Shown here: one piece after another, positions 1-64,000 of the stretch | Numbering within the stretch: position 1 is the first letter of the stretch | Layout of the letters: every line of letters starts with the position of its first letter | Assembly (NCBI RefSeq): GCF_025698545.1 | Contig: NC_068570.1 | Coordinates: 33,685,924-33,749,923, forward strand | Length of the DNA: 64,000 bases | Direction of reading: 5' to 3' | Source: Gossypium raimondii | Taxonomy: Eukaryota > Streptophyta > Magnoliopsida > Malvales > Malvaceae | The notes under the pieces: generated by a model | The model's database searches: none | What the model was told of the DNA's origin: nothing | What the model saw: only the letters and a program-made list of their open reading frames with translations | Program-made: the position numbers and the translations under genes

Positions 1-67
1 ATTTAGTATTTAGTATTTAGTATTTAGTATTATGTATATATGTAATATTTCTATCATGTTCATGTAG

Positions 68-1096
68 TTTCAATGGACACCATACGAGGATCCGGCAGTC
101 CGGGCAGTAATCCCGGAAGAGTTTTTACAAAATACGAATGCTTGGCACGTGAAAGTGGTGTTGATCAACTATGCAACCGTGGAGCCCCACCAGATAGACA
201 GAGTCCTACGACAGTTTGGATGTAGACAATTGATCCCTGCGGACCCTGAGGAGTTTGACGAGCACCACAAAATCGACCTTCGGCTATTAGGTACGGATTG
301 GCCTAGATATTGGTCAGTGTACATAGAAATGTGGGAAAATCGGAATGAATATCTACCTACTCGGGAACCAATCATTGTTCCCGAGTTAGCGTGCGTTCCA
401 GAATACATGCCATGGTTTAGGGCCCATGGGAAGCCGTATTTACTTACGCCGGAGGAGAGGCAGCGGCAAATACGTGTCGGAAGGGAAAGGCGCGGGCCTC
501 TAAATCCAAGGGGACAAGACTACGAGGGCAGCCCCTCAACGAGGCCCAGACATTCACCCGGTTCATCATCAGCGGCCATGCAATCACCGTCCCCAACGAG
601 AGCACCGACGCAGTCACCTGACGCAGCAATTCAACAGATGATACCCACGCATTCACCTTTCCCTATGATGCCAGGTATGTTTCCTACCCTTTATATGTAC
701 CCTAACCCGTACATGTATCCTTTTCCGAATCCTATGGCAGGTTGGAGCCAAATGCCCGGATCAGCTCCATTTCATGTAATGCCGAGCGGACCACCGATAA
801 CTAGGCCAGCGGCGCAGGAGGGGTCCCAAGGGGGGCCGTCGGGGAGCTCTCCTTTTTACCAATCGCCAGCAACGCATGACTTTCAAACTCCGTCGCCGTT
901 CATGATGCAAACACCTCCACATACACTATTTTTTGAAGGTGGATCATCGTCCCAAGTCCTACAACCAGATGCCGAACCGGAAGAACAACAATCACCACCG
1001 GAGAAAGAACAACCGCCGCCGGAAGCTAGAGGAAGGAGGAATCTAGCGCGTAACCGTCGACAGCCGCCATGTGGAACCGAATCCCCCGGTCATTGA
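68..1096 (+). CDS. Plant mobile domain (PMD) protein, last exon, MULE-encoded
   Basis: The exon starts after a TAG acceptor at 65-67. Codons 68-148 are open and in frame with the ATG at 149, so the exon is longer than the ORF from that ATG. It encodes FQWTPYEDPA, then the conserved LRQFGCRQLIP and PEYMPWFRAHGKPYLL blocks at the end of the PMD. A long low-complexity tail rich in Pro, Ser, Gln and Met follows and ends in an Arg-rich NRRQPPCGTE segment. Databases often label such proteins 'serine/threonine phosphatase 7 long form homolog', but no phosphatase motif is visible. PMD proteins occur both as host silencing factors (MAIN/MAIL1) and inside MULEs. The context makes this the transposon form. 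The exon is intact, unlike its three relatives in this window. Confidence 0.78.
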   Translation, partial: FQWTPYEDPAVRAVIPEEFLQNTNAWHVKVVLINYATVEPHQIDRVLRQFGCRQLIPADPEEFDEHHKIDLRLLGTDWPRYWSVYIEMWENRNEYLPTREPIIVPELACVPEYMPWFRAHGKPYLLTPEERQRQIRVGRERRGPLNPRGQDYEGSPSTRPRHSPGSSSAAMQSPSPTRAPTQSPDAAIQQMIPTHSPFPMMPGMFPTLYMYPNPYMYPFPNPMAGWSQMPGSAPFHVMPSGPPITRPAAQEGSQGGPSGSSPFYQSPATHDFQTPSPFMMQTPPHTLFFEGGSSSQVLQPDAEPEEQQSPPEKEQPPPEARGRRNLARNRRQPPCGTESPGH

Positions 1097-1199
1097 CATT
1101 GATTACCGTATTAAAATTTATCATTTGATGTAATGAAATACAAGTTTATGACGATGTAATACACATATAAATTTTTCCAAGTTATTTTGATATTATTTG

Positions 1200-2064
1200 A
1201 TTTAATTATAAACCCTAACACTAACCTAATTCAATTATTATAAAACCCTAACCTAACCTAATTTAATTAAAAACCCTAACCTAACATAATTTAATTAAAA
1301 ACCCTAACCTAACATAATTTAATTAAAACCTAAACTCTAACCTAATTTAATTTAATTAGCCTAAAACCTAACCTAATTTAATTTAATTAAAACCCAAACC
1401 CAATTTAATTTAATTATAAACCCTAACCTAACCTAATTCAATTATAAAACCCTAACCTAACCTAATTTAATTAAAAACCCTAACCTAACATAATTTAATT
1501 AAAACCCTAAACCCTAACCTAATTTAATTTAATTAGCCTAAACCTAACCTAATTTAATTTAATTAAAACCCAAACCCAATTTAATTTAATTATAAACCCT
1601 AACCCTAATTCAATTATAAAACCTAACCTAACATAATTTAATTAAAACCCTAAAACCTAACATAATTTAATTAAAACCCTAAACCCTAACCTAATTTAAT
1701 TTAATTAGCCTAAACCTAACCTAATTTAATTTAATTAAAACCCAAACCCAATTTAATTTAATTATAAACCCTAACCTAACCTAATTTAATTTTAAACCCT
1801 AACCTAATTTAATTTAAAACCTTAACCTAATTTAATTTAAAACCCTAACCTAACCTAATTTAATTAAAAACCCTAACCTAACATAATTTAATTAAAAACC
1901 CTAACCTAACCTAATTTAATTAAAACCCTAAACCCTAACCTAATTTAATTTAATTAGCCTAAACCCTAAACTAATTTAATTTAATTAAAACCCAAACCCA
2001 ATTTAATTTAATTATATAAACCCTAACCCTAACCTAATTTAATTTAAAACCCTAACCTAATTTG
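1200..2064. repeat. Telomere-like CCCTAA/TTTAATTAA satellite block
   Basis: About 860 bp built from CCCTAACCTAA words alternating with TAATTTAATTAAAA. The words form higher-order blocks that restart with 'attataaaccctaac' near 1204, 1412, 1593, 1760 and 2010, giving a period of about 170-250 bp. The block lies between the convergent 3' ends of the PMD and mudrA genes. It is interstitial: unique sequence continues on both sides. Confidence 0.85.
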
Positions 2065-2313
2065 ATAATCCTACTAGTTTGTACCACACTATTTCCGCTT
2101 AATAATTTTACATAAATTGATAATTTGACTAACCATTAACAAAAGTTTTTGGAAACTAATAATTTGACACAGTTTTACATAATGTTGGATTTCGTAAAAT
2201 GTTATGACTTGTACTAACATTTAAGAAATAGTAGTAATTTGGTAATTTAACTAACAATTAATACAATTATCAATTAATAATTGAATAAAATGTAATTGCA
2301 TCAATTATTACAT

Positions 2314-3125
2314 TCAACTATTGCGATTAGGGCATGATCGACTTGTATGGCCTGGGTTCCTACACCATCCGCACAACTTCTGTTGACTGGATGTTTCTCG
2401 GATATCCATATTATTTCGTATTCTAGTGGAGCAAGGTCGACCCTTCGGCTTGCGACGCAATTCTCTATCCGGTAACAGCTTAAAAGGAGCAAGAGATACA
2501 GGTGACCACTTACGTTCATCTGGGACCGGTGGGAAAACGTGTCTCCATACGTGGTACATGTTTTCTAATTTGTACACTTCATCCACATAACTCAGCGGAT
2601 CCAGACGGAGTTTCTGACAGGCTGCAATAACATGAGCGCATGGATAACGAAGTGCGTCGAACTTCCCACAGTCACAAGTCCTGTATATTCGACACCGCTA
2701 CCGAACATAGGCTGTTCCGTATTTTGTAACCCGCTAACCGAGTGTCGGCCAGGGGTCGTGTATACATCTCGAACACCGGACGAAAGTACATCAGTTGGCG
2801 ATGTAAATTGTACATATAACTCAATATAAGTTGCTCCGCTAGCAAGATGAGTTTGCACCATTGCCTCCAAGCTACGAGCACCTTTTATGTCGAACGAGTC
2901 ATATGTCACCGGATCAACAGAACAACAAAATCGATACGTGATTGACAGAACTTTCATTGGCGTCGTTTCGAAGATTTTACGCCTAATTCTTTTACGAAGT
3001 TCTGTCAAATCTATGTTTTGGCTAAATGACAGTCGCACCGTATTCTCCGACAAAAAAACAACACCATTCTCGGTGTGGCAAACCTCACCATCGTAGTAAA
3101 TAACAGCACTAATACGTTCACTCAT
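2314..3125 (-). pseudogene. mudrA-like transposase with the catalytic core deleted
   Basis: The ATG is at 3125. The first ~145 residues are the PB1-like N-terminal part of MULE transposases (VIYYDGEV, then a basic LRKRIRRKIF helix). Near 2690 the sequence jumps to the SWIM zinc finger (CDCGKFDALRYPCAH), read in another frame, then to the C-terminal part and an intact CCHC knuckle (CGWCRNPGHTSRSC). The acidic linker, the FLYWCH/WRKY-like DNA-binding region and the whole DDE domain are missing compared with MULE-B and MULE-C. The joint is out of frame, so the N-terminal frame ends after about 30 unrelated residues. It cannot encode a transposase, but could make a short N-terminal polypeptide of 177 residues. 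Confidence 0.85.
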
Positions 3126-3235
3126 TTTGAAACTCTAACTTTCTTAGCCTCTCTAAAATGTTTCTGCTATGACTTATGCATTCTAAGAACATTTTCTACC
3201 TAATTTTATAGCCTCAGCCCAAACTTGCTACTGTA

Positions 3236-3662
3236 GCAAAATCGCGTCCACGAGGGCACGATTTTACACTATTTGCTTAGAAACGTCAAAAAAATTATTT
3301 CCTACATGACCAACTGTAGCAAAATCGCGTCCACGAGGGCGCGATTTTACAATTTCTTCTCATATAGCATCCTAGTATCAACGATTTTACACTATTTGCT
3401 CAGAAACGTCAAAAAAAATTATTTCCTACATGACCAACTGTTGCGAAATCGCGTCCACGAGGGCGTGATTTCACAATTTCTTCTCATATAGCATCCTGGT
3501 ATCAGCGATTTTATACTATTTGCTCAGAAAACGTCAAAAAAAATTATTTCTCACATGACCAACTGTGCTGAAATGGCGTCCACGAGGGCACGATTTCACA
3601 ATTTCTTCTCTGATAGCATCCTGGTAGAAGCGATTTTATACTATTTGACCAGAAACGTCAAC
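3236..3662. repeat. Subterminal ~125-bp tandem repeat with hairpin core
   Basis: Four units begin with 'atcgcgtccacgagggc' or variants at 3241, 3324, 3448 and 3573, with spacings of 83, 124 and 125 bp. Each contains the inverted pair AAAATCGCG...CGCGATTTT around CCACGAGGG, followed by a shared 'tatttgctcagaaacgtc' segment. MULE-C carries a single diverged unit in the same place (about 40970-41090). The array was therefore amplified in MULE-A. In MULEs such subterminal repeats are candidate transposase-binding sites. Confidence 0.8.
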
Positions 3663-3835
3663 TCGAAATAATTTTTTTCGGGACCCCTAAACCCTAAAAA
3701 AGCCTACACCCTAAACAAAATAATTTTTTTGGGACCCCTAAACCCTAAAAAAGCCTGCACCCTAAACGAAATAATTTTTTTCGAGACCCCTAAACCCTAA
3801 AAAAGTTTGCACCCTAAACCCTAAAACCCAGAAAA
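3663..3835. repeat. Telomere-like CCCTAAACCCTAAAAAAGCC repeats
   Basis: Three ~57-bp units share 'gacccctaaaccctaaaaaag' cores separated by 'aaataatttttttcggg'. They lie between the 125-bp array and the terminal repeat of MULE-A. A counterpart with 'ccctaaacc' words lies at 41150-41640 in MULE-C. Confidence 0.75.
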
Positions 3836-3837
3836 TC

Positions 3838-4097
3838 CAACGTGAAATCTACGTCAAAATCGCGCCCGAAAAACGCGCTACGTGACAGGTCATCGCGTCC
3901 ACGTCAGCGCGACCTGCTGACGTGGAAGGAAATCGCTTCCTCAGGGACGCGATTTCCTTCCACGTCGGCAGTCGCATACCGACGTGACGCTGATGATTCA
4001 TCACGTTCCACATCGCTACCGACGTGGACGCAATTTCAGGGAAAACGGCCCATTCCGGTAAATAATTAAAAAAAGGGCTTTTTTTAGTGTTTTGCCC
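3838..4097. repeat. Right terminal inverted repeat of MULE-A
   Basis: The reverse complement begins GGGCAAAACACTAAAAAAAG, continues into 'cggaatgggcc' and 'gcgtccacgtc', and aligns with the left end of MULE-C at 35176 onward. Inside it is a strong hairpin: arms at 3914-3936 and 3949-3971 pair over 23 bp with one mismatch around a 12-base loop (inner arm GTGGAAGGAAATCGC). Confidence 0.75.
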
Positions 4098-4548
4098 TAA
4101 TGAAAGCATATTTTAACTAAATTGAAAATTTGAATGTACTTTAGATAAAAAAAATAGGTACCATAATAAAAAATCATAAATTAATTCTTTCTTAAATTAT
4201 AATCCAACAATCCATTATAAAATTCTTTCTTAAATTGTCTCTCTTTATGCCTTCAAACATAATAATTTTGAATGCCATAGAAACCATTTTAGTAAACCTT
4301 TTTATTTATTATTTGCTAAAATGTTTAATTTTTTAATTTTCTAAATTTTGATTATTTTTACTCAAATTAATTATATATATTTTTTTAAAAAGTGTGTCCC
4401 GTTTTATTGGACAATTACCTTTGGAGAGTAACAAAATCCAAAAATAAAGTGAAGTCTAGTAGCAATGGTAAATTAACCGTAATCATTCTTTGATTTTCTT
4501 TAAAATTCAAAGCTCCGTTTTCCTTCCCTGTAGCGCTATCCAAGAAAA
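4098..4548. other. AT-rich flank between MULE-A and the orphan exon
   Basis: No coding potential or repeat is visible. The last 100 bases, 'ggagagtaacaaaatcc' onward, could be promoter or 5' leader for the small plus-strand exon that follows. No convincing TATA box can be placed. Confidence 0.3.
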
Positions 4549-4718
4549 ATGAAGCACAGCAGCAGCAGCTATTCCTTTCGTCCATCCAATCGTCATCGTC
4601 TTCTTCTTCTGACGAACTTCACATCCTCAATCCTGTCACAACCCATACTGCTGCTGCTTTGCCATCAACATTCAAATCAAAACACTCTTTTTCCACACTT
4701 TAAATCCTCACCGAGATG
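4549..4718 (+). CDS. Possible orphan first exon of a targeted protein
   Basis: An ATG at 4549 opens 57 codons. At 4719 a good donor (ATG|GTAAGC) would end the exon after 56 codons plus two bases. The peptide is rich in Ser, Leu, His and Arg with a hydrophobic stretch (RLLLLTNFTSSILSQPILLL) and almost no acidic residues, as in a signal or organelle-targeting sequence. No downstream exon on this strand is visible before the convergent CHUP1-like gene. It may be a truncated gene copy or a chance ORF. I do not recognise the protein. Confidence 0.25.
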
Positions 4719-4781
4719 GTAAGCAAACCAGTGTTCCGACGATCAGCATCAACATGCATCAAGAAAACAAAAATCACCCTT

Positions 4782-4823
<42 letters not shown>
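4782..4823. repeat. (TAC)14 microsatellite overlapping a stop codon
   Basis: Fourteen perfect TAC units on the plus strand. On the minus strand they read TAG in the phase of the CHUP1-like gene, giving its stop codon (4822-4820) and twelve further in-frame TAGs behind it. Confidence 0.95.
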
Positions 4824-4827
<4 letters not shown>

Positions 4828-7800
4828 TGTTAAGGAGGTTGGCAAGGTTTCGGAGTTCCTCAAATGCATGCATTGTTTCAGAATCAAATCCTCCTGCAAA
4901 CTGCACCCATAAAACCACCACAAGGGTCACTCTACGTGTTTTAAACTCTAAAACACGATTTACTCATGTACAATGCATCAAACTAAAAGGGTACAACCAA
5001 CCTGATGTATTCTGAATGCAAATCTGACTCCTTGAAGTAGCATATAATCCATTGAAGGATCCTTCTCCAAGGTTGCCTTCACCTGCAGTTCAATGGCTAC
5101 CCGTTTCATGTACCGCTTCGCCAGTTTCACTGATCCAAGTTTAATCTGAAGTCAGCAGAAATTAAGCCTCCTGTCACATATGATGCTTATTTATATGTAG
5201 AAAAGCATATGGAAAATTACAACTCCAAGTACCTTGCTCATAATCCCATTATCAAGCATCCAGTCTGTGGGAATTTGGAATTCCCTGCAGTTGCGCATCA
5301 ATGACTCTCTTGTACGTAGGAGGTTATAAACAGTACGTTCCATCCTGGGAATTTAATTCAAAAAGAAATTTACAGAGATTTTCAACTTGCATAAATTGTT
5401 TGGTTTTTCTTTCACAAGAAAAAGATCCAACATTCTTACTTCTCAGACAAGGCAACCATTTTCTTTAAGGCAATATCACAAGGCATCCTGGAATCATCCT
5501 TGTAGTATAACACCTCAGATTCCAATTTCTTGAGATCTTGGTATCCGAATGCTGCTTCTCGCAATGTGTCAGCTTTTTTCTCTGGCCAAGCAAAGTGCTT
5601 CAACACTGCCCTTTCATCAACCTTGAAAAGATATATTTCAATGATGTCTCTTTTTAAGCATACTAGATAGAATCATTAGCAACACTTGGCTAACTAGCAA
5701 AATCATTTACTCGATGCATCAATGTTGCTTGAACTCTAGCGTAAGTGTTTTTGGAGAATCATGTCTCCATACCCATATCGAAATCAGATAAATAATTTTT
5801 CTTTTGAATGAAGAATAAAAGTAACATAGTTATGTCAAAGTTAGTAAAACTTCAATAATTTTAGCAACTTACTAGATAGCAAAGTTCATCATCAAGCCAC
5901 TTCACAAATGCTACAACGTCTTCAATGTTCTGATAAACAGCATTATTGACTTCTCTTATCAACGAATTCACAAATTCTCCTTGAGTTTCAACATCCGCCT
6001 TTATCTGCATAAAGAATGAACCAAGTTCGATATCTTATACTAATAAGATGTTAATACAAATTTTGAACATCATCAACTCCAAAAACCATGCTATATGAAT
6101 GTCAGTTTTACTTTGGTCCCTATATTTCCCAAGGGGCAGAAAACAAATAGAAAATGCAACTTGGGAGCTGAAATCATTAACATAAACAAAATCCAAGCAC
6201 TTACAGCAAGCAAATGTGATGATCTATTCTCAATTTCGCCTATCATGCTGCTACGAACATTTGCAACATCGGGCACATCACATATTCCTCCATTTGTGGA
6301 ATCCTTTCTAGATTCCCTTTTCATGAGAGAATGATAAAACTCGACCACTTGCGGGGCTCGCTTCACCACACCAGAGCTACTTCTCACTGAAAACTTTGGA
6401 GGGGGAGGTGGTGGTGGTGGTGGAATTTGTGGACAACTTTCCTCTTTAGGTCCACTTGGGACCGAACAGGAAGGCCTGGGAGGAGGATTAGGAATTCTCA
6501 AAGCCCTTCTCTCAAAATCCAAGGAAGCTGAAGCAGCAGGCTTTTGAGAACTTACTGGCTCAGCCTCCTTCTCCATTTCTTTGGTACACATAAAACCATC
6601 AGATTGTCTTCTCTTATTTGGTACCAACTCTTGTATGTAACATTTTGATCCACTTATGGAATGTCTTCTTCCAGGACTTCTCAGCTCCTCTATATGCACC
6701 CACTCCTTGTCCACAACAGTAGCTGCATACTCTACACTGGAAGGTTCCTGGCTAGTGATAGGCCATTTCTTCATCTTTTTAATTAAATTTAATCTCTTTA
6801 TACTTGCACTACTGCGTTCTGAGCTCTTACTGCTTGCGGAATTCGGTGAGCCTCCATAGTCAACCTTGCTTTGAACTGGACTTAATGCCTTATCGGAATT
6901 CATTGTTGAGCATGAATTTCGTAGTTCATCTCGTAAACAAGAATTAACCCACCTCAAGTATGCAAGCTCCTCAACTTCATTCAACCGGCTCATTTGTAGA
7001 CCTTCCACTTGTTTACTCAGGTTTTCATTGGTATGCCTTAACATTGATGCCTCCGCTTTAACTTTGGCAACAACATCACTCTGATAAAACCAAGATGTGA
7101 AGCAAGGAAATAGCAAAATCAGTTAGTTAATGCAAAAAGAAAGAAAAAAAGAAACAAATCAATCATCTTCTTGATTCACCAACCAAACAGAGGAATTAGA
7201 AAAAGAAAGAAAAAAGTTAACGAAGCTACCTCATTGGCTTTGGCAAGAGAAGCTAACTGGGATTCCAAAGATGAAAGCTTGCAAGCAAGATTCCTCTTTT
7301 GCATCTGTAACTCCTTGTTCAACCTCCTCAACTCCACAACTTCCATTTCAAGATCCCTAATCGATTGCGGTTCCTTTGAGATTTCCAGATTTTCCTCATT
7401 CCTTTCCAAAATGGAAGTCAAAGTTGCCAGTTGACCACATAAGCTGGTCTTCTCCGACTCCAACAACCCAACTCTGTGTGAAAGATTATCTACTTCAATG
7501 TTCCTTGTTTCAAGCTGGGTCTGGAGATCCAAAACTTTAGCATTTGTCTTCCACTCGGCAAGCTCAGCTTGCAGCTTAAGCTCCCTTTCTTTAGAGTCCT
7601 GAAGAAGGCTCCTAACGTGGTCTAATTCGATGAAGAGATCGCGAGAACCAGAGGACTGCCTCCGGTGAGTTGGGTAGACTTGAGGGTGGACTTGGGTTGC
7701 ACTGACAGAGCAAGATAAATCAGAAATGAGGGACCTTTTAACTCTAGAATGAGAATGCAGAGATGGGTTAGTAGTGGGGACATCAGTGTTTGATACAGGA

Positions 7801-8006
7801 GGTTTCTTGGTTTGGACGGTGATGGTTTGAACCTTGGTTTTCTTGTCAGCTGTGCCTGTGAAGCCCTTCACAATGTGTGAACCCCATGAAGACTTGGGCT
7901 TGGATTGATTGGTAATGGTCTTTGTGTGCAGAGATTTTGGGGGTTGATTTTGATCACCAAATTTTGATGCTTTGGCTCTGTTCTCAAATGAGTTTTCTTC
8001 TCTCAT
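4820..8006 (-). CDS. CHUP1/IPGA1-family coiled-coil, proline-rich protein, 7 exons
   Basis: Exons: 8006-7230, 7080-6205, 6004-5873, 5621-5440, 5344-5233, 5145-5002 and 4900-4820. All introns are GT-AG, phases agree, and the product has 767 residues. The start is the first real ATG at 8006; upstream in-frame codons lack one. Residues ~105-300 form coiled coils. A run of prolines near 478 (IPPPPPPPPP) is followed by the family's highly conserved C-terminal domain (VVEFYHSLMKR, VAFVKWLDDEL, VDERAVLKHFAWPE, FRIHQFAGGFD). CHUP1 ties chloroplasts to actin, and IPGA1-type members act on microtubules and anisotropic cell growth. The N-terminus here is hydrophilic and lacks the chloroplast-envelope anchor of true CHUP1, so an IPGA1/CHUP1-like cytoskeletal role is likelier. 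The reading frame is intact. Confidence 0.92.
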
Positions 8007-8467
8007 TGTAAAGACTTTAGAAGAAGGAAAGATGTTGTAAGACAAGCTGCTGAAGCAAGAGAAAAAATAACTACATTCTCAAGAGAAAAACACTAAGGTT
8101 TGGTTGATTGCAAAATGCCAGAAAGTTGGAAGAGGGTTTGAAATTTGAAGAGAAGATGAATGGGAAGGGATTGTTTTGTATGTTGAAAGAGAGCTCCGAT
8201 TTCAAGAGAAGAGTAATGGTGGCACTTGCAGCTTTCTTTCATTATTTATCGTATTTTGTTCCCTTCATTTTGAACTTTTGAAATTTGAATAAGTAGGATT
8301 TCTTTTTTTTTAAGAAAGGGCGGAGGAGAGCCACTGCAAGGCAACGGTCCTTTTTACGGGTGGGTGTGGCCCACATTTCAACACCCAAAAATGATGACCT
8401 TTTCTTTCTTTTTTGTTCGTTCAATCCCAACGTGCTCAGCTCACCCTATTTAACAAGGTTTAAAATC
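8007..8467 (-). promoter_or_regulatory. Upstream region of the CHUP1-like gene
   Basis: Just upstream of the ATG is a purine/AT-rich probable 5' leader. Farther out, at about 8445-8455, the minus strand reads TTAAATAG, the only TATA-like word seen. MULE-B begins at 8468, so the native promoter is limited to about 460 bp unless it extends into the element. Confidence 0.35.
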
Positions 8468-8702
8468 GGGTTTTTTACAAAAATATTATAAAAAAATAAA
8501 AATTTATCAAAATATTATAATTTTTTTGTTTATCAAAATATATAAATTTTTTTATTTACTAAAATATATCAAAAAAACCAAAAAAAATCAGATCAATGTG
8601 ACAATTAACTGGTTACGCCAATGGGATTAGCGGCACCAAAGGTGCCAAAACCATTGGCGCACCAATGGTGCCAATACCATTGGCGGCACCAGTTAATAAT
8701 AG
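8468..8702. repeat. Left terminal inverted repeat of MULE-B
   Basis: About 235 bp: 'aaaatatataaattt' blocks, then 'atcagatcaatgtgacaatt', then a GC-richer stretch with repeated 'ggtgccaataccattggc' words. It matches the reverse complement of 15853-16096 nearly throughout. The innermost part has internal short inverted repeats around GGCACCAATGGTGCC. Confidence 0.9.
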
Positions 8703-8723
8703 GGGGGGTCGGTGGTGGGGGGC

Positions 8724-8929
8724 AGAAAGAGAGGGAAAGAAAGAAAGAAAGAGAGAAAGAAAGGAGAGGGAAGAAAGAAAAAGAAGGAAAGAAAGGGAAA
8801 GGAGAAGAGAAAAAAGAAAGAAAGAAGAAGAAGAGAAGGAAAGAGAAGAAAAAGAAAGAAAGAAGGAAAGAAAAGGAAAGGAGAAGAAAAAAAAGAAGAA
8901 GAAGGGAAGGAAGGAAAAAAGAAAAAAGG
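8724..8929. repeat. 206-nt uninterrupted homopurine tract
   Basis: From 8724 to 8929 every base is A or G, mostly GAAA and GGAAA words. The tract lies just inside the left terminal repeat of MULE-B. A shorter pyrimidine-rich counterpart (15722-15763, continuing to about 15815) lies just inside the right repeat, so the inverted symmetry extends past the classical TIR. Long Lys/Glu/Arg ORFs over the tract are artefacts of composition. Confidence 0.95.
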
Positions 8930-8935
8930 TAATTT

Positions 8936-10183
8936 TATTTATAAATTTAATTTTTCTGTAATATTTGTATATTTAAAATTTATGTTATTTCATTATAGTT
9001 ATTTTATTATTTTATTTAGCATATATATTTTATGAAATATGTTTAGAAAGAAAAAATAATGGTATGTACATTGTATGTTGATTAGGGATTTTTTATGAAA
9101 TTTATTTAGGAATTTGAAATTAAAATTTTAGGAAAATGGCATTAAAAGTAAAATGACAAAGAAGTATGTTTAAGAAAACATAAAATACTGAAAAGAAAAA
9201 GCGGAATTGTATATTTATTGAAAATAATAAAATGCGGAAAAAGTGCAAAAATGCACATGTAATAGATTTCAAACATAATAAATTGAAATAATGTAAAATT
9301 ATAAAATAAAAAGTTACGATATTTTAAAAAATAAAATACGGATAAAAAACGAAGAAATGGTCAAGTAAGAGTGTATTACTTTTTTAAAAACATCAATAAT
9401 ATAATTTATACAAATAATTGAAACAAAATGTCTTGAAATAATATAAAATTATAAAATACGAAAATAATATAGTTTTATTGAAAGTAATAAAATCGGAAAA
9501 TAATAATACAACCAAAGGCGGGGAAAGGGTTTATTATGCTTTTTAGCAAAATATTACAAAAAAAATACCAAAATTTTATAAACTTTTTCTTTATTTACCA
9601 AAATAATAGAGGAAAAAAAGGGTGATGGAGGGTAAAAAAGCGGCACAAATATGTGGCTAATTACCTTTTAATCTCTGCTTATTTATTATTTTTATTCCCC
9701 TTAACACACTAAATTAATAAATTTCAAACATGATGCAATTGAAATAATGTAAAATTATAAAAGACTAAGTTTATGATATTTTTAAAGTAATAAAATGCGG
9801 AGAAAAAATACGAACAAATGGCAAAAGTAAAAGTGTATTACTAACTTTTATAAAATTCAGAAATAATTAATACAAAATATTTCAAAGAAAATGTCTTGAA
9901 ATATTATAAAACAATAAAATACGAGAATAATATAATTTTATTTAAAGTAATAAAATCGAGAAAATAATACGAGCAAAAGGCGGGTAAGGGTTATTTTTTA
10001 CACCAAATTAATTTAAGCAACACACTAGAGTAATAAATTTCAAACATTATGCCTTTGAAATAATGTAAAATTATAAAATTAGAAATTATGATATTTTTAA
10101 AGTAATAAAATGCGAAGAAAAAATACGAATAAATGGTCAAGTAAGATTTATTTACTAACTTTTTTCAAATTGCGAGCATCGCA
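8936..10183. repeat. AT-rich tandemly duplicated 5' region of the MULE-B PMD gene
   Basis: A block with 'gaaataatgtaaaattataaa', 'aaagtaataaaatgcgg', 'aatgtcttgaaata' and 'aaaggcgggg' occurs from about 9270 to 9540, again from about 9720 to 9995, and in part from about 10030 to 10150. No coding signal is seen. The region contains short segments resembling the terminal repeat ('tttaccaaaat'). Confidence 0.7.
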
Positions 10184-12182
10184 ATGGCTCGATTGATCTG
10201 AACCGATATTAGACACATATCGATGCGCTAATAACGCGGTATGATTTATTATTTGTTAATCGGAGTTCTATTTATTTAAAAACGATATCGCAGATATACA
10301 AATAAATTATGTTATCGTAATATTTTTCGTAATTTTACACTATCGGGACTCGTTCCGAGTATTAAGGGGCCGTGTCAGTGCTTTAAAGATAGCTCTGGAT
10401 GCACGATTTATGTCGTACCTGGAGCTAGCTGGATTTGGGTCAGTAGCATTGATCCGGTCCTCCAACTTGCGGTTAGATTTATTATCTGCGCTAGTGGAGC
10501 GGTGGCGTCCGAAGACCCATACTTTCCATTTTCCGTGCGGGGAGTGCACGGTGACCTTGAAGGATGTTGCAGTGCAGCTTGGGCTCCCAATTGATGGGAG
10601 TCCCGTAACGGGAGTATCTTCATTCACCGATCCGGCTACAGTTTGCTATCAACTCCTAGGAGAGTCACCAGAGGATGGTGATAAATATTTTTCCGGCATA
10701 AAATTTACATGGCTAAAAGCCAAAATATGTGGATTATCAGCGACCGCCAGTGAAGGTGAGCTGATGTGCGCTGCTCGAGCGTACATCATGCATATGATAG
10801 GGGCAGTACTCATGCCTGATGCAAACGGCGACAGTGTGCATTTGTCATATTTGCCCCTGCTAGCTGATTTCTCCACTGTTAGATCGTACAGCTGGGGTTC
10901 TGCCATTCTAGCGACGCTGTACCGGGAGCTTTGTCGGGCGACGAAGCCGTAAGTTAAAGACATCGGCGGATGCCTCATACTGCTGCAGTCATGGGCGCTT
11001 TATCGGATGCCGTTTTTGGCACGCTTTACTTACCAACCCTATCTGTATCCACTGCCACTCAGGTGATAAAAATATTACAAATTGTCATTATTTGTCCCGA
11101 ATAATATATATGGTAATGTTACCAACCCTAAACCCTGTACTAATTTTTGTAGGTGGACGACCCGTCCAGGCATCGGGAAGTCGAGTAATGTCCCGATATA
11201 CCGCCTCAGGATTGAACAGCATGCCCGGGAAGGGGTAAGCTGCTATTCTATTATTAATGACATGTATTCTATTTCTATATCTTACTCACATGTTATCGGT
11301 CTAACTCGTTACAATGTTATTACTCATGCAGTTTATATGGATGCCGTATCGGAGGCCGAAAATTTTGAATGTTGTACCCTCGTCTGCACTCGTTGATTCC
11401 CACATATGGTGTACTAACACACCAATAATAAATTTCAACGTCGTCGAGTGGTATCACGGCGACCGGGTGCTTCGGCAGTTTGGGTGCATCCAACCTATCC
11501 CGGATCCGCCGTGCCAGTTGGGGGATGATCACGGCTTGACAAAGAGAGGAAGAGTTCAATTGGACTGGGGAATATATCACCGAAAATACGTCGCACTGTG
11601 GAACAATCGATTGCGCCAAATTCCTCACATGGTTATGGCTACCGACCTGCAACCATCATTGGAGTATGCACAATGGTACCATAGTTGCGGGAAGCCGTAT
11701 TTACTTGGAGCGCAATCGACTATAATCCCCCCTACGTGCAGCAAGTTTGGGGATCAGACGCAGCGAGCGCGCTAGATGCGGAGCCGATGGCATATTATTC
11801 TCCGCAATGTGCGAGCGAGCAGACCCCACCGGATCCCAGACAATCACAGTTAAATATGGATTCACATGTCTATCGTCCGGATTCGGTGGGCGGTGAATAT
11901 TATCCGAGCTTCGCACAGGGCGAATACGCCTACAACTTTGAACTGTTTGGATCCCCCTGGCCGCAGTACGGCATGCTTGGCCCGTCCGACACGTATCCGC
12001 AACATTATAGGACTCATGATGGTTCAAGTTCGTCGGCGGCGAACGAGCAACAAGACCTTTCCTCTATGTTTTCCACGCCCCCACCTGCGGACGATGAGGA
12101 TGTTAGTCGTCGCCCAGGCCGTGAGCGTCGACCTCCGCGTAGGTATACCCCCCGGACAACACCATCGAACCATCAAATTTAG
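10184..12182 (+). pseudogene. PMD protein gene of MULE-B, disrupted
   Basis: A short first exon starts at 10184 (MARLI) and ends at a GT near 10239. It carries TGA where relatives have an Arg codon. The main exon, from about 10348, encodes the PMD core (MSYLELAGFGS, VERWRPKTHTFHFPCGECTV, AARAYIMHMIG, YSWGSAILATLYRELC), then has a TAA-type stop at 10950 and continues in sense to about 11072. Further exons at ~11152-11235 and from 11331 carry FIWMPYRRPKIL and WYHGDRVLRQFGC. A one-base frame change in a C6 run near 11730 leads into the acidic, Pro-rich C-terminus that ends at 12182. Known PMD proteins are plant nuclear factors or transposon passengers; here the terminal repeats place it in the MULE. 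It is a recognisable but dead copy. Confidence 0.85.
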
Positions 12183-12492
12183 GGGTTTAATGCACTTTTT
12201 CCATAAATGCCATATTTGTATTTTAGTTATTGCTTACTTCTGAATTTTATGTATAAATATCCATTACCACGACTTTTTTCATTATATTAAAGCTCAATCA
12301 AATTATGAATGCCTCTATTTTCGATATAATCTTAATAATTCCACAACGCTCACATGGTTTTTTTTAGCATTTAAATGGTAATGTTACAATTTGGATACAA
12401 TTTAAGCGTAAGCATAAGCCGAATAAAAAAAATCGATATAATCTTAAAATTACCTTTTATAACAATATACATAAAAATTTTGGGTCAGTAGC
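12183..12492. other. AT-rich spacer between convergent PMD and mudrA genes
   Basis: About 300 bp separate the two stop codons and must hold both 3' ends. Candidate AATAAA-like signals occur but no clear motif stands out. The equivalent interval in MULE-A is filled by the telomere-like satellite. Confidence 0.5.
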
Positions 12493-15171
12493 TCAATTTC
12501 GCCCTGATCCCGACGACTGCCCGACATGAAAGTTTCGGTTAGGGCTTTTATTCCGGCTATGACCACTTAACCTACATATTCCACAACGCTTTTCGTCAGA
12601 TTTCTCCCTAATGTCCATCTCATTAAGGATTCTGCTTGACTGCGGACGACCTCTTGGATTCCTCCGTAGCCCTGCGTCTGGGAGAAGCTCAAAAGTGATC
12701 GGCGGCACCTCCCACGTAGATAGGTCCGGCAAGACGGGGAACTCATTCTCCCAGACACGCAATGTGCACTCCAGCGTGTACACATCATCGACATATTGTT
12801 CAGCATCAAGGTTGACTTTAGCACACGCTGCCACGACATGCGCACAGGGATAATGAAGTGTTTTGAACTTCCTGCACTCGCACCGTCTGTTCCGGAGATC
12901 AACTCCGTAGGACCTAGTTCGACGACCGATGTTCTCAGTAACTTGAAACGTTTCCAGTCGTCGTGAATACATTTCCACGTTCATTGACCTCGCCAACCGA
13001 CGGTTTACGACCATTGCATCCCTCACATGTTCGACAAACACATGTCCCGCCTGAATCTGGTCGACTTGCTGCCCCCCATTCTTGGCATCAACGTAGCCAA
13101 CCTGTAGAAAGTAGCAGAAAATACCAATGCAATCGGAAGATGACGTGTTTTCAACAAGACAGCGTTGATCCCCTCGACTAAGTTTGTGGTCATGTGGCCA
13201 TAACAAAAGCCCTCGTCAAAACTTTGAGCCCACTGCCACGGCTCCATTGTGTGCAACCATTGCCGGAAAGATGTGTTTGTCTGCCCCTCCATGTCACTCT
13301 TAAGTCGGTTCATTCTTTGTTGGAAAATATGTGGCTCTAACTCGTACGCTGCATACGTATTAACGAAAAATAAGTTCTAGTAAGTCGATAACATCAAACA
13401 TTACAACTTAGATTGAAAAGATAAGGTTATCATTTACCCATTGCCACTACTTGTCTCTTCTAGTCTGCAATCTTGTAATCTTTATGGAAGTTTGACGCAA
13501 TGTGACGAATGCAGTAAACGGATCTACATGGCACACCGGAACGCCTAATAGCTGCAATTAAACCCTTCCCTCTATCGGAGATGATGCAAATGTTATCGTT
13601 CCTAATAACATACCTCCGCAAATTTGTGAGGAAGAATTCCCAAGACTCCATGTTCTCTTTATCTACGATAGCGAATGCTATCGGGAGCACGTTTCTGTTA
13701 CCGTCTTGAGCGACTGCAAGAAGCAGTATCTGTGTATATTTTCCATACAACCAGGTCCCATCCACCTGCACAAGTGGCTTGCAGTGGGGAAATGCCCGCA
13801 CACATGGATCGAACGTCCAGAACATCCGATGGAAAATCCTTTTTGCCGATTGTAACTACTCATCCGGGCCGTAATATGGACTTGTCTGCAACTCAATCAT
13901 AGTCCCCAGTACGTACTCCTGCATAGCAGCTATCCAACCTTGAAGCTCGTTATACGATGAATCGTAATCCCCATACAGTTGCTCCATCGCCATCTGTTTA
14001 GCTACCCATGCCTTCCGATATGAGACTCGATACGGGAATCGTGCTTGCATTTTCGCAATGAGTACCGAAACTCTAATGGTCGGCATATCCTTCACTATTG
14101 GCATGATACACGTACAAATAGTTTTCGAATCAAGTTTTCCATGATCTTTTGTCATACGTGTTGATGTGCATATATGAGGACCAACAAATTTTCGTATCTC
14201 CCACATCTGAGAACTTCTAATGAATGTAGCTCGTACCCGCCAATTGCAGCCTTCTGCTGCCTTCCAACACTCCCCAACATATATTGTCGGAGTAGAGACG
14301 GAGACTTTATAATCCACCGATATCTTCATGCTGTACCGTTTATGGCATATACACACTCTTCTTTACAGCTGAATCTCTGGCCTATGAATAACTCATCATC
14401 ATCAGATGTTACGGCTAGCCCGTGAGAATGAACTATTTCAGGGTACTTCAGAAACTCAGATACATACACTGCGTCGGGGTCTATGAGTGACATGTGTGGC
14501 CCAAGATTATTGTGTATCACAATACGCTGCATTTGCTCCCCGACCGAAGAAGCGTTAATGCCTTCATCGTTGTTGACATCTTCAGCGTCAATATCATCAG
14601 GTACATCGTCCACATCGGGATCAGCGTCATTATCGACCTCTTCATCCCAATTATCGCCACCACCTTCTTCTTCGCCGGCACCATTTTCTTCACCACCAAC
14701 CATGTCAACATCGGCTGTAATATTCAGGTCGATACCGATCCCACCCATAGTTGATTCACTATCAACGTATGATATTGGAGCCACCATTCGCGGTTCTTCA
14801 GCCCCGTCTTCTTCATCAGATGCATTTTGCTCCATACCGACTAACTCAGCAAATAAGTGAATCGGTGCATTCTTCTCACTCCCATTCCCACAGTAGAGAT
14901 CGACCATTGTCTCCACGTCTTTGTCGTCTACAAGTTCCATTTTGACAAATTTGACCGGATTTGTCAAAACTGGAAACTTGTAGAAAATTTTTGATATCCT
15001 TCTCCCACAACGTCTATGGATTTTTGCATTAATCCTTGCCTTCATTTCATCGAACGATACATTTCTATTAAATCTCATTGCTATTTGTTGCCGACATTCA
15101 AATACATATCCAACACTTGTTGTCAATATGACTCCATCGAAATAAACGCATACAAGAAACTTAGCATCCAT
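12493..15171 (-). pseudogene. mudrA: mudrA-type MULE transposase of MULE-B, disrupted
   Basis: The ATG is at 15171. In order: PB1-like N-terminus; a long acidic linker (many Asp/Glu, ~14560-14830); DNA-binding region (YVGECWKAAEGCNWRVRA); MULE DDE domain with first Asp in VQVDGTWLYGKY, second in IISDRGKGL, C..H in CIRHIASNF and Glu in NLVEGINAVL; SWIM finger (CECRKFKTLHYPCAH); and a terminal knuckle whose last Cys is Ser (CGICRLSGHSRNKS). An 89-bp intron lies at 13437-13349. Defects: a one-base loss near 14345, stops at ~13856 and ~13458, and a frameshift in a G6 run near 13080. All catalytic residues survive, so the decay is mild. The gene would have moved the element by cut-and-paste. Confidence 0.88.
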
Positions 15172-15531
15172 CTTCAATATTTAATCTGTCAAATAAGAAA
15201 AACAAAATCTCATAAAAAATCTCGAACGGTAACTGAATTACTTAAAAAAATTTTATACTCAAAATAATACACAAAATAATACACACTAAAATTATTAATT
15301 TTATACTCAAAATAATATTAATAATTTTATACTCAAAATAATACACACTAAAATTATTAATTTTACTAAAAATAATAACTAACTAACTAACTATAATAAT
15401 AATACTAGTTTTTACTAACTAGTTTATTTTCAGTAAATAAAATAATAAGTAACCATAATAATAATACTAGTTTTACGCTAATAATAACATTACTAAGTTA
15501 CATCTTAATACATTAATAACATCTTAATACT

Positions 15532-15609
<78 letters not shown>

Positions 15610-15720
15610 AATTAATACTATTATTTTGAGTTTTATTAATCTTAATAACTAAACTAAAACAAAAATATTACAAAATATACAAAATAATAACAAAAATATA
15701 ATCAATTATTTTTAAAAAAT
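15172..15720. other. AT-rich 5' flank of mudrA with (AAC)11(AAT)14 microsatellite
   Basis: This must include the mudrA promoter. It holds short repeats of 'aaaataatacacactaaaatta' near 15255-15365 and a compound microsatellite at 15532-15606: eleven AAC units followed directly by fourteen AAT units. No TATA box can be chosen with confidence in such AT-rich DNA. Confidence 0.6.
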
Positions 15721-15852
15721 ACCTCCTTTTTCTCCTCTTTTTCTCTCTTTTTCTCTTCTTTTCCGCGCCAACTCTTCTTCTTCTTTTTTTTTCTTTTGAT
15801 TTTTCTCTCTTCATTTGGATGAGGTCGTATTTATAATATGAGTGGTGCATTA

Positions 15853-16096
15853 ATTAGTATGGCACCATTGGTGCCGCCAATGGCATTGGCACCATTGGTG
15901 CCGCTAATGGTTTTGGCACCTTTGGTGCCGCTAATACCATTAGGCGTGACCAGATTAATTGTCACATCGATCTGATTTTTTTGATTTTTTGGTTTTTTAT
16001 ATATTTTGGTAAATAAAAAATTTATATATTTTGGTAAATAAAAAAATTTATAATATTTTGGTAATTTTATTTTTTATAATATTATTGTAAAAACCC
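15853..16096. repeat. Right terminal inverted repeat of MULE-B
   Basis: Reverse complement of the 8468-8702 repeat, with shared words 'ggcaccaaaggtgccaaaac', 'tcagatcgatgtgacaatta' and 'ttttttatttaccaaaatat'. Scattered single-base differences and small gaps mark its age. Confidence 0.9.
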
Positions 16097-17143
16097 AAAT
16101 TCTACATTAATAAATGTTAGTTGAAGTAATATAGCATATTACACTCTTAAGAAAATATGTAAATTTGAACTCTAAAAAATATTGTCGAGAAAATTAACTA
16201 TGAATCCTAAATATAGATCATAAAATAAACATCAACGATATCAAAAAAATATTGAAATTTTACTTTTTTTAAGAATAATTGCAATTCAATTATTAAATGA
16301 AGTTTTTTATTCTTTTTATGTTTGAATATGTAGTATTTTCAAAATATGACATCTATTAGATAAATAATATGAGATGAAAAAAAATAATATGGGCTTAGTA
16401 ATTTGAGTTGAGGAAGATAAAAGTTGTAGAAAATTAAACTCAAACACAGTAGCAACTTAATCTAAAACTAACCTAATGGAAAAGCTAGTCTAAAAGTGTT
16501 TTTAAAAGTTTCTTATATACTCCTGACAAGTTTAACTTAGAATGGACAAAATTGTCCATGTTTAACAATTTAGCTGGCCTATTTTGATTGAGGAATACCC
16601 TTATAGATTTTATCCTGTCAAGCTTCGATGTCGCGACATCTAGATATTGGTACTGCGACCTTGCCAACAGTTTACTCCCAGATATGTTTGGTAGCATTGG
16701 TGTCACGACTCTGGCCCCTTGGATGGCTGGGATCCCTCAATAGTGGGTATTTTCCCCAATGTCACGACCTAGAACTCGAAGTCGCTACTCCATCAGCAGT
16801 TCACCTACAATGTTATACTTGTTGAAATTCAAGTCTTTAGAGTGATGGAATGCTTCAATGTCACGACACAAAGGATCTGGTGTTGCAACCAGAGGACAGC
16901 AGTAAGACCTCTTCAAGTTTTTACCTTAGCCACCTCCTGCACAAGCTCAATGTTAAACTCCCAAAGGCATGGCTTTTTCCATTTAGGTCCAAAAACACAC
17001 TAAAAATGCATAAAATTGGATTATAAGGTAAAAAATGTAATAAATACTGAAAAGTATAGAATAAAACCATAAAATGCTTAAGTACAAGCTCAATAAGTGT
17101 CAAAAAAGACTTAATTTACCATAACAAGTTATGGTAGATTAGG
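16097..17143. other. Non-coding, retrotransposon-derived flank
   Basis: AT-rich to about 16600. From 16620 to 16900 it contains phrases built on 'tgtcgcgacat' and 'tgtcacgac', the kind of short motif repetition seen in cotton LTR retrotransposon leaders or LTRs. No gene is seen. It may be the leader of the Copia gag relic that follows. Confidence 0.4.
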
Positions 17144-17830
17144 ATGAAAAAATTGAATAGCTTAAACATCCTTGACTGGTACCGTAACTTGAGGATTGTC
17201 CTCAAACATGAATGGAAATTCTATGTCATTGAAGAACCCATTCCTGAGCTACTAGTAATGGCTACCACTTGGGCTGATAAAGTTGCTCATAAGAAGCATC
17301 TTGATGACGTGTTAGACATAGGATGTCTAATGCTTGCCACTATAACTCTTGGGCTTCAAAAGAAACATGAGAACATGGTTTCACTTGATTTGATCGAGCA
17401 CCTAAAGCAACTATATCAGGGGAAAGCACATCAAGAGAGGTACGAGACCTCTAAAGCCATTTTTCAATGCAAAATGGCTGAGGGGACTTCTTTGGAAACC
17501 CATTTTCTCAAGATTATAAGTTATATTGAAAGCCTTGAGAAATTAGGAATCTTTATGGGCCAAAAGTTGGCCACTGATGTTATTCTAAAATAATTTCTAA
17601 ATAAATATAGCCAATTTTTCCTCAAGTTCAACATGAATGAGATTGACAGAACTTTGCCTAACTTACTTAGCATATTATAAACTGTTGAAGGTAACATGGA
17701 GAAGCTTTCACCTAAGCCCATTCTGATGGCCGCAAGGATATGGGTAAGGGTAAGGCCAAAGCCAAGACCAATGCAAAGCCCAAGGAAAAAGGCAAGGCCA
17801 AGTTGGACAAAGGAATGGTTACACTTGTTT
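17144..17830 (+). pseudogene. Ty1/Copia gag relic
   Basis: The ORF to 17593 begins MKKLNSLNILDWYRNLRIVL and contains the UBN2-type gag pattern of plant Copia elements (DWYRNLRIVLKHE, IFQCKMAEGTSLETH). After stops near 17593 and 17680 the frame still reads FNMNEIDRTLPNLLS and a Lys-rich tail. No zinc knuckle, protease, integrase or reverse transcriptase follows; LTR-like DNA begins at about 18011. The element has therefore lost its pol region or was cut by a later insertion. Confidence 0.8.
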
Positions 17831-18010
17831 TGGCCCTATTAAACAATATTGGATAAGGTTTAGGTATAGTTGGCATGTCATATGATGTGTTTTGAGTTGG
17901 AGGAAGCATTTGGCACTTGTGTACATATTTACATATTGACACTTGTGTGCACCATTATGGAGTGTTAGAGAAAATATGTTTACACATATAGAAGTATTTA
18001 TGCCCGCTTG

Positions 18011-19480
18011 TGTTGGATTTGGTGCCCTAAGTGTAGCATTTTCGTCTATGTACACTTATAATTTTTTTTGAACTGATTGGTTAATAAAATTATTGATGAA
18101 TTACATTAATATCTTTTGTACATTATCCTCAATGGTTTTTGCATGCAAAGAAAATATTAACTCACCGGCTGTCTAATGTTTAACTAATACTAAGCAATAT
18201 TATATGATTGCATCGTAATACAGAAAGACAACTTACATTAGTAAACAAACTTGAACATGTCCTTAGTCTAATCGAAAATGAGCAAACCGATTGAAAGACT
18301 AATATGCCATCTATCAAGTCAAATTGGAAAGATACTTTGTCTTGAGCATTGGAGTGGACGACTCCGAGAAGATAGAGACATAGATGTGACTTACTAGACT
18401 GACAGTAAATCAGACAGGACCCAAGTAGAATGGATCCTAAATCCATTTATGGATTTATTCACTTGTGACATTCAAAGTGCGACATACCTTAATCTGAGTG
18501 GATGATGAACTATGTATGCGTGACTCGTATACTTTGATCTAAGTAAAAGCCTAAGTTCGAATAGAAAAAAGAATTAAAAACTGGTGTGTTAGGTATACGA
18601 CTTCTGTAGTATGTAACATCATTCACAATAGTGGAATTCATAACCCAATACATGAGTAAATGATATCCTCTCATTGACATTACATGATAGACGAAAAGTA
18701 AATATGGCTATGAGTTGTTTGTCTTTATGATAAATGACTTACTTACTATTTGATAGTAGTTGAATTTTCATGAAGGAAGATGTAATGGTTACCATGAGAT
18801 AAAGTAAGATCATATTAGGAGAATAAATTTATCCCAAAGAGATTAAGGGTAACACACTTATGATAATGTCATTAGACAAGCAATGATCAAGTAGCTTTCG
18901 TAATGATATGTCATTAGGGAGAGCTCAATCACAATACTATAGTAGAATGACTTTGTGACTAAATGAGTTTATAGTTAGTAAGCAAAAAGTGGGAACTTAA
19001 TTATAAATCATTTGCGCCCTAATCACATATGTCCAAACAATCCCTCTACTAGTTCGTTGAAACCAGAAATGAATTGCATGTTAAGTAAAATGAATAGAAA
19101 TGATAAAGTTAGAAAAATGTCTTACATACGGAAATGAATGTAGTTTTCTCATTAAGTATGGAAATAACTTGAGAACTAATTTATGATTTTTCAAATTATT
19201 ATGTAATTAATTAACTAAATAATTGAAGTTTAAAAAATATTTAAATTAATTGGTCATTCGAATTAGTTGAATATAGAAAATTAAATATATTTTCTCATAG
19301 ATTCTTTTACGGTAAAGTTGTCATAATCTTAATGGAATTAGAATTGGGTTGAGAAAAGTATTTAATTGGGAAAGCAGATAATATTTAATTTGGATGTATA
19401 AATTGTGTAAGGTAAGTATTTCCTCTTAATAATGTAATGTGTAGTGATTGGTTGAGTGGTGTTAAACTAGTATTATCAGC
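18011..19480 (+). repeat. Copia-type LTR-like sequence
   Basis: It starts TGTTGGATTTGGTGCCCTAA, a start typical of plant Copia LTRs, and has no coding potential for at least 1.3 kb. I could not find a matching CA end with a 5-bp target duplication of 'gcttg' (18006-18010), so the right border is a guess. Confidence 0.4.
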
Positions 19481-20138
19481 GTGAGTAAGGCCAGTTCATA
19501 TTTCAATGTAAACACCCTCCTTGTTGTACGAGCCTAGTACCATCTATATGTGAACTGCTATATGTGACAGATGAGAAGGGGATATGTTTGTGATGCCTCC
19601 GGTAGGGCAACTATATTACAAACCAGATTGATAGATCATGTGAAAACATGCTCAATAGAACATAACTGATATGATAGGTTAATGAGGTTTATGTATATGA
19701 ATAAGTTTGGTTGATATGACTCTGATTTTGAATTCTAGGTCTAAGGCTGGCACAAGGATGGGTTGTGTGCAAATTGTGCTTGTTGTAAAAGTAATGGTTA
19801 AGTTGGAGGATAGTGGCTAACAGTGTGTCAAGTTAAGTTGGCATGTTGAGTCTATCTGAGTTAAGTGAATGACATTGGACGTATTGTGTATAGAACTACT
19901 GAACCTCTCTGAAAGGTTGAATATCATAATGAGTATTAATGCTTGTCTACCAGGGTATCTCTTTATATTGTTTGTGTTTTCGTTATTTATGGAACTCACT
20001 AAGTTCATATGGACTTACTCTATTATCCTTTTCCTTCTCAAGCATGTTGAATTAAGAAAGAAATTTATTGAAGGGGACTACACTAGAGTTGTTGATAATG
20101 AGCCACTTGTCTAATTTTTGTATCATGCATGATCTTTG
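19481..20138. other. Unassigned retroelement-like spacer
   Basis: No gene is recognised. Phrases such as 'gatgcctccggtagggca' and 'acgagcctagtacc' resemble LTR sequence of Ty3 elements, but no border can be set. Confidence 0.3.
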
Positions 20139-22500
20139 TGTAACATCTCGACATTGGGCCTGGAATTTTTGGCCTTGCAAAGTGAGGGTTCATTGGTGCT
20201 TCAATGATTTAGGGGTTCACCAAGATTTAGGTGAGTTGGGGTTTACAAAAAAAGAGTATCAGGAAGAAGTTTGCCAAGAGTTTCGGTGAAGCAACATATG
20301 CCAAAAAATGTGGTAAGGGGTTGTTTGACAAACTGGCGTTCGCTAAGTAAGTTGTGAAATAGGGTTTAGCAAGTCTGTTTGGTGAATTAGTGTTCGCCAG
20401 TTGAATTGCAAACTGGGTGTTTGCCAGTCAAAGATAGAGTCAGAATCAAATTAGGAAATAAAGATATAGTATATTTAGGAATACTTTATGTGCAAGTAAT
20501 GTCTTTTCTAAGTCAAGTAGGATATCCTAAGATTTCTAGGACACTAAGGTCTATAAATACAACCCTTATTTCATGAGGAGTCTTTCACTGAAATTTTTTT
20601 GTCAAGTCTTTATTCTGAATCAAGTTTGTAGCACCCAGGGTAAGCCTCTATCCTATTAAGGCTGATTTCCCATGTTCGCTTGCATGTGTGAATTATGTAA
20701 GTTTTGTTTGTTTAAGTAGTTTGTATGTTTATGTATATGCGAACCAGCCAGACCATCTACCAATAAGGATAAAGGCAAAGTCAAGCTTGTTTAATTATTA
20801 GTTTTCTATGAGTGAAGTAGGTCGTCATAAGTATGTTCACTATCATGATTTTCAGTATGAACGTTTAAGGTTCGTATCTTGTGTGTGAACATGATGGTTT
20901 TCAAGAACTTTGTTTTTAAACTAAGTTTCAAAAGTAAGTTTTCGATAAAACCCAGCTTTCAAGTTTTAGGACTATTTTCAAATCATGTTTTTAAGATGTG
21001 TTTTAAAGACTTGTTTTATGCGAGCTCTTAAGCAAGCCTATGTTTTTAGAAACATTTTTAGGAACAGTTTTATGAATTGTGTTTTTATGATTTTTTTGTG
21101 TGAGCTCTTTACAAGTGTTTTCAAGCAAGCTCCCTATGCGAGCTCTATGTGGTAAGATTTTGTGCAATCTCCCTTGCGAGCCTAACTCCCTATGTGAGCT
21201 CCCTATGATATGTCTCTGTGCGTGCTCTTTTGCGAGCCATGTTGGATATGCTGGTATACCAAATGATTATGCGTAATCACCTTTCTGTTTCTATGATTTG
21301 GGCATTGAGGCGCTGGGACATGTGGAGAGATAAGTGAATGTCGAGCTGTGCTCCATTCACTAGGACATGCTGGTGTACAAGAGAGTGTATTACTTCACTC
21401 TGCACTTATGGGACATGTTATAAGGACTCTTTAAGATCCACATATCCAACGAGACAAATTTCTGATAAGTGTGGGCGAGAACATATTCATGTTCGTCTAC
21501 CATTCTGATAAGTGTGGGTGAGAGCGTATCTTATGTTCATCAGCCCTTCTGATAAGACAAGTTTGTGAACGTGTTTCACATTATATAAGATTTATTTTTT
21601 GAACAAGCACAAGCTACGTTTTTAAGATTTATTTTCAGTAACACATGTGAAAATGTTTTACAAACTTATGTTTTTTTTACAAGATCTGTGAACTGGGTCT
21701 CGCAACCACACCCGCAAACCTAGCACGCGAAATAATTTTTAAGACTTAAGTTTTTTTTCTGATTTAAGCTTTGTTTACAAGCATACCTTGTTGATTCCTA
21801 ATTATTAATTGAGTTTGCAATGAACTCAGCCACTCCTCTATTACTTCACAAGTAAGTAGGTCGCGGATAGCAGTGGCGATGTATATGACTTGGCAAGGTT
21901 CACTCCTGACTAGATATAGGCGACCTTGGGAAAATAGGTGATGGGGTTTATTTTATGAGGGTTTTAGACTTATTATGCTTTGATTATGTTATTAAAATAG
22001 TTACTTTAAATTTTTAATTATATTATTTTGCGAACCATAACTTATAATATTTTTTTATCTTTTGTTATGATTAAAATTGATATTTTTCATGCACGAGCGT
22101 TACGTTGATTTACTATTAAAATATGTGAGTCAGATTTATTGCTAGGTACTATTTTCGGTGACCCCTGTATGTTTGTGATTCTGAAAATGACATGCGTACC
22201 CTTGTTAGCGATAATCTTATTACTTTGCGATCCTAGGTGAATTGTGCAAACCCATATATGAATGTGAACCCATGTATGCATGCGAACCCTATTAAAGTAC
22301 AAAAACCCATGCATGTATTATACCTCTTGTTGCATAATCTGTTTGTTTGTGAAACTATACTGCATGTTACGAACTTAGGTACTATGCGAACTAATAATAT
22401 TTGCAAACCTGTGCTTTATTTTACTATGCCAACTCTCATGTTATCTTGATAGGCGAACCCCTGCCATTTTATGTGTGCATATCTAAAGTTGTGTTTGCGA
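20139..22500 (+). repeat. Probable Ty3/gypsy LTR and leader
   Basis: Begins TGTAACATCTCGACATTGGG, a Ty3-type LTR start (compare TGTAACACTCC at 45550). A TATA box (CTATAAATACAACC) lies near 20552. It contains many copies of 'gcgagctc' and 'gcgaacc' words between 20740 and 22500. No ORF of interest and no matching second LTR were found. Confidence 0.4.
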
Positions 22501-22999
22501 AATCTTAAAGACTTTTTTTTCTATCAATGAATATAAAACAATTATGGTGTACATACTCACAAAATCAACATTCATTTCATAATTTACTTAACATAAAAAT
22601 ACTTAAAATAAATAAAAGATCATACTTGAATTTGAACTAACATACCATAAAAAATTGATATTGAACATCTTTTCTATTTATCAGCCTTCCTGCATGAATT
22701 CATCTTCTACAAAAATTGAGGCAAAAATTGAAAAAATTTAAGGCACCCTCAAAACTTAAGCGAAACAATGTTATTGTTCAAAACATTCATTAGAGAAGAA
22801 ATAAGAGAAACACTAGAAAAGTAATTGCAACTAGAATTTATTTTGCAAAAATTAAAATAACAATAAAATAATTTTTTTTCTAAAAATAAAAAGAAAGAAA
22901 ACTAACTAAAAAGAAAGGTATTTAAATAAAAAAAACCCATCATGTATTTATTAACCTATCATTGTCTGTGTTTGTCTCCTCCTCCGTGTTAATATCTTG
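22501..22999. other. AT-rich spacer, nothing recognised
   Basis: Mostly A/T with an A-rich plus strand. No ORF, repeat border or RNA gene is seen. Confidence 0.4.
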
Positions 23000-23912
23000 C
23001 CTAGTGAGTTGGGTCCCATGGCTTGAATATTGAATCTAGAAACTCGGGAAGAACATCAAAAGATTTTAATAAGCTCTGAAAAGTAATTTAACTTGACTTA
23101 TCTCGAACTTTGGCATACTTCTAATATACTTGTTGCTGCTTATTCATATGATGTAATAAATCCATAATTTCTACCTATGTTATCAAATTGGCAGGAGGCT
23201 GAGTAGACATAAATGTAGGTTCGAGATCATAAGGTGAGTTGGTGCCGCTTGAATCGGCTTTTGGTTCTACCATCTCATCCTCATCAATTTGAATTATCTG
23301 TATTTTTTTTGGTGAAGTCGCCTAATGCCTTAGAGATATCATAGGTAGTGATCATACCTTTGTTGTAAGGATCTTCAATGTTTCGCATCGGTATGTTTAT
23401 TCGGTGACACATCAGGATGATGAGTGATGAAAAATAGCAATAACATGTCTTTCCTACTGCACACTCTCGAATTTTGTTAAGTATTATTCTCCCCATATTA
23501 ATTGACTTTCTAGTCAATATACAATTAGGGGAATCATTTGAATTATCGAAACATTGCAGTAGAAAAAGGCAGGAATAATACTTGTTTGAATGAAGTAAAA
23601 CCATACATTTGCCTTTCAGGTTAGATATTCCTTACGGCAATAACGAGTACATTATCTCGAAATTGTCTATTTGGCTCCATGAATCATGACATTTTTCAGA
23701 ATATCTTGAATCATCTTTTCATTGGCTTTGGCTACCATGGCAGAATAGCCATCATTATAAATATTAGGTAAATTGAATATGGCATTGATTAATGTTGATG
23801 ATAGAGATAATTCCTTTCTTCGCACTTGGAGCATTGTCAGTGTTGGCGAATTCAAGTGAGCATAAAAATCTTTAACGGTGTCTTCATCAAGAGAAAACTG
23901 GATATCGCACAA
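23000..23912 (-). pseudogene. 'Putative plant transposon protein' domain gene, degenerate
   Basis: The first block (23912-23667) has VKDFYAHLNSPT and INAIFNLPNIYNDGYSAM. The second (23604-23284) has LTRKSINMGRIILNKIRECA and MITTYDISKAL. A third, broken block at 23270-23000 keeps a Gln-rich tail. These are the order and motifs of the plant family usually annotated as 'putative plant transposon protein' (PF20167-like), which is abundant in cotton. Stops separate the blocks and the start of the gene, probably near 24060, is lost. Its biochemical role is unknown. Confidence 0.65.
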
Positions 23913-24744
23913 AAACTTTCATCTTTGTTTCTCAATTATTTCTCCAATGAGTGTTGGTACATCATACTAATTATCAAGTTGAAAACCCTTTTTTAGAAAC
24001 ATGGGTTTTTTTCTTGAATATTCTGATGTATCTTGCTTTTATTCTCGAGGTTCGAAACCAAGGCTGAAATTTATCATCTTGAATCTTTGAGACAAAAAAC
24101 ACTTAGTAGAAAAAAAATAAATCCCAAAAATACCTCAAAGATGGGCTAGGAGTGGCAAGTAGCGATTGCCAAAGGTTGAGGGGTCAGTCACAAATCGCCA
24201 ATGGGATTTGCCGAAGAACACTGCTACTATTGCGTGGCGCAGAAGTGCTACTAGGCACAAGGTTCTGTTGCACACGGGGTACGACTGAAGCTATTGGGTA
24301 GCAGATCATTCAATTGCCAAGCGATCGACAAGGCGCGAGTGGTGTAATGATGCACAGGGCAGTGAGGATTGATGGCCAACAATGGCCTAGACGGTGGCAG
24401 TAGTGAGGAGGGTGCCAACTGAAAAAATAAACAAGAGAAAAAAGAAAAAAAAACAGGGAAGAGAGAAAATAATAAAAAATAAGTTAACCCTCATTTAATT
24501 TAGATTAAAAATTAAACCAAATTTTTAGAGTTTTATTAGTATTATTATTTCATTTTATTTATTTACAAGTTTTATTTATTTATATGCTAATTGTTTACAA
24601 CCTATTAAAATAAAATCAAAATCAAAATCAAAATCAAAATCAAAATCAAAATCAAAATTAAAATAAGGATGAAAAATAAAAAATAACAAAAAAATAAAAT
24701 TAATTTGTTTACAAAGATAACAATCTTCCAATAGAAAAAAAATT
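23913..24744. other. Spacer with GC-rich block and (AAAATC)n
   Basis: 24130-24430 is notably GC-richer than its surroundings ('gtggcgcagaagtgctacta') and has no ORF; it could be a 5' leader of the adjacent degenerate gene. A six-base tandem repeat (AAAATC, about eight units) lies at 24612-24657. Confidence 0.4.
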
Positions 24745-27700
24745 TCATGGATTGGTTAAAATGAAGGAGGTGTTTTTCCGCTCAACTTTAGTGGTTCGGT
24801 AATGTTTCGGTCGTTGACCATTAACCTTAAATGTACCTCATTTATTATCTTGGAGTTCAACTACTCCGTATGGGAAAATTTGATTAATTGTAAAGGGCCC
24901 TAACCATCAGGATTTAAGTTTACCTGGGAATAACTTCAATCTCGAATTGAACAGAAGGACCTGTTGGCCAACTTCGAACACACAGTGATGGATTTTCTTA
25001 TCATGCCATCTTTTTTTTATTTTTCTTTAAAAATTTTGGCATTCTCGTAAGAGAAAAATCTTATCTCTTCCAACTTATTGAGTTGTAACATCCGTTTGTC
25101 TCGGGCAGATTACAAGTCTAGATTGAGCAGTTTAAGAGCCCAATAGGCCTTATATTCAAGTTTCAAGGGTAAATGACAAGCTTTTTCATACACTAATTTG
25201 TAAGGAGACATCCCTAAAGGAGTCTTAAATACAGTACGGTAGTCCCTTCGCCATTCGTCCGGGGATGGTAAGTTGTCGCAACTTTATGTTTTACATTATA
25301 TTTATCCAACAATCACTTTAGCCATTTATTCACGAAATGGGAACCTTCATCGTTAATTATAGCTCTGAGAGTCTCAAATCTTGTGAATATATGTTATTGA
25401 AAGAAACGCATCACCACCTTGGCATCATTATTCAAATATGCCTCGACTTCCACCCATTTGGAAACATAATCAATAGCTACCAAGATGTACCTATTAACAT
25501 AATAAGGAAAAGGACCTAGACAGTCAATACCCCAAACATCAAATAACTCTACCTCGAGAATGTTAGTAAGTGGCATCCATTTCTTCTAGGAAAATTTTTA
25601 ACTCTTTAGCACCAATCACAATTCTTCACTTAGGCATATGCATCTTTAAACAGGTTTGGCCAAAAGAAACTGGCTTGCAATACTTTGGCTGTAGTTTGTG
25701 ACCCTCCAAAATGTCCCCCACTCGGGGATGAATGGCAATGGTACAAAATATCAACTACTTTGCTCTTGATTACACACCTTCAAATCATCTAGTCTGTACA
25801 TTTTTTAAACAAATAGGGTTCCTCCCAAAAATAATATCTAACATCATGAAGAAATTTTCTCCTTTGTTCATATGTCAATTCGAGTGACATTAAACCACTG
25901 GCTAAAAAATTAGCATGATTAGCAAACTGCAGAGTATTATGGAAATGGATTACCTCAAATATGTGTTCATCTGGAAAGTATTCGTTAATAGGAACTCAGG
26001 AATGGGTATCGTCTTATTGTTCCAATCTAGATAGATGGTCTGCCACTTGATTCTCTTCTTCTTTTTCTATCCTGTATAACCAAATCAAACTCTTGGAGTA
26101 ATAAAACCCAACGAATCAATTGTGGTTTTACATCTCTCTTGTGTCGCACATCAAATCAAATGGTGAACTCTAATCTGGGGTAATGATGATTGGTGCTAAG
26201 ATTAATATTTTCTTTAACTCCTCAAAAGTTGTTAAACAATCATCGTTAAAAATAATTATTAAATCTTTCTCCAACAGTTTACAAAGTGGTTTGGAGATTT
26301 TGAAGAAATCTTTAATGAATCTCTTCTAAAACACAACATGTCCTAGAAAACTTCCAAAGCCCTTTACAGACATTGGAGGTGGGAGTTTCTTGATAACATC
26401 TATCTTTGCCGTATCAACTTCTATTCCTTATATCATGATTCTGTGTCCCAAAACAATACCTTCTCTCACCATGAAATGACATTTCTCCCAATTGAGAACG
26501 AGGCTCATCTCTTCGCATCATTTGAGAACTTTGGCCAAATTATCTAAACAATTGTTATAAGAGTCTCCAAACACAAAAAAAATCATTCATGAACACTTCC
26601 CAGAATTTTTCAACCATGTTAGTGAATATAGAAATCATACACCGCTGAAAACTAGTAGGTGCATTACACAAACCAAAAGGCATATGCTTGAAAGCAAACG
26701 TACCGTATGGATATGTAAAAGTTATCTTATGCTGATCTTCTGAAGCTACAAGGATTCGATTGTATAGGTAATCAATACAAATTCTCCAACCTATAACCAT
26801 ACTGGTTGGAATCAACTCATTATTTTCATTTTTTACAACTGTGATGCCACCCTTCTTTGGCACACATTGCGCTAGACTCACCCAAGAGCTATTTGAGATG
26901 GGGTAAATGATTCCCGCATCTAACCACTTGATGATATCATTTTTAACTACCTCTTTCATGATTAGGTTTAAACTTCTTTGGCCATCCATAAGATTTTGTG
27001 CATGCAAAAAGATGGGCTTATACCTCAGATTTCAGCTATCGTCTAACCGATTGCTTTTTTGAATTTCTTTAAGACATTAATCAGCTTCCCTTTTTGATTC
27101 TCGGTAAATGCAACTGAAATAATCATAGGTAGAGCAGAAGAGTTACCCAGAAAAAAATATTTAAAATACAAAGGAAGTAACTTTAATTCTAGCTTGGGTG
27201 GTTCTTCAGTTGAAGCTTTCAACTGCTTATACTCACGGGATTCCAACTCCAAAGAGTCGAGATAGGGTTGCAAAATGAATCCCTTCAATTCGGCTTCTAA
27301 TTCAGTTTGATTTTCATCTTCATCATTGTAATTTAGCATCTCCGATGCTAAGAGTTATTTTAAAAAATCATCCGTAGGAACTGATGATTATGTCTCATCC
27401 ATACCAGAACATTCTTCTCCTACATCGGGGTATCTCATAGCTTTGAAAACATTAAAGTTTACCTTATTGTCTTGGACTCACATACTGAGTTCTCTCTTCT
27501 GAACATCAATTAATGATCTTTCGGTTGCTAAGAAAGGTCTTCCCAAAATGACAGGGACTTCTTTATCTGTTTCAAAATCTAAAATAAGAGAATTAGTAGG
27601 GAAAATAAATTTATCAACAGGTAGCAGAATATGTTTTATCTTTCCTTTAGGACATGTTATCGATTAGTCTTCTAGTTGTAATGTCACTATTGTTGGTCTA

Positions 27701-28140
27701 ACTTCACCAATTCTCAATTGTCTAAACACAGGCATGGGCATCAAATTTATGCTCGCCCCCAAATCACATAGAGCCATACCACAATATTAATTACCGATGT
27801 TACATGGTATGGTAAAACTTCTCGGATCTTTCATCTTTAGTGGTAACTTATTTTGCAGGAATGCACTGCACTCCTTAGTCAAAGCCACTGTCTCAAACTC
27901 TCCCAACCGTCTCTTTTTACAGATGATATCTTTTATGAATTTCACATAATTCAGCATATGTTCCAGAGCCTCTACCAACAGAATGTTGATATGTAACTAT
28001 TTATGTACATCTAAGAATTTTTGAAATTGTACCACTTGATGTTTCTTTTGGAATGTCTGAGGGTAAGGAGGTGGTGGAATTTTTACCTTAACTGGACAAC
28101 TTTTCAGAGGTAGTGTTGGTTCTGCATCTACCGTAGATGT
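24745..28140 (-). pseudogene. Athila-like pol: protease, RT, RNase H, integrase relic
   Basis: Decayed, in several frames. The protease region lies near 27800-27400. Reverse transcriptase (27007-26555) keeps WLDAGIIYPISNSSWVS, CVPKKGG and MPFGLCNAP. Between CIDYLYN and LVASEDQ about forty residues usual for the family are missing, which removes catalytic motif A. The YxDD-type box reads FMND, so the RT is inactive twice over. RNase H remains near 26200-26000. Integrase (about 25700-24745) keeps [21 protein letters not shown] and a C-terminal end near 24745. Confidence 0.8.
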
Positions 28141-28168
28141 TGATTTTTTAGGACTACTCTACTATGGT

Positions 28169-29611
28169 TGATAGGGGGTTGCGCGCGGACCAAGATCGAG
28201 TTGTCAAGTCACGGGAAAATTCTTACGAGGCTCTAGACGATCGGATCTAAAAACGAAATAGAAAACTAAGATTAGATTCGATTAGATCTGAATAGATAGT
28301 ATCCAAAACAATAAAGAAATCCAAGAAACAACGCCCTTAAGAATAGCAAATCTTGGATGTCAAGAACACGGATTGGTAATCGAATTAAACCCCAATCTGC
28401 CGAATCTGAAAAGAACAATCACAAACAGTAAGTTAATTTTAAAAGTCCAGCAAATTGATGGAATAAAAGATAGGGTATGGAGGGCAAGAACAAAAGAAAG
28501 ATTTAAGAATCGAAAACGGTTCTTAGAGCCCAAGGAGATGTTGATTTGCCCAAATTGAAACAGCAAATTAATTTTCCCCAAAATTCCAGTAACCGAATTC
28601 AACCAGATTTGAAAAGGAGAAATCGGCAAGAACAATGGAATTTAGGGATCTTGAACGATCTTTGCTGCCAAGAACAAAGGGGGCCGACCCGATTTTGAAT
28701 GATGAAGAGATCTTGGAGTTTTGGAAAGGCTGAAATGCAACAAGAACAGCAAACAAGTTAGTTAATAAAAATCGACACAAGCAGAATTTAAAAGATAGAA
28801 TGAACAGCAAGAAATAAAGATAAAGTCCTAAGAAGCCTTGAAATCTTGAAAGATTTCACAACTCCCTTCAAATGGCTCTAATCTCCCCTCCAATGAAGAT
28901 CAATGGCAAGAAGAAGGCTGAAGATGGCTCCCACAATCAAAAAGATTGTTAAAACAACTTCTAAAGAAAACTCAAGAGAAAATTCTTGGAGAACTCAAAG
29001 AGAATTTTCACTCAAAACAAATTTGAAATTTTCAAAGTGTTTCTAATGTATGTAACAAGGGTGGCCGACCATGCCTATAAATAGGCCTTATAACTATTTC
29101 CTAATCTCATTAGGAAAACTTAAAAAAAACCTAATTAACAAATTTAATAGGGAAATTCGGCCAAGGCAATCTAATGGGCTACTTGGGCCGAATTTTTACA
29201 TATAATACTCCTAAAGTCTAAAAATTAAATTAAACAATTAAAATTTTTACAAATTGGGACACTTTAACAATTTGGCCTGATTTTTAACTAAGTATGGTTT
29301 GGCTTCTTGGTTGGGCTTGGAATCCTCTTATTGGGCCTTGCCTTCAAGAACTTGGGCTTGTAGTCCATCTCCTACCGAAATTGGCTCGTTGATGCTCATA
29401 ACGGAGATCCAATGCGCTTTGGCTGCAAGATTCGGTTTCTTGGACCAAGATTTCCAAGATTTGAAATCTTAATTTTCTTGATTCTTGAAATCGCTCCAAA
29501 CAGAAAAATTGGGCCAAGATTCAGTTTCTTGATTTTCTTGAAAACAAGAAAGTGAATTTTAATTTTCTCTTTCTTTCGTGTACGCATCTAAGGCCTTTGT
29601 GACTCGTATCA
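28169..29611. mobile_element. Solo LTR (1443 bp) inside the Athila-like element
   Basis: Begins TGATAGGGGG and ends CTCGTATCA, so the ends are TGAT...ATCA. It is flanked by a perfect 5-bp target duplication ATGGT (28164-28168 and 29612-29616). It has no ORF or second LTR, and contains a TATA-like CTATAAATAGG near 29075. It separates the gag and pol parts of the host element and is therefore the younger insertion. Its size and 5-bp duplication fit a Ty3-type LTR left by recombination between two LTRs. Confidence 0.88.
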
Positions 29612-29616
29612 ATGGT

Positions 29617-31157
29617 TGTGCCTTAGTGGGGTCATAAGAACAAGATTCTTCTCTGTGGAAGATTCAACTTCTTTTTGATTTTGGACAACAACAAGCTCAT
29701 ATTTGGATTCAACAACTGTTGGTTCCAACACCTTTCCACTCTTCAAAGTAACAGTTTAACACTATTCTTTACTTGTGCTTCAGGATTCTTCGTATCACTT
29801 TGCAAAGCACCCTAAAGTTTGTTTCTTAGCTCATTAGCTAACTGTCCCATATGGTTCTCCATATTCTTTAGAGGAGCATCGTTTTTAGCCATATATGCTT
29901 CTAGAAGGTTTTTCAAGCTATTTGAAAATTTAGTTGGTTGAGGTTTCTTCATCTGTGAATAACTTGACAAATGATTTGAACAATGATGCATATAGGAATT
30001 ACTTGGACCAATCCCTTGATTACTCTAGGAGAAATTGGGATGATTTTTCCATGAATGATTATAGTGATTTGATTGTGGACTTGGGCCATTCCTATTTTGA
30101 TGTTGGTTTCCCATATAATAAATAGATTCTAGGTTTGATGGGTATTCTTCAAATGTGTGACCATCACCACAGTAAATACACGCAGTGTTCTTGAACTGAC
30201 TTGGTTGTTGACCTTTCATGTTAATGTTGCAACCACTCACAAAAATATTCTTAAGCATGGAAGTCGTAGTTGATACCTAAGCCGCTAAAGATGTAAGAGT
30301 GTCGACTTCATGAACTCCTACTACTCTTATTTCTATAGCTACACGATGGGTCGGCCACTGGTAGTTATTACTTGAAATTCTTTCAAGAATCTTATATGCT
30401 TCATTGTATGACTTTGAAAGAAAAGTTCCGTTAGCTAAAACATCTACCACCATTCTTGTGTGAGCATTGAGACCATTACGGAAGGTTTTCAGTTGAATGC
30501 AATAAGAAATACCATGATGAGGGCATTTTTGTAATAACTCTTTAAACCGTTCCCATGCCTCATACAAGGACTCATCATCAGATTGCTAAAACATAGTAAT
30601 TCCATATCTAAGCTTAGCATTCTTACTTTGTGGAAAATACTTCATTAGAAAACGTTCTGTCAGTTCTTGCCATGTGGAAACAAAATCGAGCGGTAAGGAA
30701 TGCAACCATGCTTGTGCATGATCTCGCAACGAATATGGGAAAGCTTCAATCTTAAGGCATCTTCAGATACTCCTTGTAACTTGAAAGAGTCATTTACTTC
30801 CACAAATAAGCGGAGATACAAATGAGGATCTTCAATAGGCATCCCACTGAATTGTTCCACTGTTTGCAACTTCTAGAATATCACCGGCTTTAACTTAAAC
30901 TGAAGGACATCAATCTCAGGTCTTACAATCCCTAGATTGAGTTCACTAAATAAAGGCACAGTATACTACCTAATCAATCGATCTCTGCCACCAGCAACAA
31001 GGATCGGATCCTGATTATTACAAGTTGTGTCTTTTCTTGGGTTTTGATTCATTTCTTCAACTTGTCTTTGGGCTAACCATTCCCTTCTTCTTTGCCTAAA
31101 AGTATGTTCACTTTCTGGGTCAATTGGCAATAGATTGATAATTCGGTCTATGTTCAC
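29617..31157 (-). pseudogene. Athila-like gag relic
   Basis: Blocks in several frames. 31157-30966 begins MNIDRIINLLPIDPESEHTF. 30869-30660 has VEQFSGMPIEDPHLYLRLF. 30567-30277 has YEAWERFKELLQKCPHHGIS and MVVDVLANG. 30258-30025 has the CCHC-type knuckle CIYCGDGHTFEEYP, with its last Cys replaced by Tyr. Stops and frame changes separate all four. The same protein is encoded by the second element at 62395-64000. Confidence 0.85.
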
Positions 31158-31263
31158 AAACCTAGAAAAATCACGAAAATAAAAAAGTTAAAATTGAAAA
31201 AACAAAAATACAATTAATCCAAATTGAAAAAGAATTATCTTCATAAATAGCAATAAAATATAG

Positions 31264-31281
31264 TCCCCAACAATGGTGCCA
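31264..31281 (-). other. Retrotransposon primer-binding site
   Basis: The minus strand reads TGGCACCATTGTTGGGGA. It matches the Athila-type primer-binding sequence TGGCGCCGTTGCCGGGGA at 14 of 18 bases, and all four differences are C-to-T or G-to-A. It sits between the LTR and the gag leader, as expected. Confidence 0.75.
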
Positions 31282-31289
31282 AAAACTTT

Positions 31290-33150
31290 TGTTGCGTGAC
31301 TACGTGCAAGCGTATACGGTCGTACAAGTAATAAGTAGTAAGTAAATAGTATTGTCTCCATAGGGACTGTTGTGTGAATTATTTGTAAAGTCAATTTTCA
31401 TTAATTTTGTTAAACAAAATAAAAAGAAGATATAATTGTTGAAAATTAATTTTTTAGTTAAGGATGTAATCGGTTATCAAATACCTACAAAATAAAACAA
31501 CATACTTACAAAAAAAATCACAAAAGGAATTAAACACAAGATTTAATATAATACAACATGAATAGACTAAAATAAATATTTCACTTAACAAGAATTTATT
31601 GGCATTCATAGAAAGAATATCACGAAAGGATCGTGGCAATATGAAAATTAATTAAACCCATTTTAATTAAGGCACAAGCTTCTCTCAAAGTCCTATTATG
31701 TCCCTAAGTTAATTAGCATATGTCTATGTCAAAACTAACCTAGAAATCACCCTCTCGGGCATTTACATAGTTTATGCATACAACAAACATCTTTTGATAT
31801 CGACATGATATGTACCATTTAGGTCTTTTGTCAATTTACCATTACCTCTTTTCAGATTAAATAGTTAATTCATTAACCTACAAATGTTTGTAATACATTT
31901 ACAAGGATAATCATGAATTAAACCTAAATGAATGAAATAATCATTTGCACAAAATATTTAGAAAACAAAAACCAATTAATTCAAACCAAGATTCATATCC
32001 ATTTTGAATAAACAAAATTAAGTCATGTCATATTAAATTGAAAACATGAAGATGAGATGCAATTTTGTCTCTTGACATAGAACACAATAATTAACAGTAA
32101 AGAGAAAGGAAGGAAAGAGTAGCTGAGTGGGGTTATCCACGACCATTTCGCAATAAGAAGAGGAAATAGTTTACTGCAAGGGGTTATCCGCGGCTGCTCT
32201 TTGCAGCTTCACATAGTGGCTCTCCTCCCCATCTTTATGATAAAATCATCTAGATGTCTTCAAGTCATCCTCCTAGCTGCCCTCATTTTGGCAAGTGATT
32301 GCCTTATGTTTCAAAATTCAAGTGTTTAGCAAGCCACGAGAAAGGCAATAATACTTAATAATAATTTTCTCTGAAAACTTAATATGAGAAACTTGTGTGT
32401 CAAAATTGGTGTGTCTCTTGAATGAGAATGAAGTCCCTATTTATAGTTGATGAAGTCTCTTGTATGGTGGAAGAGTGATTGCTTCCTTGCTAATTTTAGC
32501 AAGGAAGTTACCTTGTTTCCCTTTCCCCTTAATGTCGTTCTTGATTTGAGGAAAAATGGGTCTTTCCTTACTATTTTTAGCAAAGAAGGTAGCTTGTTCC
32601 CTCTATATGTGGTCGGCCAATAAGTGGTTAAAAGGTTATGGTTTTTTAATGCTATTTTTAGCAACAAGGTGGACGGCTAAGGCTTGTTTCAATCAGAAAA
32701 ATGTGCTGATTTTTATTCAGTGAATATTGAGGTAAAATCCGTTAGATTTAGGAGTTGAATGGGTGGTTAGGGACTGCTAAATTTAGCAATGGTTGTTGCC
32801 ATTTATTTCTTGGTAGAATGAGTAAATGGAATAGTTTTGGGATTCCAATTTGAACAATATTGGGCCTCCTCGACATTAACTCTAGATTAATACTATTTTA
32901 AAGTCTATGTGTCTGTACTATCAATCTTTCAACTTGTACCTGTCTACCAAATACGATCAAAATTCTATCACCCTTTCTCTTAGCCCAATTATTCTTAAAA
33001 ATAATAAAATAACATGCATTTTAACATAAAATTCACTAAATTAACACATTCTCATGGAAATAGTAAAATATAACAAAATAAAGTGAAAACCACATAAAGT
33101 GTTACTTATATAGTCAAAATCGCATGAATTGTACATAAAAGAGTGCTGAA
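31290..33150 (-). repeat. LTR of the minus-strand Athila-like element
   Basis: The 3' border is next to the primer-binding site, just before 'aaaagtttttggcacc'. The 5' border is uncertain, near 'gcactcttttatgtac' at about 33150. The minus strand has a TATA box (ACTATAAATAGGG) near 32445. No second copy lies in the window, so borders could not be confirmed by comparison. Confidence 0.6.
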
Positions 33151-33559
33151 ATATCTATATATTTTAGAGTTTATAGTTAGTGTTTTTCCCAAATCCTCTT
33201 TGATTGTTTGTGATGTTCTATTGTGATTCTTTTCTTGTAATTATCTTCATTGTTTGTGGGTTTATTCTTTACTATTTGTGATTTTTTAAAATTACCTTGA
33301 TATGATTAGGAAACTAAAATTGTATGTACTTAGATGGTCGTAAATGTTTGTTAAGTGAGATTACATTTGTGTTATTTATTAACATATTTGATTGGCAATG
33401 AGTAAATAATCATGAAAAGTGCATGTTATTTATTGAAAAATTAACATGTGAGAGACATTTTATTGATAATTTGCATGTATTGAGACTATTTGTTGTTCTT
33501 TTATGAGAAGATGAACATTTTTATTTGTCTTTTCTGATAAAAATAGTCTGAAATGGACT

Positions 33560-34110
33560 TATTTGTACATTTGCTCCACCCAAACAACAAGCAACTGCTT
33601 CTTCACCCAAACAACAACCATCTACTGTAGCTGTTCCAACTGAACCTCCAAATTCGAAACTTGCTCTAACTAGATGGAGACCTAATCCTCCAAGTGCTAC
33701 TAGACCACCTAAACTTACATGTGAGTATTTACTCTAGTGGCATTCTTAATTTTCATTTTACCATTAATTTATTATTTGGATTGCCATCGTATCTGATCTG
33801 CTAACATGATTGTGATTGGTTGTTATAATCATTTTGTTTATTCTCTTTTCTCTTATAGTTTGAAAGGGTTGCACCAAGTGTAAATGAACTTCTATCAAGG
33901 CAGCCTCTATAATAGCATCATGATTTGCAACAACCACTAGTAGGAATGAAGGTTAAACACACAACAAGAAAGAACACTCACTCTCAAGTTAATACAGTCA
34001 AATGGATGATGATTACAACTCATTCAAGTCAACAAAACACAGTGGCTCGTCTACACAAGAACCGATCCCTTCCAAGAGACCTAAAAAGCATTAAAGTATA
34101 GAAAATATTT
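33560..34110 (+). pseudogene. Unrecognised two-exon coding relic
   Basis: 33565-33720 reads as a Pro/Thr/Ser-rich peptide (PSTVAVPTEPPNSKLALTRW, then RPNPPSATRPPKL). It ends at a good donor (ACAT|GTGAGT, ~33721), with an acceptor (TCTTATAG) at ~33859 followed by FERVAPSVNELLSRQPL, stops, and a tail near 34100. The style resembles the low-complexity C-terminus of a transposase gene, but I cannot name the family. It may be part of an older element cut by the Athila-like insertion. Confidence 0.25.
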
Positions 34111-35166
34111 GAAAATATTGGGTTCTCCTCTTTCTAGACACTTGATTGTGGTCACTTGGTTGAAATTTGGTTATTTGTGATTAAATTTTATGTGGTTTAA
34201 TCACCCGTAGGGTTTAAGATATATTTAATGTAAAATGGTAGGATGTACAAACTTTTGATCTATTATGTAACTTCTACCATTTTTATTTTGGATATGTTAA
34301 ATGTTACTTATTGAATTATAGTACATATGAATGACATGAAAGAATATTTGCTTCTCAATTATTCATCTCCATTTTCTTTCTTCATTACCATCGACATACT
34401 AATTTTTTTCTTCATAATCATATTAACCCATTTATTCTTGAGCACCATATTAAGTCATCTTCAAGTTTTAATTCTAAATGAATGCAAAAATGTCAAATAA
34501 TCAAAATTTTCCATTTAAATATTTTTCCATGCTATTTTTTCATTCATTCTAAATTCAAAATCTAAGAACTTGAATCTTTGCAAAAATTGATTCTACATTA
34601 AAATAAGTTCACAAATTAAAAAAATCATACTTCAACATTACTTAACCAAAATTACCCATTAACATTTAAACTTTTTTACCCTAAACCAAGAAAAAAAACC
34701 AAATAAAGATGGAGACCCAACTCAAATTCTACAAAATTATCCACATTATCTTAATCATTTCATCACCCAAAAGCAAAAAAGCAGTACCACCGTCAAAATA
34801 CCCATATACAATGCTCATTCATTCTTTTTCTCTCCATATATCTTATCTTAATAAACTAACAAGAAGAGCTCTTGAACATGGACACAATGGAGGATCAAAC
34901 CATTTAAAATTTTCTTACAAGAACGCTTAAATAGATGCCTGTAGTTTTCACAATCGAAAAACCTTCTCCCCAAGTCTCCATTTGACCACGAAATCCATAA
35001 GGAAGCTCACAAGCCATAATAGCACACTGGGATTGCATAGGGTAACTCCATACTTGGGCGTCGAAGCTTCAATTTCATTCCCTGTTCTCTTTCTCTAATG
35101 GTAAAAAATGAAACTTATGAAAAAAATAATTTTGGGGTTAGGGCTTTTACACACGTTAAAAATAGG
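34111..35166. other. AT-rich spacer left of MULE-C
   Basis: No recognisable gene, repeat border or RNA gene. A 73-codon ORF at 34709-34930 has no distinctive composition and no splice context, so I do not call it. Confidence 0.4.
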
Positions 35167-35175
35167 GGTAAATAA
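35167..35175. repeat. Left 9-bp target-site duplication of MULE-C
   Basis: GGTAAATAA, directly outside the GGG terminus at 35176. It is identical to 41818-41826 on the other side. Confidence 0.95.
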
Positions 35176-35342
35176 GGGAAAATACCAATAAAAGCCCATC
35201 TTTTTTAAAATTACTAAAATGGGCTCGGTAAAAAATTAATTATCGGAATGGCCCAATTCCCCGAAATCGCGTCCACGTCAGCGCGTTGTCAGGTGACTAG
35301 GCAGGAAAACACTTCCTCATGGAAGCGCTTTGCCCGCACGTG
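35176..35342. repeat. Left terminal inverted repeat of MULE-C
   Basis: Starts GGGAAAATACCAATAAAAG. It shares 'ggtaaaaaattaattatcgg' with the reverse complement of the right end and holds 'gcgtccacgtcagcgcg' and 'cacttcctcatggaagcg' hairpin words. Confidence 0.9.
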
Positions 35343-35465
35343 AACAGTAGAAACGACTACTTTTTTGACCGTTGGTGACCACCCCCAACGTAAAAAAAAA
35401 CTATAAAATCCCCATTTCATTTTTTCACACCTAAATCCTTTCTCTCAATTTCTCTCCAATATTCT

Positions 35466-35520
35466 CTCAAATTCCTCTCAAATTCCTCTCAAATTCCTCT
35501 CAAATTCCTCTCAAATTCCT
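35466..35520. repeat. Five 11-bp tandem units before the MULE-C PMD gene
   Basis: CTCAAATTCCT repeated five times without error. It lies in the probable 5' leader or promoter of the PMD gene, 97 bp before the ATG. Confidence 0.9.
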
Positions 35521-35616
35521 CTTAAAAAAGCTTTAATTTTTTTAATGATTTTAAAAAAAGCTTTAATTTTATTTTTTTGAATTTTTTTAAATCATAAAAA
35601 TTTGATCGTATTAGCA

Positions 35617-37679
35617 ATGGCTGGAGAATTAATTCGTCTCGATAACAAGCACATATCCGTCGAACAAATGAAAATGGTAAGTTTTAAATTTAATTTTTAA
35701 ATATTATTTAAGATTTTTTTGATTTATACAATTTTAAATAATTTTTATTTTATTATTTCTTATAAAAGTTTATAGATCAGATTTTACAATGCTATATCTG
35801 TAATATGCATGGTCCTTCATCACCGTTGGTAGAGAATTACCTGCAGGAAGCGGGTTTTTGGCACGTGGCGACGGTAGGCCGGGGATGCAAGTTGGACCTG
35901 AAGCTCATCAGTGCGTTGATTAATAGGTGGAGACTCGAGACGCACACATTCCATCTTCCATGTGGAGAGTGTACTATCACTTTGGAAGACGTAAATTTGC
36001 AATTGGGATTGTCGGTGGACGGGTACGCAATCACTGGGTCTGTTCAATCTGGTGATTGGAGAGCGGTATGTTACGAGCTTTTGGACACATTTCCAGAGCC
36101 GGATGATGATTCTATCGAACTAGAAAGAATTCGATATGCTCGGGCATACATTCTTCAGATAATTGGAGGTTATCTGATGCCGGACTTGTCACGGAACCTT
36201 GTCCATCTAAGATGGCTGCTAAAACTCGTTGATTTTAGAGTAGCTGGTTAATTTAGTTGGGGGTCTGCCGTGTTGGCAACATTGTACCGGGAGATGTGTG
36301 GGGCGACGCGACCAAATAAAGCGAAAATCAGAGGTTGCCTATCACTACTGCAGTCATGGGCACGGTTTCGCTTTCCATTTTTACGTCCTCGAGTGGACCA
36401 CCCATATACATTCCCACTCATAACGAGGTAAATTTTATATTAGATTTTACAATTATTACATAGATTTAAAATATAATCGTATGCTAAAAAATTATTTAAT
36501 TAGGTGGAACCATTCGACAAGTTATGTTCGATTACCTACCTCTCTTGAAGATATTTGGCTTCTATTAGACCAACGGTCGGAAGCACAAGTAAGTATTAAA
36601 TAAAATAGATATTTCTATCATGAGATAGTCGATTGGTATTTAGTATTTAGTATTTAGTATTTAGTATTATGTATATAACTAATATTTCCATCATGTTTCA
36701 ATGGACACCATACGAGGATTCGGCAATTCAGGCAGTAATTCCGGATGAGTGCTTCCAAAATCCAAACGCTTGGCATGTGAAAGTTCCATTGGTCAACTTT
36801 ACGATCGTGATATAGCATATGGATTTCGATTTCGACAACCGATTCCCGTGGCACCTAAGTGTTAGATGATCATCACAAAATTGACCTATAGTAATCGCAT
36901 ATAGATTGGCCGAGATTTTGGTCACACTACATCTAAATGTGGGAAGATCGATATGATTATATACCTTCTCGGGAACTGATCATCGTTCCAATGTTAGCGT
37001 GCGTGCCAGAATACATGCCATGGTTTAGGATCCATAGCAAGTCGTATTTACTGTCGACAGAGGAGAGGCAGTAGCAATTATATGTCCAAAGAGAACGACA
37101 TGGCCCTTTAAATCCAAGAAGAAGGGACGACGACGTAGGCCCATCAACAACGCTCACACAATCACCAGGCCCAACAACACCACTGACACAGTCACCCGGC
37201 CCAACACTTCAACCGACGATACCCACGACATAGTCTTTCAGATGATGCTAGGTGCGTATCCTAGCCCTTTTATGTATCCTAACCCTTATTTGTTTCCTTT
37301 TTCTAATCCTATGGCAGGTTGGAGTCCATGGCCCGGTTCATCTCCATTTTTGATTACGCAGAGTGGACCGCTGATGTATAGGCCACCATCGCACGAGGGA
37401 TCGCAGGAGGGGCCGTCGGGGAGCTCTTCTTTTTACCAATCACCATCACCGTATGGGTTTCAAACAGCTTCACCGTTGGTGATGCAAACACCTCCACAGT
37501 CACTATTCTATCAAGGTGGCTCATCGTCCCAACACCGACAACCAGATCCCCTACTAGAGGAACCAGAATCCCCGCTGGAGCAACCACAACCCCCGCCGGA
37601 AGTTGGACAAAGGAGGAATTTAGCGTGTAACCGTCGACAGCCGCCATGTGGCATTGAATCCGGTGGGCACGGAGATTGA
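35617..37679 (+). pseudogene. PMD protein gene of MULE-C, disrupted
   Basis: Exon 1 is 35617-35676 (MAGELIRLDNKHISVEQMKM). Exon 2 (35776-36427) has the PMD core: ENYLQEAGFWHVATVGRG, INRWRLETHTFHLPCGECTI, ARAYILQIIGGYLMPD, then TAA at ~36249, then FSWGSAVLATLYREMCGATR. Exon 3 is 36504-36588. The last exon begins about 36698 (FQWTPYED). Compared with MULE-A it lacks nine bases that include the AG acceptor, and it carries stops after NFTIVI. The intact C-terminal stretch (37242-37679) is Pro/Ser/Gln-rich and ends in NRRQPPCGIE. The exon 1 start fits the family's usual opening MA..LIR.D..HIS. A dead gene, useful as a guide to the complete exon structure. Confidence 0.87.
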
Positions 37680-38014
37680 TTTTTATTTTAATATATTTGT
37701 ACAAACATTTTGAATATTTTGATATTATTTGATGTAATAAAATAGAAATTCTTATATATTATTTAATGTAATAAAATAGAAAATTACTTTTATATTTTTA
37801 ATATAATAGAAATTCTTTTAAATAAGGTAATATTTTGAATATTTCTATATTATTTCATTTAATAAAATAAAATGTTTTTCTGAATAAAGTAATTGTAATT
37901 TACTTTAATATTTTTAATAAAATAGATTTTCTTTTAAATAAGTCAATATTCTGAATATTTCTATATTATTTGATTTTAAAAAATATAAATATATAAAGCT
38001 TTTTATAATAACAT
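37680..38014. repeat. AT-rich spacer with ~85-bp diverged repeats
   Basis: The phrases 'gaatatttctatattatttga' and 'aataaaatagaaattctttt' recur about four times between the PMD and mudrA 3' ends. No gene. Confidence 0.6.
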
Positions 38015-40861
38015 TCAAATATTGTGATTTCGGCATGATTGGCTTGTATGGCCTGGGTTCCTACACCATCCGCACAACTTCTGTTGACTGGCTATTTTTT
38101 GGATATCCATATTGTTACGTATTCTAGTTGGGCAAGGTCGATCTTTTGGTTTGCAACGCAATTCTCTACCCGATAATAGCTTAAAGCGAGCAAGCGATAC
38201 AAACGACAACTTACGTTTATCTGGGACCGGTGGGAATACGTGTCTCCAGACGTTGTACATGTTTTCTAATTTGTACACTTCGTTGACATAGCTCATCAGA
38301 TCCAAACGGGGATTCTGGCAAGCTGCAATTACATGAGCGCATGGATAAAGAAGCACGTCAAACATCCTATAGTTGAAGTCCTATTTCGCAAGTGTACATG
38401 ATATTACTCGCTGATAACACCTTGGTGCGGTCTGTCAAACTCTGTCACGCAAAACCATAAGTTCTCTCGATCATGACACACTGTGTGCATGGTGTTCGCC
38501 CGTGCCTGCACCATACATGGCCTCCCTGCATCTGGCCTGCATAACTCGCTGCTTACTATGGAAATAGCGCCGCTAAACGAAAATATGTTTCTCGCACAAC
38601 CGATGTTATCGGTAGATGGCGCGTTCCTTTTAGAACAGAATTTATGCATTCAGCCAGGTTTGAGGTTATATGACCATATCGTAGGCCGCCGTCGTATGCT
38701 TGTGCCCACTGTTCGAAAGGTATGTTACAAAGGTAGTCCGCTCCTTCGCCGTTAATTGAACATAAAACTACCAACATCTCATGAAAACGATCTTTATTTA
38801 TTTCATACCCTGCCAATATAAGTTCATAGCGAATATTAAATACCACTATTTCATTTTGAATAAATTCAAAATGACAAACGAAATTATATTAATAGAGATT
38901 AAATACCCATGTTGGTCACTTGTCGTCGTTCACTCTTAGATGGATATTACCTGTAGTAGTTGGATGCAACGTGGCTTAGGCAATATCGATGGTGTGTGCG
39001 TTGCCATAAGCTTTCCTGTCGATCAATTGCAGTTAGTATTTCGGTGCCCCGATTTGAAATAACACAGATATCAGGTTGGGGACACACATGCCTCATTAAC
39101 TTAAATAGAAAGAAATCTCAGTCATTAGTTGACTCCCCCGGTGTTATTGCAAACACAATTGGAAGAATTCTCCCACTGCCATCCTATACCACTACTAGCA
39201 ATAGCCGATGGGTATATCTACCAAACATAAAGGTACCGTCAATTTGTACCAATGGCTTGCAGTATGGAAATACGTCTCGGTATTGCTTAAAGGTCCAAAG
39301 CAGGCGTTTGAACACTTGACATCCACGTAGCAATCGGCCGTTGTAGTATGCATGTTCCGTTTCAAGGTCTATTATGCAACCTAGGACGTATCTCTCTAGC
39401 ACTTGACACCACTGCCATATTTCATTATATGAAGTGTCCCACCCACTATGCAACTTCTCCAATGCCTTCTACTTAGCTATCCAAGCCTTGCAGTAAGAGG
39501 GCGTGTACCCCATTCGGCTACGAATATTGGCAATTAAGACCGGCACTGAAGTATTGGAATTTGCCTTCACCGTGGGTAGTATCAAGCTAGCTAACATAGC
39601 TGAATCCATCTTGGGATGATCTTGTGAAATACCTATCAACGGGGTATGTTAAATAATACAACATTATATAATAACAGTATTATTCAGAAACCCTAAATAC
39701 TATACCTGCACCATATGTATGTGAACCTTTGTACTTTTTTATCTCCCACAACCCTGTCCTTTTCCTCAACGAGGCGTAGATTTTTCATGAACATGTACCG
39801 TCTTGCACTACACACTTCGCCTTAAACTTATCAACTTTGAATTTAACCACGTGGTAGTTAACGCTGTTATTGATGCTATGTTGTTTCAATGCACCAATAA
39901 AACTATCCTTGTTGGAAAACTCATTACCAACTTCAAATTCACCCGAATTCAGTAGCGAACTTGTACGATCACGCTACCTGTGTGGTAGATTTGGAAACTC
40001 CAACGCATCATCTGTAGACAGATCGACATTATGCATGTGGGTTGGAGGTGAGTATGCCCTGAATCGTGGATATTCTTCTTCATCTGAACCCTCTTCAACA
40101 TCTTTAGGTTCGGTTGGAATAGGCTCCGGTTCAGAAAATAATGCAAATTCAACATTATCGGGCCCGGGCTCTCGAGGTGGATCCACATCGGAGTCATCTT
40201 CTAACCCACCATCATCTGCAACGTACGAGGTCCCCTTACCGGTGGACGTCGTAGGGAGTACATCATCCCTTTTTCTGGGCGTTTCGTAACGTCCCCAATT
40301 GGATGTAGATTGCCAACCACTAGAAGTTGATGTCGTTCCCCAGTACGTATTTCCAGCATCAAACATCGACTCACCGAGGTGCATGTCCCATCCACTGACA
40401 GAGTGTCGTGCAGGGGTTGTATATTTCATACTGCTACCAAACATGGGCTATTCCATGTTTTGTAACCCACTAACCGAGTGTCGGGCAGGGGTCATGTATA
40501 CCTCTCAAATAGCAGTCGCAAGTGCATTATTTGGCGATGTAAATTGTACATATAACTCAATATAGGGTGCTCCACTAGCGAGATGAATCTACACCATTGC
40601 CTCCAAGCTACAAGCACCTTTTATGTCGAACGAGTCCTATGTCACCGGATCAACAGAAGAACAAAATCGATACGTAATAGACAAAACTTTCATTGGCGTC
40701 GTTCCGAATATTTTACGCCTAATTCTTTTACGAAGTTCTGTCAAATCTATGTTCTGGTTAAAAACCAGTCGCACTGTATTCTCCGATAAAAAAACAACAC
40801 CGTTCTCGGTGTGACGAACCTCACCATCATAGTAAATAACAACACTAATACATTCACTCAT
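38015..40861 (-). pseudogene. mudrA: mudrA-type transposase of MULE-C, disrupted
   Basis: The ATG is at 40861. Visible in order: PB1-like N-terminus (VIYYDGEV, LRKRIRRKIF); a repeated PARHSVSG segment; acidic linker; DNA-binding region; DDE domain with first Asp in VQIDGTFMFGRYTHRL, second position Asn (VISNRGTEILTAI, 39067-39030), C..H in CLSHVASNYY and Glu in NLAECINSVL; a SWIM remnant; and an intact CCHC knuckle (CGWCRNPGHTSQSC). Many stops and frame changes occur. Loss of the second catalytic Asp, a G-to-A change, alone would abolish activity. The C-terminal ORF lacks the first SWIM cysteines. Confidence 0.88.
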
Positions 40862-41651
40862 CTTCAATTTCTATCCTTCTTAGCCTCTCTAAATTTTTTT
40901 GTTGTAACTTATGCAATCTGAGAAAAAAATTTGCCTCATTTATAGCCTCAGGCCAAACAGGATCTACTGTAGCAAAAGTGCGTCCACGTGGGAGCTTCTT
41001 TCAGTACTTTTGCTGACAATGCATCCTGCTTAAAGCGTTTTTGACACTATTTGCTTAGAAACGTCTTCTCGAAATTATTTTTTCAAGAGCCACTGTAGCA
41101 AAAGAGTGTCCACGTGGGAGCTGTTTTTAAATTAACAAATAATTTAATTAAGTAACCCTAAACCCCAAACCCTAATTTATTTGAGTTTTCTTTAAAAACG
41201 CTAAACACTAAACCCTAATCTAATTTTTTTAAAATTTATAATTAATTTACTCAAGTAACCCTAAACCTTAATTTATTTAATTTTTCCTTAAAAACCCTTA
41301 ACACTAAACCCTAATCTAATTTTGTTAAATTTATAATTAAATTACTCAAGTAACCCTAAACCCTAGTTTATTTGATTTTTCCTTAAAACCCTTAACACTA
41401 AACCTTAATTTGATTTTTAAAATTTTTTAATTAATTTACTCAAGTAACCTTAAACCCTAATTTAATTGATTTTTTCTTTAAAAATTATAAACACGAAACC
41501 CTAATCTAATTTTAAAATTTTTAATTAATTTAATTAAGAAACTCTAAACCCTAATCCCTTATTTATTTAATTTTTCTTTAAAACCATAAATCTAAAAACC
41601 CTAAAACCCTAACCCTAAACCCTAAACAAAAATCTTAAACTCTAATCGCAG
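40862..41651. repeat. Subterminal and telomere-like repeats of MULE-C
   Basis: 40970-41090 holds a diverged copy of the MULE-A subterminal unit ('ctgtagcaaaagtgcgtcca', 'tatttgcttagaaacgtc') and a second partial copy at 41094. From 41150 to 41640 there are five ~90-bp blocks of 'actcaagtaaccctaaaccc' plus 'ttaaaacccttaacactaaa', ending in a short perfect CCCTAAACCCTAAA run. Confidence 0.75.
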
Positions 41652-41817
41652 GAGACACGAGCAAAACGCTTCCTTAAGGAAGAGTTTTCCTGCTTCGTCA
41701 CCTGATAACGCGTTGACGTGGACGTGTTTTTGGAGAAATAGGGCCATTCCGATAATTAATTTTTTACCTGGTCCATTTCAATAATTTAAAAAAAAAACTT
41801 TTATTTGTATATTGCCC
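41652..41817. repeat. Right terminal inverted repeat of MULE-C
   Basis: Its reverse complement starts GGGCAATATACAAATAAAAG and follows the left repeat through 'attaattatcggaatggccc' to the GCGTT/GGAAG hairpin words. Confidence 0.9.
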
Positions 41818-41826
41818 GGTAAATAA
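41818..41826. repeat. Right 9-bp target-site duplication of MULE-C
   Basis: GGTAAATAA, identical to 35167-35175. Confidence 0.95.
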
Positions 41827-43192
41827 CAGAATAAAATGGATTTAAAATACTTACCTTATTACATGCAAAATACTGATCAATAATGGTTGATTAAAAGAAT
41901 TACCTCTCATATTGAGATAACGGATGGGTAGGCAATAATTAAAATGAAAATTTTTTTGTTTAAGTGATAAAAATGAAGGTTTCAAAAAATTGGATGAGAC
42001 AGTTTACCTAATATTTTTTATACCATATTTATATTTAAATTTTTTTATTATGTAATTAATTTTTTTTGTAAAATTGTGTGCTCCGCCTTTTACAACCGTT
42101 GTTGGTCTCTCTCTCTCTATAGTGTAGAAAAGATGTCAAGTATTTATATTTGAAACGTACGCAGGGAGGCCTGCTCTGCTGCCTTGCCTCGCCTCGCCTT
42201 TTTACGTTTGCTCTCTCTCCCTCACGTTTTCAATCATCGTGGGTGGGTTCTTTCTTGCTTTTAATTTATTCTAAAGTTTCTTTGCAGTACATATTTGCAT
42301 GTATTACAAATGTGATGTTTAGATCCTTTTGCTGATGCCAAGTTCATCCCTCTTTCCCTTGCCTTTTTCCGTTATTTTGTTTTTACTTGGCCTTCTTCAA
42401 AGTCTCATTAATGTTCTTTTGTTTTTATTTTCTGGTAAATTTCTTTTTATTCCATTTCCTTTGGTGCCTCTGCCATGAAAGTCCTGGTTTTCGTTTTGTG
42501 CTTTTCTTTGATTTCTCATTTGAGAATAGGGTCACATTTCTTTGGTGGGATTCTTTTTCTTTTCCTAGGTGCTTTCAGATTCTAGCTTTATTTCCTTAAC
42601 TGGGTCTGTCTCTGATTAATCAAAGTAAAATTAAATGTTTAATTGTCTAATTGTATTATTTTTTTTGTATTAATAATTTTTTATTCTACTGCTTGACCAA
42701 ACGTGCTCTGACAAAGAATTGCAAATGAGTTTTTATTTTTATTTTTTTATTTTCATCTCTTTAATTTTTATTTTATTTTCTTATTTACTTGCTATTTGTT
42801 TTTTTTTGGATATTGAATTTCAAGTTCTCTTCTGTCTGTGATTATAGAAATTTGAAATGCAATATGAAAATGATCCTAGCTTTTTTTTTTTTTCCTTTTT
42901 ATCCATTTAAATTTATTATAATTTTCGAATTCAACCTTTTGTGGTGTCCTTTCTATTTTCTGAATTCAATGGATGGTCCATATATAATTGATTTTTATTT
43001 CTTTATTTTACCAATTTTCTGTATATGTTATGATTCTCTCATGTTTTCAGAAATGTTGTAATCGTTGTTAACCTTTTTCTGTTTTTGTTTTTAGAGCAGA
43101 TTTGCCACGAAGCCATTTCCAAGGAAGGCTCTTTGATTGATCCTTGAAATTGAAACATAAATTGTGATCATATCACAAGAAGTTTTCTCCAA
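41827..43192 (+). promoter_or_regulatory. Promoter and 5' UTR (with intron) of the UXE1-like gene
   Basis: A TC microsatellite (~42107-42118) and a TATTTATATTT word near 42139 precede a GC-rich stretch ('gcctcgcctcgcctttttac') that looks like the first untranslated exon. A T-rich 0.85-kb segment follows and ends in 'gtttttag' at ~43094. The exon containing the ATG would start there, giving a 5' UTR intron of roughly 42240-43094. MULE-C ends 0.3 kb upstream of the proposed start of transcription. Confidence 0.5.
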
Positions 43193-46100
43193 ATGCTAAA
43201 TTTTGCAAGAGGGAGAAGCCAGCCAAGGTCTACTAGATCCATGCCGTTGTCCGGTAACATTTTCTCTCAACTTCATTTTCTAAGTTCTAATCCATTTCTG
43301 GTTCATTGTCTTATATAATCTCGATGCGCTTTCATTTCTTATTACTCATGATGAACTTAATCCTCCCATTTTCATTTAAAAAGTTTGAACTTTACCCATT
43401 CATCTGAAATTTGGATAATCAACCATCTTCTGCTGAGAATTTTGTTGAAAATACTTGTTTACTTTTTAAAATTGTAGTAACTATTTGTTGCCGAGTGTGG
43501 AAAACAAATTATATATTCAAATTTTTCTCAAGTTATTTATGATATATGACTTGCTTACATTTTAATGCAGAGCAGAGCTGATGATGATATAAAATTGGAA
43601 AAAGAAAATTGTTCTGTAAATTTAATTTTGTTGTTTGTGTTTTATTGCAGGAATGGAATATCCTGATCCCAAGAGGAAGAGCAATTTTGTAGGAAAAATC
43701 CTTGTGGCTGCAACCCTTACAGCCTTATGCATTATCATGCTCAAGCAATCCCCAAACTTCAATACTCGAAGTCGGGTACGTACTCAATTCCTTCTCTGGT
43801 TTTCTCTTCCCTCTCCATAATGCTATACCGAAGTTAAAATGCAATATTTGTTCTCTCTATCACAAGCAAAAATGGGGCATAGTGATTCTATAATACCAGA
43901 TTCAATCTATCAAAAGATTGTGCCGCATTTTTCCAGTGCTGATATCTTGGTTACTTTGACAATTGAAGAACAACTGACATTGTCAATAAATTGCTGACTT
44001 TTTTTCTTTATTTGATTTTCTTTAAATTGTTAAGTTAGTTCTGATACGTGGTTATATTTCTGGGGCTTCACCAGCAATTATAGCTGGACCCTTTGCTATT
44101 GTCCGTAAGATTCATCCTTGCATGTTGTCGTTGCCTGCTGCTGGCTTAGTTTCATCAAACTGTTCACTTGATGGTGGATTTGTCCCTTGCCCTTCGAATG
44201 TGGTTAACATCTTCCCTTCTAGTTGAGGAAAAAACATAATTGATGCTACTTTATATGAACACTTGGAATCAGTCCAGTTGTTTTGTAGTTATATAGTGTT
44301 TCAACTTCTGAAATCTCTTACCATTCTTGACTTTTGTCATTCCAGTTCTCCGAACATGAAGAAGGTGTAATACATGTTCTCGTAACTGGTGGTGCTGGCT
44401 ATATTGGTTCGCATGCTGCTTTACGACTTCTGAAGGAGTCATACCGTGTAACTATTGTGGTATAATTTAGGATTCCTTATATTTCAGTTGTTGTGCATAG
44501 TGATTAGTCCTGGTTTTAAGGAAGAAGTTTCCTCTCTTGCAGGACAATCTTTCACGTGGAAACATGGGTGCTGTCAAGGTTCTACAAAAATTATTTCCGG
44601 AGCCTGGACAGCTTCAATTCGTTTATGCTGACTTGGGGGATTTAAAAGCAGTATCCTTTTCTTGAAATTTGATATGATTATTATTTTTCAAAATTATCAA
44701 TTTAATGCATTTAAATGTGGATTTGGTGTACTGTGTTTCCTTGATTTTATAGGTAAACAAAATATTTTCAGAAAATGCATTTGACGCTGTAATGCACTTT
44801 GCAGCTGTTGCATATGTTGGGGAAAGCACAGTTGATCCTCTCAAGTAAGTTTCCTTAGCTTCGTCATAATTTATAATTGGCTGAGTTAATATAGATCAGA
44901 TGAGCTGTGAGGTAGATTGCTCATTTTGCTATATTTCCATTGATATTTTGACAAGGGCTTATTTAGTTCATGAACTCAACTGTGCTATACCATGAAATGA
45001 GTAGGAAGAGTGTATTGTTTCATTGGTCCTGCTGATGGCAACTCTGCCTATTTAATTGTACCCTTGTTTATAAATTACATGGCAGGATACCAGTTTCTAA
45101 GGTCCATTCTATTTCACAAATAATTTAAGCTTTGTTACCTGACCTTACCATGATTTATGAGAGCACTAGAACTGAAGCTAATAAATTTCCATCACTCAAA
45201 GAGCAGTTCAGAGAAGAGCTATTCTAGGTCACTACATTTCGAAAGAAAAACTTAAGTTGGATTCCTTTTGTTTATGTGGATCTATAGATGAATTTTTTCT
45301 ACTAAGTATGCTTGATATATTGTGTCTTCCATGTATAAAGCCTTAGACTTGTCTAGGGTCCTTTCTTATGCTTGATCTAACAGTTTGAGATGAAAAAGGG
45401 ATTGTCCTGGGGTTTGATTGTTGTTTTATTTCTGAGTGCTTCTGTCTAATCAACTGTACTATATAGCCACAACCATTGGTGCTGCTATTCACTAAATTAC
45501 TGGCAGTCTGGCACTGCCACTAATACCATTACCATTCAAATGTCCTCATTGTAACACTCCTTACCCGAGTGAACACGAGCAACGAATGTTACATTTAACA
45601 CTGAACATACATTTACGATTTCAAACGCTTTTAAATTGAATTTTTAATAATGATTTCAAGACCTTATTACATTTTAGGAACATAATTAGACTATTAATAA
45701 AGATTGATTGCATATAAAATTTGTCTTGGTTATTTAATTCGAATAAAAATTTTCAGCTGCAGTTCTGTATGTCTCGAGACCAAGGCCTACATTTCTTGAG
45801 ACATTGCCATGGCATTGTAGAAGTTCAGCTTTGATGTTGCCCTGTCTCGAGACAAGTGAGTGCATGTCTCCAGACAAAGGGGCTTATGTCTCAAGACAAA
45901 GTCCTTTATGTCTCGAGACATGACTCAGTTATTGTAGACTTTTAGCTTTGAAGTTTATATGTCTCGAGACACAATTCACATGTCTTGAGAGCTGGGATAG
46001 GGGACTTAAAAATTCTGTTTTCAAACACATCCAAACCATACCAAAATCATTCATAATCATTCCAAGCACAAACCATAACTAATATACCAAATAATACCTT

Positions 46101-49100
46101 ATATTTACTCACCAAAACACGTCAAAATCAAGTGTGGGAATCAATTAGTTCCTTATTATTTACATAAACATTCACCTAGGTACATGCCATATACTTAAAA
46201 CAAAAATAGTGGGGATAGCATACTTTTCTCCAAGCTCTTGGGGTTTGATGAGATGTGAAGAGACTGATGCTCGATAATTCCTCATTTCACATCTTTACCT
46301 ATGTGTTAAAAATAACGTGGTAAGCTTGTGAAAGCTTAGTGAGTACAACTAGAATTAAACTTACCTTTAATTAAATAAATGAAATATAGTTCAATAGCAT
46401 TATAGCAAATAAGTATAGAACAATTTAGTATTAGTATCCCCATACTATAACTCAATCATTATAATTTCTTTAATTATCATTCCATCACTAACACATAATC
46501 TTGTTATATTATTCTTAGCTTTATTTTTGTCTCTTTTATCATTCAACGGTGGCCCAATGTAGACTTTACAGAACACTTAGGACATATGGAAATAGTATAG
46601 GGATGCACCGAAGTGCAATAACAGAACAGAGTAGCACCAGAGTGCCATGTCAGAACAGAATAGCACTCAAGTGCTTAATCAGAACAGAGCGACACTGAAG
46701 TGCCATGTCAGAACTGAGAGAGTGCTAAGTATTTCCTAATGGCATGCCATCTATATCCCACTAGTTCTCATCTTGTCTACTTGGGCAATTATATCAGAAT
46801 CAACTTCATTTTCACATTTCAGAACAGAATTTGCACATTTTGAATTTATTTCACTCATATATTTTCGTTAACTATGTTATTAAAAATCATTGTTTTTTAC
46901 ATTTAAAATCAACTTCTCAGTCTTTGATTGAGAAGTTTTCATATGATTTAAATTAATCTCGAAATTATCTTCTTTATGGTATATATATTCCCATGAATTT
47001 TAGGTATTATCACAACATTACTTCAAACACCTTGGTGATCTTAGAGTCAATGGCTGCACATGATGTTAGGACTTTGATATATTCTAGTACATGTGCCACA
47101 TATGGAGAGCCTGAAAAGATGCCAATCACTGAAGAAACCCCACAGGCAAGTTGCAAACTTGGTTTTATGCTTAACCATTTTGCTATTTTTTTGTTTGGGG
47201 CCAAAGATTAAGTGATCAACATTTATCAACTTATTGATTAATATAGAGTTATATTACAAGGCAACTGACCTTTGTTTTGGAACCAACTCAGGTTCCAATC
47301 AATCCATATGGAAAAGCTAAGAAGATGGCAGAGGATATTATCCTGGATTACTCTAAGAACTCAGACATGGCAGTAATGATCCTAAGGTTTTTTTATTTAT
47401 TTTAGTTTACTTTAGAAGCTTTTAGGTTACTCTATGTTGTTTTCTCATTGTGCATAATTTTAGTAACTTACCAAAATCCCAGAAGTCTTCCAGGCCTTAA
47501 ACCAAAACTAAGTATGTTAGATCTTTATACTTTCCCATTGGAGGACGTTAATTGATAAGTTCTCATTGTTCTTCCAGCCAACTGCTGCATAGATAAGACA
47601 TATACATGGAAGGTCTACCTATTCCTGTTTTTATTGTATTTTGTAGTTCTAGATTACAAGGAAACCTTAGAAGGTGGCTGAGTTCAGATTATTGTAATTA
47701 TGAAGTTAGTATTGATGAACTTTGTAGACCTAGAAGGACTTCTAGTATCATATTCAATGTGTAGAGTTCTGACCACAACTACTGATAGTCCAACAATATG
47801 CTCTTCTTTTTATTTATCCTTTTTACAGATTAAAAACTTGCAGCAGTTATGATTAATATGTTTTTGGTAAATTTTAGATACTTCAATGTGATTGGATCAG
47901 ATCCTGAAGGAAGATTAGGTGAGGCTCCCAGACCTGAGTTGCGTGAGCATGGACGAATTTCAGGTGCTTGTTTTGATGCAGCACGTGGTGTTATTCCTGG
48001 TCTAAAGGTGTGTGATTCCTTTAATCCCTTCACTTTGATTCTTTAATGATTGCTTCGTACTTCCAGCTTCACCTGGGGTCAAGAAGTAAACAACTAGTCA
48101 TATACAGGCAACCTAGATAATAGTTTGACATATTTTAGGAAGATTGTGAACACCAAAAATGGTGCAGATCCAATTCAATGTTCTGATTTTAATTTTTAAA
48201 ACTTGGGGAGAGTAGCAGCAGCGAGCTTTCTTGAAGGCCTGTGCAATATATTGTTGATGTAAAATTGCATAATTTTGAGAATGCTATTCTCTTCCTACAT
48301 ACGAGGAAGTGCAAATAAGTCTACTGAAGTGATGATCTAACATGAAAGCAATCAAATTGTTGATTCTGTGTGTGAAAACAAAAAAAAGTTCATTATCAAA
48401 ATTATATATAAGTGACTCTGCGGTTTGACAACCACTAGAAAAATTTCTGTGAACATATAATGCCTACATTTTCATCTTTTCCTTGAAACAAGTTTGTTGT
48501 AGATGATTTTGCATAGCCAGATGCATTATGTATTTAATTTTATTTTCTTTTATGCTGACATCCTCTTTGCAAGCATCTGCCTAATACTTTAGTTAGATCT
48601 TGGAGCTCATGGACGATTTGAAAGATCTGGGTGAAGAATTCAGTCATTTCACATGTTTAACAATGGTCCCTTTCTCAAGTGAAAAAGTACATGTAGTGTA
48701 TAAGATAAATTAACTCTGTGTTATTTATTACAACTGTACTTTGTATGTGCTTATTGCGTGTTTGTTTATTCTTGTAACTTTACAAGTTATCACACCTGTC
48801 ATCCAACATGTCCATGGTTTTGCCTTTATGTTTCAAATGATTTCAGTGAACAAAGGGCCACGATGGGGCTTTGTGGTAATTTATATTGGTTATTGGGATT
48901 TTCATGCAGGTCAAGGGAACAGACTACAAAACACATGATGGGACTTGCATACGTGATTATATTGATGTTACTGACCTGGTTGATGCTCATGTGAAAGCTC
49001 TTAAAAAGGCAAAGCCCGGTGAAGTGGGAATCTACAATGTTGGCACTGGAAGAGGTAGATCAGTGAAGGAGTTTGTGGAAGCATGTAAGAAAGCCACTGG

Positions 49101-49284
49101 GGTGGAGATCAAAGTTGACTATCTGGCCCGCCGACCTGGAGATTATGCTGAAGTGTTTAGTGATCCAACTAAGATCAGGCATGAGCTGAATTGGACAGCT
49201 CAGTTTACTGATCTCCAGGAAAGTTTACAGATTGCGTGGCGATGGCAAAAGGCACATCGTGATGGATACGCAGCAGCCTCTTAG
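43193..49284 (+). CDS. UXE1: UDP-arabinose 4-epimerase (MUR4/UXE1-like), 9 exons
   Basis: Exons: 43193-43253, 43651-43775, 44346-44459, 44543-44650, 44753-44844, 47004-47145, 47292-47386, 47878-48007 and 48910-49284. Phases agree and the product has 413 residues, near the family's usual length. Residues ~30-53 ([19 protein letters not shown]) form a type II membrane anchor for the Golgi. The SDR fold shows the NAD-binding motif [10 protein letters not shown], the Thr/Ser site [10 protein letters not shown] and the catalytic YGKAK (YxxxK). The enzyme interconverts UDP-xylose and UDP-arabinopyranose for wall polysaccharides and proteoglycans. All introns are GT-AG except intron 6 (GC-AG). Intron 5, at 2.16 kb, is enlarged by an LTR insertion. 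UDP-glucose 4-epimerases are related, but the N-terminal anchor and wording fit UXE/MUR4. Confidence 0.95.
45550..46853. mobile_element. Probable solo LTR in intron 5 of the UXE1-like gene
   Basis: Starts TGTAACACTCCTTACCCG, a Ty3-type LTR start common in cotton, and ends TTTCA. It is flanked by the 5-bp direct repeat CTCAT (45545-45549 and 46854-46858). It contains an array of about eight TGTCTCGAGACA-like words (45765-45990) and a tandem 'gcact.aagtgc..cagaacag' repeat (46590-46720). No coding region. The 5' end is clear; the 3' end rests on the short duplication. Confidence 0.6.
47146..47291 (+). other. GC-AG intron (intron 6) of the UXE1-like gene
   Basis: The donor is CAG|GCAAGT and the acceptor CTCAG|GTTCC. 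Using the GC donor keeps phase 0 and joins ITEETPQ to [11 protein letters not shown], as the family requires. No GT donor nearby would do so. Confidence 0.9.
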
Positions 49285-50190
49285 GTGATGGTTTCCTCTC
49301 TATAGTCTACTCAGCCATTTTAGCAATTGGCATATTGAAGACTACCCCTAGGTGGCCCCAATTTTCAGCTGTTTATGGAGGGGTGGGAAAATGGAGATGA
49401 AAATTCACTTGTTCAGTACTTGGCTAGTTATATATATATAGAGAGAGAGAGAGAGAGTGAGTGAGAGAGAGTGAGTGAGCAGCTAATTCATTATATACGT
49501 GTATTTGAAGAGATAAATGATAGTTTAGTCAATAATAAGATGATGAAGACCCAGCTCAGGCGCAGTTTTATTGATTTTTTTTTTCTTTCTCCCATATTTT
49601 CTTTCATGCTTCGTTATCATTACCAATCCAATACAATGATTCAATAATTCTCGCTGCTTGTGTGCCTGCCGAAAAGATAACCCCTGTAAGGTGAAATTAA
49701 CAAGTTATGTTTCAATTCTTTCAAAAGAAAAATAAAGAAGAAAAGTACGAGGCTTCTTTTAGACTGACGGTGAGACTTTATTGGTAAGATTAAAAACAAT
49801 GATAAATGTGTGTTTAGATATAAACATAGTGATGGCAGTGAGGGAAAAATAAAAATAATTTTAAAGATATTAGATTGAAATAAGTGTATATAAAAAAATA
49901 TTAAAACCATACTTATATTAAATAATAAAATATAAAATAAAATAATGTTAATGTCAATGTTAAATGAATCTTAAAAATATTAGAGTTATATTTATATTAA
50001 ATTATTAAAATAAATTTTATATTGATTAATATATATAATCACTATATATTTATACGAATTAAACCTTAACAAAACAACATTCAATTATTTATATTTTTCA
50101 TATTTTTATAGTATTTTAATTTATTCAATATTTTAAAGTATAAAATTTAATTCACTCAAAATATTACCATATTATTTTATATTAAATTTC
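49285..50190. other. 3' UTR of the UXE1-like gene and AT-rich spacer
   Basis: The 3' UTR probably ends in 49530-49620, near 'aataataag'. It holds a (TA)n(GA)n microsatellite at about 49431-49478. Beyond it the DNA is A/T-rich with no gene, up to the LINE target duplication at 50191. Confidence 0.6.
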
Positions 50191-50699
50191 AATTAATTAT
50201 TAATTTTTTTTGAAATAAAAGACTGAGATTTTATTGAAGATAGAATAAAACAAAACAAACAACCGGACCCAATCAAAGGCCCAAAACAAAATGAATTCGC
50301 AAAGATCGGCCTAAATAAAACAGAAATAAAGAAACTTCCTAAAAAACTTTCCAGGTACTTACTAACCAGAATTGAAAACAGCAAACACAAAATTAAAAAG
50401 AAAATAATTTAAAATCAACCCAGTCAAATAAAAAAAAGGCTGGATGCCATAAAGTTTGTTGACTAGTCATTTCCAATGCTCCAGAATGTTCTGTCGATAA
50501 CTTTCCCTGAGATCTTTATACTTTCTTTTGATATCTGTTTTAATTGCTTTTCTGCACATCTCTCCTTTAATCTGGCTCCCTAAGCCAAGTTCCTACCGAG
50601 ACAAAAGCATGGCCTTCCAGTTCTTCTCCCCTCAGATAAGTATCTTCTTATTTCTTGAGCGCATTCTTTGCTAATCTATGAGCATATGAGTTCTAAGAT

Positions 50700-53600
50700 C
50701 TGTGAATATATTAAAAAATAAGTTCTTAAAAATCAGCTTTCTTTTTCTGAATATCTCTGATAATGGCTCCGATTATTGACTTGTCTGTTGAAGTTGCTTG
50801 ACATTTTTTTATTACTGTTTTTGAATCCCCCATAAGTCTGACTGATTGGATTCTAAGTGAACTCCCTAATTTTGTACCTTCTAAGCATGCATATGCCTCT
50901 GCTGTGAAAGGTGATGGGACATTTCTATGTATAACCGTCTTTAACACCATTAAGTTTCCCCTCAGATCCCACCCTACTAAACCTGACGCTGATCTGAAGG
51001 TTCTGTTGTTAAACGCTGCATCAAAATAGATTCTCATTCTCGGTATGACCTCCTGTGTTTTATTACTTCTGCTTATGCTTTCATTCTTTTTTAAGCTTTT
51101 TAAACCTTCATATTCTGCCATATGTCTTTGAATATTTTGTGCTAAATCCCTTCCTGTAGTGTTTTTCCTCTCGTGTACCAGTTGATTTCTGGAGAACCAT
51201 AACAGCTATAGAGCGTAACAGAAGAGTAGACATTGGCCATTGTTACTTCTCTTGAAAACCCAGGTTAGCCACTCCCATATATTTTGACTCATGTTATTCA
51301 TAACCCATGAGAGATTTAACTGTTGCCAAACTTCAGTTGTCATAGGGCATTCACGGAAGACGTGGGCACTTTCTTCAATCGCCAAATAGCATCGGGCACA
51401 TCTATCATTGGAAATGACCCTCCTATACCTAAGATTAGCAAAATTTGGTATAAAGTCCCAGGATATCTGCCAGACTGTAAATGCAATTTTTGAGGGCAAC
51501 TGTAGGCTCCAAAGTTTCTTGTAAAGTTCTTTTAATTCGGTCTGTATTAAATAGTCATTAGGTACCCGATTAACATCTTCTAATAGTTTATAGGCACTGC
51601 GGACCGAAAACTCACCAGATAGTTCTCCTTTCCACACCTGAATATCCTCATGCTCAATCGCTGCTAGGGGGATCTGCAGAATTTTCCTAGCAATTTCCTC
51701 TTGAAAGGTACTATTAATCAAGTCCATTCTCCATTTCCTACTTGATAAATCAATAAGATCGGAAACTAACTGTAATTCACCTCTGTTTGTTCTATTTTGT
51801 GCGTCGATTTTATCGATCCCCTGAATCCAGTTATCTTCTCATATGGAGATGCTATCCCCTGTACCCACCCTCCAGCTCATCCCTTTTTGGAGAAGACCTT
51901 TTGCTGCTCAGATACTCTTCCAGGTAAAAGAAGGTAAATTTCCCAACTCTACAGATAAGAAACTAGAATACAAGAAATATTTTGCTTTAAGAACTCTGGC
52001 TAATAATGAATCTGGAAAACTAATGAGACGCCAACCTTGTTTTGCTAATAACGCAATATTGAATTGACCAAGATCTCGAAAACCTAAACCACCATATTCT
52101 TTTAAAGAACAAAGATTTTCCCACGTGCACCAATGAATTCCTTTTTTACCCTTTCCTTTCTGCCACCAGAATTCACCTACAATGCTCTCCAATTCTTTAC
52201 GTAAAGCTCTGGGTAGTAAGAAACATGCCATCGAATAGGTTGGAATAGCCTGAAGTATGACCCTTATAAAAACTTCTTTGCCTCCTTGAGATAAGAACCT
52301 GATACTCCAATTATCGATATACTTCTTGAAACGGTCCTTCAGATTCTGAAAAAGCTTCCTTTTTCCTTCGACCCATCGTATTAGGCAACCCCAAGTATCG
52401 CTCTAGATCATTCGACCTACGAACCCCCAACAAATTGACAACCTGACTTATGTCCTCCTCCAGCGTGTTTTTGCTAAAAAATACTGTTGATTTTTCAAAG
52501 TTTACACATTGACCCTAGCAAGTTTTATATTTTTCTAAAATTTCCTTGAAGATGTTAGCACCCTTCCTTGTTGCCCCCCCAAATAATATGCAATCATCAG
52601 CAAATAAAATATGGGAAACCTGTGGTCCATTTTTGCTAATCCTGACCCCTTTCGAAATGCCTCTTTTCATTGCCGATCTTAATAGGCTCGATAGACCCTC
52701 ACCGCATAAAAGAAATAAGAACGGGCTTAGTGGATCGCCTTGTCTCAAACCTCTTGTTGGCGAAAAATTATCCCCTCTGTGCCCATTAATGATTACTGAA
52801 TAGGAAACGGTGGATACACATTTCATAATGGCCTTCACCCAGTTAAGGTCAAACCCTATCTTTAACATAATTTCTTCAATAAAACTCCATTCAACCCTAT
52901 CGTAAGCTTTGCTCATATCTAGTTTAACGGCTATAAAACCTTTTTTCCTAGTTTCTTCAGTTTTAACTTGTGCAGTACTTCATATGCTAGTAACACGTTG
53001 TCTGATATTAATTGACCTAGTACAAAAGCACTTTGGGCTTCATCAATACATTTCCCAATAACATTCCGAAGCCTATTAGCTATTACCTTTGCTATAATTT
53101 TATAAAGTACATTGCATAGACTAATCGGCTTAAACTGCGACATATTTAAAGGGCTATTGACTTTGGGTATAAGCACTATATTTGTAGAATTAATTTGACT
53201 AACCTCCATATCACCATTCAACATTCGGTGGAAATAAGAAATGACATCTTCTCCCACAATCTACCAACATTTCTGATAAAAAGCTGCTGGAAAGCCATCT
53301 TCCCCTGGTACCTTCGTTGGACCCATGTCAAAGACAACTTCTGTAATTTCATCCTTAGAATATGAAGCTATAAGTTTTTGATTGTCTTCCTCGTGAATAC
53401 ACCGCTCAACCTCTGATAGTATATGATCATAATTCCCCATTCTTCCTGCTAAAAATAGGTTTTGAAAATAAGCCCGCGCCGAAACTTCAATATCCTGCAT
53501 AAACACCAACTCTCCCCCTTCTTCGTTTTCCAACTTATGAATAAAATTCTTCTTCTTCCGCTGTGAAGCTTGGATATGAAAGAATTTTGTATTTTTATCT

Positions 53601-54655
53601 TCAAACTTCAACCAATTTGTTCTGGCCCTTTGTTCCCAATAGCATCCGTCTTTTTCAATCTCAAAATTCAAACTTATTTTTGTATCGATCAATTTAGCTA
53701 AAGTCTTATCATCCCTTTCAACTTCAACCAACTCCCCAAGCTTTTCTGTAAGAACCCGTTTAGTTTTTTTTCCTGTTAATTTAAATTTTCCTAGCCCATT
53801 CCTTCAAACCTTCTTTTAAATTCTCCAGTCTCTGTAGCAATTCCCCTGAAGATTTCTCCTACAAACACTTAACCACGTTTATAAAGGTTTCCTCCATTAA
53901 CCACCAAGCTTCAAATCTAAAATTTCTGTTCCATACTTGATCTTCATATTTCCTAGTATCTATGAGAAGAGGGCAATGATCTGAAAACGTATGAGTAAGA
54001 TGTTAGACTTTCGCCTCTGGAAACAGCACAATCCACTCTGTGTTAGCAACTCCTCTGTCAAGTCGTTCTTGAATATTTGTCTCCGGTAAATTACCTCTCT
54101 CCCAAGTGAACCAGCTGCCTTCAAATCCCACATCATATAGTTGACAATCTTCTAGTGTTTTCCAAAATAATTCCATCCTTCTTTCATCTCTAGGTAGCCC
54201 TCCTTTTTTCTCAAATCCATACATGATTTCGTTGAAATCTCCACACACCAACCAAGGAATTACCTCCCCTACAGCTAATCTCTTCAAAACTTCCCATGAA
54301 TTGTTCCTATCCTGTACATATGGGGAACCATAAAAACCTGTGAATCTCTATTTTACTCCTTTTTCTTTATCTTCAACTAACATGTCAATATGTCTTTTAG
54401 AAAAACTTCAGAGCATTATATCCATGTCAGTTCTCCATGCTAAGCACAATCCTCCTCTTGTGCCTTCAGGCTCTACTTCAATCCCGTTTAAGAAACCACA
54501 TCTTCTACGAACTATTTTCATCTATTTTTTACTAACTTTTGTCTCTATGAAGTAGACTATTTGGGGATTATTTATCTTCAGTAAATACTGAAGTCTTTTA
54601 ATCGTCCGTTGTCTCCCCAAACCACGGACGTTCCAACTTAAAATTTTTATTGCTC
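50700..54655 (-). pseudogene. LINE ORF2: endonuclease, reverse transcriptase, RNase H
   Basis: The expected start codon near 54645 is ATA, followed by the usual opening KILSWNVRGLGRQRTIKRL. The AP-endonuclease keeps LVCGDFNEIM, GSWFTWERG and RLDRGVAN (54287-54003). RT (53731-52515) keeps NIVLIPKV, FKPISLCNVLYKIIAKVIAN, GLRQGDPLSPFLF and the catalytic LFADDCILFGG. A zf-RVT block (51727-51206) has CARCYLAIEESAHVFRECP. RNase H (51121-50726) has IYFDAAFNNR and FTAEAYACLEG. About six stops and several frameshifts separate these parts. RNase H at the C-terminus is typical of plant L1. Confidence 0.88.
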
Positions 54656-54663
54656 TCGGCCGG

Positions 54664-55716
54664 CTAACCTCTTGGCAGCCGCCGATGATAAAAAATTAGA
54701 CTCTTCCATCTCCCCCTATTTCGCTTTTTCCCCTCCTCCCCTATTAATGTTTCATCTTCCAAATCATACTCCATAGCTACTTTTCCTTGAAAGGACTCTA
54801 ATTTATCCTTCCTTTGATCAGCAGATGATCCTCCCCCTTCTAAACTAAACCCCAATCTTGAGTCAATGAAATTCTTCTTACTCCCTTTCAAATCCCCATC
54901 CCTTGAACTAAGCCCTATCGTTCTGTTCCCCATCCAACTTCCTTCTCCTTTACTTTCACCCTCTTCTCGTAGCCAAATACTATTCATTGCTAGAGCTCTA
55001 CGAGATGGAGCTCGCAAAGATAAATCCCAACCCATCTCAATGATATCCACCCCCATCATCATTCTTGCCTTACAATAAGAATCATTATGCCCCAAACGGC
55101 CGCAGAAAAAACAAAATAGTGATAAGCGCTCATATTTAAACTTAACATACGAACATATCCCACAGCTCATAACCTGTTTCTTTCTTCTCAATGGTTTCCT
55201 AACATCAATCTACACCCTAATCCTCATGTAGTTACTATTTTCCTTTCCCAGATTTGAACCATCATACTCTAAGAAAACTCCAATAAAATTACCCAATTGC
55301 ATCGCTAAACTCTCAGAGAATAAACCAACTGGAACATCATGGATTCGTACCCAAAAGGGAACAAAAACTAGAGGTATTTTCAATTGATCTTCACCCCTTT
55401 TCAATTTACACAAAATTAGTAAATGATTATTAAAAGTCCAGAGAATGCCCTTTAAGACTCTCTTCATATCCATATAATGATAAAACTTGAAGAGGTACCT
55501 TTATTCCCCCAGATCACGGATTTGCACCCCACAGACAGGACGCCATAAATTTGCCAGAGTGCTCTTCATGGCCGAAAAATGTATTATACTTGCTGTTAAG
55601 AAGCAACCCACAAGCTGATAATCTACTACTTCTCTTTGCATAGTTGGATCTGCTTGGACTAACAAGATTTCTTCTTCTTCTTCATTGAGCGATAGATTTG
55701 CTAATTCAGTCTCCAT
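54664..55716 (-). pseudogene. LINE ORF1: DUF4283 and zinc-knuckle nucleic-acid-binding protein
   Basis: METELANLSLNEEEEEILLV opens a DUF4283 domain (WTFNNHLLILCKL, VPFWVRIHDVPVGLFSE). A knuckle CFFCGRLGHNDSYC follows, then a basic, low-complexity tail. Two single-base stops (TAA near 55500, TAG near 55210) interrupt an otherwise continuous frame of about 350 codons. In plant L1 elements this protein binds the RNA. Confidence 0.85.
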
Positions 55717-55910
55717 GCTTGCAGGACTTGAAAATCGAAGGAACTCTCCCGCCTTCTAGATGACAAAAAGGGAATATCCTACAGACGACGAACACCAAGA
55801 CTTGAAAATAATAAAAAAACAGAACGAAAAACAAAAAACCTAAAAACTCATGCCAAAGGCGACAGACAAAGCGTGCTAGAGTAGCAGACTCTCTAATTAA
55901 TTATTAATTT

Positions 55911-56540
55911 ATTTATATAGTTATATATATATATATTATTTTATGATTCTATTAATGTCTTTATTGATATTATTTTTATATAATTAATGATCTAAATTTA
56001 TATGTATATCTCTTACTAAGAACATTAAAAAATGCTGGTACTGGAAAAGAAAAGCATGTGAGTAAAGACAAAAGATAAAAATGTAATTTAAGTTGTAAAC
56101 GTAACTTTGCTTTTTTTTTTCTATTGGCCCTTAAAAGGTCATTAAGAATAGTAAAGTGTAGTGCGATGAAAATTTTTAAAGGCCCTAAATATTCTTCAAT
56201 TGTTCCCTTCAAGGCCACCAAAGACTATTTTTATCTATCTTTATATTTTGTATAATTATTAGTAATTAATAGATCGCAATATGTCTCAATTCTGGCAAAA
56301 TAAGGTCTATAGGCCATTTTTTTAATTTGGGTTTTACGCTGATTTTAAATTTAATTAGGGATCTAGGTTGGTTTGTTAGAAAACGTGTTCAGTTAAATAC
56401 GTTTTTCAATTCTCTCTTAGGGTTAGACTTTTTCTTAAGGTTTAAGGTTTTGGGTATTTTGAAAGTGTTTAGGGTTTTTGACTGAAACGGCAAAAAATCT
56501 TAGGTAATTTTAAGAAGTCGGGGATGTGATAATGCACCTC
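55911..56540. other. AT-rich spacer right of the LINE
   Basis: No gene is seen. 56340-56470 has 'ttagggttagac', 'ttaaggtttaaggttttggg' and 'ttagggtttttg' words of the telomere-like type, too few to call an array. Confidence 0.4.
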
Positions 56541-57475
56541 AGCACATATACATTTCATATGTCATAGCAAAATAAGACCATGACCCTAGAAACCCATTGT
56601 GGGGAAATTCGATTTCAGGGTAATAATGCTTGATACAATCAAGGGTTGAATTCAACGTGAAAGTCCCAACTGGTGATCGTGATGCGGTCACGGGTTCGAG
56701 TCTAATCGGGGGACCAGATGACAGTCGTTACGCGGTCAGGAGTTCAAGTTTTTTGGATACTCACAAATAATGCCCTATATATACCATACATAAGACTGAG
56801 GCCGTAATCATACGAAAAAACTCTAGGGACTTCCTATGTAATCAACATAATTTTTTCTCTATTTCCAAGCAGCCGATATCTCTAACCTTTCATTATTGTT
56901 TGAAGGCCAACACCTAGGTGGATGCAAGAGGGCTTTCAAGAGGAGAGCGGATGTTCCGGCATAGCAGAGGTCAAACTCGAGTCGGCGCGACAATGGTTGT
57001 AGTTATTAATGGGTTGTGTAATAACAAAAATCATCGTTGCTGAGCATCACCTTTACTGTACCATAATAGCCATTCCTCGCCTGAGAGTCCTCTTGCATCA
57101 ACGACGGTGCCAGCCTTCAAACAAGAATGAAGGTTAAAGGTACCAATTGCCTGGAAATGGAGAAAACAATTACACTGATTATAGCTAGAAGCCCTAGAGT
57201 TTTTCCGTATGAATATGCCCTCAAACTTCTGTATGGTATTTATAGGGCATCATTTTTAGGTATTCGAAAAGGTTGAGCTTGTGGCCGCATAATGACTATC
57301 AACTGGCTCCCCCGTTATACCCCGATCCATTACCACATAATAACCGTCGATTGAGACCTCCACATCTACTTCTACCATTGATCGTACAAAGTAAAATCAC
57401 CCCAGAATCGACTTCCCTAGGATAGGCTTTGGAGAAATTGATCCCCATCTCGACATGATATATGAAATGTGCGCG
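56541..57475. repeat. Imperfect inverted repeat, ~0.4-kb arms
   Basis: 56541-56945 pairs with the reverse complement of 57065-57475, with gaps. Matching landmarks include 'tgccctatatataccatac' against 'tgccctataaataccatac', 'cgaaaaaactctaggg' against 'cggaaaaactctaggg', and 'tgtttgaaggccaacacc' against 'tgtttgaaggctggcacc'. The loop is ~120 bp. Each arm reads like an LTR promoter and leader pointing inward. It is either a foldback element or two diverged LTRs in inverted orientation. No ORF. Confidence 0.75.
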
Positions 57476-58164
57476 GCTCAGGGCGATATCGCATCACCGA
57501 TGAGTCAAGAATACCTCGAATGTAAATGAAATATCCTTCATGACTGGAATTTTTAAGACTGGGAAATGGTTTATAGTGGAGAAATAGAAAGGATTGGAGA
57601 GAAATTATATGAGTGAGAGATGATGAAGCTGGGTACATGAGAGCCATTTTATAGGCTCATGGAAGGGTCTATTTGCAAAGGTAAACCTTTAAAGCGCACT
57701 GGAACATATTCTAAATGTGTTGAAGTGTTTAAATCATCTGAAATACTCAAAGTGTCAGACTTTCCAGCCTAGGGAATTGTAAATTCGTTAGAGAAATCTT
57801 GCCCAGCTGAGGGGGCTTTCCTGCCAACAGAGAAAGTACCTTTTCGTATGATGGTTGTGCACATTATTAAGTGTAGAATCTCGATAAAGTTATATGAGTT
57901 CTGAATGCATGATTAAAATTATTTGCACTATACATTATACAATGAATGTGTGGATTCGTAAAAATAATACATAGCATGTATTCTCTTTCTTCCTACACAA
58001 TTCTCTTATAAAAGGGGCGTAATTTTGATAACATAGACACACATTAAGTTAGTATCAAACTAGACACACATCAAGTTAGTATCAAACTACTCTCTACTTA
58101 TTTTTTTACATTTATTCATCCAAACCGTGACTGATATCAAAATGAGTCAATGAGAGTCAACAAG
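57476..58164. other. Spacer between the inverted repeat and the MULE-D relic
   Basis: A minus-strand ORF of 76 codons at 57647-57417 overlaps the right arm of the inverted repeat and has no recognised domain. The duplicated phrase 'agacacacatcaagttagta' occurs twice near 58035-58085. A MULE terminal repeat would be expected here but I cannot identify it. Confidence 0.35.
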
Positions 58165-58480
58165 TGAAATCCGTTATATACTACGATGGTCAAATTTGTA
58201 ATACAGAGTTTGGGGTGGAGTTTGTGAGTGAAGTCTGTGGAATTAACGTTCAATAGTACCATTGAAATGTGTGAGCTAGGGACTAGAATCAAAAGGAAAG
58301 TCAGTAGATCGAGCTGGGGAAGAATTCGATGTGATTAGCGAGACGCATCTTGATACGGTCATATCATCGCACATCTCAAGCGGAAATGTTGTTATTGAGT
58401 TATATGTCGAGTGCGTCGATGCTGATGGATCTGGCCCATCTTTGACCTCAGGTGTGGCAAATATGGGTACATAGATAGTA
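58165..58480 (+). pseudogene. mudrA N-terminal relic of MULE-D
   Basis: In successive frames: VIYYDGQICNTEFGVEFVSE, VELTFNSTIEMCELGTRIKR and ETHLDTVISSHISSGNVVIE. These are the PB1-like N-terminal pieces seen in MULE-A, B and C. The gene stops there, with no DDE domain. The partner PMD relic follows in convergent orientation, so this is the same layout as the other MULEs, reversed. Confidence 0.75.
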
Positions 58481-58689
58481 ATAATGCTGTTTTAAGAACA
58501 TACAATTTATTTAGTTTTTGGTAACAAGGTAAATAAAAAAAAATTCATATTCAAAACAATATGTCAATAAAAAAATTTGACATTTGTTATTTAACGATGA
58601 AACATAAATAGTAATAATGAGAAGTGGTTTGTTTGAATGAATAACCTCGGTTTTTTTTATTTATGACATGTCTATATTAAAATAATTAA

Positions 58690-60650
58690 AATAAAAAATA
58701 CAATCAATGGTGTCGTCGGGGAGAATGTGTGCCACAAGGTGGTGGATGGCAGTTGCGTGAAGGATTTTTGCATACAATCGGTCGTACCACCGGAGGTGTA
58801 TCCGGAGGTGTCGACTTGTAGACTTCCTCCTCGTTGTCATCATTTTTTGAGTACGTAGCTAGCACAAATTCCTAGGTGATGGTATCTTCAGGATCAACAC
58901 CATCATTATCTTTCTCTGTGGTCGATTACTGTGTCGTCCTCGCTTGCCATCGTGTATCTGCCACTTCCTCGTCCACCGGTTCTGACGATGAACCATTCTT
59001 GTAAAATAGTGATGCACGCGGTGTTTGGGTCACTATAGGTGTGAAACTGATGCGAACCCGACCGCATCATGTTACGACACAACTTGATGCTACCGAGATT
59101 GATCCAAACTCGAGGGGCCCAAGTGCAAAATGAAGTTTTTAATTATGTCATAGTTTGCACATCATTAATATATGTTCTGCATTTAATAAAGTCATGGATT
59201 ATGTAAGTTTCATGTTAGTTAAGTTTGCATCATTAAATTAAGTGAAGTTAGTTTAATTATGTAACTTTCATGTTAGTTAAATTTGCATTTCAAAACCATG
59301 CATTTAAGCATCTTAGTTTAATAAATGAGTTGCTGGACATTTATTCATCTCATCTTAGTTTAATTAATAAGTGTTTTTGTTGAACTTTATTTAATAAGTG
59401 TTGTTCTTAATTAATCTAGTTCCTAGGATTACTTATTGATGCATGAGTTAAGTTGATTTAATTATGCTTCTTTAATTAAACTAGTTCTTTGGGATAATTA
59501 TTGCATATGTTTTTAATTCATTTATTTAAGTAAGTAATAATGTGTGTTATGTTTAATAAGTGTTTTCATGTGTTTAATTAATTCATTTTAATGTGTTTAT
59601 TGCAGGTGACTTTTTAGCTCATAACTCAAGAACTCAAGGCTATTATAAATTGAATTAAGTGGCTGTTCAAGTTATTTTCAGTTATAAATTAAAGGGGCTG
59701 TTATAAAGAAGGCTTAAACATCATTAAAGGAGTTTTTAAGAGCATTTTTATGCCCTTTAAAATTCAGCAGCAACCTTTCTTCTTCCAGCAGTTTTTGATC
59801 TTTTAAGAGAATTAATCAAGCCTTTAAAATGTCATTAAGGAGCTGGTTAATAAGTTGGTATCTATTTAGCTGGCCAATGACAACTCAAGAGTCATTTTCA
59901 AGCAATTAAAGACATTCAAATCAGCTGAATTGAAGTGACTTCAAGGAAGGAGTTATTTGGTTCAAGCATAAGGAAAAGGCTTGAGTTTTTATGGCACATT
60001 AAGTTGGATGTTTTTGACCATTCAGCTACCTTATTCTAGCACTATAAATAGATGTAATCAACCTTAGAAAAGAAGACTTTTTGCTGAATATATATGAAAT
60101 CTTTGAATTGTGAGTTATCCAATTCTCTTTGTTCTTACGGAATTGATTTGACTTATCAAGCTTAGCTTGTGGCGTCTATCCATTTCTTGTTTTCGAACTT
60201 ATCACTTTCATATTGTGGCGTTCATCATATACCAAGGTTCCTATCATCTTGATAGTGGGTCGAGGTCTTTTCTTTGTTGTTTTCCTATACACCTAAGAGC
60301 TACTTTGAGACTCGGGTCAACAAAATTTTCCATTCGTTGTTAAACCTATTTCCCTTTTAAACTTTTGTTTGTAGCCTTTCTTCTATTTTGTAGAAACGAA
60401 CTTAGCCTTACTCAAATTCACGATCGGGAAACAAACGACTCGAATCAATCACGAAACGAGATCGTATCAGAAACCATAAGGTGCCCCAAATCCTAGGTAC
60501 ATTGGAAAGGTACTGGGTATTGACAAGACCATCGACTGCTACATGTGCGCTTGCATCAGTGGCAGTGGGTACACCGAAATCTGTGCAAGGGTGTAGTATG
60601 TGGGGGACGTCGGTGGAGTGAAATATGTAGCTGGAAACACAAAAATTTAC
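58690..60650 (-). pseudogene. PMD C-terminal relic of MULE-D, split by a solo LTR
   Basis: 60650-60470 encodes a Pro/Ser/Tyr-rich stretch (ATYFTPPTSPTYYTLAQISV ... GFGAPYGF). 59047-58690 continues with TPIVTQTPRASLFYKNGSSS, matching the MQTPPHTLFFEGGSSS type of ending in MULE-A. Ignoring the insertion and one copy of its target duplication, the frame runs straight across the joint. There is a stop in the upstream part (after MQAHM). The PMD core itself is absent; a second retroelement begins just beyond 60650. Confidence 0.75.
59048..60469 (+). mobile_element. Solo LTR (1422 bp) inside the MULE-D PMD relic
   Basis: Begins TGATGCGAAC and ends GATCGTATCA. It is flanked by a perfect 5-bp target duplication GAAAC (59043-59047 and 60470-60474). 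A TATA box (TATAAATAG) at 60043 suggests plus orientation. No ORF. The empty site gives a continuous PMD reading frame, confirming the borders. Confidence 0.93.
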
Positions 60651-62394
60651 ACATTTTTACATACCCTTTTTAGCTTAAAATCATATAGTTTCGATAAAAT
60701 TCTTGTCGAAAAAATAATAAATTTTTACAAAATAATTAAAGTGCACTTAAAGTATGAACATGTTTAATTTTAGTTAATTTTATAATTAATTTTGAATAAT
60801 TTTGGTTATTTTTGACAGATTTGCACAAAGGGTGAAAAATGGCTCGGCAGACACTGCTAGAAGCACAAAACCAAGAAGCAATTTGAAGTATCGAGGAGAA
60901 CTAAATTTTAGCCTAAGATGGTCCAAAGTTATATGTATTAATTCATAATATAATTAATTTTTATTTATATCCAATTTAATTTGGGTTAATAAATTATTAT
61001 TAATTAATTATGAAAAACTGGTCCAGTTGAACTGAACCGAGTGAATCGAACCGACCAAGAAATAGACCACCTAAAAATCGTCCCAAGAACTGACCCAAAT
61101 CAGCTTATTAGCTGATTATTTAAGATTGCAAAGAGGCACTTGAAGACTTGTTCAAGTTGCATTCAAACCCCTCCATAATTGGTGGCTTTATAGATTTGCC
61201 CCAAGCTTAAATTAGCAAAGTTGAAACTATCAACCTTGCCACATGTGTGGCCGGCCAAGGGAGGGCTCTTTGGCTGATAATTTTAGCTATTTTTAGCAGC
61301 CCTCCTCAGCTATAAAAACCCCTTTAGGCTGGTCATTTTAGAAACACACCTCAAGGATTCACATCTTTCCTCTATTCTCTCCACTTTCTCTCTTCTTTTC
61401 CATTCCAAAATTCCCTTTCTCTCTTGCCGATTTCTCCTCTTGGGAAAGGGGCATTCATCAGCTATTTGGAGCAGCAATTAAGTTTTCATAGCAGCCTTGG
61501 TTGACGAGAGCAATGGAAAAGGAATAACGAAGCAACTAGTTAAGCCACGGAAAAACACCGGATTTGATTCTAGTTCCCTATCTCTTTAATTTTTGTTGTT
61601 GTTATGCTGAACATATCTATGAATATTTATGTTGTTGGAATGATTAATTTAATCAATTTATCTTGAATTTTATTAGTGTTAGGTTGATTGCATTTCTTTT
61701 GTTAAAATTATTGAAATTGTATTTATATTGTTATAGGCCTCGGTAAGATGCTTGATTAAGTAAAATCATGACTAAGTTACTCTTGCATTACAATTGTTAG
61801 GTAACTAATGAATTAATTATTTTAACGGATTTAAATTGTAATTAATGGACACAGTACTTAATCAGTGTATGTTTAATCATCTAAGGTAGCTGAAGGTTAG
61901 ATTAGCAACGGTATCTGACGATACATTTGCCTTGCATAACTTGCAATATTATTGTGATTAAACTGTTTCAAGGTAATGATACTTTGTTACCTCGCATAGT
62001 CTTTTATATGCTTATTAAATTGAGTTAATTGTTTGAATTGACAGAGGGATATGTACAAGAGATTATTTCGATTTAGTAAGCATGTATGTGCAATAACATA
62101 TTTGCCTATTAAGATTTGTTTAACTGGTTGAATTGACATAGGGATATAGTCAAGAGATAAATGGATTTTGGTAAGTAAGTATGTTCATAAGTTAGCAAAT
62201 TACCGAGTTGCCGTGAACTTATTCATAACAATATAAATATGAGTTTAATAATTCTAAGTTAAGAAATGTAATTAATCTAACACAATTATGTCATCTTGAT
62301 CAAAATCGTATTTTGAAATAGTGCATTTTGCATTTTGGTTTATTTTTCTATTCAAATTTTAACTTAGTTAATTTTTCTGTGATTATTTCAGGTG
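60651..62394 (+). repeat. LTR and leader of a second Athila-like element
   Basis: No genes. A TATA box (CTATAAAAACCCC) lies near 61313. A weak primer-binding-site match (taccgagttgccgtgaactt) lies at 62201-62220, agreeing with the Athila-type sequence at about 14 of 20 bases. The segment ends at a polypyrimidine-AG (gattatttcag) at ~62393, just before gag. The LTR start is not defined and probably lies close to 60650. Confidence 0.5.
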
Positions 62395-64000
62395 TTAATG
62401 AGTATTGACCGAACGTCGATTTACTCCCTACAGACCATGAGATTGAATGAACTTTTTGACAGCCAATAAGACAAGCAAGTCAGAGAAGGACTGAAGAGAT
62501 GAACTTCGAAAATCTGAATCAAGGAAATGGAGCAAACCTTGCCTAAAATCCTTTCCTTATTGCTGATGATAGGGATAGAACTTTGAGACAGTATGCCATG
62601 CCAGTATTTCATGATCTTAATTCGGGTATTAGGAGACCCGAAATTGAGGCACAACAGTTTGAGTTGAAGCCTGTCATGTTCTAGATGCTTCAGACAGTGG
62701 GCCAATTCAATGGAATGCCTACCGAAGATCCTCACTTACACTTAAGACTGTTTATGGAGGTGAGCGATTCTTTCAAGTTAGCCGGAGTACTCGAAGATGC
62801 ATTATGATTGAAGTTGTTCCCATATTCACTAAGGGACAGAGCTCGAGCTTGGTTTAACTCATTTCCACTAAACTCAATTTCAACATGGCAAGAGTTAGCA
62901 GAAAAATTCCTTATGAAGTATTTCTTGCCTAGCAAGAATGCTAAGTTGAGGAGCGAGATCACTGCTTTCCAACAAATGGATGATGAGTCATTGTATGAGG
63001 CATGGGAAATGTACAAAGAATTATTACGGAAGTGCCCTCATCATGGAATCCCACATTGCATACAACTTGAGACATTTTATAATGGTCTCAATGCTTACAC
63101 GAGGATGGTAGTGGATGCTTCTGCTAATGGTGCTCTCCTTTCTAAGTCTATAATGTGGCTTATGAAATCATTGAGAGGATTGCCAGCAACAATTATCAAT
63201 GACCAACAAATCGAGTAGCATCAGGAAGACGAGTCGTTGGAATACATGAAGTAGACGCTCTTACTTCACTCGTATCTCAAGTATCATCAATATCCTCAAT
63301 GTTAAAAAATCTTACTACTAATGGGTGTAATAGTTTCGCAGCACAGCCACTGAATCAATTTGAAAATGTAGCCTGTGTTTATTGTGGGGAAAGACATTTG
63401 TTCGAAGAATGTCCATTGAACTCAAAATCTGTGTATTACACGGGTAACTAGAACCAAAATCAAGGAAGGCAAGGGCGACAATCCAATTTCTATATCCCAT
63501 CATGGCGAAACCTCCTGAATTTTTCCTGGAGTAACCAAGGGGTAGGAACCAGTAGCAATTATGTCCAACCTAGATCGACCCAGCCACCTAGTTTTTCCCA
63601 ACATGCTCAGAAACCAACCCAAGCTGAACCATCCAATAGCCTAGACAATCTATTGAAGGCATACATGGCGAAAAATGATGCCTCTCTAAGGAATTTGGAG
63701 AATCAAGTGGGCCAGCTTGCAATTGAACTCAGAAATCGACCACAAGGTGCTTTACCTAGTGATACAGAGAATTCGAGGAATCCAGGGAAGGAGCATTATA
63801 AAGTGTTAACATTGAGGAGCGGAAAGACTTTAGAGTCCAATTTCGTCGAAGTTGAGAAGGAGCCAGCTGACACTCAAGACTCAGAGGAAGTTCAACCGAG
63901 TGTTGAAATTCCAGTTTCACCGAAAATTGAATCTGTAAAATCCGACAAGGTAACTTCTAAACCAACTAATTCTGATAAACTAATAACTCCATTAGATACA
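62395..64000 (+). pseudogene. Athila-like gag, continues beyond the window
   Basis: It opens near 62400 (SIDRTSIYSL-like) with early stops. Then come VGQFNGMPTEDPHLHLRLFM, a stop at ~62806, and the retrotransposon gag domain LRDRARAWFNSFPLNSISTW ... YEAWEMYKELLRKCPHHGIP (62808-63218). After a frameshift near 63200 the frame reads GIHEVDALTSLVSQVS, the intact-spaced knuckle CVYCGERHLFEEC, a stop at ~63450, and a long Gln/Asn-rich region open to 64000. It is the same family as the gag at 29617-31157, on the other strand. The protein would form the virus-like particle. Confidence 0.85.

What the first reader, a model, noticed from the sequence alone, without database searches (positions are those of the whole stretch)
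1..60650. Four copies of a PMD + mudrA convergent two-gene transposon in 64 kb
MULE-A, B, C and the relic D all keep the same order: a plant-mobile-domain gene and a mudrA gene pointing at each other. A/C and B have unrelated terminal repeats, yet the gene pair is retained. PMD proteins are known both as host silencing factors (MAIN, MAIL1) and as passengers in Mutator-like and Ty3 elements. Retention across TIR families suggests the PMD protein does something for the element, for example anti-silencing or transposition help. That function is an inference and, as far as I know, undefined.
Basis: partly seen in the sequence, partly recalled or inferred. Interest (0 to 1): 0.78.

Follow-up and report, generated by a model that had tools for sequence, protein, structure and literature searches.

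The report
Two-gene cotton transposons carrying PMD
This stretch of a cotton chromosome holds four decayed copies of a jumping gene that carries, beside its own transposase, a second protein related to plant gene-silencing factors, and comparing many copies indicates that natural selection has kept that second protein.

Summary
B (8468-16096) and C (35176-41817, perfect 9-bp target-site duplication) are whole MULEs with convergent PMD and mudrA genes. A is cut by the window edge and lacks the transposase core; D is a two-fragment relic. None is intact. The genome is Gossypium raimondii. In the B family 60 of 60 PMD-mudrA neighbours are convergent, about 3 kb apart (0.65 expected). PMD and mudrA trees share 8 of 12 splits (B) and 7 of 7 (C); shuffles reach at most 3 and 4. 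The PMD domain is under purifying selection (dN/dS slope 0.13 in B, 0.29 in C; mudrA 0.20 and 0.51; PMD tail 0.57 and 0.63). The kind is published: Dupeyron 2019 lists PMD in antisense for most MUDR-group MULEs, and Ikeda 2017 suggested anti-silencing. What PMD does remains unshown; anti-silencing is my leading guess. Unexpected: 11 of 15 A/C loci carry five or more AAACCCTAA motifs, in all 170 in PMD sense and none antisense. This recalls VANC target arrays, but similar clusters are common in this genome.

The parts
1..4097 (.). Element A (A/C family), left part outside the window; right end near 4097 (TIR-like 3892-4097)
   Evidence: blastn to the C TIR and fuzzy end motif
68..1096 (+). A: PMD gene, last exon with domain end and proline-rich tail
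   Evidence: PF10536 E 3e-11
1197..2093 (+). A: array of about 28-bp AAACCCTAA-bearing units between PMD and mudrA (27 AAACCCTAA in 1-4300, all PMD sense)
2317..3134 (-). A: mudrA remnant, N-terminal and C-terminal pieces joined, catalytic core absent
   Evidence: tblastn
8468..16096 (.). Element B, TIR to TIR (7629 bp), flanking 9-mers do not match
   Evidence: TIR 8468-8691 / 15869-16096, 88%; flanks read
9247..10159 (+). B: tandem repeats between left TIR and PMD (repeat families 9247-10122; about 157-bp units 9703-10159)
10410..12180 (+). B: PMD gene; exon ends near 11062 and 11235, exon starts near 11154 and 11333 (read by eye); premature stop at 10950-10952, frameshift near 11710
12496..15180 (-). 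B: mudrA; MULE domain in 13463-13855, SWIM finger in 12496-13215; stop 13856-13858, frameshifts near 14335 and 13110; intron near 13377-13439 (read by eye)
35167..35175 (.). Element C: left target-site duplication GGTAAATAA
35176..41817 (.). Element C, TIR to TIR (6642 bp)
35617..37679 (+). C: PMD gene, several exons (first exon read by eye), 5 premature stops in the aligned domain
38018..40867 (-). C: mudrA, 12 premature stops in the aligned part
41161..41613 (+). C: array of about 94-bp units with AAACCCTAA, between mudrA and right TIR
41818..41826 (.). Element C: right target-site duplication GGTAAATAA
58155..58411 (+). D relic: A/C-type mudrA N-terminus
   Evidence: tblastn E 9e-12 over three pieces
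58707..58838 (-). D relic: A/C-type PMD C-terminal tail
   Evidence: tblastn E 2e-6

Best explanation
These are decayed copies of two families (B and A/C) of Mutator-like DNA transposons whose complete form has two genes pointing at each other between the terminal inverted repeats: a PMD gene and mudrA. Shown here: the pair lies inside TIR- and 9-bp-duplication-bounded units, is convergent, has related gene trees, and its PMD domain has been kept by purifying selection. Inferred: each gene is driven from a promoter in or near its own TIR, as in maize MuDR, with PMD in the position of mudrB. PMD is a helper the element needs to keep spreading. My leading guess (about 0.45) is that it acts on host chromatin against silencing, for instance by interfering with the host MAIN/MAIL1/PP7L pathway. 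That it is some kind of selected helper I put at about 0.9.
For: Convergent pairing in 60 of 60 neighbouring hits, median 3.05 kb apart, 0.65 expected by chance. Perfect 9-bp target-site duplications in 13 of 30 loci examined, 4 more with one mismatch; 12 of those 13 hold both genes, L018 PMD alone. Shared tree splits 8 of 12 (B, 15 copies) and 7 of 7 (C, 10 copies); 0 of 2000 shuffles reach either. Slope of dN on dS: B PMD 0.13 (0.09-0.18), B mudrA 0.20 (0.16-0.26), C PMD 0.29 (0.18-0.38), C mudrA 0.51 (0.38-0.67), against PMD tails 0.57 (0.37-0.83) and 0.63 (0.41-0.73) and a neutral placement expectation of 0.74-0.97 from six sampled pairs per bin. Positions of one PMD intron and one mudrA intron agree between B and C (read by eye). 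Maize MuDR has two convergent genes with TIR promoters (passages of PMC3440606). Host PMD proteins MAIN and MAIL1 act in silencing (passages of PMC5418596 and PMC7156037).
Against: No function was measured. Within subgroup B1 alone PMD is not more constrained than mudrA (slope 0.32 against 0.21), and the C mudrA slope (0.51) is hardly below the PMD tails, so the C estimates are weak. In one search synonymous divergence of PMD is about twice that of mudrA in most comparisons between subgroups, so some recombination or replacement is possible. The C family gave no distance correlation with all 10 copies (r 0.06, p 0.28), only after dropping one or two long branches. TE PMDs are only 20-27% identical to the long-frame cotton PMDs L001-L003, so interference with MAIN/MAIL1 is a long reach. 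Both structure models were poor. One fetched locus (L015) has PMD and mudrA on the same strand and four of 20 have no mudrA.
Confidence: 0.55

Rival explanations
1. PMD is a transposition or integration cofactor, a functional stand-in for MURB, acting with the transposase on DNA ends rather than on chromatin.
For: Same position and orientation as mudrB in MuDR. Conservation of the PMD domain together with mudrA fits a partner of a conserved enzyme better than a fast-evolving arms-race protein; VANC proteins have highly variable regions (passages of PMC5735166).
Against: No interaction data. Host PMD proteins are known from silencing, not from DNA joining. mudrB is reported only from Zea (PMC3276141), and Table 1 of PMC6446971 lists MULE groups without PMD, so PMD is not needed by MULEs in general.
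Confidence: 0.3
2. PMD is a passenger: a captured host fragment that rides along without serving the element.
For: MULEs often capture host gene fragments (passages of PMC6446971 and PMC13317346). Most of the copies compared carry stops in PMD.
Against: dN/dS slopes of 0.13 and 0.29 against 0.57 and 0.63 for the tail of the same gene. Uniform orientation in 60 of 60. Stops are also frequent in mudrA.
Confidence: 0.05
3. PMD was acquired separately by the B and the A/C families, or repeatedly, from host genes or Gypsy elements.
For: Ikeda 2017 infers two independent captures of genic PMD-C by MULEs, as fusions, in grasses and Amborella. B and C TIR bodies are unrelated.
Against: None of the four other cotton PMDs in the tree (L001-L003 with long frames, L004 interrupted) falls inside B or C; they are split off with support 100 by a branch of 1.96 substitutions per site. 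Since those four were the only outgroup, this excludes recent capture from them but does not test single acquisition. Positions of one intron in each gene match between B and C by eye. I raised this from 0.15 to 0.25 on rechecking what the tree tests.
Confidence: 0.25

Closest known systems
MUDR group (group 50) and neighbouring plant MULE groups of Dupeyron et al. 2019 (PMC6446971, passages and part 1 of section 6)
   Same: Plant MULEs with TIRs of 30-320 bp, 9-10 bp duplications, SWIM finger and PMD 'in antisense for most of them'
   Different: In the parts I saw there is no selection test, PMD-transposase tree comparison or array description; placement of the cotton families in group 50 was not tested
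PMD-MULE fusions of grasses and Amborella (Ikeda et al. 2017, PMC5418596, abstract and passages)
   Same: PMD inside a MULE; anti-silencing suggested
   Different: There a fusion with the transposase; here a separate gene in the opposite direction, in an eudicot, far from the long-frame PMDs of the same genome
Maize MuDR (PMC3440606 and PMC3276141, passages)
   Same: Two convergent genes between TIRs of about 215 bp, one of them mudrA
   Different: Second gene is mudrB, reported only in Zea, not PMD
VANDAL21 / VANC (Hosaka et al. 2017, PMC5735166, passages)
   Same: MULE with an accessory gene; same-orientation motif arrays in noncoding DNA that differ between relatives
   Different: VANC not PMD; VANC binding and demethylation are shown, nothing comparable here

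Membership tests
Mutator-like element (MULE) | MULE / Transposase_mut domain | tested here: met
   PF10551 E 3e-17 and PF00872 in B; also L029
Mutator-like element (MULE) | SWIM zinc finger and MuDR DNA-binding region | tested here: met
   PF04434 in B; PF03108 above cut-off in L026, below it in L029
Mutator-like element (MULE) | Long TIRs and 8-11 bp target-site duplication | tested here: met
   B TIR about 230 bp, C about 160 bp; perfect 9-bp duplication in 13 of 30 loci, C among them; B's flanks do not match
PMD-bearing MULEs of the MUDR group | PMD gene antisense to the transposase | tested here: met
   60 of 60 pairs; 15 of 20 fetched PMD loci convergent, 1 same strand, 4 without mudrA
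PMD-bearing MULEs of the MUDR group | Transposase falls in group 50 of the published tree | not tested
   No comparison with the published alignment was made
MuDR | Convergent two-gene layout | tested here: met
MuDR | mudrB as second gene | tested here: not met
   The second gene is PMD (PF10536); a direct comparison with mudrB was not made
MuDR | Promoters in the TIRs | not testable with these tools
   Needs transcript data
VANDAL/VANC anti-silencing system | Accessory protein that binds element motifs and removes DNA methylation | not testable with these tools
   Only motif arrays seen
VANDAL/VANC anti-silencing system | Non-TIR MULE | tested here: inconclusive
   The cotton families have TIRs. 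A review calls VANDAL non-TIR (PMC13317346), but Table 1 of PMC6446971 gives VANDAL TIRs of 46-174 bp

The most novel reading that the evidence does not exclude
The PMD gene and the noncoding arrays form a target-addressed anti-silencing system parallel to VANC: A/C elements accumulate same-strand AAACCCTAA (telobox-like) motifs, B subgroups accumulate their own units, and PMD, directly or through host telobox-binding proteins, uses these arrays to keep the element's chromatin open.
Probability: 0.1. Interest if true: 0.75.

Novelty: new member of a known kind. Interest (0 to 1): 0.42.

Why it matters
PMD proteins sit on both sides of the transposon-host conflict, and why transposons carry them is open. 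In my searches (one library, listings and passages) I saw no test of whether transposon-borne PMD is under selection. The data here say it is, about as strongly as the transposase, and that the two genes have related histories. That turns a published speculation into a testable claim and names a copy-rich cotton system for testing it.

Tried and rejected
Structure: two AlphaFold2 jobs on PMD (39 and 31 sequences) gave mean pLDDT 44.6 and 47.6, too low for a fold search, so none was run. A profile search of solved structures gave only three matches at E 0.03, to peptide synthetase modules, taken as chance.

A supposed third, intronless PMD type (suggested by 450-670 aa frames) was wrong: the five loci fetched are ordinary B-type.

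VANC21's motif YAGTATTAY (motif seen) occurs 0-6 times per B element against shuffle means of 0.4-0.7, and 0-2 times per C element against 0.2-0.4. I take it as weak and probably compositional.

Genome-wide specificity of AAACCCTAA arrays: the three-motif pattern has 3008 + 2931 matches, many overlapping, against 1 + 1 for the reversed control. Only the first places (chromosome 1, up to 13.1 Mb) are listed. They form about 17 clusters, of which one lies 2.3 kb downstream, same strand, of the only A/C PMD exon in that stretch. So clusters are common outside the listed PMD loci (150 scored of 5239 candidates), and I cannot say what share are MULEs.

The A/C-type mudrA search never ran, so pairing counts from two independent lists exist for B only.

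Counting dN and dS on inner branches through ancestral sequences was not possible; pairwise counts were used instead.

Rows left out: L015 and L020 from the B selection and tree sets, L018 from all mudrA sets, L023 from the Mantel tests, A and L010 from the C sets; other copies with under half of a gene's codons were dropped from that gene's set.
Full report
WHAT IS THERE. The window lies in a 750.8-Mb plant genome at G000:C6:33685924-33749923. Named database hits and matching chromosome lengths (for example 60402689 for C6) identify it as Gossypium raimondii. PMD and mudrA were found facing each other in A, B and C by hmmscan and tblastn. B runs from 8468 to 16096 between TIRs of about 230 bp at 88%; its flanking 9-mers do not match (read). 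C runs from 35176 to 41817 with a perfect 9-bp duplication GGTAAATAA. A is cut by the window edge and has lost the transposase core. D consists of a mudrA N-terminal fragment on + and a PMD tail fragment on -. That is consistent with a convergent A/C-type pair whose middle is gone, but it is thin. No copy is intact.

IS IT A REAL UNIT. I searched the genome with B's mudrA core (135 scored of 4313 candidates) and with B's first PMD exon (150 scored of 4414), and compared coordinates only. Sixty pairs lie within 12 kb, all 60 convergent, median distance 3.05 kb (range 1.2-7.2), with 0.65 pairs expected under uniform placement. 75 of the 135 mudrA hits had no PMD in the list, which is cut, so 60 of 135 is a lower bound. 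An earlier pairing with 117 Pfam PMD hits gave 17 of 17 convergent. Of 20 loci fetched by PMD hit, 15 hold a convergent pair, one (L015) has mudrA and PMD on the same strand, and four have no mudrA within 10 kb. The 8 loci fetched later (L029-L036) were chosen because a pair (five) or an open PMD frame (three) was already listed there; all 8 have PMD and mudrA on opposite strands. In 30 loci examined for ends, 13 have a perfect 9-bp duplication, 4 have one mismatch, 5 have two or three, and in 8 no end pair was found. Twelve of the 13 hold both genes; L018 has PMD alone. Both genes therefore move together inside one TIR-bounded unit.

TWO FAMILIES, ONE LAYOUT. The first PMD exon is about 45-52% identical between B and A/C copies, and mudrA 23-48% depending on the part. 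The TIR bodies show no significant similarity, but the outermost bases are alike (GGGTTTTTTACC, GGGCAATTTACC). The PMD intron after ...PLxxR and the mudrA intron after ...MG lie at the same residue and phase in B and C (read by eye). In a PMD tree none of four other cotton PMDs (L001-L003 with long frames, L004 interrupted) falls inside the B or A/C families; a branch of 1.96 substitutions per site, support 100, separates them. Because those four are the only outgroup, the tree excludes recent capture from them but does not test whether B and A/C acquired PMD once; Gypsy PMDs were not available. A shared ancestral pair is still the simplest reading.

CO-INHERITANCE. PMD and mudrA trees share 8 of 12 splits in B (15 copies) and 7 of 7 in C (10 copies); the best of 2000 label shuffles reached 3 and 4. 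Distance matrices agree in B (r 0.90, p 1e-4, 14 copies; r 0.74, p 7e-4 within subgroup B1, 10 copies). In C they do not with all 10 copies (r 0.06, p 0.28), but do without L011 (r 0.76, p 0.004) and without L011 and C itself (r 0.38, p 0.02). Halves of mudrA against each other, a control, gave r 0.62 in B1 and 0.63 in C. Between subgroups of B, synonymous divergence of PMD is about twice that of mudrA in most comparisons. Recombination, partial replacement or regional rate differences could explain that, and I did not resolve it.

SELECTION. Copies decay after insertion, so I used the slope of dN on dS over all pairs, with codon bootstrap. PMD domain: 0.13 (0.09-0.18) in B (16 copies, 118 pairs) and 0.29 (0.18-0.38) in C (13 copies, 78 pairs). 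mudrA: 0.20 (0.16-0.26; 15 copies, 105 pairs) and 0.51 (0.38-0.67; 10 copies, 45 pairs). PMD tail beyond the domain: 0.57 (0.37-0.83) and 0.63 (0.41-0.73) (11 copies each). Random placement of the same substitutions gave 0.74-0.97 (six sampled pairs per bin). Within B1 alone PMD is 0.32 (0.21-0.41) and mudrA 0.21 (0.14-0.28). The C mudrA slope is hardly below the tails, so the C family is the weaker case. Pairs are not independent, and stops and gaps were masked, so the numbers are estimates. The contrast between domain and tail in one gene is the strongest control.

HOW IT MOST LIKELY WORKS. Passages on maize MuDR describe two convergent genes with promoters in the TIRs (PMC3440606). The cotton elements have the same geometry with PMD where mudrB would be; TIR-driven expression of both genes is inferred. 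What PMD does is not shown. Host PMD proteins act in silencing, and Ikeda 2017 and a 2021 review suggest that transposon PMDs counter it (passages). I give anti-silencing about 0.45 and a transposition cofactor about 0.3. The conserved domain does not look like a rapidly changing specificity factor; the fast tail might be.

AN UNEXPECTED FEATURE. A/C loci hold arrays of AAACCCTAA: 11 of 15 loci have five or more, 170 in PMD sense and none antisense in total, against 4 sense and 18 antisense in 18 B loci, flanks included. In whole elements the Markov expectation is about 0.1. The repeat unit differs (about 28-29 bp between the genes in A, L024, L027 and L028; about 94 bp next to the right TIR in C; 22-24 bp in L012), but the core and strand do not. 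Of the four A/C loci below five, three (L011, L026, L035) seem to lack the stretch between the genes and the fourth, L010, has no mudrA; L012 lacks that stretch too but has five elsewhere. Of nine B elements run, three B1 copies (B, L025, L033) have about 157-bp units and the three B2 copies (L013, L017, L019) have 19-48 bp units, unrelated, between left TIR and PMD; L022, L030 and L032 show neither. Hosaka 2017 describes same-orientation motif arrays that vary between relatives as VANC targets (passages). The likeness is only a lead: the three-motif pattern has 5939 matches, many overlapping, in this genome, and I could not tell how many belong to MULEs.

WHAT IS KNOWN ALREADY. Table 1 of Dupeyron 2019 lists PMD in antisense for most of the MUDR group and PMD in other plant groups. 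Ikeda 2017 describes PMD-transposase fusions in grasses and Amborella and proposes anti-silencing. So the cotton elements are new members of a known kind. What is added is the pairing count, the end structure, the tree comparison, the selection estimate and the arrays.

Noticed in passing
window 1197-2093, 41161-41613; L006, L007, L008, L024, L027, L028, L034, L036: Same-strand AAACCCTAA (telobox-like) arrays in A/C-family elements, with different repeat units at different places in the element
   Followed up: partly
L013, L017, L019 against window 9247-10159, L025, L033: Subgroups of B carry unrelated tandem arrays between left TIR and PMD (19-48 bp units in B2, about 157 bp in three B1 copies) although their genes are related
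   Followed up: partly
L013/L014/L017/L019 against the other B loci: Synonymous divergence of PMD is about twice that of mudrA between subgroups in most comparisons; recombination or regional rate difference not resolved
   Followed up: partly
L009:2971-3684: PMD exon without stops, about 44% identical to B PMD, on the transposon side of the PMD tree, no mudrA within 10 kb; possibly a domesticated gene or another element type
   Followed up: no
window 6094-8078 (-): Two long open frames, one with a polyproline stretch, between A and B, no Pfam match; resembles CHUP1 from memory only
   Followed up: no
window 50729-54347 (-): LINE-type retrotransposon remnants: RVT_3, zf-RVT, RVT_1, and an endonuclease match below its cut-off
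   Followed up: partly
window 48880-49281 (+): NAD-dependent sugar epimerase fragment
   Followed up: no
window 30293-30923 and 62634-63264: Inverted 73%-identical copies of a stretch that encodes a retrotransposon gag at 62808-63215
   Followed up: no
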